From the NCBI GenBank assembly GCA_024123955.1, contig CP099652.1, positions 2,418,001 to 2,482,000 of the forward strand: a stretch of 64,000 nucleotides of DNA, read 5' to 3'. The translations under genes were made by a program, and so were the position numbers. The DNA is from Oxalobacteraceae bacterium OTU3CINTB1 (GTDB taxonomy: Bacteria; Pseudomonadota; Gammaproteobacteria; Burkholderiales; Burkholderiaceae_D). Positions within the stretch are counted from its first letter, which is position 1. Every line of letters begins with the position of its first letter. The notes under the pieces are model-generated. The model saw only the letters and a program-made list of their open reading frames with translations, did not search any database and was not told the origin of the DNA. Shown one piece after another: positions 1 to 64,000 of this stretch.

Positions 1-249
1 ACCTTGCTGGGCACGGCGAGCAGCGCGGTCGATACGGGCCAGTTCACGCTCAGCTTCAACAGCGCCACGCCGATCACAAGCGTTGTCATCAACAATGGCT
101 CCTTTGAAGATTGGGTGGGGGTTGATAACATCACCTTTAACACGGCGGTGTCGGCCGTGCCGGAGCCGTCCACTTATGCCATGTTCGGCCTCGGGTTGGG
201 CTTGCTGGGGCTGGCGGGGCGCAAGCGCGCGAACGGCGCCAAGCGGTAA
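1..249 (+). CDS. PEP-CTERM sorting domain protein, C-terminal part (5' truncated by window)
   Basis: The reading frame is open from base 1, so the gene starts before the window. The visible 82 codons end in a PEP-CTERM tail: a Val-Pro-Glu-Pro-Ser motif, a glycine/leucine-rich membrane span, then an Arg/Lys-rich end (GRKRANGAKR). By family knowledge this tail sends secreted proteins to exosortase (EpsH/XrtA type) in Gram-negative bacteria that make exopolysaccharide. The upstream part is Ser/Thr/Asn-rich and beta-strand-like, as is usual for these extracellular proteins. A strong terminator follows 22 bases after the stop. The substrate and role of the mature protein cannot be told from this fragment. 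Confidence 0.85.
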   Translation, partial: TLLGTASSAVDTGQFTLSFNSATPITSVVINNGSFEDWVGVDNITFNTAVSAVPEPSTYAMFGLGLGLLGLAGRKRANGAKR

Positions 250-271
250 TTGGGCAGCTTCTTCATTGCGC

Positions 272-295
272 AAAAGCCGGCGGGAGCCGGCTTTT
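272..295 (+). terminator. Rho-independent terminator after the PEP-CTERM gene
   Basis: An AAAAGCCGGC/GCCGGCTTTT inverted repeat with a 4-base loop, followed by a T run, lies 22 bases past the stop. The A/T symmetry means it could also work on the minus strand for the brnA-like remnant that ends at 326. Confidence 0.85.
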
Positions 296-325
296 TGCAT
301 TGCAACGCAAGATGATCCTGCGGAA

Positions 326-544
326 TTAAACCGGATCATCGTTATTTGGTTCTTTGTGAGGCATAGGCGCGTTGACGTAGACGGGCGACGAACCGCTAAC
401 TGGTTTCTTGATAACAGCGATGGCCAGCATTTCTTCGGTCAACTCGGGAATTTCCTCATACTCCTCAGGCTGGATCTCGTGGGCGTCGACGCCGGCCAGA
501 TCAGAGCCCAAGGGAGGGTGCGATACGGGATATTTCGCGTTCAT
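326..544 (-). CDS. BrnA-like antitoxin, C-terminally altered (probably decayed)
   Basis: A 72-residue protein whose N-terminal half (LGSDLAGVDAHEIQPEEYEE, then PELTEEMLAIAVIKK) resembles the start of BrnA antitoxins. BrnA proteins are usually about 85-100 residues and end in a ribbon-helix-helix or helix-turn-helix DNA-binding part with a conserved GxGWQ segment. Here the last about 25 residues are Pro/Asn-rich and that part is absent. It lies directly after, and overlaps, a brnT remnant in the normal brnT-brnA order. I infer a non-functional relic; a short expressed protein cannot be excluded. Confidence 0.5.
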   Translation of the reverse strand: MNAKYPVSHPPLGSDLAGVDAHEIQPEEYEEIPELTEEMLAIAVIKKPVSGSSPVYVNAPMPHKEPNNDDPV

Positions 545-584
545 TGGCTTTCCTCATACTGACTGGATCGAACGTGATCAGCAT
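501..584 (-). pseudogene. brnT toxin remnant with large internal deletion
   Basis: The 27-codon frame reads MLITFDPVS followed by MRKANEREISR. The first part matches the typical BrnT start (M-x-I-T-F-D-P) and the second matches the typical BrnT end (ISxRKANxRExxRY). The roughly 65-70 residues that should separate them, including the catalytic core of this RelE-fold RNase, are missing. The frame overlaps the start of the brnA-like gene at 544, as brnT and brnA normally do. This is direct evidence of an internal deletion that kept both ends. Confidence 0.6.
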
Positions 585-752
585 AAGGTTAGTGTAGGAA
601 GATGAGGCGTAAACTTCAAGCGACGTCAGCAATCGGGGCAGACGTCGCGGATGTGTAATTTTCGGTCCGGCACCGACAGCAGGCATTGATCGGTGTCACT
701 GGAACTGAATCGAAGAAGGCTGTGGCTTGAGTCCACTTCGATTTGGCGCTAT

Positions 753-1010
753 TCAGAAAATTACACTGACAGCGACGATGAGAGCGATCCAAAACAACAC
801 CCCGATGAATGCGGCGGTTTCGCCGCTGAACACCACTTGCCCGTCTTCGCGCCACCACCATTCGAACGTTGTGATGTATCTCCGCGCGTTCCACTTGTCG
901 ACGCGCGCCTTGCCCAATGACAGCACCGGAATGACGACCCGGCCGGTGCCGTAGGCGAACGCTTCGATGCCTATCCGCACCAGTACTTCGCCGATGAAAT
1001 CAAGCGCCAT
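753..1010 (-). CDS. Small membrane protein of unknown function
   Basis: An 85-residue protein beginning 2 bases after the stop of the YcxB-like gene, so translation is probably coupled. It has an amphipathic N-terminus (residues about 5-32), a Trp/Arg-rich middle (residues about 48-55) and a strongly hydrophobic C-terminal segment (about 64-85) that should span the inner membrane. I do not recognise a family. It is the last gene of a three-gene minus-strand operon with an Lgt-like membrane enzyme, which suggests a cell-envelope setting. Confidence 0.6.
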   Translation of the reverse strand: MALDFIGEVLVRIGIEAFAYGTGRVVIPVLSLGKARVDKWNARRYITTFEWWWREDGQVVFSGETAAFIGVLFWIALIVAVSVIF

Positions 1011-1012
1011 GG

Positions 1013-1528
1013 CTACCTCCGGATCATCGCCCTGAAGCGGGCGCGCTGATCGGCGCTCAACAGGCGGTAGGGGATGGGCATCGACGTATCGGCCAGCCGC
1101 ACCAGGTAGCCGGTGGGGTTGGGGCGGACCTCGCGCACGTCGCGCCAGCTCCAGACCGAGGTGCCGCCGGCGCCGCTTCGTGTGATCTGCTGCTCGTCGA
1201 TATCAATCGCGCTCGCGGCCGCATTGCGCACGCGCAGGTAGTACCACAGCGCGCCGGCCACCGTATCGGGCAGGCGCATCCTTTTTTTGCCCGACCGGTT
1301 GCTCGCCCACCGGAAATCAAGATATTCCCGCAACTGCAGCGTGACGCTAAGGCGGATTGGCACGGCGCTATCGGCTGCCGTGCCGGCCTGGCGCGTTAGC
1401 TCGGGGATGGACATATCCTCGTGCTCGATCGTGATCGTCGTCGTATCCGGCGGCGGCAGTTTCTTATGTTCGGCCATCTGCATGGCGACGGCTCTGCGGA
1501 TGAAAGGCTTGGGGTGGCTGAACCACAT
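1013..1528 (-). CDS. YcxB-like C-terminal domain protein
   Basis: A 171-residue protein. Its C-terminal half contains a WSWRDVREV-x-YLVRL-x-MPIPYRLL pattern typical of YcxB-like domains, where a Trp/Val strand pair is followed by an IPxR motif. The N-terminus is charged with no clear membrane span. The start is preceded by an AGAGGA ribosome binding site 8 bases upstream. It is 15 bases downstream of the Lgt-like gene and 2 bases upstream of the small membrane protein, so it is the middle gene of an operon. No biochemical function is established for this domain. Confidence 0.6.
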   Translation of the reverse strand: MWFSHPKPFIRRAVAMQMAEHKKLPPPDTTTITIEHEDMSIPELTRQAGTAADSAVPIRLSVTLQLREYLDFRWASNRSGKKRMRLPDTVAGALWYYLRVRNAAASAIDIDEQQITRSGAGGTSVWSWRDVREVRPNPTGYLVRLADTSMPIPYRLLSADQRARFRAMIRR

Positions 1529-1543
1529 GTCAGTTGTCCTCTC

Positions 1544-2437
1544 TCAGCTTGGATTGAGCAGCTTGTCATCGGCACTTTGCCGCTGGCCCAGCAGTACCGC
1601 GCCGACCAGTCCCAGCACGATCAACACGACGGCGATCATCTCCGCCTGCGTGGCCTTCATGCCAAGCACATCGAACACGGGATTGACGCGGATCTGTTCG
1701 ATCAGCAGGCGCTCCACGCCGGCCAGTATCAGGTACACCGAAAACAGCCAACCGGTGCGGAACGGGTGCCGGCGCAGCGCCCACAGCACCACGAAGCACA
1801 CCGCCGCCATCGCCGTCTCGTAGATCGGCGCCGGATACGCACCGGGTGCGGCGATCACTTGGCCGAAGATGTTGTTGTCGTAGGTTTGCGCCCAGAACCA
1901 CGTCGGCAGCCAGTCCGGCTTGAGCGCCATATTGGCCACCGTGCCCCAGTCGCCGTCGCCCGACACCTGGCAGCCGATGCGCCCGACCGCATAGCCGATC
2001 ATCATGGCCGGCGCCGCCGCGTCGAGCAGCGGGCGCACCGGCAGGCGCCAGCGCCGTACGCAAACCATGCCGGCCAGGGTGCCGACAATCAGCCCGCCGA
2101 AAATACTCAGTCCCGAGCGCGTGAAGATCATGCTCAGCGGATCGGCCATGAACTGGCCCGTGTGTTCAAGGATGTGGAACAGGCGCGCACCGGCCACGCC
2201 GGCGATCATCACCACCACCATGAAGTCGCTGACCACTTGTTGCGGCGGCACCTCGGCTCCCCGAACCCATGCCGCGCGGATCTTGCCTGAGCGGTACAGA
2301 CGGGCCAGTTCGGCGTGGAAGCACGCTCCAGCCACCAAGGCGCCGAGCGCGACGAACAGCCCGAACGTCGCAAGCGGCAGCGGGATGTCGTAGCCGGTCA
2401 AGTCCTTGACCACATCGCCCAAAAATGGATATGACAT
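1544..2437 (-). CDS. Divergent prolipoprotein diacylglyceryl transferase (Lgt) family protein
   Basis: A 297-residue polytopic inner-membrane protein of Lgt type, with about seven hydrophobic segments. The Lgt signature region is present as GYAVGRIGCQVSGDGDWG, where canonical enzymes have an Asn-Phe after GRxG, and the late Arg region is present as GVERLLIEQIRVN. Canonical Lgt moves diacylglyceryl from phosphatidylglycerol to the lipobox cysteine of prelipoproteins. The altered signature and the operon with a YcxB-like gene suggest a paralogue alongside a housekeeping lgt elsewhere. Substrate is unknown. The gene is divergent from the SIMPL-domain gene at 2626. Confidence 0.8.
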   Translation of the reverse strand: MSYPFLGDVVKDLTGYDIPLPLATFGLFVALGALVAGACFHAELARLYRSGKIRAAWVRGAEVPPQQVVSDFMVVVMIAGVAGARLFHILEHTGQFMADPLSMIFTRSGLSIFGGLIVGTLAGMVCVRRWRLPVRPLLDAAAPAMMIGYAVGRIGCQVSGDGDWGTVANMALKPDWLPTWFWAQTYDNNIFGQVIAAPGAYPAPIYETAMAAVCFVVLWALRRHPFRTGWLFSVYLILAGVERLLIEQIRVNPVFDVLGMKATQAEMIAVVLIVLGLVGAVLLGQRQSADDKLLNPS

Positions 2438-2625
2438 TAGAGTCCTTCAACTTCGCGTTGATTCCCGATTCAATCTTGTCGAGATGTCATTCATGCACAG
2501 TCAATCACTCTAGCATAACTTTATGGCCCACCAGAAATGTTACAAACACTCACCATGTCTTACATGTGCCCCGGTTAAATTCAGGTAAAGTTCGCCTTGT
2601 CGTAATCTCAACTTTGGAGTCCGCA

Positions 2626-3387
2626 ATGACCGTAATGAAAAATCTCGCCGCAGCCGCTGCCGTCTCCTTCGCGCTCGCCGCCCACGCCGCGCCGGCCGAT
2701 GCGCTGCCGACCACCGGCACGCTGGTGGTGGTGCCGGCCTTCGGCGAAGTCAAACACGCCAACGATCAAGTCATTGCCACCCTGGCGGTCGAAGAGCAGG
2801 ACAAGGATAAGGCCGCCGCCGCCTCGCGCGTCAACCAGAAGATGAAGCAGGGCCTCGACATCGTCAAGGCGGCCGATCCGCAAGCCAAGCTTAAAACACA
2901 GGGCTACTACACCTATCCCGTGTATCCGGAAGACCGTCCGCTGCCAAACGGCCAGATGCCGAAGCAGCGCGTGCCGACCGCGTGGCGCGTGGGCCAGTAC
3001 CTGGAAGTGACCACCACCAGCCTCGACAAGCTGCCGAAAACCGTCGCCGCCGCCCAGAAGGTACTGACCCTGAACGGCCTGCAGTTCGGCCTGACGCCGG
3101 AAACGACCAAAAAACTGGACGACGAGCGCATCGCCGCCACCTATAAAAACCTGAACGAGCGCATCAACTCGATCGCCAACGCCATGGGCCGCAAGGTCGG
3201 CGACGCCGTGCTCGACACTGTCGACTTCGAAGGCTCGGGCAATTATGCGCAGGAACGCGCCTCAGCGCCGGCGCCGATGATGATGCGCGCCAAGATGGCT
3301 GACAGCGTCGACGTCGCCGAACCGAGTTTCGAGCCGGGCGAAACCACCTTGCAGATGCATCTCGTCGGCAAAGTGCGCTTCAAATAA
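2626..3387 (+). CDS. Secreted SIMPL (DUF541) domain protein
   Basis: A 253-residue protein with a cleavable signal peptide (residues 1-22, ending AAHAA) followed by a DUF541/SIMPL-type region: long beta strands, an interrupted lysine-rich helix and the repeated pattern of paired beta-alpha-beta units. A longer upstream frame exists, but ATG 2626 has GGAG 5 bases upstream and is the first codon that exposes a normal signal peptide. SIMPL proteins such as E. coli YggE are periplasmic; no enzymatic activity is known. It has its own terminator and is divergent from the Lgt-like operon. Confidence 0.8.
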   Translation: MTVMKNLAAAAAVSFALAAHAAPADALPTTGTLVVVPAFGEVKHANDQVIATLAVEEQDKDKAAAASRVNQKMKQGLDIVKAADPQAKLKTQGYYTYPVYPEDRPLPNGQMPKQRVPTAWRVGQYLEVTTTSLDKLPKTVAAAQKVLTLNGLQFGLTPETTKKLDDERIAATYKNLNERINSIANAMGRKVGDAVLDTVDFEGSGNYAQERASAPAPMMMRAKMADSVDVAEPSFEPGETTLQMHLVGKVRFK

Positions 3388-3404
3388 GCAAAGTTGTGCA
3401 GAAT

Positions 3405-3434
3405 AGGGGGATGGGGCGCCATCCCCCTTTTTTA
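3405..3434 (+). terminator. Rho-independent terminator after the SIMPL gene
   Basis: A perfect 9-bp stem (GGGGGATGG/CCATCCCCC) with a 4-base loop is followed by seven T residues, 18 bases past the stop. Confidence 0.9.
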
Positions 3435-3491
3435 TTGTCGGCTCCTCTATAATGATGGCGCAGCAAGACCACATAATGAGAATGGAACCCT

Positions 3492-4364
3492 ATGCCGAAT
3501 TTTCCCCGCCGCCGCGCTAAAAACGTCGCCGCCCAAGCCAAACTGCCCAAGACGTCGCGCTTCAGCCGTTTTGCGCGCCGCGCCAGGGGCGAGGGCCTCG
3601 ACAAGCCGCGTCACCGGGGGATTTACCTGCTGCCGAACGCCTTCACCACCGCCGCGCTGTTCTGCGGCTTCTACGCCATCGTCATGGCGATGAACCAGAA
3701 GTTCGAACATTCGGCCTGGGCGATTTTCATCGCCATGGTGCTCGACGGCCTGGACGGCCGCGTGGCGCGCCTGACCAACACCCAGAGCGAATTCGGCGCC
3801 CAGTACGACAGCCTGTCGGACATGGTGTCCTTCGGCGCCGCGCCGGCGCTGGTGATCTACGAATGGTCGCTGCGCGGCCTCGGCAAGCTGGGCTGGATCG
3901 CCGCCTTCGTCTACTGCGCCGGCGCCGCCTTGCGCCTGGCGCGTTTCAACACCAATATCGAGGTGGTCGACAAGCGCTTCTTCCAGGGGCTGCCGTCGCC
4001 GTCGGCCGCGGGGCTGGTGGCCGGCTTCATCCTGCTGATGGTCGACCAGGAGGTCTCCGGCCTGGAGCTGGACTGGATCTCGTGGGGCGTTGCCCTCTTC
4101 GCCGGCCTGTCGATGGTGACCAATGTGCCGTTCTACAGCTTCAAGGACGTCAACTTCCGCAAGTCGGTGCCGTTCATCGCCGTGTTCCTGATCGCGCTGG
4201 TGTTTGCGCTGGTGTCGATCGACCCGCCGAAGGTGCTGTTCCCGATCTTTATCGCGTATGGCCTGTCCGGCTACGCGGTGCTGGTGTGGCGGCTTGCGAA
4301 GGGCAAGCCGGTGAGCCTGATCCAGACCGAGATCGACAGCGACGATCCGAGCGAGCGTCGCTAA
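3492..4364 (+). CDS. pssA: CDP-diacylglycerol-serine O-phosphatidyltransferase
   Basis: Makes phosphatidylserine from CDP-diacylglycerol and serine at the inner membrane, the first step to phosphatidylethanolamine. The full CDP-alcohol phosphotransferase motif D-x2-DG-x2-AR-x8-G-x3-D-x3-D is present with D85, D88, G89, A92, R93, G102, D106 and D110. Six or so membrane spans follow a basic N-terminal tail of about 40 residues, which is common in the betaproteobacterial type II enzymes. Length (290) fits. It precedes leuA by 71 bases, a gene order usual in Burkholderiales. Confidence 0.95.
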   Translation: MPNFPRRRAKNVAAQAKLPKTSRFSRFARRARGEGLDKPRHRGIYLLPNAFTTAALFCGFYAIVMAMNQKFEHSAWAIFIAMVLDGLDGRVARLTNTQSEFGAQYDSLSDMVSFGAAPALVIYEWSLRGLGKLGWIAAFVYCAGAALRLARFNTNIEVVDKRFFQGLPSPSAAGLVAGFILLMVDQEVSGLELDWISWGVALFAGLSMVTNVPFYSFKDVNFRKSVPFIAVFLIALVFALVSIDPPKVLFPIFIAYGLSGYAVLVWRLAKGKPVSLIQTEIDSDDPSERR

Positions 4365-4435
4365 CCGGGACTTCAACACACGGGCGGTAGGCCCTGGGCA
4401 TTTTCAAGCAACGCAGCCACAGCAACGGAGCTACT

Positions 4436-5983
4436 ATGAACAACTCATCCAACCGCCTGATCATCTTCGACACCACCCTGCGCGACGGCGAGCAATCGCC
4501 CGGCGCCTCGATGACCAGGGACGAAAAGGTCCGCATCGCCAAGCAGCTCGAACGCCTGCGGGTGGATGTCATCGAAGCCGGCTTCGCCGCCGCCTCGCAG
4601 GGCGACTTCGAATCCATCAAGGCGATCGCCTCGGTGGTGCGCGAATCGACCATCTGCTCGCTCTCGCGCGCCAACGACCGCGATATCGCCCGCGCCGCCG
4701 AGGCGCTGGCGCCGGCCGAACGCAAACGCATCCACACCTTTATCGCCACCTCCAATCTGCATATGGAGATGAAGCTGCGCATGCTGCCCGACCAGGTGCT
4801 GGAGCAGGCCAGGAACGCGGTGCGCTTCGCCCGCCAGCACACCGACGATATCGAATTCAGCCCGGAGGACGGCAGCCGCTCGGACGAGGACTTCCTGTGC
4901 CGCGTGCTGGAGGGCGTGATCGCAGAAGGCGCGACGACGATCAACTTCCCCGACACCGTCGGCTACGCGGTGCCGGAGATCTTCGGCGAGACCATTCGCC
5001 GCCTGCGCGAGCGCATCCCCAACTCGGACAAGGCGGTGTGGTCGGTCCACTGCCACAACGACCTGGGACTGGCGGTGGCCAATTCGCTGGCCGGCGTGAT
5101 GATCGGCGGCGCGCGCCAGATCGAATGCACCATCAACGGCCTCGGTGAGCGCGCCGGCAACACCGCGCTGGAGGAGGTGGTGATGGCGCTGCGCACGCGC
5201 GGCGGCTACTACAACCTGGAATGCGGCATCGACACCACGCAGATCGTGGCGGCGTCGAAGATGGTGTCGCAGATCACCGGCTTCGCGGTGCAGCCCAACA
5301 AGGCCGTGGTGGGCGCCAACGCCTTCGCGCACGCCTCCGGCATCCACCAGGACGGCATGCTCAAGTCGCGCGAGACCTACGAGATCATGCGCGCCGAGGA
5401 TGTCGGCTGGGCCGCCACCAAGATCGTGCTGGGCAAGCTGTCCGGCCGCAACGCCTTCAAGCAGCGCTTGCAGGAGCTGGGCATCGACCTGGAATCGGAA
5501 ACGGAGGTCAACGCCGCCTTCATCCGCTTCAAGGAACTGGCCGACCGCAAATCCGACATCTTCGACGAGGATATTTTGGCGCTGGTCTCGGACGAGCAGC
5601 AGTCGCAGGAACGCGAGTTCTATCGGTTTTCGTCGCTGTCGCAGCAATCGAACACCGGCCAGACGCCGAGCGCCAGGGTGGTGTTCTTCATCGACGGCGA
5701 AGAGCACACCTCCGAAGGCAAGGGCGACGGCCCGGTGGACGCCACCGTCAACGCCATCGAATCGGAGGTCGGCAGCGGCGCCGAGCTGGTGCTGTTCTCG
5801 GTCAACGCCATCAGCACCGGCACCCAGTCGCAGGGCGAGGTGACGATGCGACTGTCGAAGGAGGGGCGCATCGTCAACGGCGTCGGCGCCGATCCGGACA
5901 TCATCGTCGCGTCGGCCAAGGCCTACCTGTCGGCACTGAACAAACTGCACTCGAAGATCGAGCGTGTCAACCCGCAACCATGA
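4436..5983 (+). CDS. leuA: 2-isopropylmalate synthase
   Basis: Condenses acetyl-CoA with 2-oxoisovalerate, the first committed step of leucine synthesis. The 515-residue protein has the DRE-TIM metallolyase start ([12 protein letters not shown]16-D17) and metal ligands H205 and H207 in HCHND. The catalytic HASGIHQDG segment is also present, as is a C-terminal regulatory LeuA dimer domain (about residues 390-510) that would bind leucine. The start has GGAG 6 bases upstream. No obvious leucine-rich leader peptide is seen in the 71 bases before it. Confidence 0.97.
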
Positions 5984-5991
5984 GGTTTTGA

Positions 5992-6927
5992 GTGGCAAAA
6001 GATTTTGAAAAGCGTTTTGACATCGTTGCGCTGGGCGAGGCCATGGTGGAGTTCAACCAGGCCACACCAGGCGAAGCAAACTACCGCCAGGGCTTTGGCG
6101 GCGACACGTCGAACGCGGTGATCGCCGCCAGCCGGCAAGGCGCGCGCACCGCGTATCTGACACGCGTCGGTGAAGATGCATTTGGCGGGATGCTGCTCGA
6201 CTTGTGGCGTGCCGAGGGTGTCGATATCAGCGCCGTCTCACGCGACGCCGATGCGCCCACCGGCCTGTATTTCGTCACCCACGGTCCCGATGGCCACGCG
6301 TTCAGCTATCTGCGCGCCGGCTCGGCGGCCAGCCGCATGCAGGCGCGCACGATGGATTTGAGCCTGATCGAATCGGCGCGCTGGCTGCATGTGTCGGGCA
6401 TCTCGCAGGCGATATCGGCCGGCGCCTGCGACACGGTGTTCGCCGCGATCGACATTGCGCGCCGCGCGGGTGTAAAAGTGAGCTTCGATCCGAATCTGCG
6501 TCTGTCGCTGTGGCCTTTGGCGCGTGCGCGCGCCGTCATGGGCGCGACCATCGGCATGACCGATCTGTTCATGCCCAGCCTGGACGAGGCGGTAGCGCTG
6601 GCCGGCACCGACGATGTGGAGACGATGTTCGCGTGGTGCCGCGCGCAGGGTGCGCGGTCGGTGGTGTTGAAGACGGGCCCGAAGGGCGCGTGGTATGCGG
6701 AAGAGGGCGAAGCGCCGCGATTGGCCGAAGGCTATCCGGTACGGGCCGTGGATGCGACGGGAGCGGGGGATTGTTTCGATGGCAGCCTGCTGGCGCGCCT
6801 GGCGGCGGGGGATGCGCTGGGCGACGCGGTAAGGTACGCCAACGTTAGCGCCGCGCTTTCGACGCAGGGACATGGCGCCGTGGCGCCGATACCGAGCGCC
6901 GCGCAAGTGCGCGCGGCGCTGGCATAA
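5992..6927 (+). CDS. PfkB-family sugar kinase (2-keto-3-deoxygluconate kinase-like)
   Basis: A 311-residue ribokinase-fold kinase starting with GTG 8 bases after the leuA stop. The first signature includes the GGDTSNAV region and the second is DATGAGDCFDGS, with catalytic base D260. The ATP-binding KTGPKGAW segment is also present. Overall pattern is closest to KdgK-type enzymes that phosphorylate 2-keto-3-deoxygluconate, but PfkB specificity cannot be fixed from motifs alone. It may be co-transcribed with leuA. A palindromic repeat lies just downstream, between it and the convergent gene. Confidence 0.8.
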   Translation: MAKDFEKRFDIVALGEAMVEFNQATPGEANYRQGFGGDTSNAVIAASRQGARTAYLTRVGEDAFGGMLLDLWRAEGVDISAVSRDADAPTGLYFVTHGPDGHAFSYLRAGSAASRMQARTMDLSLIESARWLHVSGISQAISAGACDTVFAAIDIARRAGVKVSFDPNLRLSLWPLARARAVMGATIGMTDLFMPSLDEAVALAGTDDVETMFAWCRAQGARSVVLKTGPKGAWYAEEGEAPRLAEGYPVRAVDATGAGDCFDGSLLARLAAGDALGDAVRYANVSAALSTQGHGAVAPIPSAAQVRAALA

Positions 6928-6994
6928 AATGCCGGCCAGCGGCAATGCCGCCTGGCCGGGCTGTTCACAAAACCAAGCTCCATTCTGGAGACAC

Positions 6995-7081
6995 GTAGGG
7001 CGGATTAGGCGAACGCCGTAATCCGCCATGCATGCGCCATCGGCGGCTCATGGCGGATTACGCTACGCTAATCCGCCCTAC
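6995..7081. repeat. Dispersed palindromic repeat, copy 1 (paired inverted units)
   Basis: Two units, GTAGGGCGGATTAGG...CGTAATCCGCC (6995-7030) and its near reverse complement (7049-7081), face each other. Each unit is itself an imperfect hairpin (GGCGGATTA/TAATCCGCC). The same element, including the flanking GGAGACAC, recurs at 42364-42472. It fills the gap between convergent genes and ends one base before the stop codon of the beta-barrel gene. It resembles REP/BIME-type elements; no transposase is adjacent. Confidence 0.85.
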
Positions 7082-7894
7082 TTAAAAGCGCACCTTGAGG
7101 TAGGCCGCCGGTCCGTTCAAACGAATATTCACCGCCAGATCGTCGCGTTCGCGGCGCAGGCTGATCTTCGATGCGCTGTACTCGGCCACCACGCCCACCA
7201 TCGGCGTCACATACCATTCCACGCCGACGGCGCCGCCATAAATATGGCCCTGGATATTGCCGCTATTCTTCTTGATCCCGTTGGCATCCGCATACATGCG
7301 CACCTGCGGCGAGAACTGATGGCGCCAGCCCAGTTCCACCAGCGGCGCATAAGCGCTTTCATTCTCCGAATAGCGCGCATTGCCGCTAATGCCGTTCAAC
7401 ACCCCATTCGCGGTGCCATCGATGCGCGCGCGATAGTAGGCCGCGCCCACGCCCACGCCAAACACGTCCGCGCCGCTGCCCAGCCACCACTTATATGCGA
7501 CATTGGCCAGGTCCAGCTTCAGCTTGGCGTTAAGCTTGCCGTTGCCCGTCAGCGGCAACCCGTTGATGTTGGTGCTGCCGGTCAGGCCGGGGTTGTACTC
7601 TTTATCGTAGCGGTAGTAATCGAAGTCGAAACCGTGCGAATCGCCGATCAGCACGCTCGCTTTAGCGCGCGGCAAGGTCACGTTATCGGATTTGTAGGTG
7701 CCGGTGTCGATGCGGCCATAGTTGGTGTCGCCTTCGACCTTGATGCGCGGTTCGGTGTAGAAGGCGCCGACGGACAGGCTGGCGCGGTCCAGCGCCGGTG
7801 ATGGTTCCGCCCAGGCCATCGCGGTGGCTGTGCTCAGCGCGATAAGCGTGGCTGCATAGATTGCGTGGCGTGCGGAAGGCGTACGTAAAGACAT
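7082..7894 (-). CDS. Outer-membrane beta-barrel protein (OmpW/OmpA-barrel-like)
   Basis: A 270-residue protein with a signal peptide of about 29 residues (ending MAWAE), many alternating hydrophobic strands rich in Tyr/Gly, and a C-terminal strand ending in KVRF, the terminal Phe typical of BAM-folded barrels. A longer frame goes up to 7969, but ATG 7894 has GGAG 6 bases upstream and gives a proper signal sequence. The specific family and cargo are not recognised. It has no close co-directional partner. Confidence 0.75.
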   Translation of the reverse strand: MSLRTPSARHAIYAATLIALSTATAMAWAEPSPALDRASLSVGAFYTEPRIKVEGDTNYGRIDTGTYKSDNVTLPRAKASVLIGDSHGFDFDYYRYDKEYNPGLTGSTNINGLPLTGNGKLNAKLKLDLANVAYKWWLGSGADVFGVGVGAAYYRARIDGTANGVLNGISGNARYSENESAYAPLVELGWRHQFSPQVRMYADANGIKKNSGNIQGHIYGGAVGVEWYVTPMVGVVAEYSASKISLRRERDDLAVNIRLNGPAAYLKVRF

Positions 7895-8006
7895 GAATTC
7901 TCCGAAGTGGGTTGCGTTTTGATATGGAGAAATCATAGCAACCGCGAGAAACATTTCACGTCGGCGCACTTCTTTGGTGCGCGTGGGACTGCTCCTACCA
8001 AGCGGG

Positions 8007-8495
8007 TTAGCGCAGCCAGCGCGGTTCGCGTTCCTCGTCGGGCCCGTTGACGAGGGCCTGCACCACGCCGTTGCGGTCGAACTGCACGTCCATCAGCGAG
8101 TTCCACACATCGCTTTCCTTATAGCGGTATTGCCAGACGTCGCCGTCGACGCTGTAGTAGCGCACCTGCTTGGAAGGGCGGCCGAGGATGCCCAGCACGC
8201 TGTCCTTGGTGTCGCGGCCGATTTTGATGGTGCCGAACTTGGCGTTGGTCAGCACCTGCTCGTACGAGACCAGCCGATCGTCCGGGCCGATGCGCGCCAT
8301 CCAGGTGTACTGGCCCAACGGCCCCATGGCGTATTCGAGCATCGTGTCGGGTCCGTTTTTATAGATGCCGGTGGGCCGGCCCAGCTTGGATTGAACCACT
8401 TGGGTGCTGTCGCCCGGCGCCGGCGGCGGGCCGAACATCGTGGCGCAGCCGGTCAGGACGCCGCAAAAAGTTGCCATAACGAACAGTGTTTTCAT
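8007..8495 (-). CDS. BamE/SmpA-like outer-membrane lipoprotein
   Basis: A 162-residue lipoprotein with signal peptide and lipobox L-T-G-C (Cys 17). Two SmpA/OmlA-like repeats follow: the first around STQVVQSKLGRPTGIY and the second around TKDSVLGILGRPSKQVRYY, each with the helix-LGxP-strand pattern of BamE. BamE itself has one such repeat and belongs to the barrel assembly machine. A two-repeat protein of this kind is more likely an accessory lipoprotein. ATG 8495 is chosen because it begins the signal peptide. Confidence 0.75.
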   Translation of the reverse strand: MKTLFVMATFCGVLTGCATMFGPPPAPGDSTQVVQSKLGRPTGIYKNGPDTMLEYAMGPLGQYTWMARIGPDDRLVSYEQVLTNAKFGTIKIGRDTKDSVLGILGRPSKQVRYYSVDGDVWQYRYKESDVWNSLMDVQFDRNGVVQALVNGPDEEREPRWLR

Positions 8496-8568
8496 GTCGC
8501 AGCTCCAAATAGAGGAGGGAAGATGACAAATTGTAGCCAAGCCGGGATACACGCGGCGCTTTTTCCGC

Positions 8569-8643
8569 TATACTTTCGGGTCTGGTCTTCGGACCGGTTT
8601 TTTTTGAAGTTCACGGTGTGCAGGGTTCAGACTCCGCGCACCG
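8569..8643 (+). promoter_or_regulatory. rpsO promoter and structured 5' leader
   Basis: A TATACT -10 candidate (8569-8574) is followed by a UUCG-capped 6-bp hairpin (8582-8597) with eight T residues. A second hairpin (about 8616-8643, GGTGTGC/GCGCACC) ends 19 bases before the rpsO start. Upstream genes run the other way, so the first hairpin is not their terminator; a leader attenuator or S15 autoregulation site is inferred. Confidence 0.45.
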
Positions 8644-8662
8644 CATGTTAAAGGTAAATATC

Positions 8663-8932
8663 ATGACCGTAGAAAACATCAACAAAGCCGCGATCATCGC
8701 GGACAACGCCCGTGGTCAAAAAGACACCGGCTCGCCAGAAGTGCAAGTTGCACTGCTGACCGCACGCATCAACGAACTGAACGGCCACTTCAAGGCCCAC
8801 AGCAAGGATCACCACTCCCGTCGTGGTCTGATTATGATGGTTAACCGTCGTAAGAGCCTGCTGTCGTACCTGAAGGGCAAAGATGCAACCCGTTATCGCG
8901 ATCTGATCGCTAAACTGGGCCTGCGTAAGTAA
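8663..8932 (+). CDS. rpsO: 30S ribosomal protein S15
   Basis: An 89-residue S15 with the conserved [23 protein letters not shown] and LLSYLKGKD segments that contact 16S rRNA helices and S6/S18. ATG 8663 is preceded by AAGG and gives the family length; earlier in-frame ATGs at 8618 and 8645 would add non-conserved residues. It lies upstream of pnp, the order known from E. coli, with a terminator-like hairpin between them. Confidence 0.97.
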
Positions 8933-8956
8933 TATTTGCGTCATCCGGCTTAATCG

Positions 8957-9000
8957 AAATGCCTGCGCCAGTTTGTCTGTCGCGGGCATTTTGTCATTTT
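8957..9000 (+). terminator. Terminator/attenuator between rpsO and pnp
   Basis: A 9-bp stem ATGCCTGCG/CGCGGGCAT (one G-U pair) with a 13-base loop is followed by TTTTGTCATTTT. In E. coli a partly effective terminator sits at this same place; here efficiency is unknown. Confidence 0.7.
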
Positions 9001-9080
9001 CGCGGGTGAAAACTTGCTAGGCGGAACTTGGTCTTGGCAGTGCAGCATGGAATTCCTGTTTTTTTAGCAAGTGTAGCAAA

Positions 9081-9098
9081 GACGGCGGGTATGCCGTC
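9081..9098 (+). promoter_or_regulatory. Hairpin in the pnp leader
   Basis: A GACGGC/GCCGTC stem with a 6-base loop lies about 60 bases before the pnp start. In addition, CTTGCTA (9013-9019) can pair with TAGCAAG (9065-9071). PNPase of E. coli autoregulates through an RNase III-cut leader stem; a similar role here is inference. Confidence 0.4.
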
Positions 9099-9156
9099 TG
9101 TGGTGAGGTGAACGACAGCCCCTGAAAATCTGTCGGCAAATAGAAAGGGATTACCC

Positions 9157-11277
9157 ATGTTTAACAAAGTTACGAAAACCTTCCAGTACGGCCAACACAC
9201 CGTGACCCTGGAAACCGGCGAAATCGCTCGCCAGGCATCCGGCGCGGTGATGGTGTCGATCGAAGACACCGTCGTGCTGGCAACGGTTGTGGCACGCAAA
9301 GATGCCAAGCCAGGTCAGGATTTCTTCCCGCTGACCGTCGATTACGTCGAAAAAACCTACGCTGCCGGTAAAATCCCGGGCGGTTTCTTCAAGCGCGAAG
9401 GCCGTCCTTCGGAAAAAGAAACGCTGACGTCCCGTCTGATCGACCGTCCTATCCGTCCGCTGTTCCCTGAAGGCTACCTGAACGAAGTGCAAGTCATCAT
9501 TCACGTGCTGTCGGTCAATCCTGAGATCGACCCGGACATCGCCGCCATGATCGGCGCATCGGCCGCCCTGTGCGTGTCGGGCGTGCCATTCAACGGCCCG
9601 GTCGGCGCCGCGCGCGTCGGCTACGCCAACGGCCAGTACATCCTGAACCCGACCGTCGAACAGCTGAAGACCTCGCAGATGGACCTGGTTGTCGCCGGTA
9701 CCGAAACGGCCGTGCTGATGGTCGAATCGGAAGCCCAGCAGCTGTCCGAAGAAATCATGCTCGGCGCCGTCGTCTTCGGCCACACCGAAATGAAAGCGGT
9801 CATCGACGCGATCCACGAGCTGGTGCGCGACGGCGGCAAGCCGGAAGTCGAATGGGTTCCGCCAGCGAAAAACGAAGCCCTGATCGGCCGCGTGACGCAT
9901 TTCGCCGCCAGCAAGATCAACGAAGCCTACCAGACCAAAGACAAGCAAGAGCGCACCGCCAAGCTCAAGGCCGCCACCAGCGAAGTGCTGGCCGACCTGT
10001 CCGCTGAAGCGGCCGCCGCCGGCGCCGCGCCGATCGATTCGGCCGAAGTGAACAACATCCTGTTCGACATCGAAGCGAAAATCGTCCGCACCCAGATCCT
10101 GGACGGCGAGCCACGCATCGACGGCCGCGACACCCGCACCGTGCGTCCGATCTCGATCCGCACCTCGGTGCTGCCGCGCACCCACGGCTCGGCCCTGTTC
10201 ACCCGCGGTGAAACGCAGGCGCTGGTCGTCGCCACCCTGGGCACCGCCCGCGACAGCCAGAAAATCGACGCGCTGATGGGCGAGTTCACCGACTCGTTCA
10301 TGCTGCACTACAACATGCCACCGTTCGCCACCGGCGAAACCGGCCGCGTCGGTACGCCGAAGCGCCGCGAGATCGGTCACGGCCGTCTGGCCAAGCGCGC
10401 GCTGATCGCCGCGCTGCCTGCACCGGAAGAGTTCAGCTACTCCGTGCGCCTGGTGTCGGAAATCACCGAATCGAACGGTTCGTCGTCGATGGCTTCGGTC
10501 TGCGGCGGCTGCCTGGCGCTGATGGACGCCGGCGTTCCAATGAAAGAGCACGTCGCCGGTATCGCGATGGGCTTGATCAAGGAAGGCGGCAAGTTCGCCG
10601 TGCTGTCGGACATCCTGGGCGATGAAGATCACCTGGGCGACATGGACTTCAAGGTCGCCGGCACCCGCAACGGTATCACCGCGCTGCAGATGGACATCAA
10701 GATCATGGGCATCACCAAGGAAATCATGCAAGTGGCACTGGCGCAAGCCAAGGAAGGCCGCGAGCACATCCTGGGCGAAATGCAAAAAGCCATGCCGCAC
10801 GTGAAAACGGAACTGTCCGATTTCGCGCCGCGCCTGATCACCATCAAGATCAATCCTGAGAAGATCCGTGACGTCATCGGCAAGGGCGGCGCCGTCATCC
10901 GCGCGCTGACCGAAGAGACCGGCACGCAGATCGACATCAGCGACGAAGGCGTGGTCACCATCGCCTCCGTCGACGCCGCCGCCGGCCAGGAAGCCAAGCG
11001 TCGCATCGAAGAGCTGACCGCCTCGGTCGAAGTGGGCAAGACCTACGACGGCGTGGTGTTGAAGCTGCTGGACTTCGGCGCGATCGTCCAGGTCATGCCA
11101 GGTAAAGATGGTCTGCTGCACATCTCGCAAATCGCCAACGAGCGCGTCAACGCCGTTGCCGATTACCTGAAAGAAGGCCAGGCAGTGCGCGTCAAGGTTC
11201 TGGAAACCGACGACCGCGGCCGCCTGAAGCTGTCGATGAAAGCAGCCGCTGAAGAAGCGGCCGCCGCAGCAAACTAA
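9157..11277 (+). CDS. pnp: Polyribonucleotide nucleotidyltransferase (PNPase)
   Basis: A 3'-5' phosphorolytic exoribonuclease of the RNA degradosome. The 706-residue protein has two RNase PH cores (about 1-215 and 310-540) joined by a helical linker. A KH domain follows with [18 protein letters not shown] (about 570), and then a C-terminal S1 domain (about 620-690) with [15 protein letters not shown]. Length and domain order match the family. The gene follows rpsO with its own leader and ends in a strong terminator. Confidence 0.98.
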
Positions 11278-11294
11278 TCCACGACTAGTCCGCT

Positions 11295-11334
11295 AAAACC
11301 GCGCCCTGTGCTTGCACACGGCGCGGTTTTTTTT
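11295..11334 (+). terminator. Rho-independent terminator after pnp
   Basis: An ACCGCGCC/GGCGCGGT stem extended by TGTG/CACA around a 4-base loop is followed by eight T residues, 20 bases after the pnp stop. Confidence 0.9.
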
Positions 11335-11395
11335 CGTCTTGAACTTTTGATCATGGCGCCGGTCCAACTCCAGGTGTGCGGTTGGAGGAGGTGGC

Positions 11396-11815
11396 ATGAG
11401 CACGCTTTACGACGAAGATGTTATCGCTTGGGCCGATCAGCAGGCGGGGTTGCTGCGCTCGGGGCAGTGGGGGCGACTGGATATCGACAACATCGCCGCG
11501 GAGATCGAGGATGTGGGCAAGAGCGAAAAACGCGCGTTTTGCCATCGCATGGCGGTGCTGGTCGAGCATCTGATCAAGTGCCGCTATCAGCCGGACCGAT
11601 GTGGCTCCAGCTGGATTAGAACGATCCGTGAGCAACGGGCGCAGGTGCGGAAGTTACTGCGCCACACCCCCGGTCTACGCAAACTGATGACGGATCCGGA
11701 CTTTGCGGAAGACGTCTGGCGCGATGCGGTGATTCTCGCCGTCAAGGAGGCCGCATTGGACGATTTGCCGGAGTTTAGCCCGTGGACACTGGACGAGGCA
11801 TTGCAGGAGGATTAG
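11396..11815 (+). CDS. DUF29 family protein, tandem copy 1
   Basis: A 139-residue protein with the DUF29 pattern: LYDEDVIAWADQQAGLLR at the start, then LDIDNIAAEIEDVGKSEKR, a hydrophobic LVEHLIKCRYQP, SWIRTIREQR, and a C-terminal PEFSPWTLDEAL. GGAGG lies 8 bases before the ATG. It is the first of three head-to-tail paralogues. DUF29 has no established function; the genes are small, all-helical and often found in tandem arrays in cyanobacteria and proteobacteria. Confidence 0.85.
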   Translation: MSTLYDEDVIAWADQQAGLLRSGQWGRLDIDNIAAEIEDVGKSEKRAFCHRMAVLVEHLIKCRYQPDRCGSSWIRTIREQRAQVRKLLRHTPGLRKLMTDPDFAEDVWRDAVILAVKEAALDDLPEFSPWTLDEALQED

Positions 11816-11817
11816 CA

Positions 11818-12291
11818 ATGGGTACGCTGTATGACGATGATGTGGTTGCCTGGGCCGAGCAGCAGGCCGCACTGATACGCACGCGCCAGTGGTCGCTGGT
11901 TGACGTCGACAACATCGCCGAGGAGATCGAGGATGTGGGCAAGAGCGACAAGCGCGCGTTGCGCAATCATATGGTGGTCTTGCTGGCGCATTTGTTGAAA
12001 TGGGCCTATCAACCCGTCCGGCGCGGAGGAAGTTGGACTCGAACGATCGGCATGCAACGCTCAGCCATCGAAGATGCGCTTGAAGATAGTCCAAGCCTTC
12101 GAGGGTTGCTCGAGAACCCCGCCTGGCTGGCAACGACTTACCAGCGCGCTGTCCGGGGTGCTGAACATGAAGCAGGGCTAAAGAATCTGCCCGCTGAGCT
12201 ACCTTGGAAGCTCGGCGAGGTGATGGACTTTGACTTCTTTCCGCCGCCAGCGGCGTCGACCGCTGAATCGGGCCACAAGGGGCGATCATGA
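11818..12291 (+). CDS. DUF29 family protein, tandem copy 2
   Basis: 157 residues, starting 2 bases after copy 1, with AGGAGG 8-13 bases upstream inside the end of copy 1. It keeps the full pattern (LYDDDVVAWAEQQAALIR, VDVDNIAEEIEDVGKSDKR, LLAHLLKWAYQPVRRGGSW, LPAELPWKLGEVM) and has an extra tail of about 15 residues beyond copy 1. Close spacing and similarity to copies 1 and 3 show duplication in place and likely co-translation. Function unknown. Confidence 0.85.
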   Translation: MGTLYDDDVVAWAEQQAALIRTRQWSLVDVDNIAEEIEDVGKSDKRALRNHMVVLLAHLLKWAYQPVRRGGSWTRTIGMQRSAIEDALEDSPSLRGLLENPAWLATTYQRAVRGAEHEAGLKNLPAELPWKLGEVMDFDFFPPPAASTAESGHKGRS

Positions 12292-12731
12292 GCATCCGCT
12301 ACGAAGACGACGTTGCCGCCTGGGCTGAGCGACAGGTGGCGCTGCTGCGGGCGCACCGCTGGGACCTGCTCGACGTCGAGGGTATCGCCGAGGAGATCGA
12401 GGATATGAACATCAGCCACCGGCATCAACTGGCCCATCGCATGACAAAGCTATTGGGACATTTGCTCAAGTGGCGGTATCAGCCGGCCCGACGCGGCGCC
12501 AGCTGGGAATGCACCATCCGCAATCAGCGCGACCGGATTGCCAAGCTACTTCATCGCATGCCAAGCCTCAGGCGCTTGTTTGGTAGCGAAGAGTGGCTGG
12601 TCGAAGTGTGGGAGGACGCGCTTGAACTTGCCGTCCACGAGGCGCATCTGGAAATCGCCGATTTACCGGCCGCGATGCCCTGGAGCGTTGAGCAGGTGTT
12701 GTCGCAAGATTATCTGCCCGAGACGAACTAA
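12288..12731 (+). CDS. DUF29 family protein, tandem copy 3
   Basis: 147 residues; its ATG overlaps the stop of copy 2 by four bases (ATGA), so translation is coupled. The DUF29 pattern is complete (IRYEDDVAAWAERQVALLR, LDVEGIAEEIEDMNISHRHQL, LLGHLLKWRYQPARRGASW, LPAAMPWSVEQVL). It diverges most in the DVGKSEKR region, which reads DMNISHRHQ. Downstream lies a broken fourth copy. Function unknown. Confidence 0.85.
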   Translation: MSIRYEDDVAAWAERQVALLRAHRWDLLDVEGIAEEIEDMNISHRHQLAHRMTKLLGHLLKWRYQPARRGASWECTIRNQRDRIAKLLHRMPSLRRLFGSEEWLVEVWEDALELAVHEAHLEIADLPAAMPWSVEQVLSQDYLPETN

Positions 12732-12756
12732 TGGCTGACTGATCGGGAGTTTAAAA

Positions 12757-12850
12757 ATGAGCAATTGATATGAGGACAACGTCATCGCATGGGCTGAGCA
12801 GCAAGCCTCGCTTCTTCGCGCCGGTCTATGGTGCGAGTTGGCCGCCATAG
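12757..12850 (+). pseudogene. DUF29 fragment A (broken fourth copy, 5' side of udk)
   Basis: After ATG 12757 the frame reads MSN, a TGA stop, then YEDNVIAWAEQQASLLRAG, the DUF29 N-terminus with a nonsense codon at position 4. Similarity ends just past the first helix. A 31-bp stretch of it (12796-12826) is repeated exactly on the other side of udk. Confidence 0.75.
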
Positions 12851-12940
12851 GCCTGCGAAGGCCTGGCCGGATCGCCGAATGCTTCATTTTGGAATCAGCC
12901 AGCCACTGTCGGTTCGCTCGCGGTTCCGGTATCATTCGGC

Positions 12941-13582
12941 ATGAATAAGATTTCTTCCCATCCTTTTGTCATTGGTGTCGCCGGCGGAAGCGGCAGTGGC
13001 AAGTCAACAGTATCCCAGCAAGTGCTCGCGTCGTTCGGCGCCGAGATGGTCTCGGTTGTCATGCAGGACGACTACTACTGCGACCAATCCCATCTCACAC
13101 CAGAAGTCCGCCGCCAGCAGAACTATGATCATCCTCAGGCCTTCGACTGGCCTTTGCTGGTGCAGCACGTCAAAGCCTTGCGTAATGGCGAAGCGATCGA
13201 GATGCCCGAGTATGACTTCACGCAGGACAATCGCTCCAACCGGACCATTCCAGTCAAACCGGCCCCGGTCATCGTTGTCGAGGGCCTGTTCGCCTTGTAT
13301 GACGCGGACTTGCGCAAAATGATGTCGCTGAAGATTTTTGTCGACACCGCCTCCGACGTGCGCTTCATCCGCCGCCTGCAAAGGGATATCAACGAACGCG
13401 GCCGCTCGGTCGAAAGCGTCGTCGGCCAGTATCTGGAGACTGTGCGCCCAATGCACAAGCAATTCATCGAGCCAACCAAACGTCACGCCGATGTCATTAT
13501 TCCGCATGGCGCAAACGGTCCCGCCATCGATGTGATCACCACCAAGGTGGCCAGCGTCATCGGCCAGCTGAAGCGGTCCTGA
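12941..13582 (+). CDS. udk: Uridine kinase
   Basis: Phosphorylates uridine and cytidine in pyrimidine salvage. The 213-residue protein has the P-loop GGSGSGKST (residues 15-23), the QDDYY substrate segment, NYDHPQAFDW, PEYDFTQDNR and the lid region RRLQRDINERGRS, all typical of Udk. The C-terminus with HADVIIPHG also fits. It stands alone inside a DUF29 region, with DUF29 fragments on both sides, so it or the segment carrying it appears to have been inserted or duplicated there. Confidence 0.92.
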   Translation: MNKISSHPFVIGVAGGSGSGKSTVSQQVLASFGAEMVSVVMQDDYYCDQSHLTPEVRRQQNYDHPQAFDWPLLVQHVKALRNGEAIEMPEYDFTQDNRSNRTIPVKPAPVIVVEGLFALYDADLRKMMSLKIFVDTASDVRFIRRLQRDINERGRSVESVVGQYLETVRPMHKQFIEPTKRHADVIIPHGANGPAIDVITTKVASVIGQLKRS

Positions 13583-13587
13583 GTCGA

Positions 13588-13656
13588 ACAGAGCAGCAAG
13601 CCTCGCTTCTTCGCGCCGGTCGATGGTCCCAACTGGATATCGACAACATCGGCGCC
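13588..13656 (+). pseudogene. DUF29 fragment B (3' side of udk)
   Basis: Starting just after the udk stop, one frame reads TEQQASLLRAGRWSQLDIDN, the continuation of a DUF29 N-terminus past the point where fragment A loses similarity. There is no start codon and no later DUF29 sequence. Bases 13591-13621 are identical to 12796-12826 in fragment A. Confidence 0.7.
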
Positions 13657-13677
13657 CGAACAGCGGCGCGTCACGAA

Positions 13678-15111
13678 TTACTTGCCGTCGTATGTCACAC
13701 GGAAAATGCGTCCGCCGAAGTCATCAGATACCAGCATCGAACCGTCGGCCAGGGTGACCACATCGACCGGGCGCGCCACCACTTGCTCTCCGCGCAAGAA
13801 GCCATCAATGAACGCCGTATCGCTGACAACCTTGCTGTCATATAAGGTAATCAAGCGCACGCTGTAACCGCTTTTGGTGGTGCGGTTCCACGAGCCGTGC
13901 TCGGCGATATAGACGTTGTTGCGGTAGGCCTCCGGGAATTGCTTGCCAGTGTAGAACGTCAAGCCCAGCGGCGCCACGTGCGGCCCCAGCTTGGCGACCG
14001 GCTCGACAAATTCCTCGCAGCTGCGGCCCTTGGCGAAAGCCGGGTCCGGCACCACGCCGCCGTGGCAGTACGGGAAACCGAAATGCAGGCCGGCCTTGGG
14101 CGCGATGTTGAGCTCGCATGATGGCGTGTTGTCGCCCATCTCGTCGCGGCCGTTATCGGTGAACCACAGCGCCTTGGTCGTGGGATGGAAAGCGAAGCCG
14201 ACCGTATTGCGGATGCCGCGCGCATACTCCTCCAGCCCGCTGCCGTCGGCGTTCATGCGGTAGATCTTGGCGTGCTTGGTGTCGTCGGTATCGCAAATGT
14301 TGCAGGGCGCGCCCACTGGAATATACAGCTTGCCATCCGGACCGGCCTTGATGACCTTTTCGCCATGCCATTTGTCGTTCGGCAGATCGACCTTGACCAC
14401 TTCGTACGACGGCTTTTGCGCGTAGCGCTTGTCGATGTTGTCGAAGCGGATCACGCGGCTGATCTCGCCGACGTACAGCGCGCCGTTGAGCAGGGTGACG
14501 CCGATCGGATTTTCAAGCCCGGAGGCGATGGTGACCACCTCTGCGCTCTGCTTGTCGCCGCGCGGCACTAGCGCATACACCTTGCCGGCCTTGCGGGAGC
14601 CGACATAAACGATGCCGCTGTCGGACACGGCCATGCTGCGCGCCGCGTCGACCTGGCTGGCGTAGACGCTGATGCTGAAACCTTTAGGCAGCTTGAAGCC
14701 GCTCAGGTCGATGCCGTCGGGGGCGGGGGGGGCCTTGGCGGCAGCCGCAGGCGCGGCGGCAGCCAAAGTGGTCGCGGCGGCTGCAAGGATCGGTTTATTG
14801 GCGCTGGCGGCGATATAGTCTGCCAACAGCGCGATCTGCGGCGCACTCAGCGCGGGCGACCAGGCCGGCATATTCTTTTCCGGAACGCCCTTGCTGATCA
14901 CCTTGATCAGGTTGGCTTTGGTCGGCTCGCCGTGCAGCCAGGTGTGCTTGCCCAGGGTCGGACCGATGCCGCCCTCCATCTTGACGCCATGGCAGGCGGC
15001 GCAATTGGCCTGATATAGTTTTTCAGCGGCCACAGACGGTGCCGCGGCGTAAGAAGCGAAAGAGGTGAAGGCTAGAGTGATAGCGGCGGCGGGAAATGCG
15101 ATCTTTTTCAT
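13678..15111 (-). CDS. Cytochrome c / sorbosone-dehydrogenase (PQQ-type beta-propeller) fusion
   Basis: A secreted 477-residue protein. The signal peptide (1-23, ASYAAA) is followed by a cytochrome c domain with heme motif CAACH and an axial Met candidate in KNMPAWSP. An Ala/Pro linker comes next, and then a glucose/sorbosone dehydrogenase-type beta-propeller (about 130-477) with GLENPIGV, GPDGKLYIPVGAPCNIC, ARGIRNTVGFAFHP, WFTDNGRD and EHGSWNR. By family knowledge it would oxidise a sugar or aldose in the periplasm and pass electrons to the fused heme. Substrate unknown; PQQ dependence is inferred. The short upstream frame to 15147 lacks a signal-peptide start. Confidence 0.85.
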   Translation of the reverse strand: MKKIAFPAAAITLAFTSFASYAAAPSVAAEKLYQANCAACHGVKMEGGIGPTLGKHTWLHGEPTKANLIKVISKGVPEKNMPAWSPALSAPQIALLADYIAASANKPILAAAATTLAAAAPAAAAKAPPAPDGIDLSGFKLPKGFSISVYASQVDAARSMAVSDSGIVYVGSRKAGKVYALVPRGDKQSAEVVTIASGLENPIGVTLLNGALYVGEISRVIRFDNIDKRYAQKPSYEVVKVDLPNDKWHGEKVIKAGPDGKLYIPVGAPCNICDTDDTKHAKIYRMNADGSGLEEYARGIRNTVGFAFHPTTKALWFTDNGRDEMGDNTPSCELNIAPKAGLHFGFPYCHGGVVPDPAFAKGRSCEEFVEPVAKLGPHVAPLGLTFYTGKQFPEAYRNNVYIAEHGSWNRTTKSGYSVRLITLYDSKVVSDTAFIDGFLRGEQVVARPVDVVTLADGSMLVSDDFGGRIFRVTYDGK

Positions 15112-15308
15112 AGTTATCCCAGGGTCAACGAAGCCGTATTGTGCCATTTATTGCGTGTTGAACGTCATCGGAGTCATCAATTCTGCCCTGACAATGGCAA
15201 CGCTATCGTCGGCGCTTAAGCTTAGTTAGCATCAAACCGTTCGGGTGAATTCCGCACTATCGTCGAATGAATCGTTTGTAAATCCTCGTCAGGTGGGGTA
15301 TTTTTATT

Positions 15309-15587
15309 ATGATTCGTTCCTTCGCGAGTAGGGACACGGAAAAGCTGTTTACGAGGCGAACTGTGCTGCGCCTGCGCCACATCGAGAAGGTGGCGCGACG
15401 AAAACTGTTGATGATTGACGCCGCGACGACCTTGAACGAGCTAGGCTCCGTACCTGGTAATCGACTTGAAACTCTAGCCGGCAGGCGGCTTGGCCAACAC
15501 AGCATTCGGATCAACGATCAGTGGCGTATTTGCTTTCGATGGCGTAATGGCGATGTCTACGATCTTGAGATCGTCGACTATCATTAG
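15309..15587 (+). CDS. higB: HigB-type toxin (RelE/ParE superfamily mRNA interferase)
   Basis: A 92-residue protein starting MIRSFASRDTEKLF with the HigB pattern LPGNRLETLAGRRxGQHSIRINDQWRICFRW close to its end. HigB cuts mRNA at the ribosome when its antitoxin is lost. It precedes the antitoxin by 9 bases, the host-inhibition-of-growth order (toxin first) that marks higBA systems. The ribosome binding site is weak (GTGGGG about 12 bases upstream). Confidence 0.9.
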   Translation: MIRSFASRDTEKLFTRRTVLRLRHIEKVARRKLLMIDAATTLNELGSVPGNRLETLAGRRLGQHSIRINDQWRICFRWRNGDVYDLEIVDYH

Positions 15588-15596
15588 GAGCAGGTA

Positions 15597-15863
15597 ATGG
15601 ATACCAGAGCAGAGGAAATTCACCCTGGCGAAATTTTAAGCGAGGAGTTTATGCGACCTCTCGGTCTGACAGAGATAGCGTTGGCATCGGAGCTGGACAT
15701 GCCCGTTGCCCAACTCAACGCTCTAATCTCCGGGACAAGTCCTGTCACCGAGCGCGTGGCCAATAGTCTGGCCACGTATTTCAAAGTATCCGCCCGATTT
15801 TGGTTGAATCTTCAGGCCGATTACGACGCCCGGGTCGCAAAAGACTCGCTACAGCTGGATTAG
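15597..15863 (+). CDS. higA: HigA-type antitoxin (XRE helix-turn-helix)
   Basis: 88 residues with the typical HigA start [17 protein letters not shown], a helix-turn-helix ([20 protein letters not shown]) and the end [14 protein letters not shown]. It neutralises HigB and should repress the operon by binding upstream of higB. GGAG lies 8 bases before the ATG. Its last four bases overlap the end of the convergent chemoreceptor gene. Confidence 0.92.
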
Positions 15864-17449
15864 CGCAATTTCAGCGTCGGGCCACGAGACGGCGCGGCGT
15901 CCAACTTGAACACGCTGACCAACTGCGCCAGATGACCAGACTGGCCTTGCAAGGCATCGGCCGCAGCGGCCGCCTGTTCCACCAGCGCCGCGTTTTGCTG
16001 CGTCACCCCGTCCATCTCGACGATGGCCTGGTTGATCTGCTCGATGCCGGCTTCCTGCTCGCCGCTGGCGGTGGCGATCTGTCCCATGATGTCGCTCACG
16101 CGTTGCACGCTGGCGACAATTTCGGTCATCGTGTCGCCGGCCTGTCCCACCAGCTTGGCGCCGTCGTCGATCTTGCCGACCGAGTCGCCGATCAGCTGCT
16201 TGATGTCCTTGGCGGCGCTGGCCGAACGCTGCGCCAGGTTGCGCACTTCCGACGCCACCACCGCGAAGCCACGGCCTTGCTCGCCGGCGCGGGCCGCTTC
16301 CACTGCCGCGTTCAGCGCCAGAATGTTGGTCTGGAAAGCGATGCCGTCGATCACCCCGATGATGTCGACGATGCGGCGCGACGAGGCGCTGATCGAATCC
16401 ATCGTCGTTACGACCTCGGCCACCACGCCGCCGCCGCGCACCGCCACCGAGGCGGCGCTGGCCGCCAGCTGGTTGGCCTGGCGCGCGTAGTCGGTGTTTT
16501 GCTTGACGGTCGAGGTCAGCTCTTCCATGGACGAGGCGGTCTCCTCCAGCGAGCCGGCCTGCTGCTCGGTGCGGGTCGACAAGTCCATATTGCCGCTGGC
16601 GATCTCGTTCGACGCGGTGGCGACGGCGTCGGTGGTATTGCGCACTTCGCCGACAATGGCGGCCAGCCGGTCGCGCATCGCGGCAATGCTGAACAGCAGG
16701 CTGGAGCGGTCGTTGGCGCGCAGCGCCACATCCACGGTCAAATCGCCGGCGGCGATGCGGTCGGTGATGCCGGCAGCGTAATCGGGCTCGCCGCCGAGCT
16801 GGGTCAGCAGCGAGCGCGTGATCAGCCAGCCCAGCAGGAGCGCCACGGCGATCGAGGCCAGGGACAGGGTCAGGATGGTGATGACGGCCGCTTCGCTGCG
16901 CCGCTGTATGCCGTTGCCGATCTCATCGATGGAGGCTTTCTGGCGCTCGGCGAGCGCCTCGATGCTGCCCACGTACGCATCGCCGGAGGGCACGAATTTT
17001 TGCGCGATGATGGCGTTGGCCTGCTCGATGTCGCCCTGCGCCTTGGCGTCGAACGCCGCCTTGCGGTGGCCCTGGTAGATCGCGCGGTTTTCCAGCGCTT
17101 TGGCGAACAACTCTTTGGCGCGCGCATCGATCAGCAGCTTGCCGATTTGCTCCTGCGCGCCGCCCACCCGCTGGGACGCGCGGGCGATGCCGTCTTCGAA
17201 GAACTTTTGCGTCTCCGGGTCACTGGTCTTGGCGGCGGCCTGCGCGCGCTGCACGTTCGCTTCGATGATGCCTTTCCATTCCGTGACCAAGCGCTCGGTC
17301 TGGAGCTGTTGCTCGAGCAGGTTGGTGGTGTCGGCGGCGATGCTGCGGATGGTCAGTTCACTGGCCACGGAGATCGTCAGCAACAGCAATAAGGCGGCGC
17401 CGAAGCCCACCGCCAGCCGCTTGCCGACCTTCATCTTGGAAAAAATCAT
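15860..17449 (-). CDS. Methyl-accepting chemotaxis protein
   Basis: A 529-residue transmembrane chemoreceptor. TM1 is at residues 12-30, a four-helix-bundle periplasmic sensor (about 31-186) follows, TM2 is at 187-210 and a HAMP domain at about 212-265. The cytoplasmic signalling domain carries the highly conserved hairpin tip [34 protein letters not shown] region and Gln/Glu methylation sites. It passes ligand signals to CheA/CheW. No che genes are nearby, so it is an orphan receptor; its ligand is unknown. Confidence 0.93.
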
Positions 17450-17626
17450 TTGTGCTTCCTTACATTAAAGCAGGTCCTTGCGACCAATTTACAACAGGTC
17501 CAACATTTTATTATTGACAACACCTGTTTCTTAGACGTAATTTTACACGTTATTTGTGCGGGACGTACCTACGTAGTTTCACGTGCGCTCGCGTAGCAGC
17601 GTGGTGGAGGCAGGAGGGAGGGGAAA

Positions 17627-17722
17627 TGGCGGAAGGCAGTAGGAGTCGAACTTACAGGAGAGCGTCTGACGCCCCCCACCGGGTTTGAAGCCCGGCCCCA
17701 TCACCGGATGAGATTGCCTTCC
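17627..17722 (-). tRNA. selC: tRNA-Sec (anticodon TCA)
   Basis: The minus strand folds as tRNA-Sec: an 8-bp acceptor stem (GGAAGGCA/TGCCTTCC), a long variable arm, anticodon TCA in the CTTCAAA loop, the T arm with GTTCGACTC, and an encoded GCCA end. Total length with CCA is 96 bases. It lies 26 bases after selB and completes the sel cluster. Confidence 0.95.
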
Positions 17723-17748
17723 GTGGTGCGTTATCGGCGCTGTCGTCG

Positions 17749-19704
17749 TTATTGCGCGCTGAACGACCAAGCCGCGTTGGGCCTGATCAGGTGGACGTTG
17801 CCGACGCGCCGAGTATAGCCGACACGATCGAAGAACTCCAAGATTTGAATCGCGCGCTTGCGTCCCAGCCCGGTGGCGTCGCGGAACGACGAGGCTTGCA
17901 CTTCAGGCAAGGTCGCCACCAACTCCGCCAGCTCGGCCAGCGGTGCCGGATGGTAGAACAGATCCGGCACCAGCTGGCTGATTTCGCCGGTCTTCGACAG
18001 TTTAAGCAGCAGACGCCGCACCTCGGCTTCCGGCAACCCGTGCTGGCGCTCCAGATCGCGCACCCATGGCGGATCGAAGCGGCCCGCGTGCAAGGACACC
18101 AGCAGCGGTTGGACCAGCGTCTGTTCGGCCTCGCTCAGTTCCACGCTGTGGCTGGGCAGATGCAGGCTGCGGCCGCGCTGCCTGATTTGCCCGGCGCCGG
18201 TCAGCGCCTCGACCAGGCGGCTCCACAGCCGGTCCTCCATCTCCGGCGCGACGATGCGCTTGAGGCGCCACAGCTCCGGTCCCGCCTCGTCGGGCGCACG
18301 CGCGTGGAATTCGGACAGGCCGGCGAGGATGCGCGCCTCGAGCGCCGCCACTTCGGCCGCCGCGATCAGCAGCGCGTCGCCGCCGGACAGCGCCACTTCG
18401 ACGGTTCCCGGCGGCGCCACGATCTCGCTCACCGGCAGTTGCGACAGCCGCACCAGCATCGACATGCGCAGACCCAGGGGGCTACGCGCCAGCAGGGCGC
18501 CGATGCCGCCAGCGCCGCGGTCTTGATCGTGATCCCGATCCTGATCCTGATCCCGATCGTGATTGCGATCGATGAAATCGGCCAGCGCCCGCAGCCAGTC
18601 CAGCCGCGCCGCGCTGCGCCGCTTGCGCGCCGGTCCGAAGGGATCGAGCACCACGCCGCCGCCGATGGTGGCGGTGGCCTGGGCGTTGCGGACCACAAAG
18701 CGATCGCCCGGCACCGCGTGCACCGGCGCGTCGAGCACCAGCTGCGCGCGGCCTGTGCCGCCCGGCGCCAGCGTCTCGCCGTCCAGCGGCACGATGTTGG
18801 CCACATGGTGCGCCGCGCCCAAATGCAGATGCAGCGGCGACCATGGCTTCAGGGTGACGCCGCTATCCGGCGTCAACGTCAGTTCGACGTCGATGCGCTC
18901 GGAGCACGCCGCGAGGTCCGGCGCGACGATCCAGCTGCCGCGCGCTATCTCGTCCTTCGATACGCCGCTCAGGTTGAGCGCCAGGCGTTGGCCGGCGCGG
19001 CCGATGTCGGCGGCGCGGTTTTGCGCGTGGATGCTGCGCACCCGCATCTGCCGCTCGCCCGGCGCCAGTTGCAGCGTGTCGCCCACGCGCACGCTGCCCG
19101 CCAGCGCGGTGCCGGTGACGATGGTGCCCTGGCCGGACAAGGTGAACACGCGGTCGACGCCGAGGCGGAACAGGCGGCGTTCATCGCCGGCCGGCAGCGC
19201 CGTCGCCAGCGTCGCCAGATGCGCCAGCAGCGCCTTCACGCCGGCGTCGCCTGCGCTGGTGGCGTTGGTGCGGAAGATTTGCGCACCGGCGAAATCGGTG
19301 TTCGCCAGCAGCGCCTCGATGTCGGCTTCAACGCGCGCCAGTTGCTGCGCGTCGGCGCGATCGATCTTGGTCAATGCCACCGCGCCCCGCCGCACGCCAA
19401 GCAACCGCAAAATGGCCAGATGCTCCAGCGTCTGCGGCATGATGCCGTCGTCGGCGGCGATCACCAGCAGCGCGGCGTCGATGCCGGTGACGCCGGCCGC
19501 CATCGTGCGGATGAATTTTTCGTGACCGGGGACGTCGATGACGCCGAGGATGTCGCCATTGGCCAGCGGCGCGTAGGCGTATCCCAGCTCAATGGAAATG
19601 CCGCGCGCCTTTTCTTCCTTCAGGCGGTCGGTGTCGACGCCCGTCAGCGCGCGCGTGAGCGTGGTTTTCCCATGGTCGATGTGACCTGCCGTGCCGACGA
19701 TCAT
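17749..19704 (-). CDS. selB: Selenocysteine-specific elongation factor SelB
   Basis: A 651-residue GTPase that brings Sec-tRNA to UGA codons marked by a SECIS hairpin. The EF-Tu-like part has G1 [10 protein letters not shown]3 DVPGHE and G4 TKID, followed by two beta-barrel domains and then C-terminal winged-helix repeats (about 400-651) that bind the SECIS RNA. The start ATG 19704 overlaps the selA stop by four bases. An Asp-rich stretch of about 16 residues (around 378-394), encoded by GATCNN hexamer repeats, sits just before the winged helices and looks like an added linker. Confidence 0.96.
18525..18572. repeat. GATCNN hexanucleotide tandem repeat inside selB
   Basis: Eight consecutive GATC- or GATT-phased hexamers encode an alternating His/Gln/Arg-Asp run in SelB. 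The phase keeps the reading frame, so unit-number changes would alter only linker length. Confidence 0.85.
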
Positions 19705-21158
19705 GCGGGCGTGTGCCTCAACAGAGGCAGTTGTTCTGTAAAGCGCTGCTGCTGGTGGTGGTCCAGGCAGCGCAGGTCGAGCCACAACGCGTCCTGCGAG
19801 ACGCGGCCGATCACCGGCAGCGGCAGCGCGCGGAGGCGCTGTTCGAGCACGCCCAGCGCGTTGCCGGTGCGGACCGTCGGCGCGGCGCGCACCACCAGGC
19901 CGTGGCTGTGCAACTGATCGACGGGCAGGGCGCCGCTGCCGATCTGGCTCATCATCGCTTCCGCGCTCACCGTGTAGCCCGCGCCCAGCGCGTCCTGCAG
20001 CAGCGGCAGGATGGACTGCGCCTGTTCGCGCATGGCGGCGGCGGGACGCGTCAGCAGCTTCAGGGTGGTCAGGCGCTCCGGCAGCAGGTCCGGCGCGCGG
20101 TACAAGGCCAGCACCGGCTCCAGCGCGGCCAACGTCAGTTTGCCGACGCGCAGCGCGCGCTTGAGCGGATTCTTTTTGATCTGCGCGATCAGGTCCGCGC
20201 GGCCGACGATGATGCCGCACTGCGGACCGCCCAGCAGCTTGTCGCCGCTGAACGTCACCAGGTCGGCGCCGCCGGCGATGGTTTCGCGCACCGTGGTCTC
20301 GTGCGGCAGGCCGTATTGTTCGAGATCCACCAGGGTGCCGCTGCCCAGGTCCACGGCGGTCGGGATATTGTGCTTGCGCGCCAGTGGCGCCAGTTCCGGC
20401 AGTTCCACGCTTTTGGTGAAGCCGGTGATCGCGTAGTTACTGCAATGGACCTTCATCATCAGCGCGGTCTGGGGGCCGGCCGCTTCGGCGTAGTCCTTCA
20501 GGTGCGTGCGGTTGGTGCTGCCCACTTCGCGCAGCACCGCGCCGGCGCGCGTCATGATGTCGGGGATGCGGAAGGCGCCGCCGATTTCCACCAGCTCGCC
20601 GCGCGAGACGATCACCTCGCGGCCCTGCGCCAGGGTGTTCAGCATCAGCAGGACGGCGGCGGCGTTGTTATTGACGATGGTCGCCGCTTCGGCGCCGGTC
20701 AGTTCCAGCAGCAGTTCCTCGACCAGGTTGTCGCGGTCGCCGCGCTTGCCGGTGTCGATGTCCCATTCCAGGTTCATCGGCCAGCGCAGCGCCTCGGCCA
20801 CGGCCTGCACGGCGCTGTCGGGCAGCAGCGCGCGTCCCAGATTGGTGTGCAGGACGGTGCCGGTCAGGTTGAAGACGGGACGCAGCGGCGAGCGGTTGGA
20901 CTCGCGCAGGCGCGCCGCGAGCATCGTCAACAGCATGGGAATGGAGGTGTCGGTGGTGGCCGGCGCGTGGCCGGAACCATCGCGCGCCGCCAGCAGCAGG
21001 CCGCGCAACTCGGCCAGCAGCGCGCGCGCCGCCTCCGTCGTTTGCGCGCGGCCGTATTCGGCGACCAGCGCCTCGCAGCCGGCATCCGACAGGATCAGAT
21101 GCACAGCCGGCAGGTGGATCGCGCCGGCAGGTTTCACCGGATTGGCTGGGCCGTTCAT
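19701..21158 (-). CDS. selA: L-seryl-tRNA(Sec) selenium transferase
   Basis: A 485-residue PLP enzyme that turns seryl-tRNA(Sec) into selenocysteinyl-tRNA(Sec) using selenophosphate. Recognisable segments are FNLTGTVLHTNLGRA, NLEWDIDTGKRGDR, NNNAAAVLL, AVDLGSGTL and the PLP-lysine motif FSGDKLLGGPQ. ATG 21158 overlaps the fdhE stop by four bases, and the gene overlaps selB by four bases, so the three are translationally coupled. Family length fits. Confidence 0.96.
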   Translation of the reverse strand: MNGPANPVKPAGAIHLPAVHLILSDAGCEALVAEYGRAQTTEAARALLAELRGLLLAARDGSGHAPATTDTSIPMLLTMLAARLRESNRSPLRPVFNLTGTVLHTNLGRALLPDSAVQAVAEALRWPMNLEWDIDTGKRGDRDNLVEELLLELTGAEAATIVNNNAAAVLLMLNTLAQGREVIVSRGELVEIGGAFRIPDIMTRAGAVLREVGSTNRTHLKDYAEAAGPQTALMMKVHCSNYAITGFTKSVELPELAPLARKHNIPTAVDLGSGTLVDLEQYGLPHETTVRETIAGGADLVTFSGDKLLGGPQCGIIVGRADLIAQIKKNPLKRALRVGKLTLAALEPVLALYRAPDLLPERLTTLKLLTRPAAAMREQAQSILPLLQDALGAGYTVSAEAMMSQIGSGALPVDQLHSHGLVVRAAPTVRTGNALGVLEQRLRALPLPVIGRVSQDALWLDLRCLDHHQQQRFTEQLPLLRHTPA

Positions 21159-22168
21159 GCGGCGTTGAACCACAGCAGCGGGTTGCCGCTGGCGCGGGCG
21201 TAGCCGGCCTCGCCGACCAGCAGGTCCAGTGTCAGGCTGGCCAGATCGTCGGCCAGCGGTTCGACGTTGAAGTCGTGCTCCTGGTTGAAGATCTTGCGGT
21301 AGGTTTTGCAGTCCTCGCAGGTCTCGGCACGCGCCACCTTGCTTGGGTCGTTGGCCTTGTTGATCGGCGCGGAGTCGCTCGCCACCACGTCTGCCTTGTC
21401 CTCGGCCGTCTCCAGGCTTTGGTAGGCGATCTTGGAGGTGTGCTCGCAACATGAGCACTTGACCCGCACCATGTGCCATTCGCTGGCGCAGGCGCTGCAA
21501 TGCAGGTAGCGGTAGCCTTGCGACTGCCCGCCGATGCGGATCACGCTGGCCACCGGGTGCGAGCCGCACACGGGGCACAAGGTGTTGGTCACCAGCGGCT
21601 GCACCGCAGGGGAGTCGAGCTGGCTCGCGCGCATCGCCCACACCACCTGCAGCGCGGCGGCGACAAACGGTGCGTGCAGCGGATCGACGCCTTCGGTCAC
21701 TTCGGCCAACACAGCGTCGGCGCAGCCTTCCAGTTGGGCGGCATCGAGTTCGCGCAGCTGCGCCAGCACGCCGGCCATCTGCGGCTGCTCTTTCGCCAGC
21801 GGTTCGAGTCGATCGAGGATGGCTGTGAATACGGTGCGCCACGAGGCGGGACGGGTGCCGCTGACCGGCAGCGGCGGCATATTGTGTTCGAGCGACAGTG
21901 CTATCTCCGCAGCGTCGGGCAGTGCGAAAATCTCGGCCGGCAGCGACGCGGCGACGGCGGCCTGCGCGTCGACCAGCGCCGCCATCAGTTGCAGGTAGCC
22001 CTGCATCGATTCGGCGACGGGAATTCCGGTGATTTCATTGTTTGCCAGCTGGCGCAGACGGGCCGCGCGCGCGGTGAACAGGCTGCGTGCTTGCGGCAGC
22101 AGCAGGCGCGGTATGGCATTGTGATCGAGCGATTCGATTTCGCCCGGTTCAAGCAGACGTTGTACCAA
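21155..22168 (-). CDS. fdhE: Formate dehydrogenase accessory protein FdhE
   Basis: A cytoplasmic maturation factor of respiratory formate dehydrogenases, 337 residues. The C-terminal half carries four cysteine pairs (CPVC, CSAC, CSCC, CEDC) that form rubredoxin-like iron sites in the E. coli protein, and it ends LDLLVGEAGYARASGNPLLW, a conserved tail. It sits between the structural fdo genes and selA, which matches its role in building the selenoenzyme. Confidence 0.94.
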   Translation of the reverse strand: MVQRLLEPGEIESLDHNAIPRLLLPQARSLFTARAARLRQLANNEITGIPVAESMQGYLQLMAALVDAQAAVAASLPAEIFALPDAAEIALSLEHNMPPLPVSGTRPASWRTVFTAILDRLEPLAKEQPQMAGVLAQLRELDAAQLEGCADAVLAEVTEGVDPLHAPFVAAALQVVWAMRASQLDSPAVQPLVTNTLCPVCGSHPVASVIRIGGQSQGYRYLHCSACASEWHMVRVKCSCCEHTSKIAYQSLETAEDKADVVASDSAPINKANDPSKVARAETCEDCKTYRKIFNQEHDFNVEPLADDLASLTLDLLVGEAGYARASGNPLLWFNAA

Positions 22169-22247
22169 AAGATGTCTCCCAGTTTGCCGGCGGCGCTTTT
22201 GATCTTGGCCGCCGGCTTGGGAACTATTTTAATCCCAAATTGATAAA

Positions 22248-22922
22248 TCAATCGCGCGGCTTGTTTGTGCTCCGCGCGACTTCCTCGAACCAGCGCGGAT
22301 GGTGCTTGCGCGCCCACCCGTAGGTGACCGTGCCGCGCACCATCGCGCCGATGGAACCCTTGATCCAGAAGCCTGCGTAGATGTGAACCACTATTGAGCA
22401 AATGATCACAAAAGCGCAGAACGCATGCAGCAACGCGGCAAAGCGCACCACGTCGATCGGGAAGTAGAACGCGAAGTACGCGCGCCAGATCACGATACCC
22501 GACAACAGCAGGCCAAGCATGCAAAGGATCAGCACATAGAACAGCACTTTCTGGCCGGCGTTGTAGCGGCCGACCCGAGGCAGCTTTTCTTCGCGGTTGC
22601 TCACCACGTCGCCGGCCTGCTTGAGCCACTGCGTGTCGCCTTTTTCAAAGCGGTTGTGGTGCCAGAAGCGCACCACCAGCAGCGCGAACGAGGCGAACAT
22701 CAGTATCCCGAAGAAGGGATGCAGGATGCGCGTCCATTGGCCGCCGCCGAGGAACACCGCCATCCACGCCGTCGCCGGATGGAACATGGCCAGGCCGGAC
22801 ACCGTCAGCACGATAAAGCAGATGGCGGTGACCCAGTGGTTGCTGCGTTCATTCGGCGTGTAGCGTTCGATCAGCGGATTGCCGTCCTTGTCACGCAACG
22901 GTTTGTTTTCAGGTGTGCTCAT
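22248..22922 (-). CDS. fdoI: Formate dehydrogenase gamma subunit (cytochrome b556)
   Basis: A 224-residue membrane subunit with four transmembrane helices that carries two b hemes and passes electrons to quinone. Histidines in [23 protein letters not shown] and VVHIYAGFW are heme-ligand candidates. The start 22922 overlaps the end of the beta-subunit gene by 14 bases. Whether the complex is FdoGHI- or FdnGHI-like cannot be separated by sequence inspection. Confidence 0.93.
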
Positions 22923-23832
22923 TTCTGTTCTCCCTGATCCGGTTGGCCTCATGCAAAGCCTCGGCTTCCTCGTCCCTGCTGACCTCATTCGGACCGACGC
23001 GCGAATAGTGGAACCATCCCGCCAGCGCCGTCGCGGCGATGCCGGCCAGCGCGAGGGGCTTGGTCAAGCCCTTCCACAAACCGACCATCGGGCTGATGCT
23101 CGGATTCTGCTTCAGCCCATGGTACAACGGCGCCTTGTCGGCGTGGTGCAGCACGTACATCACGTGCGTGCCGCCGACACCGGCCGGATCATACAGGCCG
23201 GCGTTGGCGTAACCGCGCGACTTCAGGTCCTCGATGCGATCGGCCGCATGCACCTTCATGTCTTCCTTGGTACCGAAGACGATGGCGCCGGTCGGGCAGG
23301 TCTTGACGCAGGCCGGCTCCTGGCCGACGGCCACGCGGTCCGAGCACAAAGTGCACTTGTAGGCGCGGTCGTCCTTCTTGGAGATGCGGGGCACATCGAA
23401 CGGGCACCCGGCGACGCAGTAGCCGCAGCCGATGCAGTTCTCCTGATGGAAATCCACAATGCCGTTGGTGTACTGGACGATGGCGCCCGGGGCCGGACAG
23501 GCCTTCAGGCAGCCCGGGTCCTCGCAGTGCATACAGCCGTCCTTGCGGATCAGCCATTCGAGGTTGCCGTCGTTACTCTCATACTCCGAGAAGCGCATCA
23601 CGGTCCAGGATTGCGGCGTCAGGTCGAGCGGGTTGTCGTACACGCCGGTGGTTTCGCCGACGTCGTCGCGCAAGTCGTTCCATTCCATGCAGGCGGTCTG
23701 GCATGCCTTGCAGCCGATGCACTTCGAGACGTCGATCAGCTTGGCCACGGTGCCCGTGGCAGGCGTGCGCGCCACCGGCGTCTGCACCGTGGTGGCCGAC
23801 ATTCGTTTGATATCAAGTGATTGTAAAGCCAT
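22909..23832 (-). CDS. fdoH: Formate dehydrogenase beta subunit (iron-sulfur)
   Basis: A 307-residue electron-transfer subunit with four [4Fe-4S] binding motifs ([39 protein letters not shown] with CVKTC) and a single C-terminal membrane helix (about 258-276). It connects the Mo/W active site of the alpha subunit to the cytochrome b subunit. It starts 20 bases after fdoG. Confidence 0.95.
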
Positions 23833-23852
23833 GTTTTATTCTCCTCGGGCCG

Positions 23853-26800
23853 TCATGCTTTTTCCACCTTCACCAGGAACGACTTGAATTCCGGTGTCTG
23901 TGAATTGCCGTCTCCAACCGTCGGCGTCAGGGTGTTAATCAGGTAGCCCGGTTTGGTGACTCCCTTGAACCCGAAGTGAATCGGCAGTCCGACCTGGTGG
24001 GTCTTCTTGCCGTCGATGGTCAATGCCTTGATACGCTTGGTCACCACGGCCTTCGCCACGATGTGTCCGCGCTTGGAACTGACTTTGACACGGTCGCCGT
24101 GCGTCACGCCGATCTCCTTGCCGAGGTCTTCGCCGATTTCGACGAATTGCTCCGGCTGGATGATCGCGTTCAGGCGCGCGTGCTTGGTCCAGTAGTGGAA
24201 GTGCTCCGTCAGACGGTAGCTGGTCGCCACGTGTGGATACTCGTTCGCCTTGCCCAGCTTCGCCCTGTCGCCCGGGAACATGCGGCCGGCCGGATTGCTG
24301 GTGGCGCGCGGGTTATTCGGGTGCATCGGGTTGTGGCCGATCGGCGTCTCGAATGGCTCGTAGTGCTCGGGGAACGGACCTTCGGCCATGGCGTCGCGCG
24401 AGTAGAAGCGCGCCACACCCTCGGCCAGCATGATGAAGGGACCCATGCCGTTTTCCGGCGGTTCGTCGGCCTTGAAGTCCGGTACGTCCGCGCCGGCCCA
24501 ATTGGTGCCATTCCAGCCGATCAGCTTACGGGTCGGATCGAACGGTTTGCCCTTGGTGTCGCACGAGGCGCGGTTGTACAGCACGCGGCGGTTGGCCGGC
24601 CAGGCCCAGGCCCAGTTCAGCGTGTTGCCGATACCGGTCGGGTCGCTGTTGTCGCGGCGTCCCATCTGGTTGCCGGCGGCGGTCCAGGAACCGGCGAAGA
24701 TCCAGCATCCGCAGGCGGTGCTGCCGTCGTCGCGCAGTTGCGCGAAGCCGGCCAGCTGCTCGTTCTTCTTCAGGATGACTTTCGTCGGGTCCTTCGGATC
24801 GGTGAGCTCCTTGAGCGCCTTGCCGTTGAACTCCATCGCGATTTCCTCCGGCTGCGGGCTCAGAGGCTGGGCGTAGTTCCACGTCAGGTTGACGATCGGG
24901 TCGGGGAATTTGCCGCCGTCGGTCTGGTACATCTTCCTGATGCGCATGAAGATGCCGGACATGATCTCCAGATCGCTCTTGGTCTGGCCGGGGCCTTCGG
25001 CGCCTTGCCAGTGCCACTGCAGCACCCGCGAGGAGCTCACCAGCGAGCCGCGTTCCTCGGCGAAGCAGGTGGTCGGCAGGCGGAACACCTCGGTCATGAT
25101 CTTGGTGGGATCGACCTGGTGGAACTCGCCGAACGGACGCCAGAACTCCGCCGTTTCCACGGCCAGGGGGTCCATCACCACCAGGTACTTCAGCTTCGAC
25201 AGCGACTCGGTGATCTTCTGCTTGTCCGGCGCCGACGCCAGGATGTTGAAGCCCTGGCAGATGTAGCCGTTCATTTTCCCCTGATGCATAAGCTCGAAGG
25301 CCTGCATCATGTCGTACGGCTTGTCGAGCTTCGGCAGGTAGTCGAACGCGTAGTTGTTTTCCTCGGTGGCGGCGTCGCCCCACCAGGCCTTCATGAATGA
25401 GACCAGGAACTTCTTGGCGTTGCTGTAGTAGCTAAGCTGGTTCGGACGCAAAGGCTTGAGCGCCCGCTTGGCCGTATAGGCTTCCCAATCCTGTTCCGCC
25501 TCGCCGGGCAGGGTCAGGTAACCGGGCAGCATATTGGTCAGCAGACCCAGGTCGGTCAGGCCCTGGATGTTGGAGTGGCCGCGCAGCGCGTTCATGCCGC
25601 CGCCGGCGATACCGATATTCCCCAGCAGGAGCTGCACCATCGCGCCGGTGCGCAGGGTTTGCGCGCCGGTCGAGTGCTGGGTCCAGCCCAGGGCGTACAG
25701 GATGGTCGCGGCGCGTCCGGGGACTGCCGTCGACGCCAGCATCTCGGCGACCTTGTGGAATTTCTCCGGCGGCACGCCGCAGGCTTTCTCCACCATCTCC
25801 GGGGTGTAGCGCGAGTAGTGCTTCTTCATCAGCTGGTACACGCAGCGCGGATGCTCGAGCGTCGGATCGATCTTGGCGTAGCCGTCGTCGCCCATCTCGT
25901 AGTTCCAGCTGCTCTTGTCCGCGTACTTGCCGGTCGCCTCGTCGTAGCCCGAATACAGGCCGTCGGTGAAGGAGAAGTCCTCGCGGACGATGAACGGCAT
26001 GTCCGTGTAATTGCGGACGTACTCGTGCTGGATTTTGTCGTTCGTGAGCAGGTAATTAATGACCGCGCCCAGGAATACGATGTCCGAGCCGGTGCGGGTA
26101 GGGACGTAATAGTCGGCTACCGAAGCGGTTCGGGTAAAGCGCGGATCGACCACCACCAGCTTGGCGCCACGATGCGCCTTCGCTTCCGTGACCCATTTGA
26201 ATCCGCAAGGGTGTGCTTCAGCGGCGTTTCCGCCCATGACCAGGATGACATCCGCGTTCTTGATGTCTACCCAGTGATTCGTCATCGCACCACGTCCAAA
26301 TGTCGAGGCAAGACCTGCCACCGTCGGACCGTGTCATACACGTGCTTGATTGTCGAATGCCAGCATGCCCAGACTGCGCATGGTTTTATGGGTTAAGTAG
26401 CCTACTTCGTTGGAGCCGGCCGACGCGCACAGCATGCCGGTCGTGGTCCAGCGGTTGACGGTTTTGCCGTCGGCGCTCTTCTCGATGAAGTTGGCGTCGC
26501 GGTCTGCCTTCATCAACTTGGCGATGCGCGTGAGCGCGTCATCCCAGGCGATGGGGCTCCATTCCGTGGCGCCCGGGGCGCGGTATTCCGGCACCATCAA
26601 GCGATTCGGCGAGTGGATAAAGTCGATCAGGCTTGCGCCTTTTGGACACAGCGTGCCGCGGTTGACCGGGTGGTCGGCATCGCCTTCGATGTGGATGATT
26701 TTGGCGGTGGCGTTTTTGGCGCCGTCGCCCAAACCGTACATCAGGATTCCGCAGCCTACGGAGCAGTAGGGGCAGGTGTTGCGGGTTTCGGTGCTGCGCG

Positions 26801-26924
26801 CCAGCTTGTACTGCCGGACTTCGGCCAGGGCCGTTGCCGGCGCAAAGCCGAGGAGCGCGATGCTCGAACCCGCGATGGTTGCGCCAGTCACCCGAAGGAA
26901 CTGTCGCCTGGACATCTGGTTCAT
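23853..26924 (-). CDS. fdoG: Formate dehydrogenase alpha subunit, selenoprotein (UGA read as Sec197)
   Basis: The catalytic subunit of respiratory formate dehydrogenase, 1023 residues when UGA at 26334-26336 is read as selenocysteine (residue 197). It has a Tat signal peptide (SRRQFLRVTG), a [4Fe-4S] motif (CPYCSVGC) near the start, and molybdopterin-binding domains throughout. The sequence around the UGA is DNQARV-Sec-HGPTVAGLA, the active-site context of Sec formate dehydrogenases, and a SECIS-like hairpin follows. A conventional gene finder would split this gene at 26321/26334. The complete Sec machinery downstream supports readthrough. Confidence 0.96.
26293..26336 (-). promoter_or_regulatory. 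Sec UGA codon and SECIS element of fdoG
   Basis: On the minus strand the UGA (26336-26334) is followed by an upper stem GGCA/TGCC closing a GGTCT loop (26319-26307), the same apical sequence as in E. coli fdhF/fdnG SECIS elements that SelB binds. A lower GTCC/GGAC pairing closes the hairpin. Confidence 0.85.
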
Positions 26925-27155
26925 GGAAAGCCTCTCAGTTGGAACAAAGACTTTCCGAGTGTAGCACCGGAAAAACATTTATGTTCGCACTGACACGGGT
27001 CAAATGTTGGGTTAACGCCAGTGCCGCACTTTTGATATAGCTCAAAGAATAATGTTTTAACGGCTTGTTGAAGGAAGATGATTAATTTGCTACGACATGC
27101 GTCGGATCGCGCCGTGCCGGCGTATCCGACTCACGTGTCAATAAGCTAACGCGGC

Positions 27156-28088
27156 TCAGACGCCGACAGTCGATGGCAGCAGCGCTTCGATCGCCGCCAG
27201 CGACGGCGGCGAGGCGCCGGCCGCCAGGCACGCCGCCGCGCCGGCGGCCACTGCGAAGCGCAGGTGCTCCAGCGGCACGCGTTCGGGGTGGTGCATCATG
27301 CTGTACGCGAGCGCCGCGATGCTGGCGTCACCCGCGCCGACCGAATCGATCACGGTGATGCGCGGCGCCGGCAGCGCCCATTCCTCGCCGCCGATGTGCA
27401 GCGAGGCGCCGTCGCCGCCCTTGGTGTACAGATAGGTCGCACCCGGATTCCAGCTGCGCAGCGTGGCGAACGCGGTCTCGATGTCGTCGCTGCGGAACAG
27501 GCCCGCCAGATCCTCCTCCGACACCTTGACCACGTCGGCCAGCTCCGTCATGCGGCGCAACGTGGCGTCATAGCGCTCGTCCATCAGCAGCCGGTAGTTC
27601 GGATCGAAGCTGATGCGCACGCCGTCCAGTTTGAGCTGTTCGGCCAGCGCCACCAGCTTGCCGGCCAAAGGCTGGCGCGCCAGGCTGATGCCGCCGAAGT
27701 GCACCCATTTGCAGTGCGCGCGCCAGCCTTCGGGCAGCAGCGAGGCGTCGAAGTGCAGGTCGGCGCTGTCGTCGCCGACGAAGAAGTAGGCCGGTGGATC
27801 GGTGCGGTGCACGATCGCCAGCAGCGGCGATTTCGCGTAGCGCTGCAGGAAGCGCATGTCGAGGTTGGCCGCGACGCTGGCGCCGTGCAGCGCGTCGCCG
27901 AAGACGTCGATGCTGATGGCGCCGGCGAACGCGGTCGGCACCTCCAGCTTCGCCATTGTGCGCGCCACGTTCCAGGTCGAACCGCCGACCTGGCTAAGCC
28001 AGCGCTGTGGATTCGGCTGGTCGCCGTCCTGCACGATCATGTCGGTCAGCGCTTCGCCCGCCGCGACAAACAAAGGGAAAGTCGCCAT
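27156..28088 (-). CDS. PfkB-family fructokinase
   Basis: A 310-residue sugar kinase with the first PfkB signature around QVGGSTWNVARTMAKL and the second around DSVGAGDAS (catalytic D254). The KGGDGASL ATP-site segment is also present. It starts 1 base after the AGE-family isomerase stop, so the pair is co-translated. With a mannose isomerase producing fructose, phosphorylation to fructose 6-phosphate would feed glycolysis. Fructokinase specificity is inferred from context and overall pattern, not from a decisive residue. Confidence 0.82.
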   Translation of the reverse strand: MATFPLFVAAGEALTDMIVQDGDQPNPQRWLSQVGGSTWNVARTMAKLEVPTAFAGAISIDVFGDALHGASVAANLDMRFLQRYAKSPLLAIVHRTDPPAYFFVGDDSADLHFDASLLPEGWRAHCKWVHFGGISLARQPLAGKLVALAEQLKLDGVRISFDPNYRLLMDERYDATLRRMTELADVVKVSEEDLAGLFRSDDIETAFATLRSWNPGATYLYTKGGDGASLHIGGEEWALPAPRITVIDSVGAGDASIAALAYSMMHHPERVPLEHLRFAVAAGAAACLAAGASPPSLAAIEALLPSTVGV

Positions 28089-28089
28089 C

Positions 28090-29304
28090 TCAATCCTTCT
28101 TCAATACGTTCAGCACTTCGTAGCAGGCGCCCATGGTGTGGTAATCCACTTTGCCGGCCGGGCTTTTCTCGTCCGTCAGCTTGCTGTTGTCGGCGCCGAG
28201 GATGCGGTACCACGCGCCGTATTGGTGATCAACGAAATGCTCCCAGCTATAGGCCCAGATCTTGTCGTACCAGGTCCAGTAGCTTGCCTCGCCGGTGCGG
28301 GCTCCCAGCAGGGCGGCGGTGGCCAGGCTCTCGGCCTGCACCCAGAAGTATTTGAGATCGTCGCAGATGCTGTCGTCCGGCCCGAAGCCGTAGTAGATGC
28401 CGCCGTGCTGCGCGTCCCACGCCTTGTCCATCGCCGCGTTGAACAGCTCCACGGCGCGCGGCAGCAGCCAGTCCTTGCCGCCTTCCAGCTGGTCGCCATG
28501 GCGTTCCAGCAGCAGCAGCAGCTTGGCCCATTCGGTCAGGTGGCCCGGCTGGTAGCCCCACGGACGGAAGATATTGCTCTTGTCGTGACGGTTGTATTCG
28601 GTGTCGACCGACCAGTCGGCGTGATAGTGTTCCCAAATCAGATTGTCTGCCAGCGCGGCCTGGCGTTGCGTGATGTTGCGTGCCAGTGTTTCGGCGCGCA
28701 GCAGGAAGGCGCGCTCGCCGGTCGCTTCGAAGGCTGCGATCAGCGCCTCGCAGGCGTGCATGTTGGCGTTTTGGCCGCGATACGCGTCCAAGGTCGACCA
28801 GTCGGCGCTGGCCTCGTCGGCGTACAGGCCGTATTTGGCGTCCCAGAAGCGTTGTTCCATCAACGCGAAGGTTTCGTCGATCCATGCGCGGGCTTCGGTT
28901 TCGCCGGCCATCAACGCGTGGCTGTAGGCGAGCAGCACGAAGGCCAGGCCGTAACAGTGGTTGGTGCCGTCGGTGACGCGGCCTTCGCCGTTGTTCCAGT
29001 CCAGCTGCCACGCATAGCCGCCGGTTGCCGGGTTGCGGTGGGCGGCGCGCAGGAAGGCCAGGCCGTGGCGCAGGCGCTGCTGGTCTGCCGCCTCGCCGAA
29101 CTGGCGCCACGCCATCGCGTGCGTGAAAATGAAGCGCGTGCTGCTGACCAGATGGCGCGTGTGGCTATCGTAGACGGTGCCGTCATCCTTGTAGAAGTGA
29201 TAGAAGCCGCCGCTCGAGTCCACGCAACGGCTGTCGTAAAACTGGCGGGTATGGCGGATGTGGTTCAGCAGCGTTGCGCGGGATTGAAAATCTGGTACCA
29301 TCAT
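28090..29304 (-). CDS. AGE-family sugar isomerase (probable D-mannose isomerase)
   Basis: A 404-residue (alpha/alpha)6-barrel protein of the N-acylglucosamine 2-epimerase family. It has HTRHLVSSTRFIF, RGQNANMHACEAL, IFRPWGYQPGHLTEWAKLLLL and the late KVDYHTMGACYE, which supply the catalytic histidines and ring-binding aromatics. Family members include mannose isomerase (mannose to fructose), cellobiose/mannobiose 2-epimerase and GlcNAc 2-epimerase. No GH130 phosphorylase is nearby and a fructokinase follows directly, so mannose isomerase is the best reading. The ribosome binding site is weak, and two tandem 11-base repeats lie in the leader. Confidence 0.78.
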   Translation of the reverse strand: MMVPDFQSRATLLNHIRHTRQFYDSRCVDSSGGFYHFYKDDGTVYDSHTRHLVSSTRFIFTHAMAWRQFGEAADQQRLRHGLAFLRAAHRNPATGGYAWQLDWNNGEGRVTDGTNHCYGLAFVLLAYSHALMAGETEARAWIDETFALMEQRFWDAKYGLYADEASADWSTLDAYRGQNANMHACEALIAAFEATGERAFLLRAETLARNITQRQAALADNLIWEHYHADWSVDTEYNRHDKSNIFRPWGYQPGHLTEWAKLLLLLERHGDQLEGGKDWLLPRAVELFNAAMDKAWDAQHGGIYYGFGPDDSICDDLKYFWVQAESLATAALLGARTGEASYWTWYDKIWAYSWEHFVDHQYGAWYRILGADNSKLTDEKSPAGKVDYHTMGACYEVLNVLKKD

Positions 29305-29448
29305 TGGGTCCGTTGTTGGTTCGTTGTTGGTTGATAGGCAGGGCGCTTTTTACGGCTGCCCGGTGTTATATTTTCAGGCGCGCGCAGGCCCCGCATCGGC
29401 GCGGCGCCAATCCCGATTGTTGCGCGATCTTCCTCGGTCTGGCTGGAT

Positions 29449-30534
29449 TCAGGCGGCGGCCACGCTGCCTCCTTTGCCCTGCGGCTTCTGCACCCGCCAG
29501 CCGTCGAACACCGTGCTGGCCCGTACCACCAGTTCCACCGGTGCGATTTTCTCGACCGGCTCGTTATGCGGGCCATTCAACAGCATCTCAACACCCAGCG
29601 CGCCGAGCGCCTTCTTATCGATGCGCAGCGTCGTCAAGGGGCGATGTCCCAGCACGGCGGTCGAAATATCGTCGAAACCGACGATGGCGATGTCGTGCGG
29701 GACCTTCAATCCCCTGGCCAGGCAGCAGCGCATCGCCACCAGCGCGGCGCTGTCGTTGTAGCAGAATACGGCGTCGGGCGGATGGGGCAGGGCGAGCAAC
29801 TGCTCCATCGCCTCCCATGCGCCGGTTTCCAGGTCGACGCCGTCCGGCAGGCCCGCTTCCAGACGCGGGTCGGCCAGGATGCCTTCTTCGAACAGCGCCT
29901 GGCGGTAGCCGCGTGCCCGCTCGCGAATACTGTAATGCGACAGCGGACCTGAAATGAAGCCGACCCGCGTGCGGCCGGTGTCGATCAGGTGTTTGGTCGC
30001 CAGATAGCCGCCCATCATATTGTCCGGATTGACCGAGCTGTAACCGCGCAGCTTCATATCGATCAGCACCAGCTGCTTGCCGGTCGAGCGCAGGGCGCTC
30101 AGTGTTTCGGGCTCGAAGAAGCCGGCGCAGACGATACCGTCAGGCGCATGCATGCGTATCTGGTCGATTAATCCATCGGCCGGGCCGACCGCCATGAACG
30201 ACAGCACGATGCCCTGCTTGCGGCAGGCTTCCTCGGCGCCGTGCAGCACCGGCGAGTAGAAAGGGCTGCTCGAGGCGGTGTTGTGCTGGCGGTGCAGCAG
30301 GAACGTCAGGCGGCGCAAGCGCTTCGGGCGCAGTTTGCAAAAGTCGTAACCGAGGTTGCGCGCCGCCTCCAGCACCATCTGGCGCGTGGCCTCGGTCAAT
30401 CCCGGTTCGTTTTTCAGTGCGCGTGAAATGGTCCCCGCCGACACGCCGGCCACGCGTGCGATATCGCGTATCGTCACTCCGGTGGTCGCCGCGCTATTTG
30501 TGGAATCGCCCATCTCAGTCTCCAAATCTCTCAT
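29449..30534 (-). CDS. LacI-family transcriptional regulator of the mannan locus
   Basis: A 361-residue repressor with an N-terminal helix-turn-helix (about 20-45: VTIRDIARVAGVSAGTISRAL) and a periplasmic-binding-protein-like effector domain (PDAVFCYNDSAALVAMR, IAIVGFDD). It is divergent from the transporter-glycosidase operon, and two 21-bp operator-like palindromes lie in the gap. By LacI/GalR practice it would release DNA when a sugar of the pathway (mannose, mannobiose or a phosphate ester) binds. M8 (30513) is an alternative start. Confidence 0.88.
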   Translation of the reverse strand: MRDLETEMGDSTNSAATTGVTIRDIARVAGVSAGTISRALKNEPGLTEATRQMVLEAARNLGYDFCKLRPKRLRRLTFLLHRQHNTASSSPFYSPVLHGAEEACRKQGIVLSFMAVGPADGLIDQIRMHAPDGIVCAGFFEPETLSALRSTGKQLVLIDMKLRGYSSVNPDNMMGGYLATKHLIDTGRTRVGFISGPLSHYSIRERARGYRQALFEEGILADPRLEAGLPDGVDLETGAWEAMEQLLALPHPPDAVFCYNDSAALVAMRCCLARGLKVPHDIAIVGFDDISTAVLGHRPLTTLRIDKKALGALGVEMLLNGPHNEPVEKIAPVELVVRASTVFDGWRVQKPQGKGGSVAAA

Positions 30535-30634
30535 GAACCGGCTCGCGGCGGTGCCGTCGGCGGGTTTCTGGTATGGATGCAGTCTTGCATAATCGTCCAG
30601 CCACGGTCAAACGACACGTCGACTTTCCCGAAAA

Positions 30635-30655
30635 GTTTAGCGCAATTTACTAAAC
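30635..30655. promoter_or_regulatory. LacI-type operator candidate O1
   Basis: A 21-bp palindrome with arms GTTTAG and CTAAAC around nine bases, 101 bp upstream of the regulator start. It shares the pattern GTTTARC-N4-TTYACTAAAC with O2 (reverse strand) and O3. Confidence 0.7.
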
Positions 30656-30711
30656 ACGCGGTTTTTAGCCGTACGCTGCGGCGCAACACGCCGTATCGCC
30701 TGGCATCGCGT

Positions 30712-30732
30712 GTTTAGTGAAGGCGGCTAAAC
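30712..30732. promoter_or_regulatory. LacI-type operator candidate O2
   Basis: A 21-bp palindrome with the same arms and spacing as O1, 93 bp before the transporter start. Read on the minus strand it matches O1 at 16 of 21 positions. Centre-to-centre distance from O1 is 77 bp, compatible with a repression loop. Confidence 0.7.
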
Positions 30733-30755
30733 TGCGCCCCAAATGCGCTTGCTAT

Positions 30756-30784
30756 TTGACCCTTGGCCGTTGCCGATGCAGAAT
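30756..30784 (+). promoter_or_regulatory. Sigma70-type promoter candidate for the mannan operon
   Basis: TTGACC (-35, 30756-30761) and CAGAAT (-10, 30779-30784) are separated by 17 bases, 40 bases before the transporter ATG. O2 lies just upstream of it. Confidence 0.45.
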
Positions 30785-30824
30785 CTTTTCATTAATATAA
30801 AAACCATCCAAGAGGAGACAGCTG

Positions 30825-32090
30825 ATGGAGCACGTTGCACCGGCGACTTTGAGTACCCACGACCATGCGCGTCAGGGAGGGAGCAACACCTTCCCGATGA
30901 TGATCATCACGCTGCTGTTCTTTATGTGGGGTTTGATAACCTCGCTGAACGATGTCCTGATTCCCCACCTTAAATCGATTTATACGCTGACGTACGTGCA
31001 GGCGATGCTGGTGCAGTTCTGCTTCTTCGGCGCTTACTTCATCGTCTCGCTCCCCGCCGGTATGTTGATCAAGCGCCTGGGCTACCAGCGCGGCGCGGTC
31101 GCCGGCCTGGTGGTCGCCGCCATCGGCTGCGCCATGTTCTATCCCGCCTCGATGGGCGGCTACGCGCTGTTCCTCCTGGCCTTGTTCGTCCTCGCCGGCG
31201 GCATCACCATCCTGCAGGTCTCCGCCAATCCCTACGTTGCGGCGCTGGGCGCGCCGGCCACCGCGTCGAGCCGCCTAACCCTGACGCAGGCGTTTAATTC
31301 GCTCGGCACCGCGATCGCTCCGGCGCTGGGTGGTTTCCTGATCCTGTCCGAAGGCGTTCCGGCCGTCGCCAACATCGTCAAGACCAAGGCCGAGGAAGCC
31401 GCCACAGTGCAGGGACCATATCTGGTGCTGGCAGCCGCCTTGCTGGCCATCGCCATCCTGTTCGCGCTGGTGCGCCTGCCGAAGATCGTCGATGCCGAGG
31501 AAGCCAGCGCCTACACGCTGGACAAAAAAGTGACATCGCACCGCCACCTGGTGCTGGGCGCGATCGGCATCTTCCTGTACGTCGGCGGAGAGGTCAGCAT
31601 CGGCAGCTTCCTGATCAACTTCCTGGGCGAGTCCAACATCGCCGGCATGTCGCACGGCGCGGCTGCCAACTACGTCAGCTTTTACTGGCTTGGCGCCATG
31701 ATCGGCCGTTTCATCGGCTTCGGCGTGATGCGCTACGTCAGCCCGGGCAAGGCCCTGGCGTTCAACTCGGCCGCCTCCATCGTGCTGCTGCTGACGGCGA
31801 TCTTCTCGCACGGCGCGCTCGCCATGTGGGCCGTTATCGCGGTCGGCCTGTTCAATTCCATCATGTTCCCGACCATCTTCAGCATGGCGCTGTACAAACT
31901 CGGTCCCCTGACCAGCCAGGGTTCGGGCATCCTGTGCATGGCCATCGTCGGCGGCGCGCTGGTGCCGTTCGCGCAAGGCCTGCTGGCCGACACCATCGGC
32001 CTGCAGCTGTCGTTCTTCGTGCCGGCGGCCTGCTATACCTTTATCCTCTACTACGGCCTGAAATATGCCGGTATGTATTCCAGCCGTTGA
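30825..32090 (+). CDS. FucP/GluP-type sugar MFS transporter
   Basis: A 421-residue inner-membrane sugar:proton symporter with 12 hydrophobic segments. It shows the family pattern FFMWGLITSLNDVLIPHLK in TM1, ISANPYV-like LQVSANPYVAALG in TM4 and LTLTQAFNSLGTAIAPALGG in TM5. Relatives import fucose, glucose, galactose or mannose. As the first gene of the seven-gene glycosidase operon it most likely imports mannose or another galactoglucomannan sugar. GAGGAG precedes the ATG by 9 bases. Confidence 0.88.
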   Translation: MEHVAPATLSTHDHARQGGSNTFPMMIITLLFFMWGLITSLNDVLIPHLKSIYTLTYVQAMLVQFCFFGAYFIVSLPAGMLIKRLGYQRGAVAGLVVAAIGCAMFYPASMGGYALFLLALFVLAGGITILQVSANPYVAALGAPATASSRLTLTQAFNSLGTAIAPALGGFLILSEGVPAVANIVKTKAEEAATVQGPYLVLAAALLAIAILFALVRLPKIVDAEEASAYTLDKKVTSHRHLVLGAIGIFLYVGGEVSIGSFLINFLGESNIAGMSHGAAANYVSFYWLGAMIGRFIGFGVMRYVSPGKALAFNSAASIVLLLTAIFSHGALAMWAVIAVGLFNSIMFPTIFSMALYKLGPLTSQGSGILCMAIVGGALVPFAQGLLADTIGLQLSFFVPAACYTFILYYGLKYAGMYSSR

Positions 32091-32127
32091 TTTTTGATTT
32101 CGCCTTCCATAATAAAGAGAGACAGCC

Positions 32128-34422
32128 ATGAATTCCGAACTCAATCTGCGTCCGCTGGCCATCGCGCTGGCGGTGGCCGCAACGCTTGCCGCCGCTACCA
32201 TCGTCACCGTGGCGACCGCGCTGCCGTCCTACGCCGCCGGACAAGAGGCAAACGGGCCTGCCGAACCGGCATCCAAGCCCTGGCTGGACAAGTCGCTGGG
32301 TGCCGACAAGCGCGCCAGGCTGGCGCTGGAGGCCATGACCCAGCAGGAAAAACTGAACTGGGTGCTGGGTTACTTCGGCGCCGACTTCGTCCCCAACAAG
32401 ACCAAGAAGCATCCGGCCGCGCTGCCTTTCTCGGCCGGTTACATTCCGGGCGTGCCGCGTCTGGGCCTGCCGGCGCTGTTTGAGACCGACGCTGGTCTGG
32501 GCGTGGCCACGCAACTGAGCAAAAACCCGCGCGAGCGCACCTCGCTGCCTTCCGGTCTGGCCACCACCGCCACCTGGAACCGCGACCTGGCCTACCAGGG
32601 CGGCGCCATGATCGGCCGCGAGGCGCGCGCCTCCGGCTTCAACGTGATGCTGGCCGGCGGCGTGAACCTGCTGCGCGAGCCGCGCAACGGCCGTAACTTC
32701 GAATACGCCGGCGAAGACCCGCTGCTGGCCGGCACCATGGTGGCGCAGCAGATCAAGGGCATCCAGTCGAACAACTTGATCGCGACGATGAAGCACTTCG
32801 CCGTCAACAACCAGGAGACCGGCCGCTTCGTGCTCGACGCCCGCCTGGACGACGCCAGCAACCGCATGTCCGATCTGCTGGCGTTCCAGTTCGTGCTCGA
32901 ACAGTCCAATCCCGGCTCGGTCATGTGCTCGTACAATCGCCTGAACGGCGTCTACGCCTGCGAAAACGACTACTTGCTCAACCAGGTGCTGAAGAAGGAC
33001 TGGGGCTTCAAGGGCTATGTGATGTCCGACTGGGGCGCCGTCCACAGCACCGTGGAATCGGCCAACAGCGGCCTGGATCAACACTCCGGCTGGGAGTTCG
33101 ACAAGTCGGCCTACTTCGGCGGCGCGCTGGAGGAGGCGGTTGAAAACGGCCACGTGCCGCAGGCGCGCCTGGACAACATGGCGTACCGCATCCTGTGGGC
33201 GATGTTCGACAAGGGCGTGGTCGATAATCCGGTCAAGGAAGGCGGCGCCATCGATTTCGACGCGCACAAGCAGGTGAGCCAGGCCGACGCGGAGGAGGGC
33301 ATCGTCCTGCTGAAGAACACCAGCAGCGTGCTGCCGCTCAAGGCCGGCGCCAAAAAGATCGTCGTTATCGGCGCCCACTCGGATGTCGGCGTGCTGGCTG
33401 GCGGCGGCTCGTCGCTGGTGTATCCGGTCGGCGGCAATGCGGTGCCGGGCATCGAACCCACCATCTGGCCGGGTCCCGTGGTGTACCACCCGTCGTCGCC
33501 GCTGAAGGCGATCAAGGCCCGCGCCGGCGGCGCCAAGGTGGTCTACAACGACGGCAAGGATGCCGCCGCGGCGGCTAAGGAAGCGGCCGACGCCGATGTC
33601 GTCATCGTCTTCGCGCAGCAGTGGGTGGGCGAGGCGCTCGATGCCGTGTCGCTGTCGCTGCCGGACAACCAGGATGCGCTGATCGCCGCCGTCGCCAAGG
33701 CCAATTCGAAAACCGTGGTGGTGCTGGAGACCTCCGGTCCGGTGCTGATGCCGTGGGTCGACCAGACCGCCGCCGTGGTGCAGGCTTGGTACGCCGGCAG
33801 CGGCGGTGGCGAGGCGATCGCCCGCGTGCTGTATGGCGAGGTCAATCCGTCCGGCCACCTGCCGGCTACCTTCCCGGTCTCCGAGAGCCAGCTGCCGCGT
33901 CCAAAACTGGACGGCGATCCGAAGAAGGACCGCGAGCGCTTCACCGTCAACTATCACGAAGGCGCGGCGGTCGGCTACAAGTGGTTCGACGCCAAGGGCC
34001 TCAAGCCGCTGTTCCCCTTCGGTCATGGCTTGTCGTACACGCAGTTCTCGTATTCCGGCCTGGCGGCCAGCGAGAAGGACGGCAAGCTGCAACTGAGCTT
34101 CAAGGTCACCAACACCGGCGCCGTCAAGGGCAAAGACGTACCGCAGGTGTATGTATCGCCGGTAGGCGTCAAGTGGGAAGCGCCGAAGCGCCTGGCCGGC
34201 TGGGACAAGGTCGAACTGGCGCCGGGCGAGAGCAAGGACGTCAGCGTGACGGTCGATCCGCGCCTGCTGGCCATGTATGACGGCAAATCGAAGACCTGGC
34301 GTGTCGCCAGCGGCGGCTACAAGGTGTTGCTGGCGCATGACGCGGGTGATGCCAAGGCCGCCAGCATCACCGTGCAGCTACCGAAGCAGACTTTGAACGT
34401 CGCAGGCAAGCCAACCAAGTAA
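32128..34422 (+). CDS. Secreted GH3 beta-glucosidase-like enzyme
   Basis: A 764-residue exo-acting beta-glycosidase with a signal peptide (1-36, ending SYAAG). The GH3 N-terminal barrel has KHFAVNNQETGR and the nucleophile region MSDWGA (D301). The alpha/beta sandwich follows with VVIGAHSDVGVLAGGGSS, and a C-terminal fibronectin-III-like domain carries PFGHGLSYTQF. In this operon it would remove beta-linked glucose from glucomannan oligosaccharides; xylosidase or other GH3 specificities remain possible. It lies 37 bases after the transporter. Confidence 0.9.
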   Translation: MNSELNLRPLAIALAVAATLAAATIVTVATALPSYAAGQEANGPAEPASKPWLDKSLGADKRARLALEAMTQQEKLNWVLGYFGADFVPNKTKKHPAALPFSAGYIPGVPRLGLPALFETDAGLGVATQLSKNPRERTSLPSGLATTATWNRDLAYQGGAMIGREARASGFNVMLAGGVNLLREPRNGRNFEYAGEDPLLAGTMVAQQIKGIQSNNLIATMKHFAVNNQETGRFVLDARLDDASNRMSDLLAFQFVLEQSNPGSVMCSYNRLNGVYACENDYLLNQVLKKDWGFKGYVMSDWGAVHSTVESANSGLDQHSGWEFDKSAYFGGALEEAVENGHVPQARLDNMAYRILWAMFDKGVVDNPVKEGGAIDFDAHKQVSQADAEEGIVLLKNTSSVLPLKAGAKKIVVIGAHSDVGVLAGGGSSLVYPVGGNAVPGIEPTIWPGPVVYHPSSPLKAIKARAGGAKVVYNDGKDAAAAAKEAADADVVIVFAQQWVGEALDAVSLSLPDNQDALIAAVAKANSKTVVVLETSGPVLMPWVDQTAAVVQAWYAGSGGGEAIARVLYGEVNPSGHLPATFPVSESQLPRPKLDGDPKKDRERFTVNYHEGAAVGYKWFDAKGLKPLFPFGHGLSYTQFSYSGLAASEKDGKLQLSFKVTNTGAVKGKDVPQVYVSPVGVKWEAPKRLAGWDKVELAPGESKDVSVTVDPRLLAMYDGKSKTWRVASGGYKVLLAHDAGDAKAASITVQLPKQTLNVAGKPTK

Positions 34423-34447
34423 CCTCCATAAAAAGAAAGAACGAGAC

Positions 34448-35779
34448 ATGAAACAACTTTACAAATTCTGCGCCACCGCGTTGATGATCAGCGCATGCGG
34501 CATCGTTTCCGCAGCCGATGGCGCGGCTGTCGGCAAAGGCGATTTCGTCAGCGCCAAGAAGACCCACTTCGCGCGCAAAGGCCAGGCCTACTATATCGTC
34601 GGCGCCAACTTCTGGTACGGCGGCTACCTCGGCGCCCCAAAAGGCGTGGGCGAGCGCGCCCGCCTGCTCAAGGAACTCGATAGCATGCGCGCGATCGGCA
34701 TCAACAACCTGCGCGTGCTGGCCGTCTCCGAGAAGACCGATATGAAAAGCGCCGTCAGTCCGGCGACCACCGCCAAGCCGGGCGAGTACGACGAGAACCT
34801 GTTGGTCGGCCTGGACTTCCTGATGGCCGAAGCGGCCAAGCGCGATATGACGGTGGTGCTTTACCTGAATAACTTCTGGCAGTGGTCGGGCGGTATGACG
34901 CAGTATCTGAACTGGTTCGAAGGCACGCCGGCGCTGGACCCGAACGTGACCAAGGACTACGACGACTATATGAAGAAGAACGCGCGTTTCTACGTCAACG
35001 CAGCCGCGCAAAAAGAATACCGCAACGTGATCCAGAAGATCGTCAAGCGCGTCAACACCATCACCGGCAAGCCGTACTCGGAAGACCCGATCCTGATGTC
35101 GTGGCAGCTGGCGAACGAGCCTCGCCCAGGCAACGGCAACGCCACGCCTGAAGAGAAAAAGGCCTACATCAAGTGGATCGACGAAACCGCCGGCTATATC
35201 CATAGCCTGGACAAGAACCACATGGTCAGCAGCGGCAGCGAAGGCCTGGCCGGCTCCGCCCAGGACGCGCAGCTGTTCCTCGATTCGCACCGCACCAAGA
35301 ACATCGACTACCTGACCTACCACCTGTGGCCGAAAAACTGGGGCTGGTTCGATTCCAAGGACCCAACCGGTTCGTGGGACGGCGCCATCGCCAAGAGCCG
35401 CAACTACCTGACCTCGCACATCGACCTGGCCAGGAAGCTCGACAAGCCTATCGTGCTGGAGGAATTCGGCCTCGATCGTGACGGCGCCTCGTTCAGTATC
35501 AAGGCCACGACCAAGATCCGCGACCGCTTCTACCGCGAAGTATTCGACTTCGTCTACGATGGGGCCAAGAAGGGCGATCCGATCGCCGGCTTCAATTTCT
35601 GGGCCTGGGGCGGTGCCGGGCGCGCGGCCAACGCGGATTACTGGTGGAAGCCGGGTAACGACTTCGTCGGCGATCCACCGCAGGAAGAGCAGGGCCTGTA
35701 CTCGGTGTTCGACTCGGACACCAGCTCGCTCAAGCTGATCAAGGAATACGCCGACAAACTCAATTCCATCAAACGCTAA
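34448..35779 (+). CDS. GH5 endo-beta-1,4-mannanase (GH5_7-like)
   Basis: A 443-residue secreted endo-mannanase. The GH5 acid/base is E224 in QLANEPRPG and the nucleophile lies in VLEEFGLDRD (E338/E339). GANFWYGGYLGAP near the start and YHLWPKNWGW are typical of subfamily 7 mannanases. The N-terminus could be cleaved after VSA, or lipidated at Cys17 (ISAC lipobox), which would tether it to the outer membrane. It would cut the mannan backbone into oligosaccharides. This is the most specific marker of the locus substrate. Confidence 0.9.
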   Translation: MKQLYKFCATALMISACGIVSAADGAAVGKGDFVSAKKTHFARKGQAYYIVGANFWYGGYLGAPKGVGERARLLKELDSMRAIGINNLRVLAVSEKTDMKSAVSPATTAKPGEYDENLLVGLDFLMAEAAKRDMTVVLYLNNFWQWSGGMTQYLNWFEGTPALDPNVTKDYDDYMKKNARFYVNAAAQKEYRNVIQKIVKRVNTITGKPYSEDPILMSWQLANEPRPGNGNATPEEKKAYIKWIDETAGYIHSLDKNHMVSSGSEGLAGSAQDAQLFLDSHRTKNIDYLTYHLWPKNWGWFDSKDPTGSWDGAIAKSRNYLTSHIDLARKLDKPIVLEEFGLDRDGASFSIKATTKIRDRFYREVFDFVYDGAKKGDPIAGFNFWAWGGAGRAANADYWWKPGNDFVGDPPQEEQGLYSVFDSDTSSLKLIKEYADKLNSIKR

Positions 35780-35789
35780 GGGGCCGCAC

Positions 35790-37004
35790 ATGAAACGTAT
35801 CATGCCAAGCATGTTGGCGCTGGCTGCCTGCGCCTTCGGTTTCAACGCCCACGCCCAGAAGTTCGACGGGGTGGCCGATACGCCGCAGATGGGTTGGAAC
35901 AGCTGGAATACCTTCGCCTGCGATATCAACGAGCAGCTGATCAAGGACACCGCCGATGCGATGGTCAAAAATGGCTTGAAGGACGCCGGCTATCAGTATG
36001 TGAACATCGACGATTGCTGGCACGGCAAGCGTGACGAGACGGGGGTTATCCATCCGGATAAGGAGCGCTTCCCGTCCGGTATGAAGGCGCTGGCCGATTA
36101 TGTCCACAGCAAGGGCCTCAAGATCGGGATCTATTCGGACGTCGGCGCCACCACTTGCGGCGGCCGTCCCGGCAGCCGTGGCTACGAATACCAGGATGCG
36201 CGAACCTACGCCTCCTGGGGCATCGACTACATCAAGTACGACTGGTGCGACAGCAAGGGCTTGAACGCGGTTGGCGCCTATACCACCATGCGCGACGCCA
36301 TCCGCGCCGCCGGCCGGCCGATGTTGTTCAGCATTTGCGAATGGGGCGACAACAAGCCCTGGGAATGGGCCAAGGACGTCGGCCACTCGTGGCGCACCAC
36401 CGGCGACATCCACATGTGCTTCGATTGCGAATTCAGCGAGGCATCGTACTCGCGTTGGGGCGTGCTGCAGATCCTCGACAAGCAGGCGGGCCTTCGCGTG
36501 CATGCCGGTCCGGGTCACTGGAACGATATGGACATGCTGGAAGTGGGCCGTGGCTTCACCGAAGACGAGGACCGCACGCACTTCGCTGCCTGGTCGATGC
36601 TGGCGTCGCCGCTCATCCTCGGCAACGACGTGCGCAAGATGTCCGAGGCCACGAAACGCATCCTCACCAACAAGGCGGTGATCTCCATCAACCAGGACAA
36701 GCTGGGTATCCAGGCGTGGCGCTTCCTGCAGTCCGGCCATTTGGAGTATTGGGCCAAGCCGCTGGCCAACGACGAGTGGGCTGTGATGATCCTGAACCGC
36801 AGCGACGAGGCCAAGCCGGTGACGTACCAGTGGTCCAGCTCCCGCATCAACGACGATGCGAACAAGCGCGTGCTCGATACCACCAAGACGGTCTTCAACT
36901 GGACCGACGCCTTCACCGGCAAGACCGGAGACACCGGCAAAAAACTGGAGAGCAAACTCGCTCCGCATGGCGTGATCGTTTTGCGCCTGAAGGCACGGAG
37001 CTGA
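35790..37004 (+). CDS. GH27 alpha-galactosidase
   Basis: 404 residues with signal peptide (1-22, AHAQ). GH27 signatures: PQMGWNSWNTFAC, YVNIDDCW, the nucleophile in YIKYDWCD (D151), the acid/base in WRTTGDI (D206), GPGHWNDMDMLEVG and SPLILGNDVRKM. It would strip alpha-1,6-galactose side chains from galactomannan or galactoglucomannan. It starts 10 bases after the mannanase stop. Confidence 0.95.
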   Translation: MKRIMPSMLALAACAFGFNAHAQKFDGVADTPQMGWNSWNTFACDINEQLIKDTADAMVKNGLKDAGYQYVNIDDCWHGKRDETGVIHPDKERFPSGMKALADYVHSKGLKIGIYSDVGATTCGGRPGSRGYEYQDARTYASWGIDYIKYDWCDSKGLNAVGAYTTMRDAIRAAGRPMLFSICEWGDNKPWEWAKDVGHSWRTTGDIHMCFDCEFSEASYSRWGVLQILDKQAGLRVHAGPGHWNDMDMLEVGRGFTEDEDRTHFAAWSMLASPLILGNDVRKMSEATKRILTNKAVISINQDKLGIQAWRFLQSGHLEYWAKPLANDEWAVMILNRSDEAKPVTYQWSSSRINDDANKRVLDTTKTVFNWTDAFTGKTGDTGKKLESKLAPHGVIVLRLKARS

Positions 37005-37005
37005 A

Positions 37006-40000
37006 ATGAAGCGCACGATGACTGTGGCGGCGTTGGCCGCGATGATGTGGTCCGGCGCCCAAGCCGGCGACCAGTGGGGGCCCTATAACGCTGAATTCCC
37101 GGCCGCCAGCGATGGCTTGCTGAAGAAGGTCAAGCAGGTCGATATCTTCTCGTCGTCGATGGCGGGCAGGGTGCAGCCGTTCGGTTTGAGCGGCTGGTTC
37201 AAACCGTCGGAGCCGGCGCCCGGCCGCACCCTGATCGCGGGCGTCGCCGGCGCGCAGGCGGGGCCCGGCTGGTTCGTGTGCAGTGTGGACGGCGCATTCG
37301 CTTTTTGCGGCTATGGCCTGGAAGTGGTCTCGCCGCTGAAACTAGCGTCGAACGCCTGGGTGCACCTGGCCGTCAGCTATGACGGCAAACAAATCACCTT
37401 GTACGCCAACGGCAGCGCCGTCGCCCGGCAGGACGCGGTGCTCAATGCCGAGGACTTCAAGCCCGCCCCGGTCACGGACCTTGCACAGACCACGCCGATC
37501 GACGACTTCGGCGCCCGGATTTCGCTGGGCCCGCGCAGCAAGGCCGCGACAGGCTACGCCGGGCGGATCGCCGGTTTCACCGTCACCGCCACGGCGCTGG
37601 ACGAGGGCGCGATACGCGCGACGGCGGCCGCGCAGCCAAACGATGCACTGATCAATTTCGAATCCGGTAGTCCATCGTGGCCGATACAGGTAAGGCAGAT
37701 GTACGGCCAGGTCGCGCCGCAGGACCCGTGGACCTTGCCAAAATCCGGTTCGCCGCTCCAGGAGCCGAAAGCCAAGCCGGCCTATGGCGGTCCGGCGCTG
37801 GTGCAGAAGTATGCCAATCTGTGGACCATCAAGTCGTGGAAGCTGCAGGCCGCGCCCGAGATAAGCGCCAAGCCGGAGCACATTTCGTCGGCCGGCTTCG
37901 ATGCCGCCGGCTGGTATCAAACCACCACGCCAGGCACGGTGTTGACCACGCTGGTCGATCGCGGCGTCTATCCGGATCCCGATTACGGCCTGAATAACAT
38001 GGCCATTCCGGAATCGCTGAACAAACAGGATTACTGGTATCGCACCTTGTTCCAGCCACCCGCAGGCTTCAAACAGGGGCAGCGTTTGTTCGTCACCTTC
38101 AAGGGCGTGAACTACGAGGCGGAAGTCTGGATCAATGGCCGCAAACTCGGTGGCATGAAGGGCGCCTTCGTGCGCGGCACCTTCGACATCAGCCCCTATC
38201 TGAAGCTCAAGGGCGAGAACGTCATCGCGGTCAAGGTCTCGCCGCCGCCGCATCCAGGCCTGCCGCAGGAAGAGTCGATTGCGGCCGGCGCCGGCGAAAA
38301 CGGCGGCACTTTGGCGCAGGATGGCCCGACCTTCATCGCGTCCGAGGGTTGGGACTGGATTCCATCGGTCCGCGACCGCAACACCGGCTTGTGGCAGGAC
38401 GTGGAGCTGCATGCCACGCGCGACTTTAAACTGGGCGACGCCCAGGTGATCACCGCGTTGCCGAGGGCCGACAACAGCGTGGCCGACGTCAGCATCGAAG
38501 TGCCGGTCTCGAACTTATCGAAGTCGGCGCAGCGGGTGACCGTACGCGCGACGATCTCGCGCCGTGACGGTGGCATGAAGCCTGTCCATGTGAGCAAGAC
38601 CGTCAGCCTGGCGCCGGGGGAGCACGGCGTGCGTTTCACGCCGGCCGATTTCGCCGCGCTCAAGCTGAAGAATCCTAAACTGTGGTGGCCAAACGGCTAT
38701 GGCGCGCCGGATCTGCATGAACTCAAGCTCGAGGCGCTGCAGGGCACGCAGTTGTCGGACCAGGCCAGCACCCGCTTCGGGGTGCGCGCGGTGACGTACG
38801 AACTGTCGCTGGTCGACCAGAGCGGCCATCTGCGCCGCGTGGAAGCCGATTTCACCAAGGGCCGTGAACTGGGCGTGCGCATCACCGACGGTCGCCACCA
38901 GTCCATCAAAAAGCTTTCGGATAACAATTGGGCCACGGGCCTGCGGCCGGAGGCGGAAGGCACGGCTGCCATCCGTCCGCTGGAGGAAACCACGCTCAGT
39001 CCCTTCCTGGTCATCAAGGTCAATGGCGTACGCATCGCGGCGCGCGGCGGCAACTGGGGCACGGAAGACTGGCGCAAACGCATCGACCGCGAACGGCTGG
39101 AGCCTTATTTCCGCCTGCACCGGGACGCCAACGTCAACATCATCCGCAACTGGGTGGGGCAGAACACCGAGGAGAGCTTCTTCGAACTGGCCGACGAATA
39201 CGGCCTGATGGTGTTGAACGACTTCTGGGCCTCGACCCAGGATTACAACCTGGAGCCGCAGGACGTCAACCTGTTCATGGAAAACGCGCGCGATGTGGTC
39301 AAGCGCTACCGCAACCATCCGTCGGTGATCATGTGGTTCGGCCGTAATGAGGGCGTGCCGCAGCCCGTGCTGAACGAGGCGCTGGAGGCGATGATCTATC
39401 AGCTCGACGGCACCCGCTGGTACAGCGGCAGCTCGAACCGCGTCAACCTTCAGAACAGCGGCCCGTATAACTACCAGACGCCTGCCAGCTACTTCACCGA
39501 GCACGCCAAAGGCTTCTCTGTTGAAGTGGGCACGCCGTCGTTCCCGACGATCGAGGCGATCAAGGCGGCGGTGCCGTCGACCGACCAGTGGCCGTTGAGC
39601 GACACCGTCACGTATCACGACTGGCACCCTGACGGCAACGGCAGCGTCAAGAGCTTCAACGCGGCGATGGCGACTGGTTATGGCGCGCCCGATTCGCTTG
39701 CGGACTTCGAGCGCAAGGCCCAGATGTTGAACTACGAAAGCCACCGCGCCATCTTCGAAGGCATGAACGCGGGCCTGTGGCGCCAGCACAGCGGCCGCAT
39801 GCTGTGGATGACGCAGCCGGCCTGGCCGAGCACCATGTGGCAGATTCTCAGCCACGACTACGATACGCACGGCGCCTTCTACGGCGTGAAGAGCGCGGCG
39901 GAGCCGGTCCACGTGCAAATGAACCTGCCCGATTATCGGCTCATGGTGATCAACAACCCGGCCGCCGCGCTGAATGGCGCCACGCTGTCGTACGCAGCCT

Positions 40001-40518
40001 ACGACGTCCAGGGCAAGCTGCTGGCCGGCGGCGACAAGCCGGTGACGGTGGCGCCGGTGAGTACGTCGGAACCCATCGACGCCGGCATCGCCGCCTTGCT
40101 GGCGCAGTACAAGCTGATCGTGCTCAAACTGGTGCTCAAGGACGCTGCTGGCAAAGTGCTGTCGCAAAACGCCTATTGGCCGAGCAGCACCTTGGCCGGC
40201 CAACAGGGCTTGAACCAGCTGGCGACGGTGCCGCTGGAGCTGGCCGCGCGCTGGACCTCCGCCGCTGTGCGGGGCGAACGGCAGTTGGAGGTTACAATGC
40301 GCAACGGCGGCGAAGTGCCTGCCCTGAGCGGTAAACTGACCTTGTTCAATGCGGACGGCGAGAGGATACTGCCGGTGTATTTTTCGGATAATTATGTAGC
40401 GCTGATGCCGGGCGAGAGCCGCACCGTGACCGTCACGTTCAAGAGCCAGGGCGCGGTGCGCCTGGATCTGCGTGGCTGGAACGTGTCGCCGCAATCGCTG
40501 CAGGTAAGCGCGCAATGA
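37006..40518 (+). CDS. GH2 beta-mannosidase-like enzyme with N-terminal LamG-type domain
   Basis: An 1170-residue secreted enzyme (signal peptide 1-20, AQAG). Residues about 25-215 form a concanavalin/LamG-like domain (VHLAVSYDGKQITLYANG, ARISLGPR). A GH2 sugar-binding domain follows (about 340-450, WYRTLF, VNYEAEVWINGRKLG), then an Ig-like domain and the TIM barrel. Acid/base is E782 in MWFGRNEG and nucleophile E840 in FSVEVGTPSFPT; Ig-like domains end the protein. Layout resembles exo-beta-glucosaminidase and beta-mannosidase subgroups of GH2. The operon favours beta-mannosidase; a glucosaminidase role is the main alternative. It starts 1 base after the GH27 stop. Confidence 0.85.
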   Translation: MKRTMTVAALAAMMWSGAQAGDQWGPYNAEFPAASDGLLKKVKQVDIFSSSMAGRVQPFGLSGWFKPSEPAPGRTLIAGVAGAQAGPGWFVCSVDGAFAFCGYGLEVVSPLKLASNAWVHLAVSYDGKQITLYANGSAVARQDAVLNAEDFKPAPVTDLAQTTPIDDFGARISLGPRSKAATGYAGRIAGFTVTATALDEGAIRATAAAQPNDALINFESGSPSWPIQVRQMYGQVAPQDPWTLPKSGSPLQEPKAKPAYGGPALVQKYANLWTIKSWKLQAAPEISAKPEHISSAGFDAAGWYQTTTPGTVLTTLVDRGVYPDPDYGLNNMAIPESLNKQDYWYRTLFQPPAGFKQGQRLFVTFKGVNYEAEVWINGRKLGGMKGAFVRGTFDISPYLKLKGENVIAVKVSPPPHPGLPQEESIAAGAGENGGTLAQDGPTFIASEGWDWIPSVRDRNTGLWQDVELHATRDFKLGDAQVITALPRADNSVADVSIEVPVSNLSKSAQRVTVRATISRRDGGMKPVHVSKTVSLAPGEHGVRFTPADFAALKLKNPKLWWPNGYGAPDLHELKLEALQGTQLSDQASTRFGVRAVTYELSLVDQSGHLRRVEADFTKGRELGVRITDGRHQSIKKLSDNNWATGLRPEAEGTAAIRPLEETTLSPFLVIKVNGVRIAARGGNWGTEDWRKRIDRERLEPYFRLHRDANVNIIRNWVGQNTEESFFELADEYGLMVLNDFWASTQDYNLEPQDVNLFMENARDVVKRYRNHPSVIMWFGRNEGVPQPVLNEALEAMIYQLDGTRWYSGSSNRVNLQNSGPYNYQTPASYFTEHAKGFSVEVGTPSFPTIEAIKAAVPSTDQWPLSDTVTYHDWHPDGNGSVKSFNAAMATGYGAPDSLADFERKAQMLNYESHRAIFEGMNAGLWRQHSGRMLWMTQPAWPSTMWQILSHDYDTHGAFYGVKSAAEPVHVQMNLPDYRLMVINNPAAALNGATLSYAAYDVQGKLLAGGDKPVTVAPVSTSEPIDAGIAALLAQYKLIVLKLVLKDAAGKVLSQNAYWPSSTLAGQQGLNQLATVPLELAARWTSAAVRGERQLEVTMRNGGEVPALSGKLTLFNADGERILPVYFSDNYVALMPGESRTVTVTFKSQGAVRLDLRGWNVSPQSLQVSAQ

Positions 40519-40529
40519 AAGGATTCAAG

Positions 40530-41276
40530 ATGAAGAAGTCGCTGATCTCCGCAGTCGTCGCCGTCGGCCTGCTGGCCTTGTCCAGCGCCCCGAGTTACGC
40601 CGATGCGGCCCTGAGCCCCTCTGCATGCAGCACCACGCCTGCGCCGCGCAAAATCGAGTATCCGTGGATGTCGGTGGCGCGCTGGCACCAGATGTTCAAC
40701 GAGGACGTCGCGGTGGCCGATGCCGGCAACGTCGATCTGCTGTTCGTCGGCGACTCCATCACCGAAGGCTGGAACCAGCAGATCTGGGACAAGTCCTTCG
40801 GCGCATGGAAGGCGGCCAATTTCGGCATCGGCGGCGACCACACCGGCAACGTGCTTTGGCGGCTAGACAACGGCCACGCCGAAAAGCTGCATCCCAAGCT
40901 GGTGGTGCTGACTATCGGCGTGAACAATTTCTTCCATTGTAATGCCGCCCCGGACGACGTGTTCGAAGGCGTGCAGGCGGTTGTCAAGAAGCTGCGCGCG
41001 CTGTACCCGGACGCGAAGATCCTGCTCAACGCCGTGCTGCCCTACGAGCAGTCGGCGCAGAGCCCGAAGCGGCAGCAGATCATTGAGTTGAACCGCAAGA
41101 TAGCGACGCTGGGTGATGGCAAAACCATCATCTTCAAGGATTACGGCGCGCGCTTCCTGCTGTCGAACGGCGACATGTCGTCCGAGGTGATGGGCGACTT
41201 CCTGCACCCGACGCCCAAGGGGTATCAGATCTGGTCCGACGCGATGCTGCCGGATATACAAAAGCTGATGAAGTAA
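40530..41276 (+). CDS. SGNH/GDSL-type esterase, secreted
   Basis: A 248-residue hydrolase with signal peptide and the SGNH blocks: I VGDSITEGW (Ser76), II FGIGGDHTGN, III IGVNN (the usual GxND Asp is Asn), V GDFLHPTPKG (Asp/His). It resembles platelet-activating-factor-acetylhydrolase-like acetylesterases. In a mannan operon it would remove O-acetyl groups. ATG 40530 is chosen because AAGGA lies 6 bases upstream; ATG 40515, overlapping the GH2 stop, is an alternative that adds five residues. Confidence 0.82.
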   Translation: MKKSLISAVVAVGLLALSSAPSYADAALSPSACSTTPAPRKIEYPWMSVARWHQMFNEDVAVADAGNVDLLFVGDSITEGWNQQIWDKSFGAWKAANFGIGGDHTGNVLWRLDNGHAEKLHPKLVVLTIGVNNFFHCNAAPDDVFEGVQAVVKKLRALYPDAKILLNAVLPYEQSAQSPKRQQIIELNRKIATLGDGKTIIFKDYGARFLLSNGDMSSEVMGDFLHPTPKGYQIWSDAMLPDIQKLMK

Positions 41277-42340
41277 TGAGCGGCGCCCGACGCCGTATCA
41301 CCGGCGGCGCGGCATTGGTTGCCGCGCTATGGGCCCACGCCCCGCTGGTCGCGGCGGCGTCGATAACGGCCACCGATCGCCACGTCGCCCGGATGGGCCG
41401 AACCGATATCAACGCCGACGGCGTGGTGCGGTTCGGCTATCCGGGCGTTAGTTTTTATCTCAACTTCGAGGGCACGCGCCTCAGCGTCGAGGCGGAGGCC
41501 AGCGGCGAGAACAGCTACCTGGACGTGATCGTCGACGGCGTCGCGCGCAAGGTACGGCTGGCGTTCGGCAGGCAGACTGTCACCCTGGTCGACGGCGCCT
41601 CCGGCGGCAAGCACTCGGTGCAAATCGTCAACCGGTCCGAGACCTGGCATGGCACCGCCGCGCTGCTGCGCTTCGACACCGACGGTATATGGAACGCCGC
41701 ACCCGTCCTCCCGCAACGCAAAATGCTGATACTGGGCGATTCCGTCACTTGCGGTGAGGCGATCGACCGCGTGGCAGGAGCGAAAAAGGATCCGTCCTGG
41801 TGGAACGCGCGTTCCTCTTACGGCATGCTGATGGCGCGCGAGTTGCGCGCGCAGGTGCAGCTGGTCTGCTACGGCGGACGAGGCTTGATACGCACATGGG
41901 ACAACAAGACCGACGAACTGAATCTGCCGGACTATTATCAGCTGGCGATCCCGGACCGGAAAACGCCGGCACGCTGGAACCAGCGGGATTACCGGCCCGA
42001 TGTGATACTCAGTGTGATCGGGACCAACGATTTCAATGGCGGGATTCCGGACCGCGAGCAATATGTGGGCACCTACGTGCGGTTCGTGCGGACGATACTG
42101 AAAGATCATCCGCAGGCGCGGATCGTGTTGACCGAGGGCGGTTTGGTGACCGGCGAGAAGAGGGCGGCGCTGATCGAATATATCGCCGAGACGGTAAAGC
42201 GGGTGGGGGACAAAAGGGTGCGCGCGATCGCGTCGAAGCCCTATTCGGGCGATGCGGATGATGGGCATCCGACCAGGGAGCAAACCGTCAATATCGCCAA
42301 CGATTTGCTCCCGCAGGTACGTTCCGTCATGAGTTGGTGA
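41276..42340 (+). CDS. Carbohydrate esterase family 2-like acetylesterase
   Basis: 354 residues: a signal sequence, a jelly-roll domain (about 40-145: VRFGYPGVSFYLNFEGTRL), then an SGNH domain with LGDSVTCGE (Ser156), VIGTNDFNGG and DDGHPT (His331). A beta-sandwich followed by SGNH is the CE2 layout; CE2 enzymes deacetylate mannan and xylan. The ATG shares one base with the previous stop. It is the last gene of the operon, and a palindromic repeat follows before the convergent TonB receptor. Confidence 0.85.
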   Translation: MSGARRRITGGAALVAALWAHAPLVAAASITATDRHVARMGRTDINADGVVRFGYPGVSFYLNFEGTRLSVEAEASGENSYLDVIVDGVARKVRLAFGRQTVTLVDGASGGKHSVQIVNRSETWHGTAALLRFDTDGIWNAAPVLPQRKMLILGDSVTCGEAIDRVAGAKKDPSWWNARSSYGMLMARELRAQVQLVCYGGRGLIRTWDNKTDELNLPDYYQLAIPDRKTPARWNQRDYRPDVILSVIGTNDFNGGIPDREQYVGTYVRFVRTILKDHPQARIVLTEGGLVTGEKRAALIEYIAETVKRVGDKRVRAIASKPYSGDADDGHPTREQTVNIANDLLPQVRSVMSW

Positions 42341-42363
42341 GTGTTTGGGCCGCCGACGGAGCT

Positions 42364-42472
42364 TGGCGGATTACGCTGCGCTAATCCGCCCTACGTGTCT
42401 CCGTCTTAACTGGTATGTGATAAACCGAGGAGACACGTAGGGCGGATTAGGCGGAACGCCGTAATCCGCCAA
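42364..42472. repeat. Dispersed palindromic repeat, copy 2 (paired inverted units)
   Basis: Units at 42364-42402 and 42429-42472 are inverted copies (GGCGGATTA...TAATCCGCC, flanked by CCTACGTGTCTCC/GGAGACACGTAGG) around a 26-base spacer. They match the repeat at 6995-7081. The element fills the gap between the convergent CE2 and TonB-receptor genes and may act as a two-way terminator. Confidence 0.85.
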
Positions 42473-42477
42473 ACGCC

Positions 42478-45171
42478 TTAGTAGCTCGCGCCGACCCGGA
42501 ACCCGAACATGCGAGGCTGTACGAAATTGGCCTCCATGAACCCACCAAACACCGAATTGCCGCTCAACTTCGCGTGGCTGTTCGAGATGTTGCGAACATA
42601 CAGCTCCGCGTGCCATTTGTCTTCCGGCGCCTCCAGCCGCACCGACGCGTCGCCCATCGCATACGCCTTCTGATAACGGCCGATGTGAGCGAACTCCGAA
42701 TTGAGCATGTCGAAGTAAGCCTTGTCGCGCCAGTTCACCTTCACGTACGGGATCACCTTGTAGCCGTTTTCAAACCCGAACTCCTGCGAGAAGTTGATGT
42801 TGAACTGGTACTTCGGCGTGTTCGGCAGGTGGTTGCCGTCGATGTTGGCCAGGCGGCGTCCCAGCAAGGTCTTGTCCGGACCGTTGTAGGCGGTCGGGCA
42901 GGCCGGCAGGCCCAGTTCCACGCGCACGTCGCACTGATAGTCGTCGCTGTACGAGTTGTAGTCGTGGATGCTCGAGTTGATGAACGCGAAACCGCCGCCG
43001 ATACGGCCGCCGCGCCATGGCCTGTAGTCCCATTCCAGTTCCAGGCCCGGGATATTCACCTTGCCGACGTTGATGGTGCGCCAGCCTTCATACACGTCGC
43101 ACTTCGGCTGGTCGGCCGGGCAGGGCAGGCCTGCCGAAGGAATGATCTGGTTGATGAAGTAGGTGCCGGTCACCTGCATGTCCTTGTACTTCATGAAGAA
43201 CGCGGTGGCCGAAAGGCTCAAACGGTTGTCCAGGAATTTACCCTTGAATCCCAGTTCATAGTTGGTGACGGTCTCCGGCTCGTAAGGCAGGAACGTCTCG
43301 ACGCCAGGTTTGCCGTCGGCGCACAGGCGGTAGTTGCAGCTGTCGGTCTTGTCGGCGAAGCCGCCGGCCTTGTAGCCGGTCGACACGGAGGCGTACACCA
43401 TCTTGTTGTTGTCCAGTTGCTTTTGCAGGCCGGCGCGCCACGTCACTTTTTTCCATTCCTGTTTATGGTCGTTCGAGGTCGGCGCGCCGTACAGGTGGTA
43501 TGCCGCCACGCTGCCGCCCATTGCCGGCGTCAGGTCGGTGCCGTCGTGGACGCGGAAGCCGGGCGTGCCGGGCGTGCCTTGCGAATATAGGCCATTGTAG
43601 TAGGCCGAGTTGCCGATCCAGTTGGCGCCATAGACCTTGCCGCCCTTATCCTCTTTGCTGTCGATGCTATAGCGCGCGCCGAGGGTACCCGTCCACGTCG
43701 GGATGAACTTCCAGTCGGCTTGGGCGAAGACCGCCTTGGCGTCGACCTGGCGGTTAGGCTGGTTATACAGCACGCTGCCGACATCGCCGTACGGCTTCTG
43801 GATGGTGTTGGTCTGCTCGTAGTCGATGCGGTTACGCTCGTGCATCCAGAACAAGCCGCCGACATACTGCACATTGCCCAGCTGCTGCTTCAACTGCGCC
43901 TCGTGCACGGTCGACAGGTAGCGCGAGTCGAGCGTGCGGTGGAAGGAGTCGGTCAGCGGCCACGTGCCCCAGTTGCCATCGGCCGAATTCGGATACGCGC
44001 CATTGATCTGGAACGGCGCCGCGTGCTGCATGCCCAGATCGTCGTCGGTGATCTGCGAGCGGGTCTGGTCGGCGACCTGGAAGGTGTAGTCGAAGTTGGT
44101 GTGGTCGTTGATATTCCAGTTGATCCCCGTGCGCAGCGTCTTGATACTCAGGTCGTTCTGTCCGGGGACGTTGACGTTGATGTCCCACTTGCCCTGTCCG
44201 GGGCCGCAGGCGTAGCGGGTGCCGGCGGTGGCGTCGCAATCGCGGAAGGTGGCGCCGCCAGCGCCGGAATCCTGGAACTGCTCGTACGACGCCTTGGCCG
44301 TGATGTCCTTGTTGATCTTCAGGAGACCGGTCAGGCGGCCGGCCCATTCGTCCTGGTTGGTGTAGTAGTCGCTCGGGCCGATCACGCGGTTGAAGCGCTG
44401 GTCGACATCCGGCTTGCCGTTCGGGACCCAGCCCAGGGCCGGCGCGTTCGCTTCGCTCAGATCGCGCGTCTGGTTGGCGTAGCCGTCGCGCTTGACCTTC
44501 ATGAACGTCGCGCGCAACGCCAGCGCGTCGTTGACGACGATATTCTGCACCACGGAGATCTGCTTCTTGCGGTAGTTGCCGATGTCGATATCGGCCCTGC
44601 CGTAGTTGCCCGTCCAATCCGGCTTGGCCGGAATCACGTTGACGCTGCCGCCGGTGGAGTTGCGGCCGAACAGCGTGCCTTGCGGGCCGCGCAGCACCTC
44701 GACCTGTTCCAGGTCGAACATCAGCGCCTGCGCGCCTTGTGGCCGCGGCGAGTACATGCCGTCGACATGGAAGCCGACCGCCGGATCGCCGGTCTCGGTG
44801 AAGTTGGTGGAGGTGATGCCGCGTATGGTGATCTGGACGGCCGAATCCTCGCCGGTGTTTTCGATCACGACGTTGGGCATCTCGCCGCTCAGGTCCGACA
44901 GGCTGGTGGCGCCCTTGCGCGTCAGTTGCTCCTGGCTGAGCGCCGCGACCGCGAGCGGGGTGCGCAGCAGCGAGGTGGAGTAGCGGGTCGCGGTGACGCG
45001 CACTTCCTGGATCTGGTCCGGATTGGCCGACGAAGCGGCGGGTGCTGCGGTCTGGGCCTCGGCGGTGGCTGCGGTCGCGGTGTCGGTCTGGGCCTGGGCA
45101 CTCAACGTCATGAACGAACAAGCGCTGGCAACGGCCAGGCTCATGAGAGTACGTCTTGTGGGGTGCAACAT
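42478..45171 (-). CDS. TonB-dependent outer-membrane receptor (predicted mannooligosaccharide uptake)
   Basis: An 897-residue receptor with signal peptide (1-27, SAQAQ), a plug domain (about 55-175: EVRVTATRYSTS, IRGI, GPQGTLFGRNSTGGSVNV) and a large barrel ending in FRVGASY. Many Cys-containing surface loops (for example YQCDVRVELGLPACP) are seen. ATG 45171 has GAGGAG 7-12 bases upstream; a longer frame to 45285 does not give a signal peptide. It is convergent with the mannan operon, and a copy of the LacI operator lies 138 bp upstream, so it is assigned to the same regulon. Confidence 0.9.
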   Translation of the reverse strand: MLHPTRRTLMSLAVASACSFMTLSAQAQTDTATAATAEAQTAAPAASSANPDQIQEVRVTATRYSTSLLRTPLAVAALSQEQLTRKGATSLSDLSGEMPNVVIENTGEDSAVQITIRGITSTNFTETGDPAVGFHVDGMYSPRPQGAQALMFDLEQVEVLRGPQGTLFGRNSTGGSVNVIPAKPDWTGNYGRADIDIGNYRKKQISVVQNIVVNDALALRATFMKVKRDGYANQTRDLSEANAPALGWVPNGKPDVDQRFNRVIGPSDYYTNQDEWAGRLTGLLKINKDITAKASYEQFQDSGAGGATFRDCDATAGTRYACGPGQGKWDINVNVPGQNDLSIKTLRTGINWNINDHTNFDYTFQVADQTRSQITDDDLGMQHAAPFQINGAYPNSADGNWGTWPLTDSFHRTLDSRYLSTVHEAQLKQQLGNVQYVGGLFWMHERNRIDYEQTNTIQKPYGDVGSVLYNQPNRQVDAKAVFAQADWKFIPTWTGTLGARYSIDSKEDKGGKVYGANWIGNSAYYNGLYSQGTPGTPGFRVHDGTDLTPAMGGSVAAYHLYGAPTSNDHKQEWKKVTWRAGLQKQLDNNKMVYASVSTGYKAGGFADKTDSCNYRLCADGKPGVETFLPYEPETVTNYELGFKGKFLDNRLSLSATAFFMKYKDMQVTGTYFINQIIPSAGLPCPADQPKCDVYEGWRTINVGKVNIPGLELEWDYRPWRGGRIGGGFAFINSSIHDYNSYSDDYQCDVRVELGLPACPTAYNGPDKTLLGRRLANIDGNHLPNTPKYQFNINFSQEFGFENGYKVIPYVKVNWRDKAYFDMLNSEFAHIGRYQKAYAMGDASVRLEAPEDKWHAELYVRNISNSHAKLSGNSVFGGFMEANFVQPRMFGFRVGASY

Positions 45172-45601
45172 TGTCTGTCTCCTCGATGTTTTTGGAATTA
45201 TGGAAAGCGCCAGCGCCGCAGGTTGTCGGATACGGCTTAGCTTCCTGGCAATCCGGAGTATCGATGCGGAAATTTCGAGGGTCAAATGAAACTAAATTTG
45301 AAACCGATGTTTAACAAACTTTACTAAACACACAATATTTTGGTGTTTTTTGGTTACCGTGGCTGTGAGGACACAAGGCTGTAATTTCCCAAACTGTTTT
45401 GTAAAGATTTGCAAGCTTGCATTGCTTAGCGACGCGGCGCGGAAGGGGCGGAGCGTTGGCTTTGTAAAGAAATGTAAGCGGTCTCACCGGTGGAAAACGC
45501 GATTTTCTAATAAAAACAACGGCTTAGCGATGATTGAGGCGGCGCTGGCATGACTGGTATTGCACTGGTAGCATGACTCATCGATAACTTGGGGGAGCCC
45601 C
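45172..45601. promoter_or_regulatory. Divergent intergenic region with operator-like repeats
   Basis: A 430-bp AT-richer gap between the two divergent sugar loci with no credible gene. It holds operator O3 (45309-45329) nearer the receptor, and two 19-bp repeats TTTGTAAAGA-WW-TG-Y-AAGC at 45398-45416 and 45461-45479, exactly 63 bp apart and nearer the NagP-like gene. Confidence 0.6.
45309..45329. promoter_or_regulatory. LacI-type operator candidate O3
   Basis: A 21-bp imperfect palindrome matching O1 at 17 of 21 positions, including the 10-base run TTTACTAAAC. It lies 138 bp upstream of the TonB receptor start and ties that gene to the mannan regulator 15 kb away. Confidence 0.68.
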
Positions 45602-46951
45602 ATGCAAATGAGTGTGAACACAACGGAACAGCGGCCCCGCGACTCGTCGCGAACGGTATTGGTCGGCATGCTGTTCGTCGGCCTGCTGTTCTTCATTCTC
45701 GGCTTCGTCACCTGGCTGAACGGATCGCTGGTGCCCTTCCTCAAGATCGTCTGCGGCCTGAACAACTTCCAGGCGCTGTGGGTCACGTTCGCGTTCTACA
45801 TCGCCTACACGGTGATGGCGCTGCCGGCCGCCGCCGTGCTGGGCCGGATCGGCTACAAAAAGGGCATGACCCTCGGACTGGGCATCATGGGCGCCGGCGC
45901 CTTGCTGTTCATTCCGGCGGCGCGCAGCACGCATTACGAGCTGTTCCTGGCGGCGCTGTTCACGCTGGCCACCGGCATGACCTTGATGCAGACGGCCATC
46001 AATCCCTACATCGTCCAGATCGGCGACCGCGACAGCGCGGCCATGCGCATCAGCATCATGGGCCTTTTCAACAAGGGCGCCGGCGTGGTCGTGCCGCTCG
46101 TGTTCAGCTCGCTGATGCTGGCCGATATCGACAGCTTCTCGCACACCGCGCTCGCCACCCTGGAGCCGGCCGCGCGCGACGCCATGCGCGCCACGCTGGC
46201 CGAGCGGCTGGTGTTCCCCTACGCCTGCATGGCCGCCGTGCTGTTCGTCATCATGGTGTTCATCCATTTTTCCAATCTGCGCGACATTCCGCCCGAAGCT
46301 GACGACGCCGCCGCCAACGTCGAGCGCACCGGCGTACTGCAATTCCCGCAGTTGGTACTGGGCGCGCTGGCCCTGTTCGGCTACGTCGGCGTCGAGGTGA
46401 TCGCCGGCGACACCATCGGCCTGTACGGCCACGAACTGAACGTCGCCAACTTCGGCGTGCTCACGTCCTACACGATGGTGTGCATGGTGCTCGGCTACAT
46501 CGTTGGCGTGGTGGCGATCCCGCGCTACCTGTCGCAGAAGGGCGCGCTGCTGTTGTCGGCGCTGCTCGGTCTGGCGCTGACGGTCGGTGTCGCAACCGGC
46601 TCCAGCCAGTCGAGCGGCATCGCCCAGGTGCTGCTGGGCTGGTCCGGCGTGCCGCTGGTGCCGGACACGGTCATGTGCCTGGCGCTGCTGGGACTGGCCA
46701 ACGCGCTGGTGTGGCCGGCCATCTGGCCGCTGGCCCTGCAAGGCCTGGGACGCTACACCGCCGCCGGTTCGGCCGTGCTGGTGATGGCCATCTCCGGCGG
46801 CGCCGTGCTGCCGCTGCTGTATGGCCGCCTGTCCGATGCATCCGGTCCGCAAGCGGGCTACTGGCTGATGCTGCCTTGCTACGCGATGATTCTCTGGTAC
46901 GCCGCGAGCGGCCACAAAATCCGCAACTGGCGTGGCGCTGGAAGTGTGTGA
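45602..46951 (+). CDS. NagP-like sugar MFS transporter
   Basis: A 449-residue FucP-superfamily permease with 12 hydrophobic segments: GMLFVGLLFFILGFVTWLNGSLVPFLK in TM1, LMQTAINPYIVQIG in TM4 and AISGGAVLPLLYGRLSD near the end. It is unlike the transporter at 30825 in TM1 and TM4 and closer to the NagP (N-acetylglucosamine) type. The TonB receptor and GH20 hexosaminidase that follow support GlcNAc as substrate. GGGGGAG lies 5 bases before the ATG. Confidence 0.82.
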   Translation: MQMSVNTTEQRPRDSSRTVLVGMLFVGLLFFILGFVTWLNGSLVPFLKIVCGLNNFQALWVTFAFYIAYTVMALPAAAVLGRIGYKKGMTLGLGIMGAGALLFIPAARSTHYELFLAALFTLATGMTLMQTAINPYIVQIGDRDSAAMRISIMGLFNKGAGVVVPLVFSSLMLADIDSFSHTALATLEPAARDAMRATLAERLVFPYACMAAVLFVIMVFIHFSNLRDIPPEADDAAANVERTGVLQFPQLVLGALALFGYVGVEVIAGDTIGLYGHELNVANFGVLTSYTMVCMVLGYIVGVVAIPRYLSQKGALLLSALLGLALTVGVATGSSQSSGIAQVLLGWSGVPLVPDTVMCLALLGLANALVWPAIWPLALQGLGRYTAAGSAVLVMAISGGAVLPLLYGRLSDASGPQAGYWLMLPCYAMILWYAASGHKIRNWRGAGSV

Positions 46952-47004
46952 AAACGGTATATCGAAGCGGTTCCTTTTTTGAGTAGAAACAGGAGAATCA
47001 AATA

Positions 47005-49641
47005 ATGACGACCACCACCAAGCCGCTGTTGAAGAAGCAGCTGTTACCCAAGCTGATCGTGCTGGCGCTGGCAAGCGCTTTCGCACCGCATTTGTACGCC
47101 GCCGCCGCTGACCAGGCGGTGGCGCAGGCCGCCGAGGCCGCGCCGGCGGGCGATCCGGCCGTGGTCGAGGTCAAGGGCATCCGCGAACGCCTCAAGCGCA
47201 ATCTGGCCGAGAAGCGCGATTCGGGCAACGTGATCGACACGGTGACGGCGGAGGAGGTGGGCAAGTTCCCGGACAAGAACGTGGCCGATTCGCTGCAGCG
47301 CGTGCCCGGCATTTCGGTCGACCGCACCTGGGGCGAGGGCCGCGACATCTTCGTGCGCGGCACCGACAAGAACCTGAACTTGACGCAGCTGAACGGCCAG
47401 GCCGTGGCCTCGGGCTACTGGTGGAAAAACGATTCGCAGAGCCGTGGCTTTAACTACGACATCCTGGCCTCGGAGCTGGTCGGCAGCATCGACGTCTATA
47501 AAAGCCCGTCGCCCGACCTGGACGAGGGCAGCATCGGTGGCCTGGTCAACGTCAAGACCCGCAAGCCGTTCCAGCTGAAGCCTTTCGTGGCGCAGGTGTC
47601 GGCGGAAGCGACCTACAGCGAACTGCCGAAGAAAACCGATCCGCAGTTCTCCGGCCTGCTCAGCTGGACCAACGAACAGAAAACTTTCGGCGCGCTGGTC
47701 GCCGTGAGCCAGCAAAAGCGCACGATGCGCCGCGACGGCCTGGAAAACTTCACCGACACGACCAAGTACAACATCGTCGACCAGAACGGCGCGGTCACGC
47801 CGGGCGCCTACGCGTCGTGGGGCGGCGGCACGCCGATCTTCCGCCAGGACCGCGAACGCACCACCGGCAACATCACCCTGCAGGCGCGCCCGAACGCCAA
47901 CACGGACATCTCGCTGAACTACATGAACTCCGACATGAGCATGGACAACAGCAACCAGAACTACCTGTGGCAAGCGGGCGGCCTGGTGGACGCCAAGGGC
48001 AATATCGCCGTCACCGATCCGCGCTTCATCACCACCTCGGACGGCACCAAGGCGCTGGTGGGCGGCACCGTGGGTCCGACCAACGGCGTATCGTTCGAGC
48101 CGATCTTCCGCCAGTCCTATGTCAAATCGCAGGTGCTGGACCTGGAAGGCACCTACGATGGCGACAACTGGAAGTTCCACGGCCAGGCCGGCACCACCAA
48201 GGGCTCCGGCGGCAGCGACCATGACCGCAATTTCTGGTTCACCGGGAATACGCGCGCCACGTTCAACCTGGCGCCCGACACGTACGAGATCAAATACCTG
48301 GATATGAATCCGCTGGATCCGACCAAACTGACCTTGCAAAGCACGCGCGACTGGATACGCCGCATGGAGACCAAGGAGAACTACGCCCAGGGCGATCTGA
48401 CGATAGACCTCGATAACGCCTTCTTCAAATCGATCAAGGTCGGCGTCAAGCTGCGCGACACCAAGGTGCAGAACCGCCGCACCATCGGCACCAATGGTCC
48501 CGGCAATCCTGGCTGGGAAACGCTGACATTGGCCGACCTGTCGACCGGGCCGTCGCCGCTGATCTCGCAGGAGGCGGCCAGCGCCGGCTCGCTGACGCAG
48601 TACGCCTGGGTCGATGACGGGCTGGCGTCGTCGCGGGGCTTCGCGATGTTCGACAAGGGCATGGTCTACGCCGAGGCGAAGGGCGAGTACTACCGCATCA
48701 AGGAGAAGATCTACGCCACCTACGTCCGCGCCGACTTCGCGGTGGGGCAGTGGCGCGGCGACTTCGGCGCGCGCCTGGTCAAGACCGACCAGACCTCCGA
48801 AGCCTACCAGGACCTGAACGGCAACGGCAACTACGTGTTGGGCAGCGTCTCGCGCACCTACAACGATGTGCTGCCCAGCCTTAACGCGGTCTACTCGGTG
48901 AACAAGGATTTGCTGGTGCGCGGCGCCGTGGCGCGGGTGATGGCGCGTAATACCTACAGCGATTTGAGCGCCAGCACGGAAGTCAGCGGCACCACCAACG
49001 CCGCCACCGCCGGCAATCCTTTCCTCAAACCTTACCACGCCAACCAGGCGGAGATCGGCGCCGAGTGGTACTACGCCGACGCCTCGCTGCTGTCGGCGAC
49101 GCTGTTCGCCAAGAAGCTCGATACCTTCGTCTACACGCAAAGCGCGCTGGAAAACGTCGGCGGCGTCACCCGCTCGGTCACGCGGCCATACAACGCCGGC
49201 AGCGGACAGACCGTCAACGGCCTGGAACTCCAGTGGCAGCAGGTGTTCGGCAGCGGCTTTGGCGCCGTCGTCAACTACACCTTCACCGACGCCAAGACCG
49301 GCGCCAACGCCAACGGCCAGAAGCTCAATGTGATCGGTAACTCGCGCAACCAGGCCAATGTCAGCGGCTTCTTCGAAAAGGGCGGTTACAGCGCGCGGCT
49401 GTCTTACAACTACCGATCCAAATCCTACGGCGGCCTGAATGAGGGCGGCCAGGATGTCACCAGCGCCTACGGCCAGTGGGACGCGTCGGCCAGCTGGGAC
49501 GTGACGCCTAAAATCAGCTTGTACCTGACGGCGGTGAATATCGGGAATGAACTGATACGGACCAATACCACCGACGGCCTGCCGGTGGGCGTGTATGAGA
49601 ACGGCGCCCGGTATAGTGTCGGCGTCAAGGCAAAGTTTTAA
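47005..49641 (+). CDS. TonB-dependent receptor (GlcNAc-glycan locus)
   Basis: An 878-residue outer-membrane receptor with signal peptide (to about residue 32, YAAAA), a TonB-box/plug region (VVEVKGIRERLKRNLAEKRDS, VADSLQRVPGISVDR, DIFVRGT) and a barrel ending in YSVGVKAKF. The VxRxPGI and ERL patterns are typical of sugar-type receptors in Xanthomonas and Shewanella. It lies 53 bases after the NagP-like transporter and 27 bases before the GH20 gene, so it probably brings chitooligosaccharides across the outer membrane. Confidence 0.9.
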   Translation: MTTTTKPLLKKQLLPKLIVLALASAFAPHLYAAAADQAVAQAAEAAPAGDPAVVEVKGIRERLKRNLAEKRDSGNVIDTVTAEEVGKFPDKNVADSLQRVPGISVDRTWGEGRDIFVRGTDKNLNLTQLNGQAVASGYWWKNDSQSRGFNYDILASELVGSIDVYKSPSPDLDEGSIGGLVNVKTRKPFQLKPFVAQVSAEATYSELPKKTDPQFSGLLSWTNEQKTFGALVAVSQQKRTMRRDGLENFTDTTKYNIVDQNGAVTPGAYASWGGGTPIFRQDRERTTGNITLQARPNANTDISLNYMNSDMSMDNSNQNYLWQAGGLVDAKGNIAVTDPRFITTSDGTKALVGGTVGPTNGVSFEPIFRQSYVKSQVLDLEGTYDGDNWKFHGQAGTTKGSGGSDHDRNFWFTGNTRATFNLAPDTYEIKYLDMNPLDPTKLTLQSTRDWIRRMETKENYAQGDLTIDLDNAFFKSIKVGVKLRDTKVQNRRTIGTNGPGNPGWETLTLADLSTGPSPLISQEAASAGSLTQYAWVDDGLASSRGFAMFDKGMVYAEAKGEYYRIKEKIYATYVRADFAVGQWRGDFGARLVKTDQTSEAYQDLNGNGNYVLGSVSRTYNDVLPSLNAVYSVNKDLLVRGAVARVMARNTYSDLSASTEVSGTTNAATAGNPFLKPYHANQAEIGAEWYYADASLLSATLFAKKLDTFVYTQSALENVGGVTRSVTRPYNAGSGQTVNGLELQWQQVFGSGFGAVVNYTFTDAKTGANANGQKLNVIGNSRNQANVSGFFEKGGYSARLSYNYRSKSYGGLNEGGQDVTSAYGQWDASASWDVTPKISLYLTAVNIGNELIRTNTTDGLPVGVYENGARYSVGVKAKF

Positions 49642-49668
49642 TCGTTAATCGTCACCCAGGGGAGTGGA

Positions 49669-52293
49669 ATGCTGAATCGGAAAACGGCCGGCGGTATCGG
49701 ATTGGCGTCACTGTCATTGTCGTTGTTGATGTCGGCGATGCCGGCCACGCTGGCGCGGGCGGCGGAGGCCGCGCAATCGGGCAAGCCGGCCGTGGCGCGG
49801 GAGTCGGCGCCTGCCAGCGCTTCCGCTGCCGCTGGGGCTAATCTGCGTCTGCGCTGGGAGCTGGAGCGCAATGAATTCACTTCCCAGGCGCCGGGCGGCA
49901 TCACGCATGCGCGTTTCATCCTCACCAATCTGGATAAGGCCCCACTGCCGCCGCAAGGCTGGTCGCTTTACTTCAACTGCATGGACGGCGTTGCGACCGG
50001 ACCGCTGGCCGGCAATCTGACGGTGGAGAAGGTCGCGGGGGGCTTTTACCGCATCCGTCCCGCCCCCGGGTTCGCCGGCGTGGCGCCGGGCCAGACGTTG
50101 AATGTGCCGTACATCCATCCCAACCTGGTGATCAAGCTGGCGAAGGCGCCGGCCGGCCCCTATCTTGTCTACGACAGCGCGCCCGGTGTTGGCCATAACA
50201 TCGTGGACTACCAACTGCTGCCAGTCGAGCGCCACGAACAACTGGACAAGGGCGGCAGCGGCGCCAAGCCCGTCGTCACGCCGCAGGACACCTACCGCCG
50301 CAACGCCAATGCCGATCTTCTGCCGGCGCAGGCGCTGCCCCCGTTGTTCCCGACGCCGCTGCGGCTGGAGCAGGGCCAAGGCAGGCTGCGGGTGACCGCG
50401 CAGCCGAAACTCATCGCGCCGGCCGCATTGAAAACAGAGACCGCCTTCGCGCGCTCGCTGTTTTCGCCGGCCTTGCCGGTTGCCGGCACCCACACCGGCT
50501 CCGGCGCGCCTGATCTGCGCCTGAGCGTCGGCGCGGTCGCCGGTCAAACTTCGCCGGAGGCCTACAGCCTGACCATCAAGGCGGATAGCGGCATCGCCAT
50601 CGTCGGCAACAGCGCGGCAGGCGTGGCCTACGGATTGCAATCGCTGCGCGACCTGATGCCTTTACCTGGCGCGGGCACCGGCGGCATCGATCTGCCGGAG
50701 TTGACCGTCGTCGACGCGCCACGTTTTCCGTATCGCGGTTTCCAGTTGGACGTCAGCCGCAACTTCCACACAAAACAGACCGTGTTCAAGCTGCTGGACC
50801 TGATGGCGCGCTACAAGCTCAATACCTTCCACTTCCACTTGACCGACGACGAAGGCTGGCGGCTGGAGATCGCCGGCCTGCCGGAGCTGACCGGCATCGG
50901 CGCGGTGCGGGGCCACAGTGCCAAGCCGGGCCTGCGCCTGCAACCGGCCTACGGCTCCGGCGCCAATCCGGACAACGCCACCGGCACCGGCTACTACACC
51001 CGCGCCGACTACATCGAGATACTGCGCTACGCGGCGGCGCGGCACATCGACGTGATTCCAGAGATCGAGATGCCGGGCCATGCCCGCGCGGCGGTGCAGG
51101 CGATGGAGGCGCGCTATCATCGCCTCAAGGCCGCCGGCAACCGCGACGCGGCGAAATACCTTCTGAATGACTTCGAGGACAAATCCGTCTACAGCTCGCC
51201 GCAGCATTACAACGACCATGTGATCAATCCCGGGCTCGAATCGAGCTTCACGTTCATCGAACATGTGGTTGGCCAGGTCGCCGCGCTGCACCGCGAGGCC
51301 GGCGTCAAGCTGCGCACCATCCACGTCGGCGGCGACGAACTGCCGCACGGCGCATGGGAAAAATCGCCGGCCAGCCTGGCGGTCATGAAACAGAAAAAGC
51401 TGGAGACCGTCGCCGATCTGTGGGACTACTTCTACGACCGCGTCGACGTCATCCTGCGCAAGCAAGGGCTGTTCGCCTCCGGTTGGGAGGAGATGGCCGC
51501 GCGCGCCACCATGCTGCGCGGGCAGCACAAGCTGATTCCGAACCCCCGCTTTACGCAGCGCGGCTTCAGCGCCTACGTCTGGAACAACACCGAGGGCGCC
51601 GAGGACTTTGCCTACCGTTTGGCCAACGCCGGCTACGACATCGTGCTGGCGCCGGTGACCAAGATGTATATGGACATGGCCTACAACCCCAATCCCGAGG
51701 AGCCGGGCGTCAACTGGGGCGACTACGTCGAGCTGGATACGGTGTACGACTTCATCCCGCTGGACTACCTGAAGAACGCCGCCAAGCCGCTGCCCGGCAA
51801 GGATGCGCTGACCGATTTCGGCAAGCGCCGCGTGCGTGGGCTGGAAGCGACTTTATTCACCGAGACGGTGCTGACTCCGGACCGCATCGACTATCTGGTC
51901 ATGCCGCGACTGCTGGCGATGGCCGAACGCTCCTGGGCGCCGGACCCCACCTGGGCCACGGAAAACGATCCGGACAAAGCCGCCGTGCTGCACCGCGCCG
52001 CATGGTCGGGGTTTGTCAATACGCTGAGCCAGCGCCTGCTGCCGCGTCTCGACCTGGAAAAAACGGGCGTCAATTACCGCATCGCGCCTCCCGGACTGCT
52101 GGTCGAGGGCGGCCGGGTGTTGGTCAACCACGTCCTGCCGGGCATCCAGATGCGCTATACCGTTAACGGGGCGTCGCCGGACGCCAACAGCAAACCGGTG
52201 ACGGGACCGATAGCGGAGAAGGGCGTCATCCAGGTTGCCGCCTTCGACCGCAACGGCCGGGCGGGGTTGGCGGCGCGCGTGGAAAACCGCTAA
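49669..52293 (+). CDS. GH20 beta-N-acetylhexosaminidase
   Basis: An 874-residue exo-hexosaminidase with a signal peptide. An N-terminal CHB_HEX domain (about 50-190: LRWELERNEF, WSLYFNC) is followed by a GH20b domain (about 225-345), a TIM barrel and a C-terminal CHB_HEX_C domain. The catalytic pair is D556-E557 in HVGGDELPHGAW, with RGFQLDVSRNF and HLTDDEGWR also conserved. It acts by substrate-assisted catalysis and would release GlcNAc from chitobiose or glycan ends. Domain order matches bacterial chitobiases. Confidence 0.94.
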   Translation: MLNRKTAGGIGLASLSLSLLMSAMPATLARAAEAAQSGKPAVARESAPASASAAAGANLRLRWELERNEFTSQAPGGITHARFILTNLDKAPLPPQGWSLYFNCMDGVATGPLAGNLTVEKVAGGFYRIRPAPGFAGVAPGQTLNVPYIHPNLVIKLAKAPAGPYLVYDSAPGVGHNIVDYQLLPVERHEQLDKGGSGAKPVVTPQDTYRRNANADLLPAQALPPLFPTPLRLEQGQGRLRVTAQPKLIAPAALKTETAFARSLFSPALPVAGTHTGSGAPDLRLSVGAVAGQTSPEAYSLTIKADSGIAIVGNSAAGVAYGLQSLRDLMPLPGAGTGGIDLPELTVVDAPRFPYRGFQLDVSRNFHTKQTVFKLLDLMARYKLNTFHFHLTDDEGWRLEIAGLPELTGIGAVRGHSAKPGLRLQPAYGSGANPDNATGTGYYTRADYIEILRYAAARHIDVIPEIEMPGHARAAVQAMEARYHRLKAAGNRDAAKYLLNDFEDKSVYSSPQHYNDHVINPGLESSFTFIEHVVGQVAALHREAGVKLRTIHVGGDELPHGAWEKSPASLAVMKQKKLETVADLWDYFYDRVDVILRKQGLFASGWEEMAARATMLRGQHKLIPNPRFTQRGFSAYVWNNTEGAEDFAYRLANAGYDIVLAPVTKMYMDMAYNPNPEEPGVNWGDYVELDTVYDFIPLDYLKNAAKPLPGKDALTDFGKRRVRGLEATLFTETVLTPDRIDYLVMPRLLAMAERSWAPDPTWATENDPDKAAVLHRAAWSGFVNTLSQRLLPRLDLEKTGVNYRIAPPGLLVEGGRVLVNHVLPGIQMRYTVNGASPDANSKPVTGPIAEKGVIQVAAFDRNGRAGLAARVENR

Positions 52294-52369
52294 ATCACCG
52301 GGTTGACGATCCGTCCCCGGTGGCGATCATCTCCGCTATAATCATCCCACTGTTTTTTCAGGATGATGA

Positions 52370-53767
52370 GTGATAGCGTCGATGGAAAAAGTACTCCCGC
52401 CCCGGTTAGGCCGGTTACGATTTCGTTCGAGCGCGCGCCGCGCACCCGCCATCCGCGCATTCACGTTCGGCCTGTTCGCGACGATGGCCGGCGCCGCCAG
52501 TTGCGGTCCCTTGCCGCCGATGCCGCAGGTTTCGCCGGGCCCACCATCGGCGCAAGCCCCCGCCAACACCTTGCAAGTGCTGCACTGGTGGACCTCCGCC
52601 AGCGAGCGCAAGGCGGCGGACTTGCTGGCCGCGCGCATGGCCGACGAAGGACTGGCGTGGAAGGACGCCGCCATTCCCGGCGGCGCCGGCATCGGTGCCG
52701 GCAAGGTGCTCAAGGGCCGCGTGCTGGCCGGCGACGCGCCGCAGGTCACGCAGATCATCGGCGCCTCGGTCGCCGAATGGGCCCAACTGGGACTGCTGCT
52801 CGACATCGACAGCGTCGCCAGCGCCGGCGACTGGAAAGGCTTCATGTTCCCAACGGTCCAAAAGTTGATCCAGCACCGCGGCCATGTGGTGGCGGCGCCG
52901 CTAGGCATCCACCGCGTCAACACCTTGTACTACAACCGCGCACTGTTCGCCCGGCTCAAACTTGCGCCGCCGCGCACCTGGGCCGAATTCGAGGCGACCG
53001 CGCGCAAGCTCAAAGCCGCCGGGGTGGCGCCGCTGGCGCAGAGCACCGAGTCGTGGCAGGTGGCCGCGCTGTTCGAGAATCTGGTGCTGGCCGAGAGCGG
53101 GCCGGAGTTCTATCGCGAGCTGCTGGTCAAGCGCAGCCCGGCCGCCGCCGCCGACCGCCGCACCGCCGAGGCGCTGGAACGGCTGCGCATCGTCAAGGGC
53201 TGGATCGGCCGCGAGATGGAAGAGCGGCCTTGGCCCGAGGTGGTGCGCTATTTCGCGCGCGGCGAGGCGGGCATGATGATCATGGGCGACTGGGCCAAGC
53301 CGGAGCTGGCCGAACGCGGCATGACGCTGGACGAGGACTACGGCTGCGCCGCCGCCCCGGGAACGGCCAGGTATCACCTCTACAGCGTCGACACGCTGAC
53401 CATGTTTGCCGGCGACCAGCGCCACATACCGTCGCAGGAGAAGATGGCGCGCCTGCTGGTGTCGCCTTCGGTGCAGGCCGATTTCAACGCGCTCAAAGGC
53501 GCGGTCCCGGTGCGGCGCGACGCCGACCCTGCGCGCATGGACGGCTGCGCGCGCGCCTCGTGGACCATCTTCGCGCAGGGGACGGCGGTGCAGGCTCCGA
53601 GCCTGGTGCACCGCATGGCCTCCGACGAGGCCAGCCGCGACGCCATCATCGCCGAGGTGCACCGCTATTTTCTCGACGACAGGGCCACGCCGGCGGAGGC
53701 GCAGCGCCGTCTCGGCGCGCTGTTCCGACTGTTCAACCTCAGAAGCCAAGGAGCCCCCGGTGCGTAA
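52370..53767 (+). CDS. Sugar-type extracellular solute-binding protein, probable lipoprotein
   Basis: A 465-residue COG1653-type binding protein (LQVLHWWTSASERKAADLLA, APQVTQI, HRVNTLYYNRALF, GEAGMMIMGDWA). After a basic N-terminus of about 28 residues a hydrophobic stretch ends AASC, a possible lipid anchor at about residue 44. GTG 52370 is chosen for its AGGA site 6 bases upstream; ATG 52382 is an alternative. There is no ABC permease or ATPase nearby. Instead the gene overlaps a response regulator and is followed by a kinase, so it is more likely a ligand sensor for that kinase than a transporter part. Confidence 0.83.
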   Translation: MIASMEKVLPPRLGRLRFRSSARRAPAIRAFTFGLFATMAGAASCGPLPPMPQVSPGPPSAQAPANTLQVLHWWTSASERKAADLLAARMADEGLAWKDAAIPGGAGIGAGKVLKGRVLAGDAPQVTQIIGASVAEWAQLGLLLDIDSVASAGDWKGFMFPTVQKLIQHRGHVVAAPLGIHRVNTLYYNRALFARLKLAPPRTWAEFEATARKLKAAGVAPLAQSTESWQVAALFENLVLAESGPEFYRELLVKRSPAAAADRRTAEALERLRIVKGWIGREMEERPWPEVVRYFARGEAGMMIMGDWAKPELAERGMTLDEDYGCAAAPGTARYHLYSVDTLTMFAGDQRHIPSQEKMARLLVSPSVQADFNALKGAVPVRRDADPARMDGCARASWTIFAQGTAVQAPSLVHRMASDEASRDAIIAEVHRYFLDDRATPAEAQRRLGALFRLFNLRSQGAPGA

Positions 53768-54467
53768 GATACTGATCGTGGATGATGACCAAAAAACCCG
53801 CGTGCTGCTCAAGACCTATCTGGAGAAGAACCAGTACGAGGTGATTTTGTCGCACAACGGCGAGAGCTTCCTGGCCGAGCTGCACGCGCACGGCGACGAG
53901 CTGTCGCTGGTGATCCTCGACGTCATGCTGCCGGACACCGACGGCTTCGCGCTGTGCAAGCAGGTGCGCCAGCGCTCCAACGTCGCCATCATCATGCTCA
54001 CCGCCAGCTCCGACGAAACGGACCGCATCGTCGGCCTGGAACTGGGCGCCGACGACTACATCGCCAAGCCATACAGCCCGCGCGAGCTGCTGGCGCGCAT
54101 CAAGGCCATCCTGCGCCGCAGCGCGGCCGAGCCGCCATCGGCGCGTTACTACCGGTTTGTCGGGTTTACGCTGGACCTGAAGGAGCGCAAGGTGGTCGAC
54201 CGCGACGGCAATCCGGTGGTGCTGACCGGGCTCGATTTCCAGCTGCTCAAATACTTCGCCGAGCATCCGGGCGTGATCCTCGACCGCGGCGTGTTGTGCG
54301 AGGAGACGCGCGGGCGCGATGCCGGCCCGCTGGACCGCTCGCTCGACGTCCAGATCAGCCGCCTGCGGCTGCGGCTCAACGACGACGGCAAGCAGCCGGC
54401 CCTGATCAAGACGGTGCGCGGCGCCGGCTACGTGTTCTCGGCCGATGTCAGCGTCTCGCATGCCTAG
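53760..54467 (+). CDS. OmpR-family response regulator
   Basis: 235 residues starting with GTG 53760 (AAGGAG 6 bases upstream), overlapping the binding-protein stop by 8 bases. The receiver domain has the acidic pair in IVDDD, the phosphorylation site D54 in LVILDVMLP, the Thr in MLTAS and Lys in YIAKPYS. A winged-helix DNA-binding domain follows (about 135-230: LTGLDFQLLKYFAEHPG, LDVQISRLRLRL, KTVRGAGYVF). A longer frame upstream is overlap with the binding-protein gene. Confidence 0.93.
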   Translation: MRKILIVDDDQKTRVLLKTYLEKNQYEVILSHNGESFLAELHAHGDELSLVILDVMLPDTDGFALCKQVRQRSNVAIIMLTASSDETDRIVGLELGADDYIAKPYSPRELLARIKAILRRSAAEPPSARYYRFVGFTLDLKERKVVDRDGNPVVLTGLDFQLLKYFAEHPGVILDRGVLCEETRGRDAGPLDRSLDVQISRLRLRLNDDGKQPALIKTVRGAGYVFSADVSVSHA

Positions 54468-55923
54468 ACGCCTGCCCGCGCTGTTGGACAAGCTCCTGCC
54501 GCAATCGCTGCTGGGGCGACTGACCCTGGTGATGGTGGCGGGACTGCTGGTGACGCAGCTGGCCGCCAGCATGATCTGGGCCACCCAACTGCGCGCCAAG
54601 TCCCAGGTGGAGGCGCAATCGGCGTCGCAGTACGTGGCGCACAGCGCGTCCGGCGCGATCCGGTTCTTCCGCAGCCTGCCGGCCAACTACCGCCTGCTGC
54701 TGATCCAGCAATTGCGCGAGATGGGTGGCACGCGCTTTTTCGTCAATCTCAATCGGGCCTACGTGCCGGTGACGCAAATCGCCGAGCATCCGCTGGCGCG
54801 CAGCGTCATTGACACCGTCGGTGCGACGCTCAAGAACGATCTGCCGCATTCCCCCGCCTTCCACCTGGCGTTCGCGTGGCCGGATCAACTGGTGGTGTCG
54901 GAAAACGACGTTCACCTGAGCGACCTGCCGGACGCCTGGGTGCAGCACGTCCTGCTGCTGCAGCCGGACCCCGCGCCCATCCTGGTCATCCAGACCGAGA
55001 TCGAACCTGGCAACTGGCTGTACATGGCGGCGCTGATGCCCAATCCGTATTTTTTAAGTACTAACGATCCGCTGGCGTGGGACCGGCTTGCGCTGCAAGG
55101 GCTGTCGCTGGCGGCCGTGCTGCTGCTATGCCTTTTGGTGGTGCGCTGGATCACGCGGCCGCTGGCGGCGCTGTCGGAAGCCGCCGCCGCCTTCGGCAAC
55201 GGCCAGGACGACCGCGCGACGCCGCTGCCGGAGACGGGCAGCCGGGAATTCATCAACACCGCGCGCGCCTTCAGCGCCATGCGCGAACGCATCCAGCGCT
55301 ACATCGAGGACCGCGACCGGCTGTTCATCTCGATCTCGCACGATTTGCGCACCCCGATCACGCGCCTCAAGCTGCGCTCCGAACTGCTCGACGACGAAGC
55401 CCTGCGCAACGAATTCGAGGAGGACCTCGATGAACTGGACATGATGGTCAAGGGCGCGCTGCAATGCGTGAAGGACAGCGACATCCACGAGAACCCGGCC
55501 GAGGTCAAGCTGGACGCCTTGCTGGGACGCCTGGTGCGCAGCGCGCGGCTGGCCGGGCACGAGGTGGGCTATCGCGACAGCGGGCTGTCGGTGCGCGCCA
55601 AGCCGCTGGCGCTCAAGCGGGCCATCGGCAACCTGCTCGACAACGCGCTGTTCTACGGCGACCGCGCCGAGATCGACGTGCGCGGCGCGCCTGGCGCGGT
55701 GGCCATCGCCGTGCGCGATCACGGTCCGGGCGTGCCGGAGGAGGCCTTCGCCAGCCTGTTCCAGCCCTATGTGCGGCTCGAGCACGGCCGCGAGCAGAAC
55801 GACGGCGGCATGGGCCTGGGGCTGGGCATCGCCCGCAGCATCATCGAAGCGCACGGCGGCGAGCTGATACTGGAAAACCACCCGGAAGGCGGCCTGAACG
55901 CGACCATCCGCCTGCCGGCCTGA
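54445..55923 (+). CDS. Sensor histidine kinase
   Basis: A 492-residue membrane kinase: TM1 about 23-46, a periplasmic domain about 47-212, TM2 about 215-236 and HAMP about 237-290. HisKA follows with H299 in SISHDLRTPITR, then HATPase with GNLLDNALFYG, RDHGPGVP and GGMGLGLGIARSI. Its start overlaps the response-regulator gene by 23 bases; ATG 54460 is an alternative. Its periplasmic domain could dock the sugar-binding lipoprotein encoded first in the operon. Confidence 0.93.
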   Translation: MSASRMPRRLPALLDKLLPQSLLGRLTLVMVAGLLVTQLAASMIWATQLRAKSQVEAQSASQYVAHSASGAIRFFRSLPANYRLLLIQQLREMGGTRFFVNLNRAYVPVTQIAEHPLARSVIDTVGATLKNDLPHSPAFHLAFAWPDQLVVSENDVHLSDLPDAWVQHVLLLQPDPAPILVIQTEIEPGNWLYMAALMPNPYFLSTNDPLAWDRLALQGLSLAAVLLLCLLVVRWITRPLAALSEAAAAFGNGQDDRATPLPETGSREFINTARAFSAMRERIQRYIEDRDRLFISISHDLRTPITRLKLRSELLDDEALRNEFEEDLDELDMMVKGALQCVKDSDIHENPAEVKLDALLGRLVRSARLAGHEVGYRDSGLSVRAKPLALKRAIGNLLDNALFYGDRAEIDVRGAPGAVAIAVRDHGPGVPEEAFASLFQPYVRLEHGREQNDGGMGLGLGIARSIIEAHGGELILENHPEGGLNATIRLPA

Positions 55924-56121
55924 GCAACGCCAGGCGCCCACCGTCGCCCATTCCCTATTTTCGACGCCCGGTCGCCGTTTTGTGCAGTTCATCGCAATCC
56001 GGGCCGGCGTCGCGCCAGCGATTGATATAGTCACCACCCACATCATGGGCGGTTGGCGGCCGCCTCTATTGTTGCTATATTCGCCACTATCAGCTTGCTT
56101 AAAAAATACCAGAGGATTGAA

Positions 56122-56892
56122 ATGATGACGAAGCTTTTCCAGTTTGGCCTCCTGTTTGCCGCGCTCTGTTCGCTGTTTGCCCGCGCCAGCGCCGCCGAGG
56201 AGAGCGAAACGCGCGTCGTGACAATCGACGCGCGCGTTGTGCGCGTCAAGCTCGACGGCGTGATCGACGTCAAGATGCGCCAGGGCGACACGCCGTCGCT
56301 GCGCATCACCGGAGACAAGCGCGACATGGATAAGTTGAACGCGGCGCAAACCGGCGACACCTTGTACCTGGACAGCAACAGCGGCCGTGGCGTCAAAGTG
56401 GGGCGGTCCAGTACGCGCGCCGAGCTGACCCTGCCAAGTTTGCGCCAGGTGATCTGCGAGGGCGTCGGCACCACCGACATCAGCGGCTTCAGCGGAGACG
56501 AGCTGGAGTTGACAATGGACGGCGCCGGCAACATGAAGGCGGTGGTCGACTACAAGGTTCTCAAGGCCAATCTGGGCGGCGTCGGCAAGATGCACCTGCT
56601 GCTAGGCGAGAACGAGAGCGTCGAGCTCGACTTGCGCGGCGCCGGCTACATCACCCTTGGCGGGCGAAGTAAATTGCTCAAGGCCACCTTGGGCGGGTTG
56701 GGCGGACTCAACGCGCAGCAGTTCCAGGCGGAGTCGGTTAACGTCGACCTCAGCGGCCTGGGCAACGCCACCGTCCACGCCAAGACCAGCGCCACATTGA
56801 ACCTGAGCGGCCTTGGATCGGTCATCGTCTATGGCAAGCCCCTGAACCGCAACGTCACCGTTGACGGCCTGGGCAAGGTAAGTTGGAAATAA
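56122..56892 (+). CDS. Secreted DUF2807 (GIN domain) protein
   Basis: A 256-residue protein with signal peptide (1-24, ARASAAE) and a right-handed beta-helix-like body of repeating strands (GDELELTMDGAGNMKAVVDY, LGGVGKMHL, VDLSGLGNATVHA, LNLSGLGSVIVYG), the DUF2807 pattern. The function of the family is unknown; members are periplasmic or outer-membrane associated. AGAGGA lies upstream of ATG 56122, which also starts the signal peptide. Confidence 0.8.
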   Translation: MMTKLFQFGLLFAALCSLFARASAAEESETRVVTIDARVVRVKLDGVIDVKMRQGDTPSLRITGDKRDMDKLNAAQTGDTLYLDSNSGRGVKVGRSSTRAELTLPSLRQVICEGVGTTDISGFSGDELELTMDGAGNMKAVVDYKVLKANLGGVGKMHLLLGENESVELDLRGAGYITLGGRSKLLKATLGGLGGLNAQQFQAESVNVDLSGLGNATVHAKTSATLNLSGLGSVIVYGKPLNRNVTVDGLGKVSWK

Positions 56893-56923
56893 GACCAAAT
56901 AAACGTACCCACTTATACGCGAC

Positions 56924-57532
56924 ATGAAAAAATTCATACTAGCGATAGGTCTCGCACTTGCTCTGCAACAGAGTGCGATGGCTGGATTCGCCGAAGGCGC
57001 CACCGCCTACAACAACAAAAACTACGCGGCGGCCTTAAAAGAGATCGCCCCCCTGGCCAAGGCCGGCAACGCGGACGCCCAGCACCTGTTGGGTTTGATG
57101 TACTACATGGGCCGTGGCGTCAAGCAAGACTACAAGCAGGCGCTGAGCTGGCACCGCAAGGCGGCGCTGCAAGGCAAGGCCGACGCGCAATACGTGGTCG
57201 GCGCCATGTACTACACCGGCAACGCCGTGATCCAGGACCACAAGCAGGCGGTCGGCTGGTTCCGCAAGGCGGCCGAGCAGGGGCATCCGGACGCGCAGCA
57301 GGTCATGGGGCTGATGTACCGTTACCAGATGGCGGGCATGCCGCAGGACAACGTGATCGCCTACATGCTATGGAACCTGGCGGCGGCCAAGGGGTCGGCC
57401 AACGCCGCCGAGCAGCGTTCGGCCGTGGTCAAGCACATGACGCAGGAGCAGCTGGAAGAAGGGCAGGCGTTGTCGGCCGCCTGGAAGCCTAACACGCCGC
57501 TGCCGACCAAATCGCGCACCGGCGGCGGATAG
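56924..57532 (+). CDS. Secreted Sel1-repeat (TPR-like) protein
   Basis: 202 residues with signal peptide (1-20, SAMAG) and about four Sel1-like repeats (NADAQHLLGLMYYMGRGVKQ, KADAQYVVGAMYYTGNAVIQ, HPDAQQVMGLMYRYQMAGMP, with the closing A-W-LNLAAAKGSANA). Such repeats are protein-binding superhelices. It follows the DUF2807 gene by 31 bases, so both may form an envelope-protein operon. No enzymatic role is indicated. Confidence 0.85.
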   Translation: MKKFILAIGLALALQQSAMAGFAEGATAYNNKNYAAALKEIAPLAKAGNADAQHLLGLMYYMGRGVKQDYKQALSWHRKAALQGKADAQYVVGAMYYTGNAVIQDHKQAVGWFRKAAEQGHPDAQQVMGLMYRYQMAGMPQDNVIAYMLWNLAAAKGSANAAEQRSAVVKHMTQEQLEEGQALSAAWKPNTPLPTKSRTGGG

Positions 57533-57595
57533 TTGTCAAAGCAAACAACGAATTGGCGTCTGGCGTACAATCGCGGTTTTGTCCGGAGATGCCCC

Positions 57596-58576
57596 ATGCG
57601 CGCGATTGAAATCACCCAGCCCGGCCCGGCCGATGTGCTGAAACTGTGCGAACGCCCGATGCCTGTCGTGAAGGCGGGCGAGGTGCTGATCAAGGTCCAC
57701 GCGGCCGGGGTTAATCGCCCGGACGTGTTCCAGCGCATGGGTAATTACGCGCCGCCGCCGGGCGCTTCCGATCTGCCAGGCCTGGAAGTGGCCGGCGAGA
57801 TCGTCGACGGCGACCTCGATTACACCACCCTCGACATCGGCGACCAGGTCTGCGCGCTGGTGCAGGGCGGCGGCTACGCCGAATACGTCGTCGCGCCGGT
57901 TGCCCAGTGCCTGCCTATCCCCAAGGGCTGGAGCATGCTGGAGGCCGCGTCCATCCCCGAGAACTATTTCACCGTGTGGAGCAATGTCTTCGACCGCGCC
58001 CAGCTGAGCGCCGGCGAGACCCTGCTGGTGCAGGGCGGCACCTCCGGCATCGGCGTGGCGGCGATCCAGCTGGCGTCGGCCATGGGCCACCGCGTGTTCG
58101 CCACCGCCGGCAGCGACGACAAGACCGCCGCCTGCGTCAAGCTTGGCGCCGAACGCGGCATCAATTACAAGACCGAGGACTTCGTTGAAATCGTCAAATC
58201 GCTGACCAACGACCGGGGCGTCGATGTGATCCTGGATATGGTCGGCGGCGATTACGTGCCGCGCGAGATCGCCGCGCTGGCCGACGATGGCCGCATCGCG
58301 CTGATCGCCACCTTGAGCGGCGGCAAGGCGACCGTGGATCTGGGCCAGGTGTTGCGCCGCCGACTCACCATCACCGGCTCGACCTTGCGTCCGCGCTCGG
58401 TGGAGTTCAAGGGCGCGATCGCCAGGAACCTGCTGAAAAAGGTGTGGCCGATCATGGCGGCCGGAAAAATCAAGCCTGTGATCCATACGGTGTTTCCGCT
58501 GGAGCAGGCCGCCGCCGCGCATGCGCTGATGGAGAGTAGCAGCCATGTCGGTAAGATCATGTTGCAAGTAATTTAA
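57596..58576 (+). CDS. NAD(P)H:quinone oxidoreductase, zinc-free MDR family
   Basis: A 326-residue medium-chain reductase of the QOR/PIG3 type: MRAIEITQPG, GVNRPDVFQRMGNYAPPPGASD, the NADPH-binding GGTSGIGVAAIQLA motif and DVILDMVGGDY. The zinc-binding cysteines of alcohol dehydrogenases are absent, as expected for quinone oxidoreductases. ATG 57596 is chosen for its GGAGA site 7 bases upstream; the frame is open to 57533. It precedes tpiA by 108 bases. Confidence 0.9.
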   Translation: MRAIEITQPGPADVLKLCERPMPVVKAGEVLIKVHAAGVNRPDVFQRMGNYAPPPGASDLPGLEVAGEIVDGDLDYTTLDIGDQVCALVQGGGYAEYVVAPVAQCLPIPKGWSMLEAASIPENYFTVWSNVFDRAQLSAGETLLVQGGTSGIGVAAIQLASAMGHRVFATAGSDDKTAACVKLGAERGINYKTEDFVEIVKSLTNDRGVDVILDMVGGDYVPREIAALADDGRIALIATLSGGKATVDLGQVLRRRLTITGSTLRPRSVEFKGAIARNLLKKVWPIMAAGKIKPVIHTVFPLEQAAAAHALMESSSHVGKIMLQVI

Positions 58577-58684
58577 TGATACTGCTTGGTGTTTTTGCAA
58601 TTTTCACCGGCCCCGCGCCGCCGGCTGGTTTGACCCGCCCCCTGCCTCGCGTTAAAATAGCGGGTTATTGAATTTTAGGCTACT

Positions 58685-59440
58685 ATGCGACGCAAACTCG
58701 TCATCGGCAATTGGAAAATGAACGGCAATCGCGCCGCCAACACGGCATTGTTGTCCGGCGTCGTGGCCGGCCTCAAGGACGATGGCGTCCCGCGCGCCGA
58801 TTGCGCGGTCTGCGTGCCGGCCCCTTACCTGGCCCAGTGCCAGGCCGAGTTGCAAGGCACCCCGGTCGCCTGGGGCGGACAAGACCTGTCGGTCCACGCC
58901 AGCGGCGCCTATACGGGTGAGGTGGCGGCCGGCATGCTGGTCGATTTCGCTTCCACCTACGTGCTGTGCGGTCATTCCGAGCGTCGCGCCTACCACAACG
59001 AAAGCAGTGAACTGGTGGCGCAGAAGGCCCTCGCGGCGCTGGCGGCCGGCCTGACCCCGGTCATTTGCTTCGGCGAGACGCTGGAGCAGCGCGAAGCGGG
59101 CACCACCGAGTCGGTCATCTGCGGCCAACTGCAGGCGGCGCTCGACGTGATCCCGGCGGGCGAGCTGACCAAGGTCGTGCTGGCATATGAGCCGGTCTGG
59201 GCGATCGGCACCGGCAAGACGGCCACGCCGCAAATCGCTCAAGACGCCCACCGCTTCCTGCGCGCGCGCCTGGAACAAAAGAACGCCGAGGCGGCGGCCA
59301 CCGTGCAGATTCTGTACGGCGGCAGCATGAAGCCGGAAAACGCGAAAGAATTGATGGCGCAGCCCGATATCGACGGCGGCCTGATTGGCGGCGCCGCGCT
59401 GAAGGCGGTGGATTTCCTTGGAATCGTCCACGCGGTCTAA
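58685..59440 (+). CDS. tpiA: Triosephosphate isomerase
   Basis: Interconverts glyceraldehyde 3-phosphate and dihydroxyacetone phosphate. The 251-residue TIM barrel has the catalytic residues K11 (GNWKMNG), H97 (CGHSERR) and E169 ([11 protein letters not shown]), plus the phosphate loop YGGSMKPEN. It is upstream of secG and the nuo operon, as in other Burkholderiales. Confidence 0.98.
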
Positions 59441-59595
59441 AAGTCGCGGCCCAAGTGTTGCGTAACTGCCGCACTGGTAATCGGGTGGTAATCACGCGAT
59501 GGTAAAAAAAGCCTGTTGCTAGCTTTATGTTGATGGCTAAGAAGCAGGCGCGAAACAAAACGATACAAAACTATTTAATCTTTGAATGGAATAAC

Positions 59596-60009
59596 ATGAG
59601 CAGCTTCTTCAACCTGGTAGTCATCGTGCAAGTCGTTTCGGCCATCGCCATTATCGGCCTGGTCTTGCTGCAGCACGGCAAAGGCGCCGACATGGGCGCG
59701 GCCTTTGGTTCGGGCGCTTCGGGCAGCTTGTTCGGCGCGACCGGTTCGTCGAACTTCATGTCGAAGGCGACCGGCATCGCCGCGGCGATCTTCTTCAGCG
59801 CCACCTTGGCGCTCGCCTATATCTCGACCCAGAGCCACAGCACGGTCAGCGGCGGTGTGATGGACAAGGCGCTGCCAGCGGCGCCAGCCCCGGCGCCGGC
59901 AACCGGCGCGGCGGCGATCCCGACCGCACCGGCAGCCGCGCCAGCTCCGGCCGTACCTGCTCCAGCCGCTCCGGCGCCGGCAGGTCCTGCAGGATCGATC
60001 CCGAAGTAA
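59596..60009 (+). CDS. secG: Preprotein translocase subunit SecG
   Basis: A 137-residue inner-membrane subunit of the SecYEG channel with two membrane helices (about 4-25 and 55-73) and the conserved loop LLQHGKGADMGAAFGSGASG between them. A tail of about 40 residues rich in Ala and Pro follows, common in betaproteobacterial SecG. ATG 59596 gives the family start MSSFFNLVV; an upstream in-frame ATG would add non-conserved residues. Confidence 0.95.
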   Translation: MSSFFNLVVIVQVVSAIAIIGLVLLQHGKGADMGAAFGSGASGSLFGATGSSNFMSKATGIAAAIFFSATLALAYISTQSHSTVSGGVMDKALPAAPAPAPATGAAAIPTAPAAAPAPAVPAPAAPAPAGPAGSIPK

Positions 60010-60052
60010 TATAATTATGGTTGGAATGGCGCGGCGCACCATCGGCCGCGCG

Positions 60053-60079
60053 ACTTCTGCCAATTGTTTTGGCAGAAGT
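60053..60079 (+). terminator. Strong hairpin between secG and tRNA-Leu
   Basis: A perfect 11-bp stem (ACTTCTGCCAA/TTGGCAGAAGT) with a 5-base loop lies 44 bases after secG. The following bases are only moderately T-rich, so it may be a terminator or an RNA-processing site before the tRNA. Confidence 0.4.
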
Positions 60080-60225
60080 TACGTTAGTTTTAGAAGTGAC
60101 TCCGGTTGCCCCGGCCGGAAAATCAATCGGGTGATCAAAGAAGTAAAGATTTATCGTTTTTCTCCTTGTTTTACCGCAATACGCATTAACAACAGCGTGA
60201 AAACAAAGTAGAATAGCGGCCTTAT

Positions 60226-60310
60226 GCCGACGTGGTGAAATTGGTAGACACGCTATCTTGAGGGGGTAGTGGCGAAAGCTGTACGAGTTCGAGTCTCGTC
60301 GTCGGCACCA
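60226..60310 (+). tRNA. tRNA-Leu (anticodon GAG)
   Basis: An 85-base cloverleaf including encoded CCA: acceptor GCCGACG/CGTCGGC, anticodon stem CTATC/GGTAG with loop TTGAGGG (GAG), a long variable arm typical of class II tRNA, and T arm with GTTCGAGTC. It lies in the usual place between secG and nuoA. Confidence 0.96.
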
Positions 60311-60484
60311 GAAATATATAGAGGCCAGCAAGGGATAGTGTGTACCTGAGCTGGCTTTTTTACGAGGATGTGTCGTTCGATCCTGGTCTAAGTTGTACGA
60401 TTGGGGCGAACGTTAAGAGAGCACCGCAGAACACCGCAAGTCCTCGCAGTCCCTAACCGATCGTTCAATTTAAGCTCATCAATC

Positions 60485-60844
60485 GTGAACCTCGAAAATT
60501 ATCTCCCCGTTCTGTTGTTTATCCTCGTCGGTCTCGGCGTAGGGATCCTTCCCCAGGTGTTGGGCCATGTACTCGGTCCGAACAAGCCTGACGCGGCAAA
60601 ACTCTCCCCGTATGAATGCGGCTTCGAAGCGTTCGAAGACGCGCGCATGAAATTCGACGTGCGTTACTACCTCGTCGCTATCCTCTTTATTTTGTTCGAT
60701 CTGGAAACGGCATTCTTCTTCCCATGGGGCGTCTCCGTGCGCGAACTGGGCTGGAACGGGTTCCTGGTGATGATGAGTTTCATCGCTGAATTCGTCGTCG
60801 GTTTTTGGTATATCTGGAAGAAAGGTGCCCTTGATTGGGAATAA
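60485..60844 (+). CDS. nuoA: NADH-quinone oxidoreductase subunit A
   Basis: A 119-residue complex I membrane subunit with three helices and the conserved loop [28 protein letters not shown] region. The start is GTG 60485 ([11 protein letters not shown]), which gives the family length; the frame is open further upstream to 60401 but that part is not conserved. First gene of the nuo operon; nuoB starts 3 bases later. Confidence 0.96.
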
Positions 60845-60847
60845 GCC

Positions 60848-61324
60848 ATGGCTATTGAAGGCGTATTAAACGAAGGTTTCATCACCACCTCGGCCGACAA
60901 GCTGATCAACTGGGCGCGTACGGGTTCGATGTTCCCGATGACGTTCGGTCTGGCTTGCTGCGCGGTCGAAATGATGCACGTGGGCGCTGCCCGTTACGAC
61001 ATGGACCGCTTCGGCGTGGTGTTCCGTCCCTCGCCACGTCAGTCCGACGTGATGATCGTGGCCGGCACGCTGTGCAACAAGATGGCGCCGGCGCTGCGCA
61101 AGGTCTACGACCAGATGCCGGAACCGCGCTGGGTCATCTCGATGGGCTCGTGCGCCAACGGCGGCGGCTACTACCACTACTCGTACTCCGTGGTGCGCGG
61201 TTGCGACCGCATCGTGCCGGTGGATGTCTACGTGCCGGGCTGTCCGCCAACGGCCGAGGCTCTGCTGTACGGCATCATGCAGCTGCAAAACAAGATCAAG
61301 CGCACCAACACGATCGCACGCTAA
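60848..61324 (+). CDS. nuoB: NADH-quinone oxidoreductase subunit B
   Basis: The 158-residue subunit that carries cluster N2, the last iron-sulfur centre before ubiquinone. The four ligand cysteines are in the Cys-Cys pair of [21 protein letters not shown] and [12 protein letters not shown]. Length and order match complex I operons. Confidence 0.98.
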
Positions 61325-61342
61325 ACGAGGCCGCTTCAGAAG

Positions 61343-61933
61343 ATGACTACACAATTAGAACAACTGCAAACCGCCCTCGGCACTGCCCTGGGCGATCGCG
61401 TTAGTATCGCCGTCGCGCTGGGTGAGGTCACCTTGACCGTCAAGTCCGCCGACTACTACGGCGTGATGCAAACGCTGCGCGACGACAAGTCGCTCGGCTT
61501 CGAACAACTGATCGACCTGGCCGGCGTTGACTACCTGAACTACGGCGACGGCGCCTGGGACGGCCTGCGTTTCGCGGTCGTCGTGCACCTGCTGTCGATC
61601 CAGCACAACTGGCGCGTGCGCGTGCGCGCGTTCTGCTCGGACGACGAAATGCCGCTGCTGCCGTCGCTGGTGCCGCTGTGGCGCGCCGTCAACTGGTACG
61701 AGCGCGAAGCGTTCGACATGTTCGGCATTCTGTTCGAAGGCCACAACGACTTGCGCCGCATCCTCACCGACTACGGCTTCATCGGCCATCCGTTCCGCAA
61801 GGACTTCCCGGTGTCGGGCTATGTCGAAATGCGCTACGACCCCGAGCAGAAGCGCGTGATCTATCAGCCGGTCACCATCGAGCCGCGTGAAAACGTGCCG
61901 CGCGTGATCCGCGAAGAAAATTACGGGAAGTAA
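61343..61933 (+). CDS. nuoC: NADH-quinone oxidoreductase subunit C
   Basis: A 196-residue hydrophilic 30-kDa-type subunit. It shows the family end pattern [39 protein letters not shown] in two parts, and VTIEPRE near the C-terminus. It is separate from NuoD, unlike the fused NuoCD of E. coli, as usual in betaproteobacteria. Confidence 0.97.
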
Positions 61934-61936
61934 AAA

Positions 61937-63190
61937 ATGGCTGAAATTAAGAACTACACCCTGAACTTCGGTCCGCAACACCCGGCCGCGCACGGCGTGC
62001 TGCGCCTGGTGCTGGAGCTGGACGGCGAAGTGATCCAGCGCGCCGACCCGCACATCGGCCTGCTGCACCGTGGCACCGAGAAGCTGGCGGAGCAGAAGAC
62101 CTACCTGCAGTCGGTGCCGTACATGGACCGTCTGGACTACGTCTCGATGATGTGCAACGAGCACGCCTACGTGATGGCCATCGAGAAGCTGCTGGGCCTG
62201 GAAGTGCCGCTGCGCGCGCAATATATCCGCGTGATGTTCGACGAGATCACCCGCATCCTGAACCACCTGATGTGGCTGGGCGCGCACGCGCTCGACGTCG
62301 GCGCGATGGGTCCGTTCCTGTACGCGTTCCGCGACCGCGAAGATCTGTTCGACTGCTACGAAGCGGTGTCGGGCGCGCGCATGCACGCGGCCTACTACCG
62401 TCCGGGCGGCGTGTATCGCGACCTGCCGGACTCGATGCCGCAGCACAAGCCGTCGATCATCCGTTCGGACAAGGCCATCGCCAACCTGAACGAGAACCGC
62501 CAGGGCTCGCTGCTGGACTTCATCGAAGACTTCACGCGCCGTTTCCCGACCTATGTCGACGAATACGAAACGCTGCTGACCGATAACCGTATCTGGAAAC
62601 AGCGGACCGTCGGCATCGGCGTGGTCGCGCCGGAAGACGCGCTGGCGATGGGCTTCACCGGCGCCATGCTGCGCGGTTCGGGCATCCAGTGGGATCTGCG
62701 CAAGCACCAGCCGTACGAAGTGTACGACCTGATGGACTTCGATATTCCGATCGGCACCAACGGCGACTGCTACGACCGCTACCTGGTCCGCGTCGAGGAA
62801 TTGCGCCAGTCGAACAAGATCATCAAACAGTGCGTAGAATGGCTGCGCAACAATCCAGGTCCGGTCATCACCAGCAATCATAAAGTCGCGCCTCCGGGCC
62901 GCGTCGACATGAAGACCAACATGGAATCGCTGATTCACCACTTCAAGCTGTTCACCGAGGGCTTCCACGTGCCGCCGGGCGAAGCGTACAGCGCGGTGGA
63001 GCATCCGAAGGGCGAGTTCGGCATCTATCTGCTGTCGGACGGCGCCAACAAGCCATACCGTATGAAGCTGCGCGCTCCCGATTACGCCCACCTGCAGGCG
63101 CTCGACGAAATGGCGCGTGGACACATGATTGCCGACGCCGTGACCATCATCGGTACGCAAGACATCGTGTTCGGCAGTATTGACCGCTAA
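61937..63190 (+). CDS. nuoD: NADH-quinone oxidoreductase subunit D
   Basis: A 417-residue 49-kDa-type subunit that forms the quinone pocket with Nuo[23 protein letters not shown] at the start (in two parts), [24 protein letters not shown] and the C-terminal DIVFGSIDR. It begins 3 bases after nuoC. Confidence 0.98.
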
Positions 63191-63201
63191 AAGGTAAAAG
63201 T

Positions 63202-63693
63202 ATGTTGTTATCAGAGCAGTGCTTAAAAAAAATCGATCGCGAGTTGGCCAAGTACCCGGCCGACCAGCGCCAGTCGGCCGTGATGGCCGCGCTGGCCCAC
63301 GCCCAGGTTGAACTGGGCTGGATCTCGCCCGAAACCATGCAGGAACTGGCCGACTACATCCAGATGCCGGCGATCGCCGTGCAGGAAGTGGCGACTTTCT
63401 ACAATATGTACAACCTCAAGCCGGTCGGCACGCACAAGATCACCGTGTGCACCAACCTGCCATGCGCGCTGTCGGGCGGGGAGCGCGCCGCGCACCACCT
63501 GAAGCAAAAGCTGGGCATCGACTACCGCGACACCACCGCCGACGGCAAGTTCACGTTGATGGAAGGCGAGTGCATGGGCGCCTGCGGCGACGCACCGGTG
63601 ATGCTGGTGAATAACCATCGCATGTGCAGCTTCATGTCGAACGACAAAATCGACGGTCTCGTCGAGGAACTAAGCGGGAACACTACGAAATGA
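63202..63693 (+). CDS. nuoE: NADH-quinone oxidoreductase subunit E
   Basis: A 163-residue 24-kDa-type subunit with a thioredoxin-like fold. The [2Fe-2S] cluster N1a ligands are in [10 protein letters not shown] and [11 protein letters not shown]. Its stop overlaps the nuoF start by four bases. Confidence 0.97.
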
Positions 63694-64000
63694 CGTCACT
63701 CCACAATCGTCACATCGACCCTGTCATTCTGGCCGGCCTGGACGGCAAAAACTGGCACCTGGAAGATTACGTCAAGCGCGGCGGCTACAGCGCCCTGCGC
63801 AAGATCCTCGAAGAGAAAATCACCCCGGAACAAATCATCGCCGACCTCAAAGCGTCGTCGTTGCGCGGCCGTGGCGGCGCGGGTTTCCCTACCGGCTTGA
63901 AGTGGAGCTTCATGCCACGCCAGTTCCCGGGCCAAAAATACCTGGTCTGTAACTCGGATGAAGGCGAGCCTGGCACGTTCAAGGACCGCGACATCATGCG
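63690..64000 (+). CDS. nuoF: NADH-quinone oxidoreductase subunit F (3' truncated by window)
   Basis: The first 103 codons of the NADH-binding 51-kDa subunit are visible: the start overlapping nuo[18 protein letters not shown], and the FMN/NADH site start [33 protein letters not shown] follows at the window edge. The rest of the gene lies outside. Confidence 0.96.

Follow-up and report, generated by a model that had tools for sequence, protein, structure and literature searches.

Gene content of the cluster

The gene cluster lies at positions 27156-45171 of the window, i.e., of the whole 64,000-nucleotide stretch of DNA that was analysed, and its host is a soil-dwelling member of the Duganella group. 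The minus strand encodes a kinase, an isomerase and a regulator. The kinase (27156..28088) is a PfkB-family, fructokinase-like sugar kinase (Pfam PfkB, 111 bits), whose best NCBIfam match is fructokinase PRK09434, at 115 bits and thus below the cut-off of 450. The adjacent AGE-family protein (28090..29304; PF07221, 368 bits) is a predicted D-mannose isomerase, which would convert mannose to fructose; its nearest PDB chains are 3gt5 (548 bits) and 5x32 (477 bits), and it scores 217 bits against the NCBIfam D-mannose isomerase, under the cut-off of 600. The regulator (29449..30534), with LacI and Peripla_BP_3 domains, is a LacI-family protein and a candidate mannose repressor.

Seven tightly packed genes follow on the plus strand, separated by gaps of 37, 25, 10 and 1 bp and then by overlaps of 4 and 1 bp. 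Their predicted products are, in order, an MFS hexose importer of the gluP subfamily (30825..32090; TIGR01272, 354 bits, cut-off 203); a beta-glucosidase-like GH3 enzyme (32128..34422; PF00933 and PF01915; top PDB match 7ms2, beta-glucosidase B, 412 bits); a GH5 beta-mannosidase resembling CmMan5A (34448..35779); a GH27 alpha-galactosidase (35790..37004; PF16499, 251 bits; top PDB match 1uas, an alpha-galactosidase, 349 bits); a LamG-GH2 glycoside hydrolase of unassigned specificity (37006..40518); an SGNH (GDSL) esterase resembling PAF-acetylhydrolase (40515..41276; PF13472, 95 bits; top PDB match 1fxw, 101 bits); and a CE2 acetylxylan esterase/glucomannan deacetylase (41276..42340). The last gene, back on the minus strand, encodes a TonB-dependent outer-membrane receptor (42478..45171; PF00593 and PF07715); its reading frame is open to 45285, and the start, an ATG at 45171, was taken from the translation.

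The first-pass annotation had placed the kinase, the mannose isomerase, the sugar importer, the GH3 enzyme, the alpha-galactosidase and the TonB receptor here, and the family matches agree with it on each. It was also right that a SusC/SusD pair, as in Bacteroidetes-type PULs, is lacking: the TonB receptor is present, and Pfam scans of the cluster proteins at E 0.001 returned no SusD family. Absence of SusD is normal for Proteobacteria, in which the known format is a TonB receptor with a regulator and an inner-membrane transporter. The cluster combines all of these with glycoside hydrolases in one conserved unit, as expected of a proteobacterial TonB-dependent carbohydrate utilisation locus; to call it a proteobacterial counterpart of a PUL is a fair description, but of a format that was already known. 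The proposed path to fructose 6-phosphate stands for mannose only, which is what the isomerase and kinase would handle; routes for galactose and glucose are not in the cluster, and the galactokinase domain PF10509 has no match anywhere in the genome.

Operator dyads and an unlinked GH92 gene

Two predicted operator dyads, GTTTAG-N9-CTAAAC, lie between lacI and the MFS gene (30635..30655 and 30712..30732), and a third, GTTTAA-N9-CTAAAC, lies upstream of the TonB receptor gene (45309..45329). A dyad of this type is found in 40 of 46 Oxalobacteraceae loci, namely in 40 of the 42 with lacI (the exceptions being L061 and L082) and in none of the four without it. Across the genus, 45 genomes carry a LacI of at least 74% identity, and 44 of these contain the strict dyad, compared with 0 of the 29 others, with the proviso that this identity cut was chosen after the table had been seen, and that 12 of the 29 carry a LacI of 56-71% identity. 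The strict motif gives 83 sites in the genus genomes versus 2 control matches. Once a single mismatch is tolerated, the organism's own genome has no more dyads than control matches (6 places versus 8 for N9, and 2 versus 6 for N8). Taken together, the three dyads support the proposal, made in the first-pass annotation, that the cluster forms one regulon. That the LacI protein binds these dyads, and which effector it responds to, we infer from the co-occurrence of lacI and operator.

The same kind of dyad precedes a GH92 alpha-mannosidase gene that is unlinked to the cluster. Of the 27 GH92 orthologues of at least 84% identity, 25 show a perfect dyad within the 300 bp preceding the match; the two without are those in G023 and G015. 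Twenty-four of these sites are 20 bp long, and across them the half-sites are invariant and the spacer positions are 67-96% conserved. As a control, a dyad arose in 1 of 5400 shuffles, and gene bodies and downstream regions, 103 kb in all, contained none.

These sites might instead belong to another LacI paralogue whose operator is similar, which would leave GH92 outside the regulon. We regard this as unlikely, though it is the most serious of the alternatives. The GH92 spacers are mostly one base shorter than those of the cluster (24 of 25 sites are 20 bp long, versus 21 bp), and so another regulator could read them; in addition, six genomes that lack a close lacI orthologue and carry a LacI of 56-58% identity show GTTTACTAAAC at GH92, and one genome with a close LacI, G071, has a 79% GH92 orthologue (L193) without a dyad. 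On the other hand, in genomes that also carry the close lacI orthologue, 25 of 28 GH92 genes of at least 79% identity have the perfect dyad, compared with 0 of 6 in the other genomes. The regulon probably joins beta- and alpha-mannoside genes. The first-pass annotation had overlooked the GH92 gene and its operator.

Elsewhere in the genome, sites 3376812 and 4481532 bear the dyad with one mismatch. For site 4938041 (L194, L199), no adjoining mannan gene was recognised by eye in the list of open reading frames. Two sites found with a short pattern, 92681 and 5375311, were dropped, as their stretches do not contain the strict dyad.

Hydrolases, esterases and the probable substrate

The first-pass annotation described the GH2 enzyme as beta-mannosidase-like, but its nearest solved relative is CsxA, the exo-beta-D-glucosaminidase of Amycolatopsis. 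Relative to CsxA, the cluster enzyme has an added LamG domain and an association, or fusion, with esterases. A PF18368 domain is present in the cluster enzyme. The query and 39 homologues all have E782 and E840, giving a Glu acid/base and a Glu nucleophile, a pair that is also common to other GH2 groups. E782 aligns with an Asp of chain 2vzs, i.e., the Asp acid/base of CsxA (D469, named in an entry title) is not found at that column of the cluster enzyme, although the sequence of record 2vzo likewise has Glu there. Because of this Glu, we set aside the CsxA-type glucosaminidase reading, even though, in a re-examination of Foldseek's list, the fold is nearest to CsxA. The predicted model is of middling quality, with a mean pLDDT of 71.5 and a pTM of 0.69, with residues 781-785 and 810-845 below 50.

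Natural fusions join the GH2 enzyme to the SGNH esterase alone, or to both esterases as GH2-SGNH-CE2, in 7 of 10 loci, and at least 3215 homologues of the group are found at E 1e-30 or better. These fusions point to a so far unassigned GH2 group and suggest a candidate for a new mannan deacetylase, with presumptive roles for the GH2 and SGNH enzymes in mannan trimming and deacetylation. Two deacetylases had been proposed; two SGNH esterases are indeed present, of which the CE2 enzyme exceeds the NCBIfam AxeC2 cut-off (NF042969, 532 bits versus 500; PDB 2waa, 379 bits), while the other is only a candidate mannan acetylesterase. According to PMC2661963, CE2 enzymes remove acetyl groups from glucomannan.

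Five products speak strongly for a beta-mannan target: the CE2 enzyme above the AxeC2 cut-off, the CmMan5A-like GH5, the GH27, the kinase and the mannose isomerase. Alternatively, the system might act on N-glycans or other alpha/beta-mannosyl glycans, with GH92 cleaving off alpha-mannose, either GH2 or GH5 taking the core beta-mannose, and the neighbouring GH20 releasing GlcNAc. This proposal would account for the similar operator at GH92, for the PF18368 domain of the GH2 enzyme, and for the NagP-like MFS, TonB receptor and GH20 genes that adjoin the cluster at 45602-52293; yet CE2 deacetylases and GH27 are not N-glycan core enzymes, the GH2 enzyme is fused with acetylesterases, and the GH20 block has no dyad other than that of the receptor. 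We consider it improbable. The GH20 block stands beside the cluster in 4 of 46 loci, a count that says little, since the 10-kb flanks mostly end short of it.

The GH5 enzyme had been taken for an endo-mannanase. It matches Man5A of Cellvibrio mixtus (1uuq) at 560 bits over residues 31-435, versus 138 bits for the best chain named endo-mannanase. Its C-terminal stretch, beyond about residue 398, is retained as well: none of the 69 alignment rows, query included, has more than 10 gaps there. Of 12 mannanase-named chains listed, only 6tn6 (97 bits) extends to 435, the other 11 having stopped by 398; the full-length match is therefore supportive of a CmMan5A-like enzyme, not exclusive to it. On the strength of the match and the C-terminal stretch we rejected the endo-mannanase assignment, and the enzyme would act as an exo-beta-mannosidase. 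PMC9232400 presents CmMan5A (1UUQ) as a beta-mannosidase of GH5 that favours longer substrates and polymeric galactomannan, so activity on oligosaccharides only is not certain for this GH5.

No endo-acting backbone enzyme was recognised within the cluster, and the GH2 subtype is unassigned. Thus, complete coverage of the linkages of acetylated galactoglucomannan by the cluster is not well supported, while a beta-mannan target is. Endo-mannanase candidates (GH26 and GH5) sit elsewhere in the genome. NCBIfam searches at 1e-10 gave no match for the GH26 or the two best GH5 candidates, and the GH5 at 3737200 is a 'mannanase' by one source's names for its relatives, other sources giving cellulase family or endoglucanase. 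Dyads scoring at least 10/12, with spacers of 8-10, are absent from the stretches searched around the GH26 gene (L105) and four PF00150 matches (L156, L157, L159, L196), as well as around a second GH92 gene (L195). These candidates were therefore rejected as regulon members, which leaves co-regulation of depolymerisation unsupported. A locus that was self-sufficient for galactoglucomannan, encoding an endo-mannanase of its own and an ordinary GH2 beta-mannosidase, would have the same broad gene list, but is highly improbable given the CmMan5A-like GH5, the CsxA-related GH2 and the location of the endo-mannanase candidates.

Proposed mechanism and known systems

We consider it likely that the cluster is a mannose-type LacI regulon that harvests acetylated, galactosylated gluco- or galactomannan fragments. 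Endo-mannanases encoded elsewhere, or neighbouring organisms, would generate the fragments, and the TonB receptor would take them across the outer membrane. In the periplasm, the presumed location of these enzymes, the CE2 and SGNH esterases would remove acetyl groups and GH27 galactose, and GH5 as exo-beta-mannosidase, GH3 as beta-glucosidase and GH2, by their predicted specificities, would cut the remainder down to monosaccharides. The MFS protein would import the hexoses, mannose being converted to fructose by the isomerase and then to fructose 6-phosphate by the kinase. LacI would repress the lacI-isomerase-kinase side, the MFS-GH operon, the receptor and the unlinked GH92 through GTTTAG-N8/9-CTAAAC, until released by mannose or a close product.

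A fuller version is more tentative, and we put it forward as possible rather than probable. Here, a Duganella LacI would sense mannose and, through a spacing-tolerant operator, switch on both beta-mannan and alpha-mannoside catabolism; LamG-GH2-SGNH-CE2 would be a new architecture, made as one polypeptide or from three overlapping genes; the GH2 enzyme would represent a new beta-manno-active subgroup; and the SGNH esterase would perform the 2-O-deacetylation that CE2 lacks.

Acetylated galactoglucomannan is a main softwood hemicellulose, and among the matches listed in our literature search there was no beta-proteobacterial system for it. Among the matches listed from open-licence PMC literature, no paper joined LacI, GH92 and a mannan regulon, which does not imply absence elsewhere. 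The review PMC10766802 states that Leeuwenhoekiella and Salegentibacter turn on alpha- and beta-mannan enzymes together, possibly via mannose. The predicted operator set would offer a testable, sequence-level mechanism for such co-regulation in another phylum.

The cluster belongs to a known type of proteobacterial mannan locus, of which it is a variant; what is new is the GH92 operator and the natural GH2-esterase fusions. A man5A-aga27A galactomannan cluster was reportedly described in Cellvibrio mixtus (Centeno, 2006), and a similar order is seen in seven Gilvimarinus/Cellvibrionaceae-type loci, where a CmMan5A-type GH5 is likewise followed directly by GH27, and AGE-family genes and LacI lie nearby (domains read on L065). 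These loci differ in having GH130, a second AGE protein and a sodium symporter, whereas the cluster described here has the MFS, GH3, two esterases, the PfkB kinase and the TonB receptor. GH130 (PF04041) had no match in the genome; a control gave matches in 4 of 14 genomes. As described in PMC2996990, the Shewanella mannosides pathway (manR I/II, manP I/II, ompMan, manI, manK) shares the logic of regulator, TonB receptor, transporter, mannose isomerase and fructokinase-type kinase.

Paired esterases also occur in mannan systems of Roseburia (CE2 and CE17; PMC10492685) and Bacteroides cellulosilyticus (CE7 and CE25; PMC13276840), whose descriptions, in the portions available, contain no GH2 fusion to an esterase. 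CE2 is common to Roseburia and the present cluster; its partner in our cluster is an SGNH protein that resembles PAF-acetylhydrolase.

Composition and conservation of the mannan cluster

The genes at 27156-45171 were identified by sequence comparison with Pfam, NCBIfam and the PDB, and the families proposed in the first-pass annotation were borne out, the endo-mannanase and GH2 beta-mannosidase labels excepted. A PfkB kinase, an AGE-family mannose isomerase and LacI are encoded on the minus strand. On the plus strand follow an MFS transporter of the gluP subfamily (above cut-off) and then, in this order, GH3, GH5, GH27, GH2, an SGNH esterase and, last of the seven, a CE2 enzyme above the AxeC2 cut-off. 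Successive genes among these seven are separated by gaps of 37, 25, 10 and 1 bp, and the last two junctions are overlaps of 4 and 1 bp. After CE2 lies a TonB receptor on the minus strand, whose ATG, at 45171, is also the end point originally proposed. The genome is a single contig of 6.87 Mb; the closest named relative of the GH5 is a 98% match in Duganella sp. CF517, and thus the organism is a Duganella-like member of Oxalobacteraceae.

Searching with GH5, we collected 46 Oxalobacteraceae loci and scored their 10-kb flanks using presence thresholds of our own setting. LacI and the isomerase are each found in 42 loci, the kinase in 39, CE2 in 35, GH3 in 34, GH27 in 32, the MFS transporter in 31 and SGNH in 28. 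The receptor is present in 15, some loci stopping before or inside its place, and GH2 in 9; the nine-gene set without these two is found in 15 of the 46. Besides GH5, GH27 alone recurs at 40% identity or more in 34 other loci (8/34). GH5 itself occurs in 21 of 61 genomes (our own and 60 relatives), all within the genus. The cluster is a well-conserved mannan locus, in a known proteobacterial format; the parts worth following are the reach of its regulon and the GH2-esterase fusions.

Seven Gilvimarinus/Cellvibrionaceae-type loci (L065, L066, L071, L075, L090, L091, L094), with genes assigned by clustering and domains read on L065, instead comprise AGE, LacI, a sodium symporter, GH130, a second AGE, GH5 and GH27; GH130 has no match in our genome. 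The Shewanella mannosides pathway includes manR I/II, manP, ompMan, manI and manK (PMC2996990), and a table of LacI-family regulons has the entry "Mannose and mannosides, 5, ManR" (PMC4052901).

The GH5 enzyme, GH2 and the two esterases

Among PDB chains, the GH5 protein matches Man5A of Cellvibrio mixtus (1uuq) with 560 bits over residues 31-435, and the exo-beta-1,4-mannosidase 4lyp with 254 bits over residues 21-439. The best chain named endo-mannanase (1rh9) scores 138 bits, in an alignment that ends at residue 394; among the matches listed, 11 of 12 chains named mannanase end by residue 398, and 6tn6 (97 bits) reaches 435. The stretch beyond residue 398, AWGGAGRAANADYWWKPGNDFVGDPPQEEQGLYSVF, is kept in the relatives found, as none of 69 rows (query counted) has more than 10 gaps there; in CmMan5A this region closes the cleft and confers exo action. 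The earlier reading of this GH5 as the endo-mannanase was thus rejected, being outscored by the Man5A match and at odds with the retained C-terminal stretch. CmMan5A is a GH5 beta-mannosidase that is synergistic with a mannanase and prefers longer substrates and galactomannan polymers (PMC9232400). Given this likeness, the cluster most likely acts by trimming from chain ends.

No endo-mannanase was recognised among the cluster genes by Pfam, NCBIfam or PDB comparison, and the locus, first described as a complete galactoglucomannan system, is judged not self-sufficient. Two candidate endo-acting enzymes are encoded elsewhere in the genome: a GH26, whose closest PDB chain is the GH26 endo-mannanase 3zm8 (174 bits), and the GH5 encoded at 3737200. 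Relatives of the latter are named mannan endo-1,4-beta-mannosidase by one source and cellulase family or endoglucanase by others. No dyad scoring at least 10/12 was found in the stretches examined around either.

In the 10 loci with GH2 (the window and nine of the 46), GH2 is a separate gene in three (window, L022, L023), is fused to the SGNH esterase in five (L026, L031, L037, L048, L059) and forms a GH2-SGNH-CE2 fusion in two (L024, L025). Similar fusions exist among database proteins, e.g. P0010, P0011, P0012 and P0015. These natural fusions argue that GH2, SGNH and CE2 share one substrate, acetylated mannan. Acetylated glucomannan is a substrate of CE2 enzymes (PMC2661963), while the axial 2-O-acetyl group is taken off by a second esterase in mannan systems described elsewhere (PMC10492685, PMC13276840); by analogy, the PAF-acetylhydrolase-like SGNH protein is a candidate for axial 2-O-deacetylation. 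A large LamG-GH2 group (the P0002 family) was also seen, with Caulobacter and Niveispirillum proteins about 55% identical; the best solved structure scores only 218 bits.

The probable operator and the unlinked GH92 gene

Three dyads lie in intergenic sequence of the cluster: GTTTAGCGCAATTTACTAAAC at 30635 and GTTTAGTGAAGGCGGCTAAAC at 30712, between lacI and the MFS gene, and GTTTAACAAACTTTACTAAAC at 45309, before the receptor. Across the genome, GTTTAR-N8..10-YTAAAC occurs at 5 places, 3 of them in the cluster, and a reversed control pattern matches twice on the forward and twice on the reverse strand. If one mismatch is tolerated, the dyad is no commoner than the control (N9: 6 versus 8; N8: 2 versus 6). 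The dyad is present in 40 of the 46 Oxalobacteraceae loci, in at least two copies in 38. Four of the six without it also lack LacI; the other two, L061 and L082, have LacI. The strict form, GTTTAR-N3..7-TTTACTAAAC, has 83 sites in the genus, versus 2 control matches, and is carried by 44 of its 74 genomes, namely by 44 of the 45 with a LacI of at least 74% identity (the exception being G021) and by 0 of the 29 others, 12 of which have a more distant LacI (56-71%); the 74% cut was chosen after the table had been seen. The Fisher value of 1e-19 is over-optimistic because the genomes are related.

Another dyad of our genome, at 3613489, lies 108 bp upstream of a GH92 alpha-mannosidase gene. Twenty sites were chosen across genomes for their distance from the lacI locus. 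Of these, 14 stand before the GH92 orthologue, one before a distant GH92 (34%) and one before a GH3/MFS pair; two (L137 and L155, in two genomes) are strict dyads before a TonB receptor that shares about 30% identity with the second receptor of the window, and two adjoin none of the query genes. A perfect dyad stands 79-131 bp before the match start in 25 of 27 GH92 orthologues of at least 84% identity, those of G023 and G015 being without it. One of these sites is 21 bp long and 24 are 20 bp, in which the 12 half-site bases are invariant and spacer positions are 67-96% conserved. As controls, 1 of 5400 shuffled upstream regions contained a dyad, and 103 kb of gene bodies and downstream sequence contained none.

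In seven further genomes, with GH92 at 79-81%, no perfect dyad was found upstream. Six of these are without a close LacI, and all six carry a compact palindrome, GTTTACTAAAC, upstream of GH92 (L187-L189, L190-L192); the seventh, G071, has a close LacI and lacks the GH92 site. That GTTTACTAAAC takes the place of the spaced dyad may represent an operator change alongside a change of LacI. According to a review, alpha- and beta-mannan enzymes are jointly induced in Leeuwenhoekiella and Salegentibacter, possibly via mannose (PMC10766802); among the open-licence PMC papers listed, none was found with an operator set that links GH92 to a cluster for beta-mannan.

Proposed working and other sites

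In the most likely scheme, mannan fragments would enter through the TonB receptor, and exported enzymes would strip their acetyl groups and trim them in the periplasm. Reading the sequences by eye shows signal-like N-termini in these enzymes and, for GH5 and GH27, patterns resembling a lipobox. The MFS transporter would take in hexoses, and mannose would be converted to fructose 6-phosphate. The effector that releases LacI is probably mannose or something close to it, because mannose would be common to the beta-mannan enzymes and a GH92. A galactokinase domain had no match in our genome (as a control, the search gave matches in 10 of 14 genomes), and galactose must therefore take another route.

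Adjoining the cluster, 45602-52293 holds a GlcNAc/chitin-type module of a NagP-like MFS (501 bits, under the cut-off of 625), a TonB-Xanth-Caul receptor and GH20. On the other side, a selenocysteine formate dehydrogenase block occupies 17627-26978 on the minus strand, with tRNA-Sec (17627-17722), a SelA match in the ORF 19701-21842, and Fe-S and cytochrome b subunits (22248-23832); its catalytic subunit is split into two ORFs of one frame that meet at a SECIS_3 element (26281-26339). Elsewhere in the genome, a one-mismatch candidate dyad, ATTTAGTAAACGTCACTAAAC, at L197:2513 (G000:C1:3376812), lies about 120 bp upstream of a GH6 gene, which is followed by a GH3 gene.
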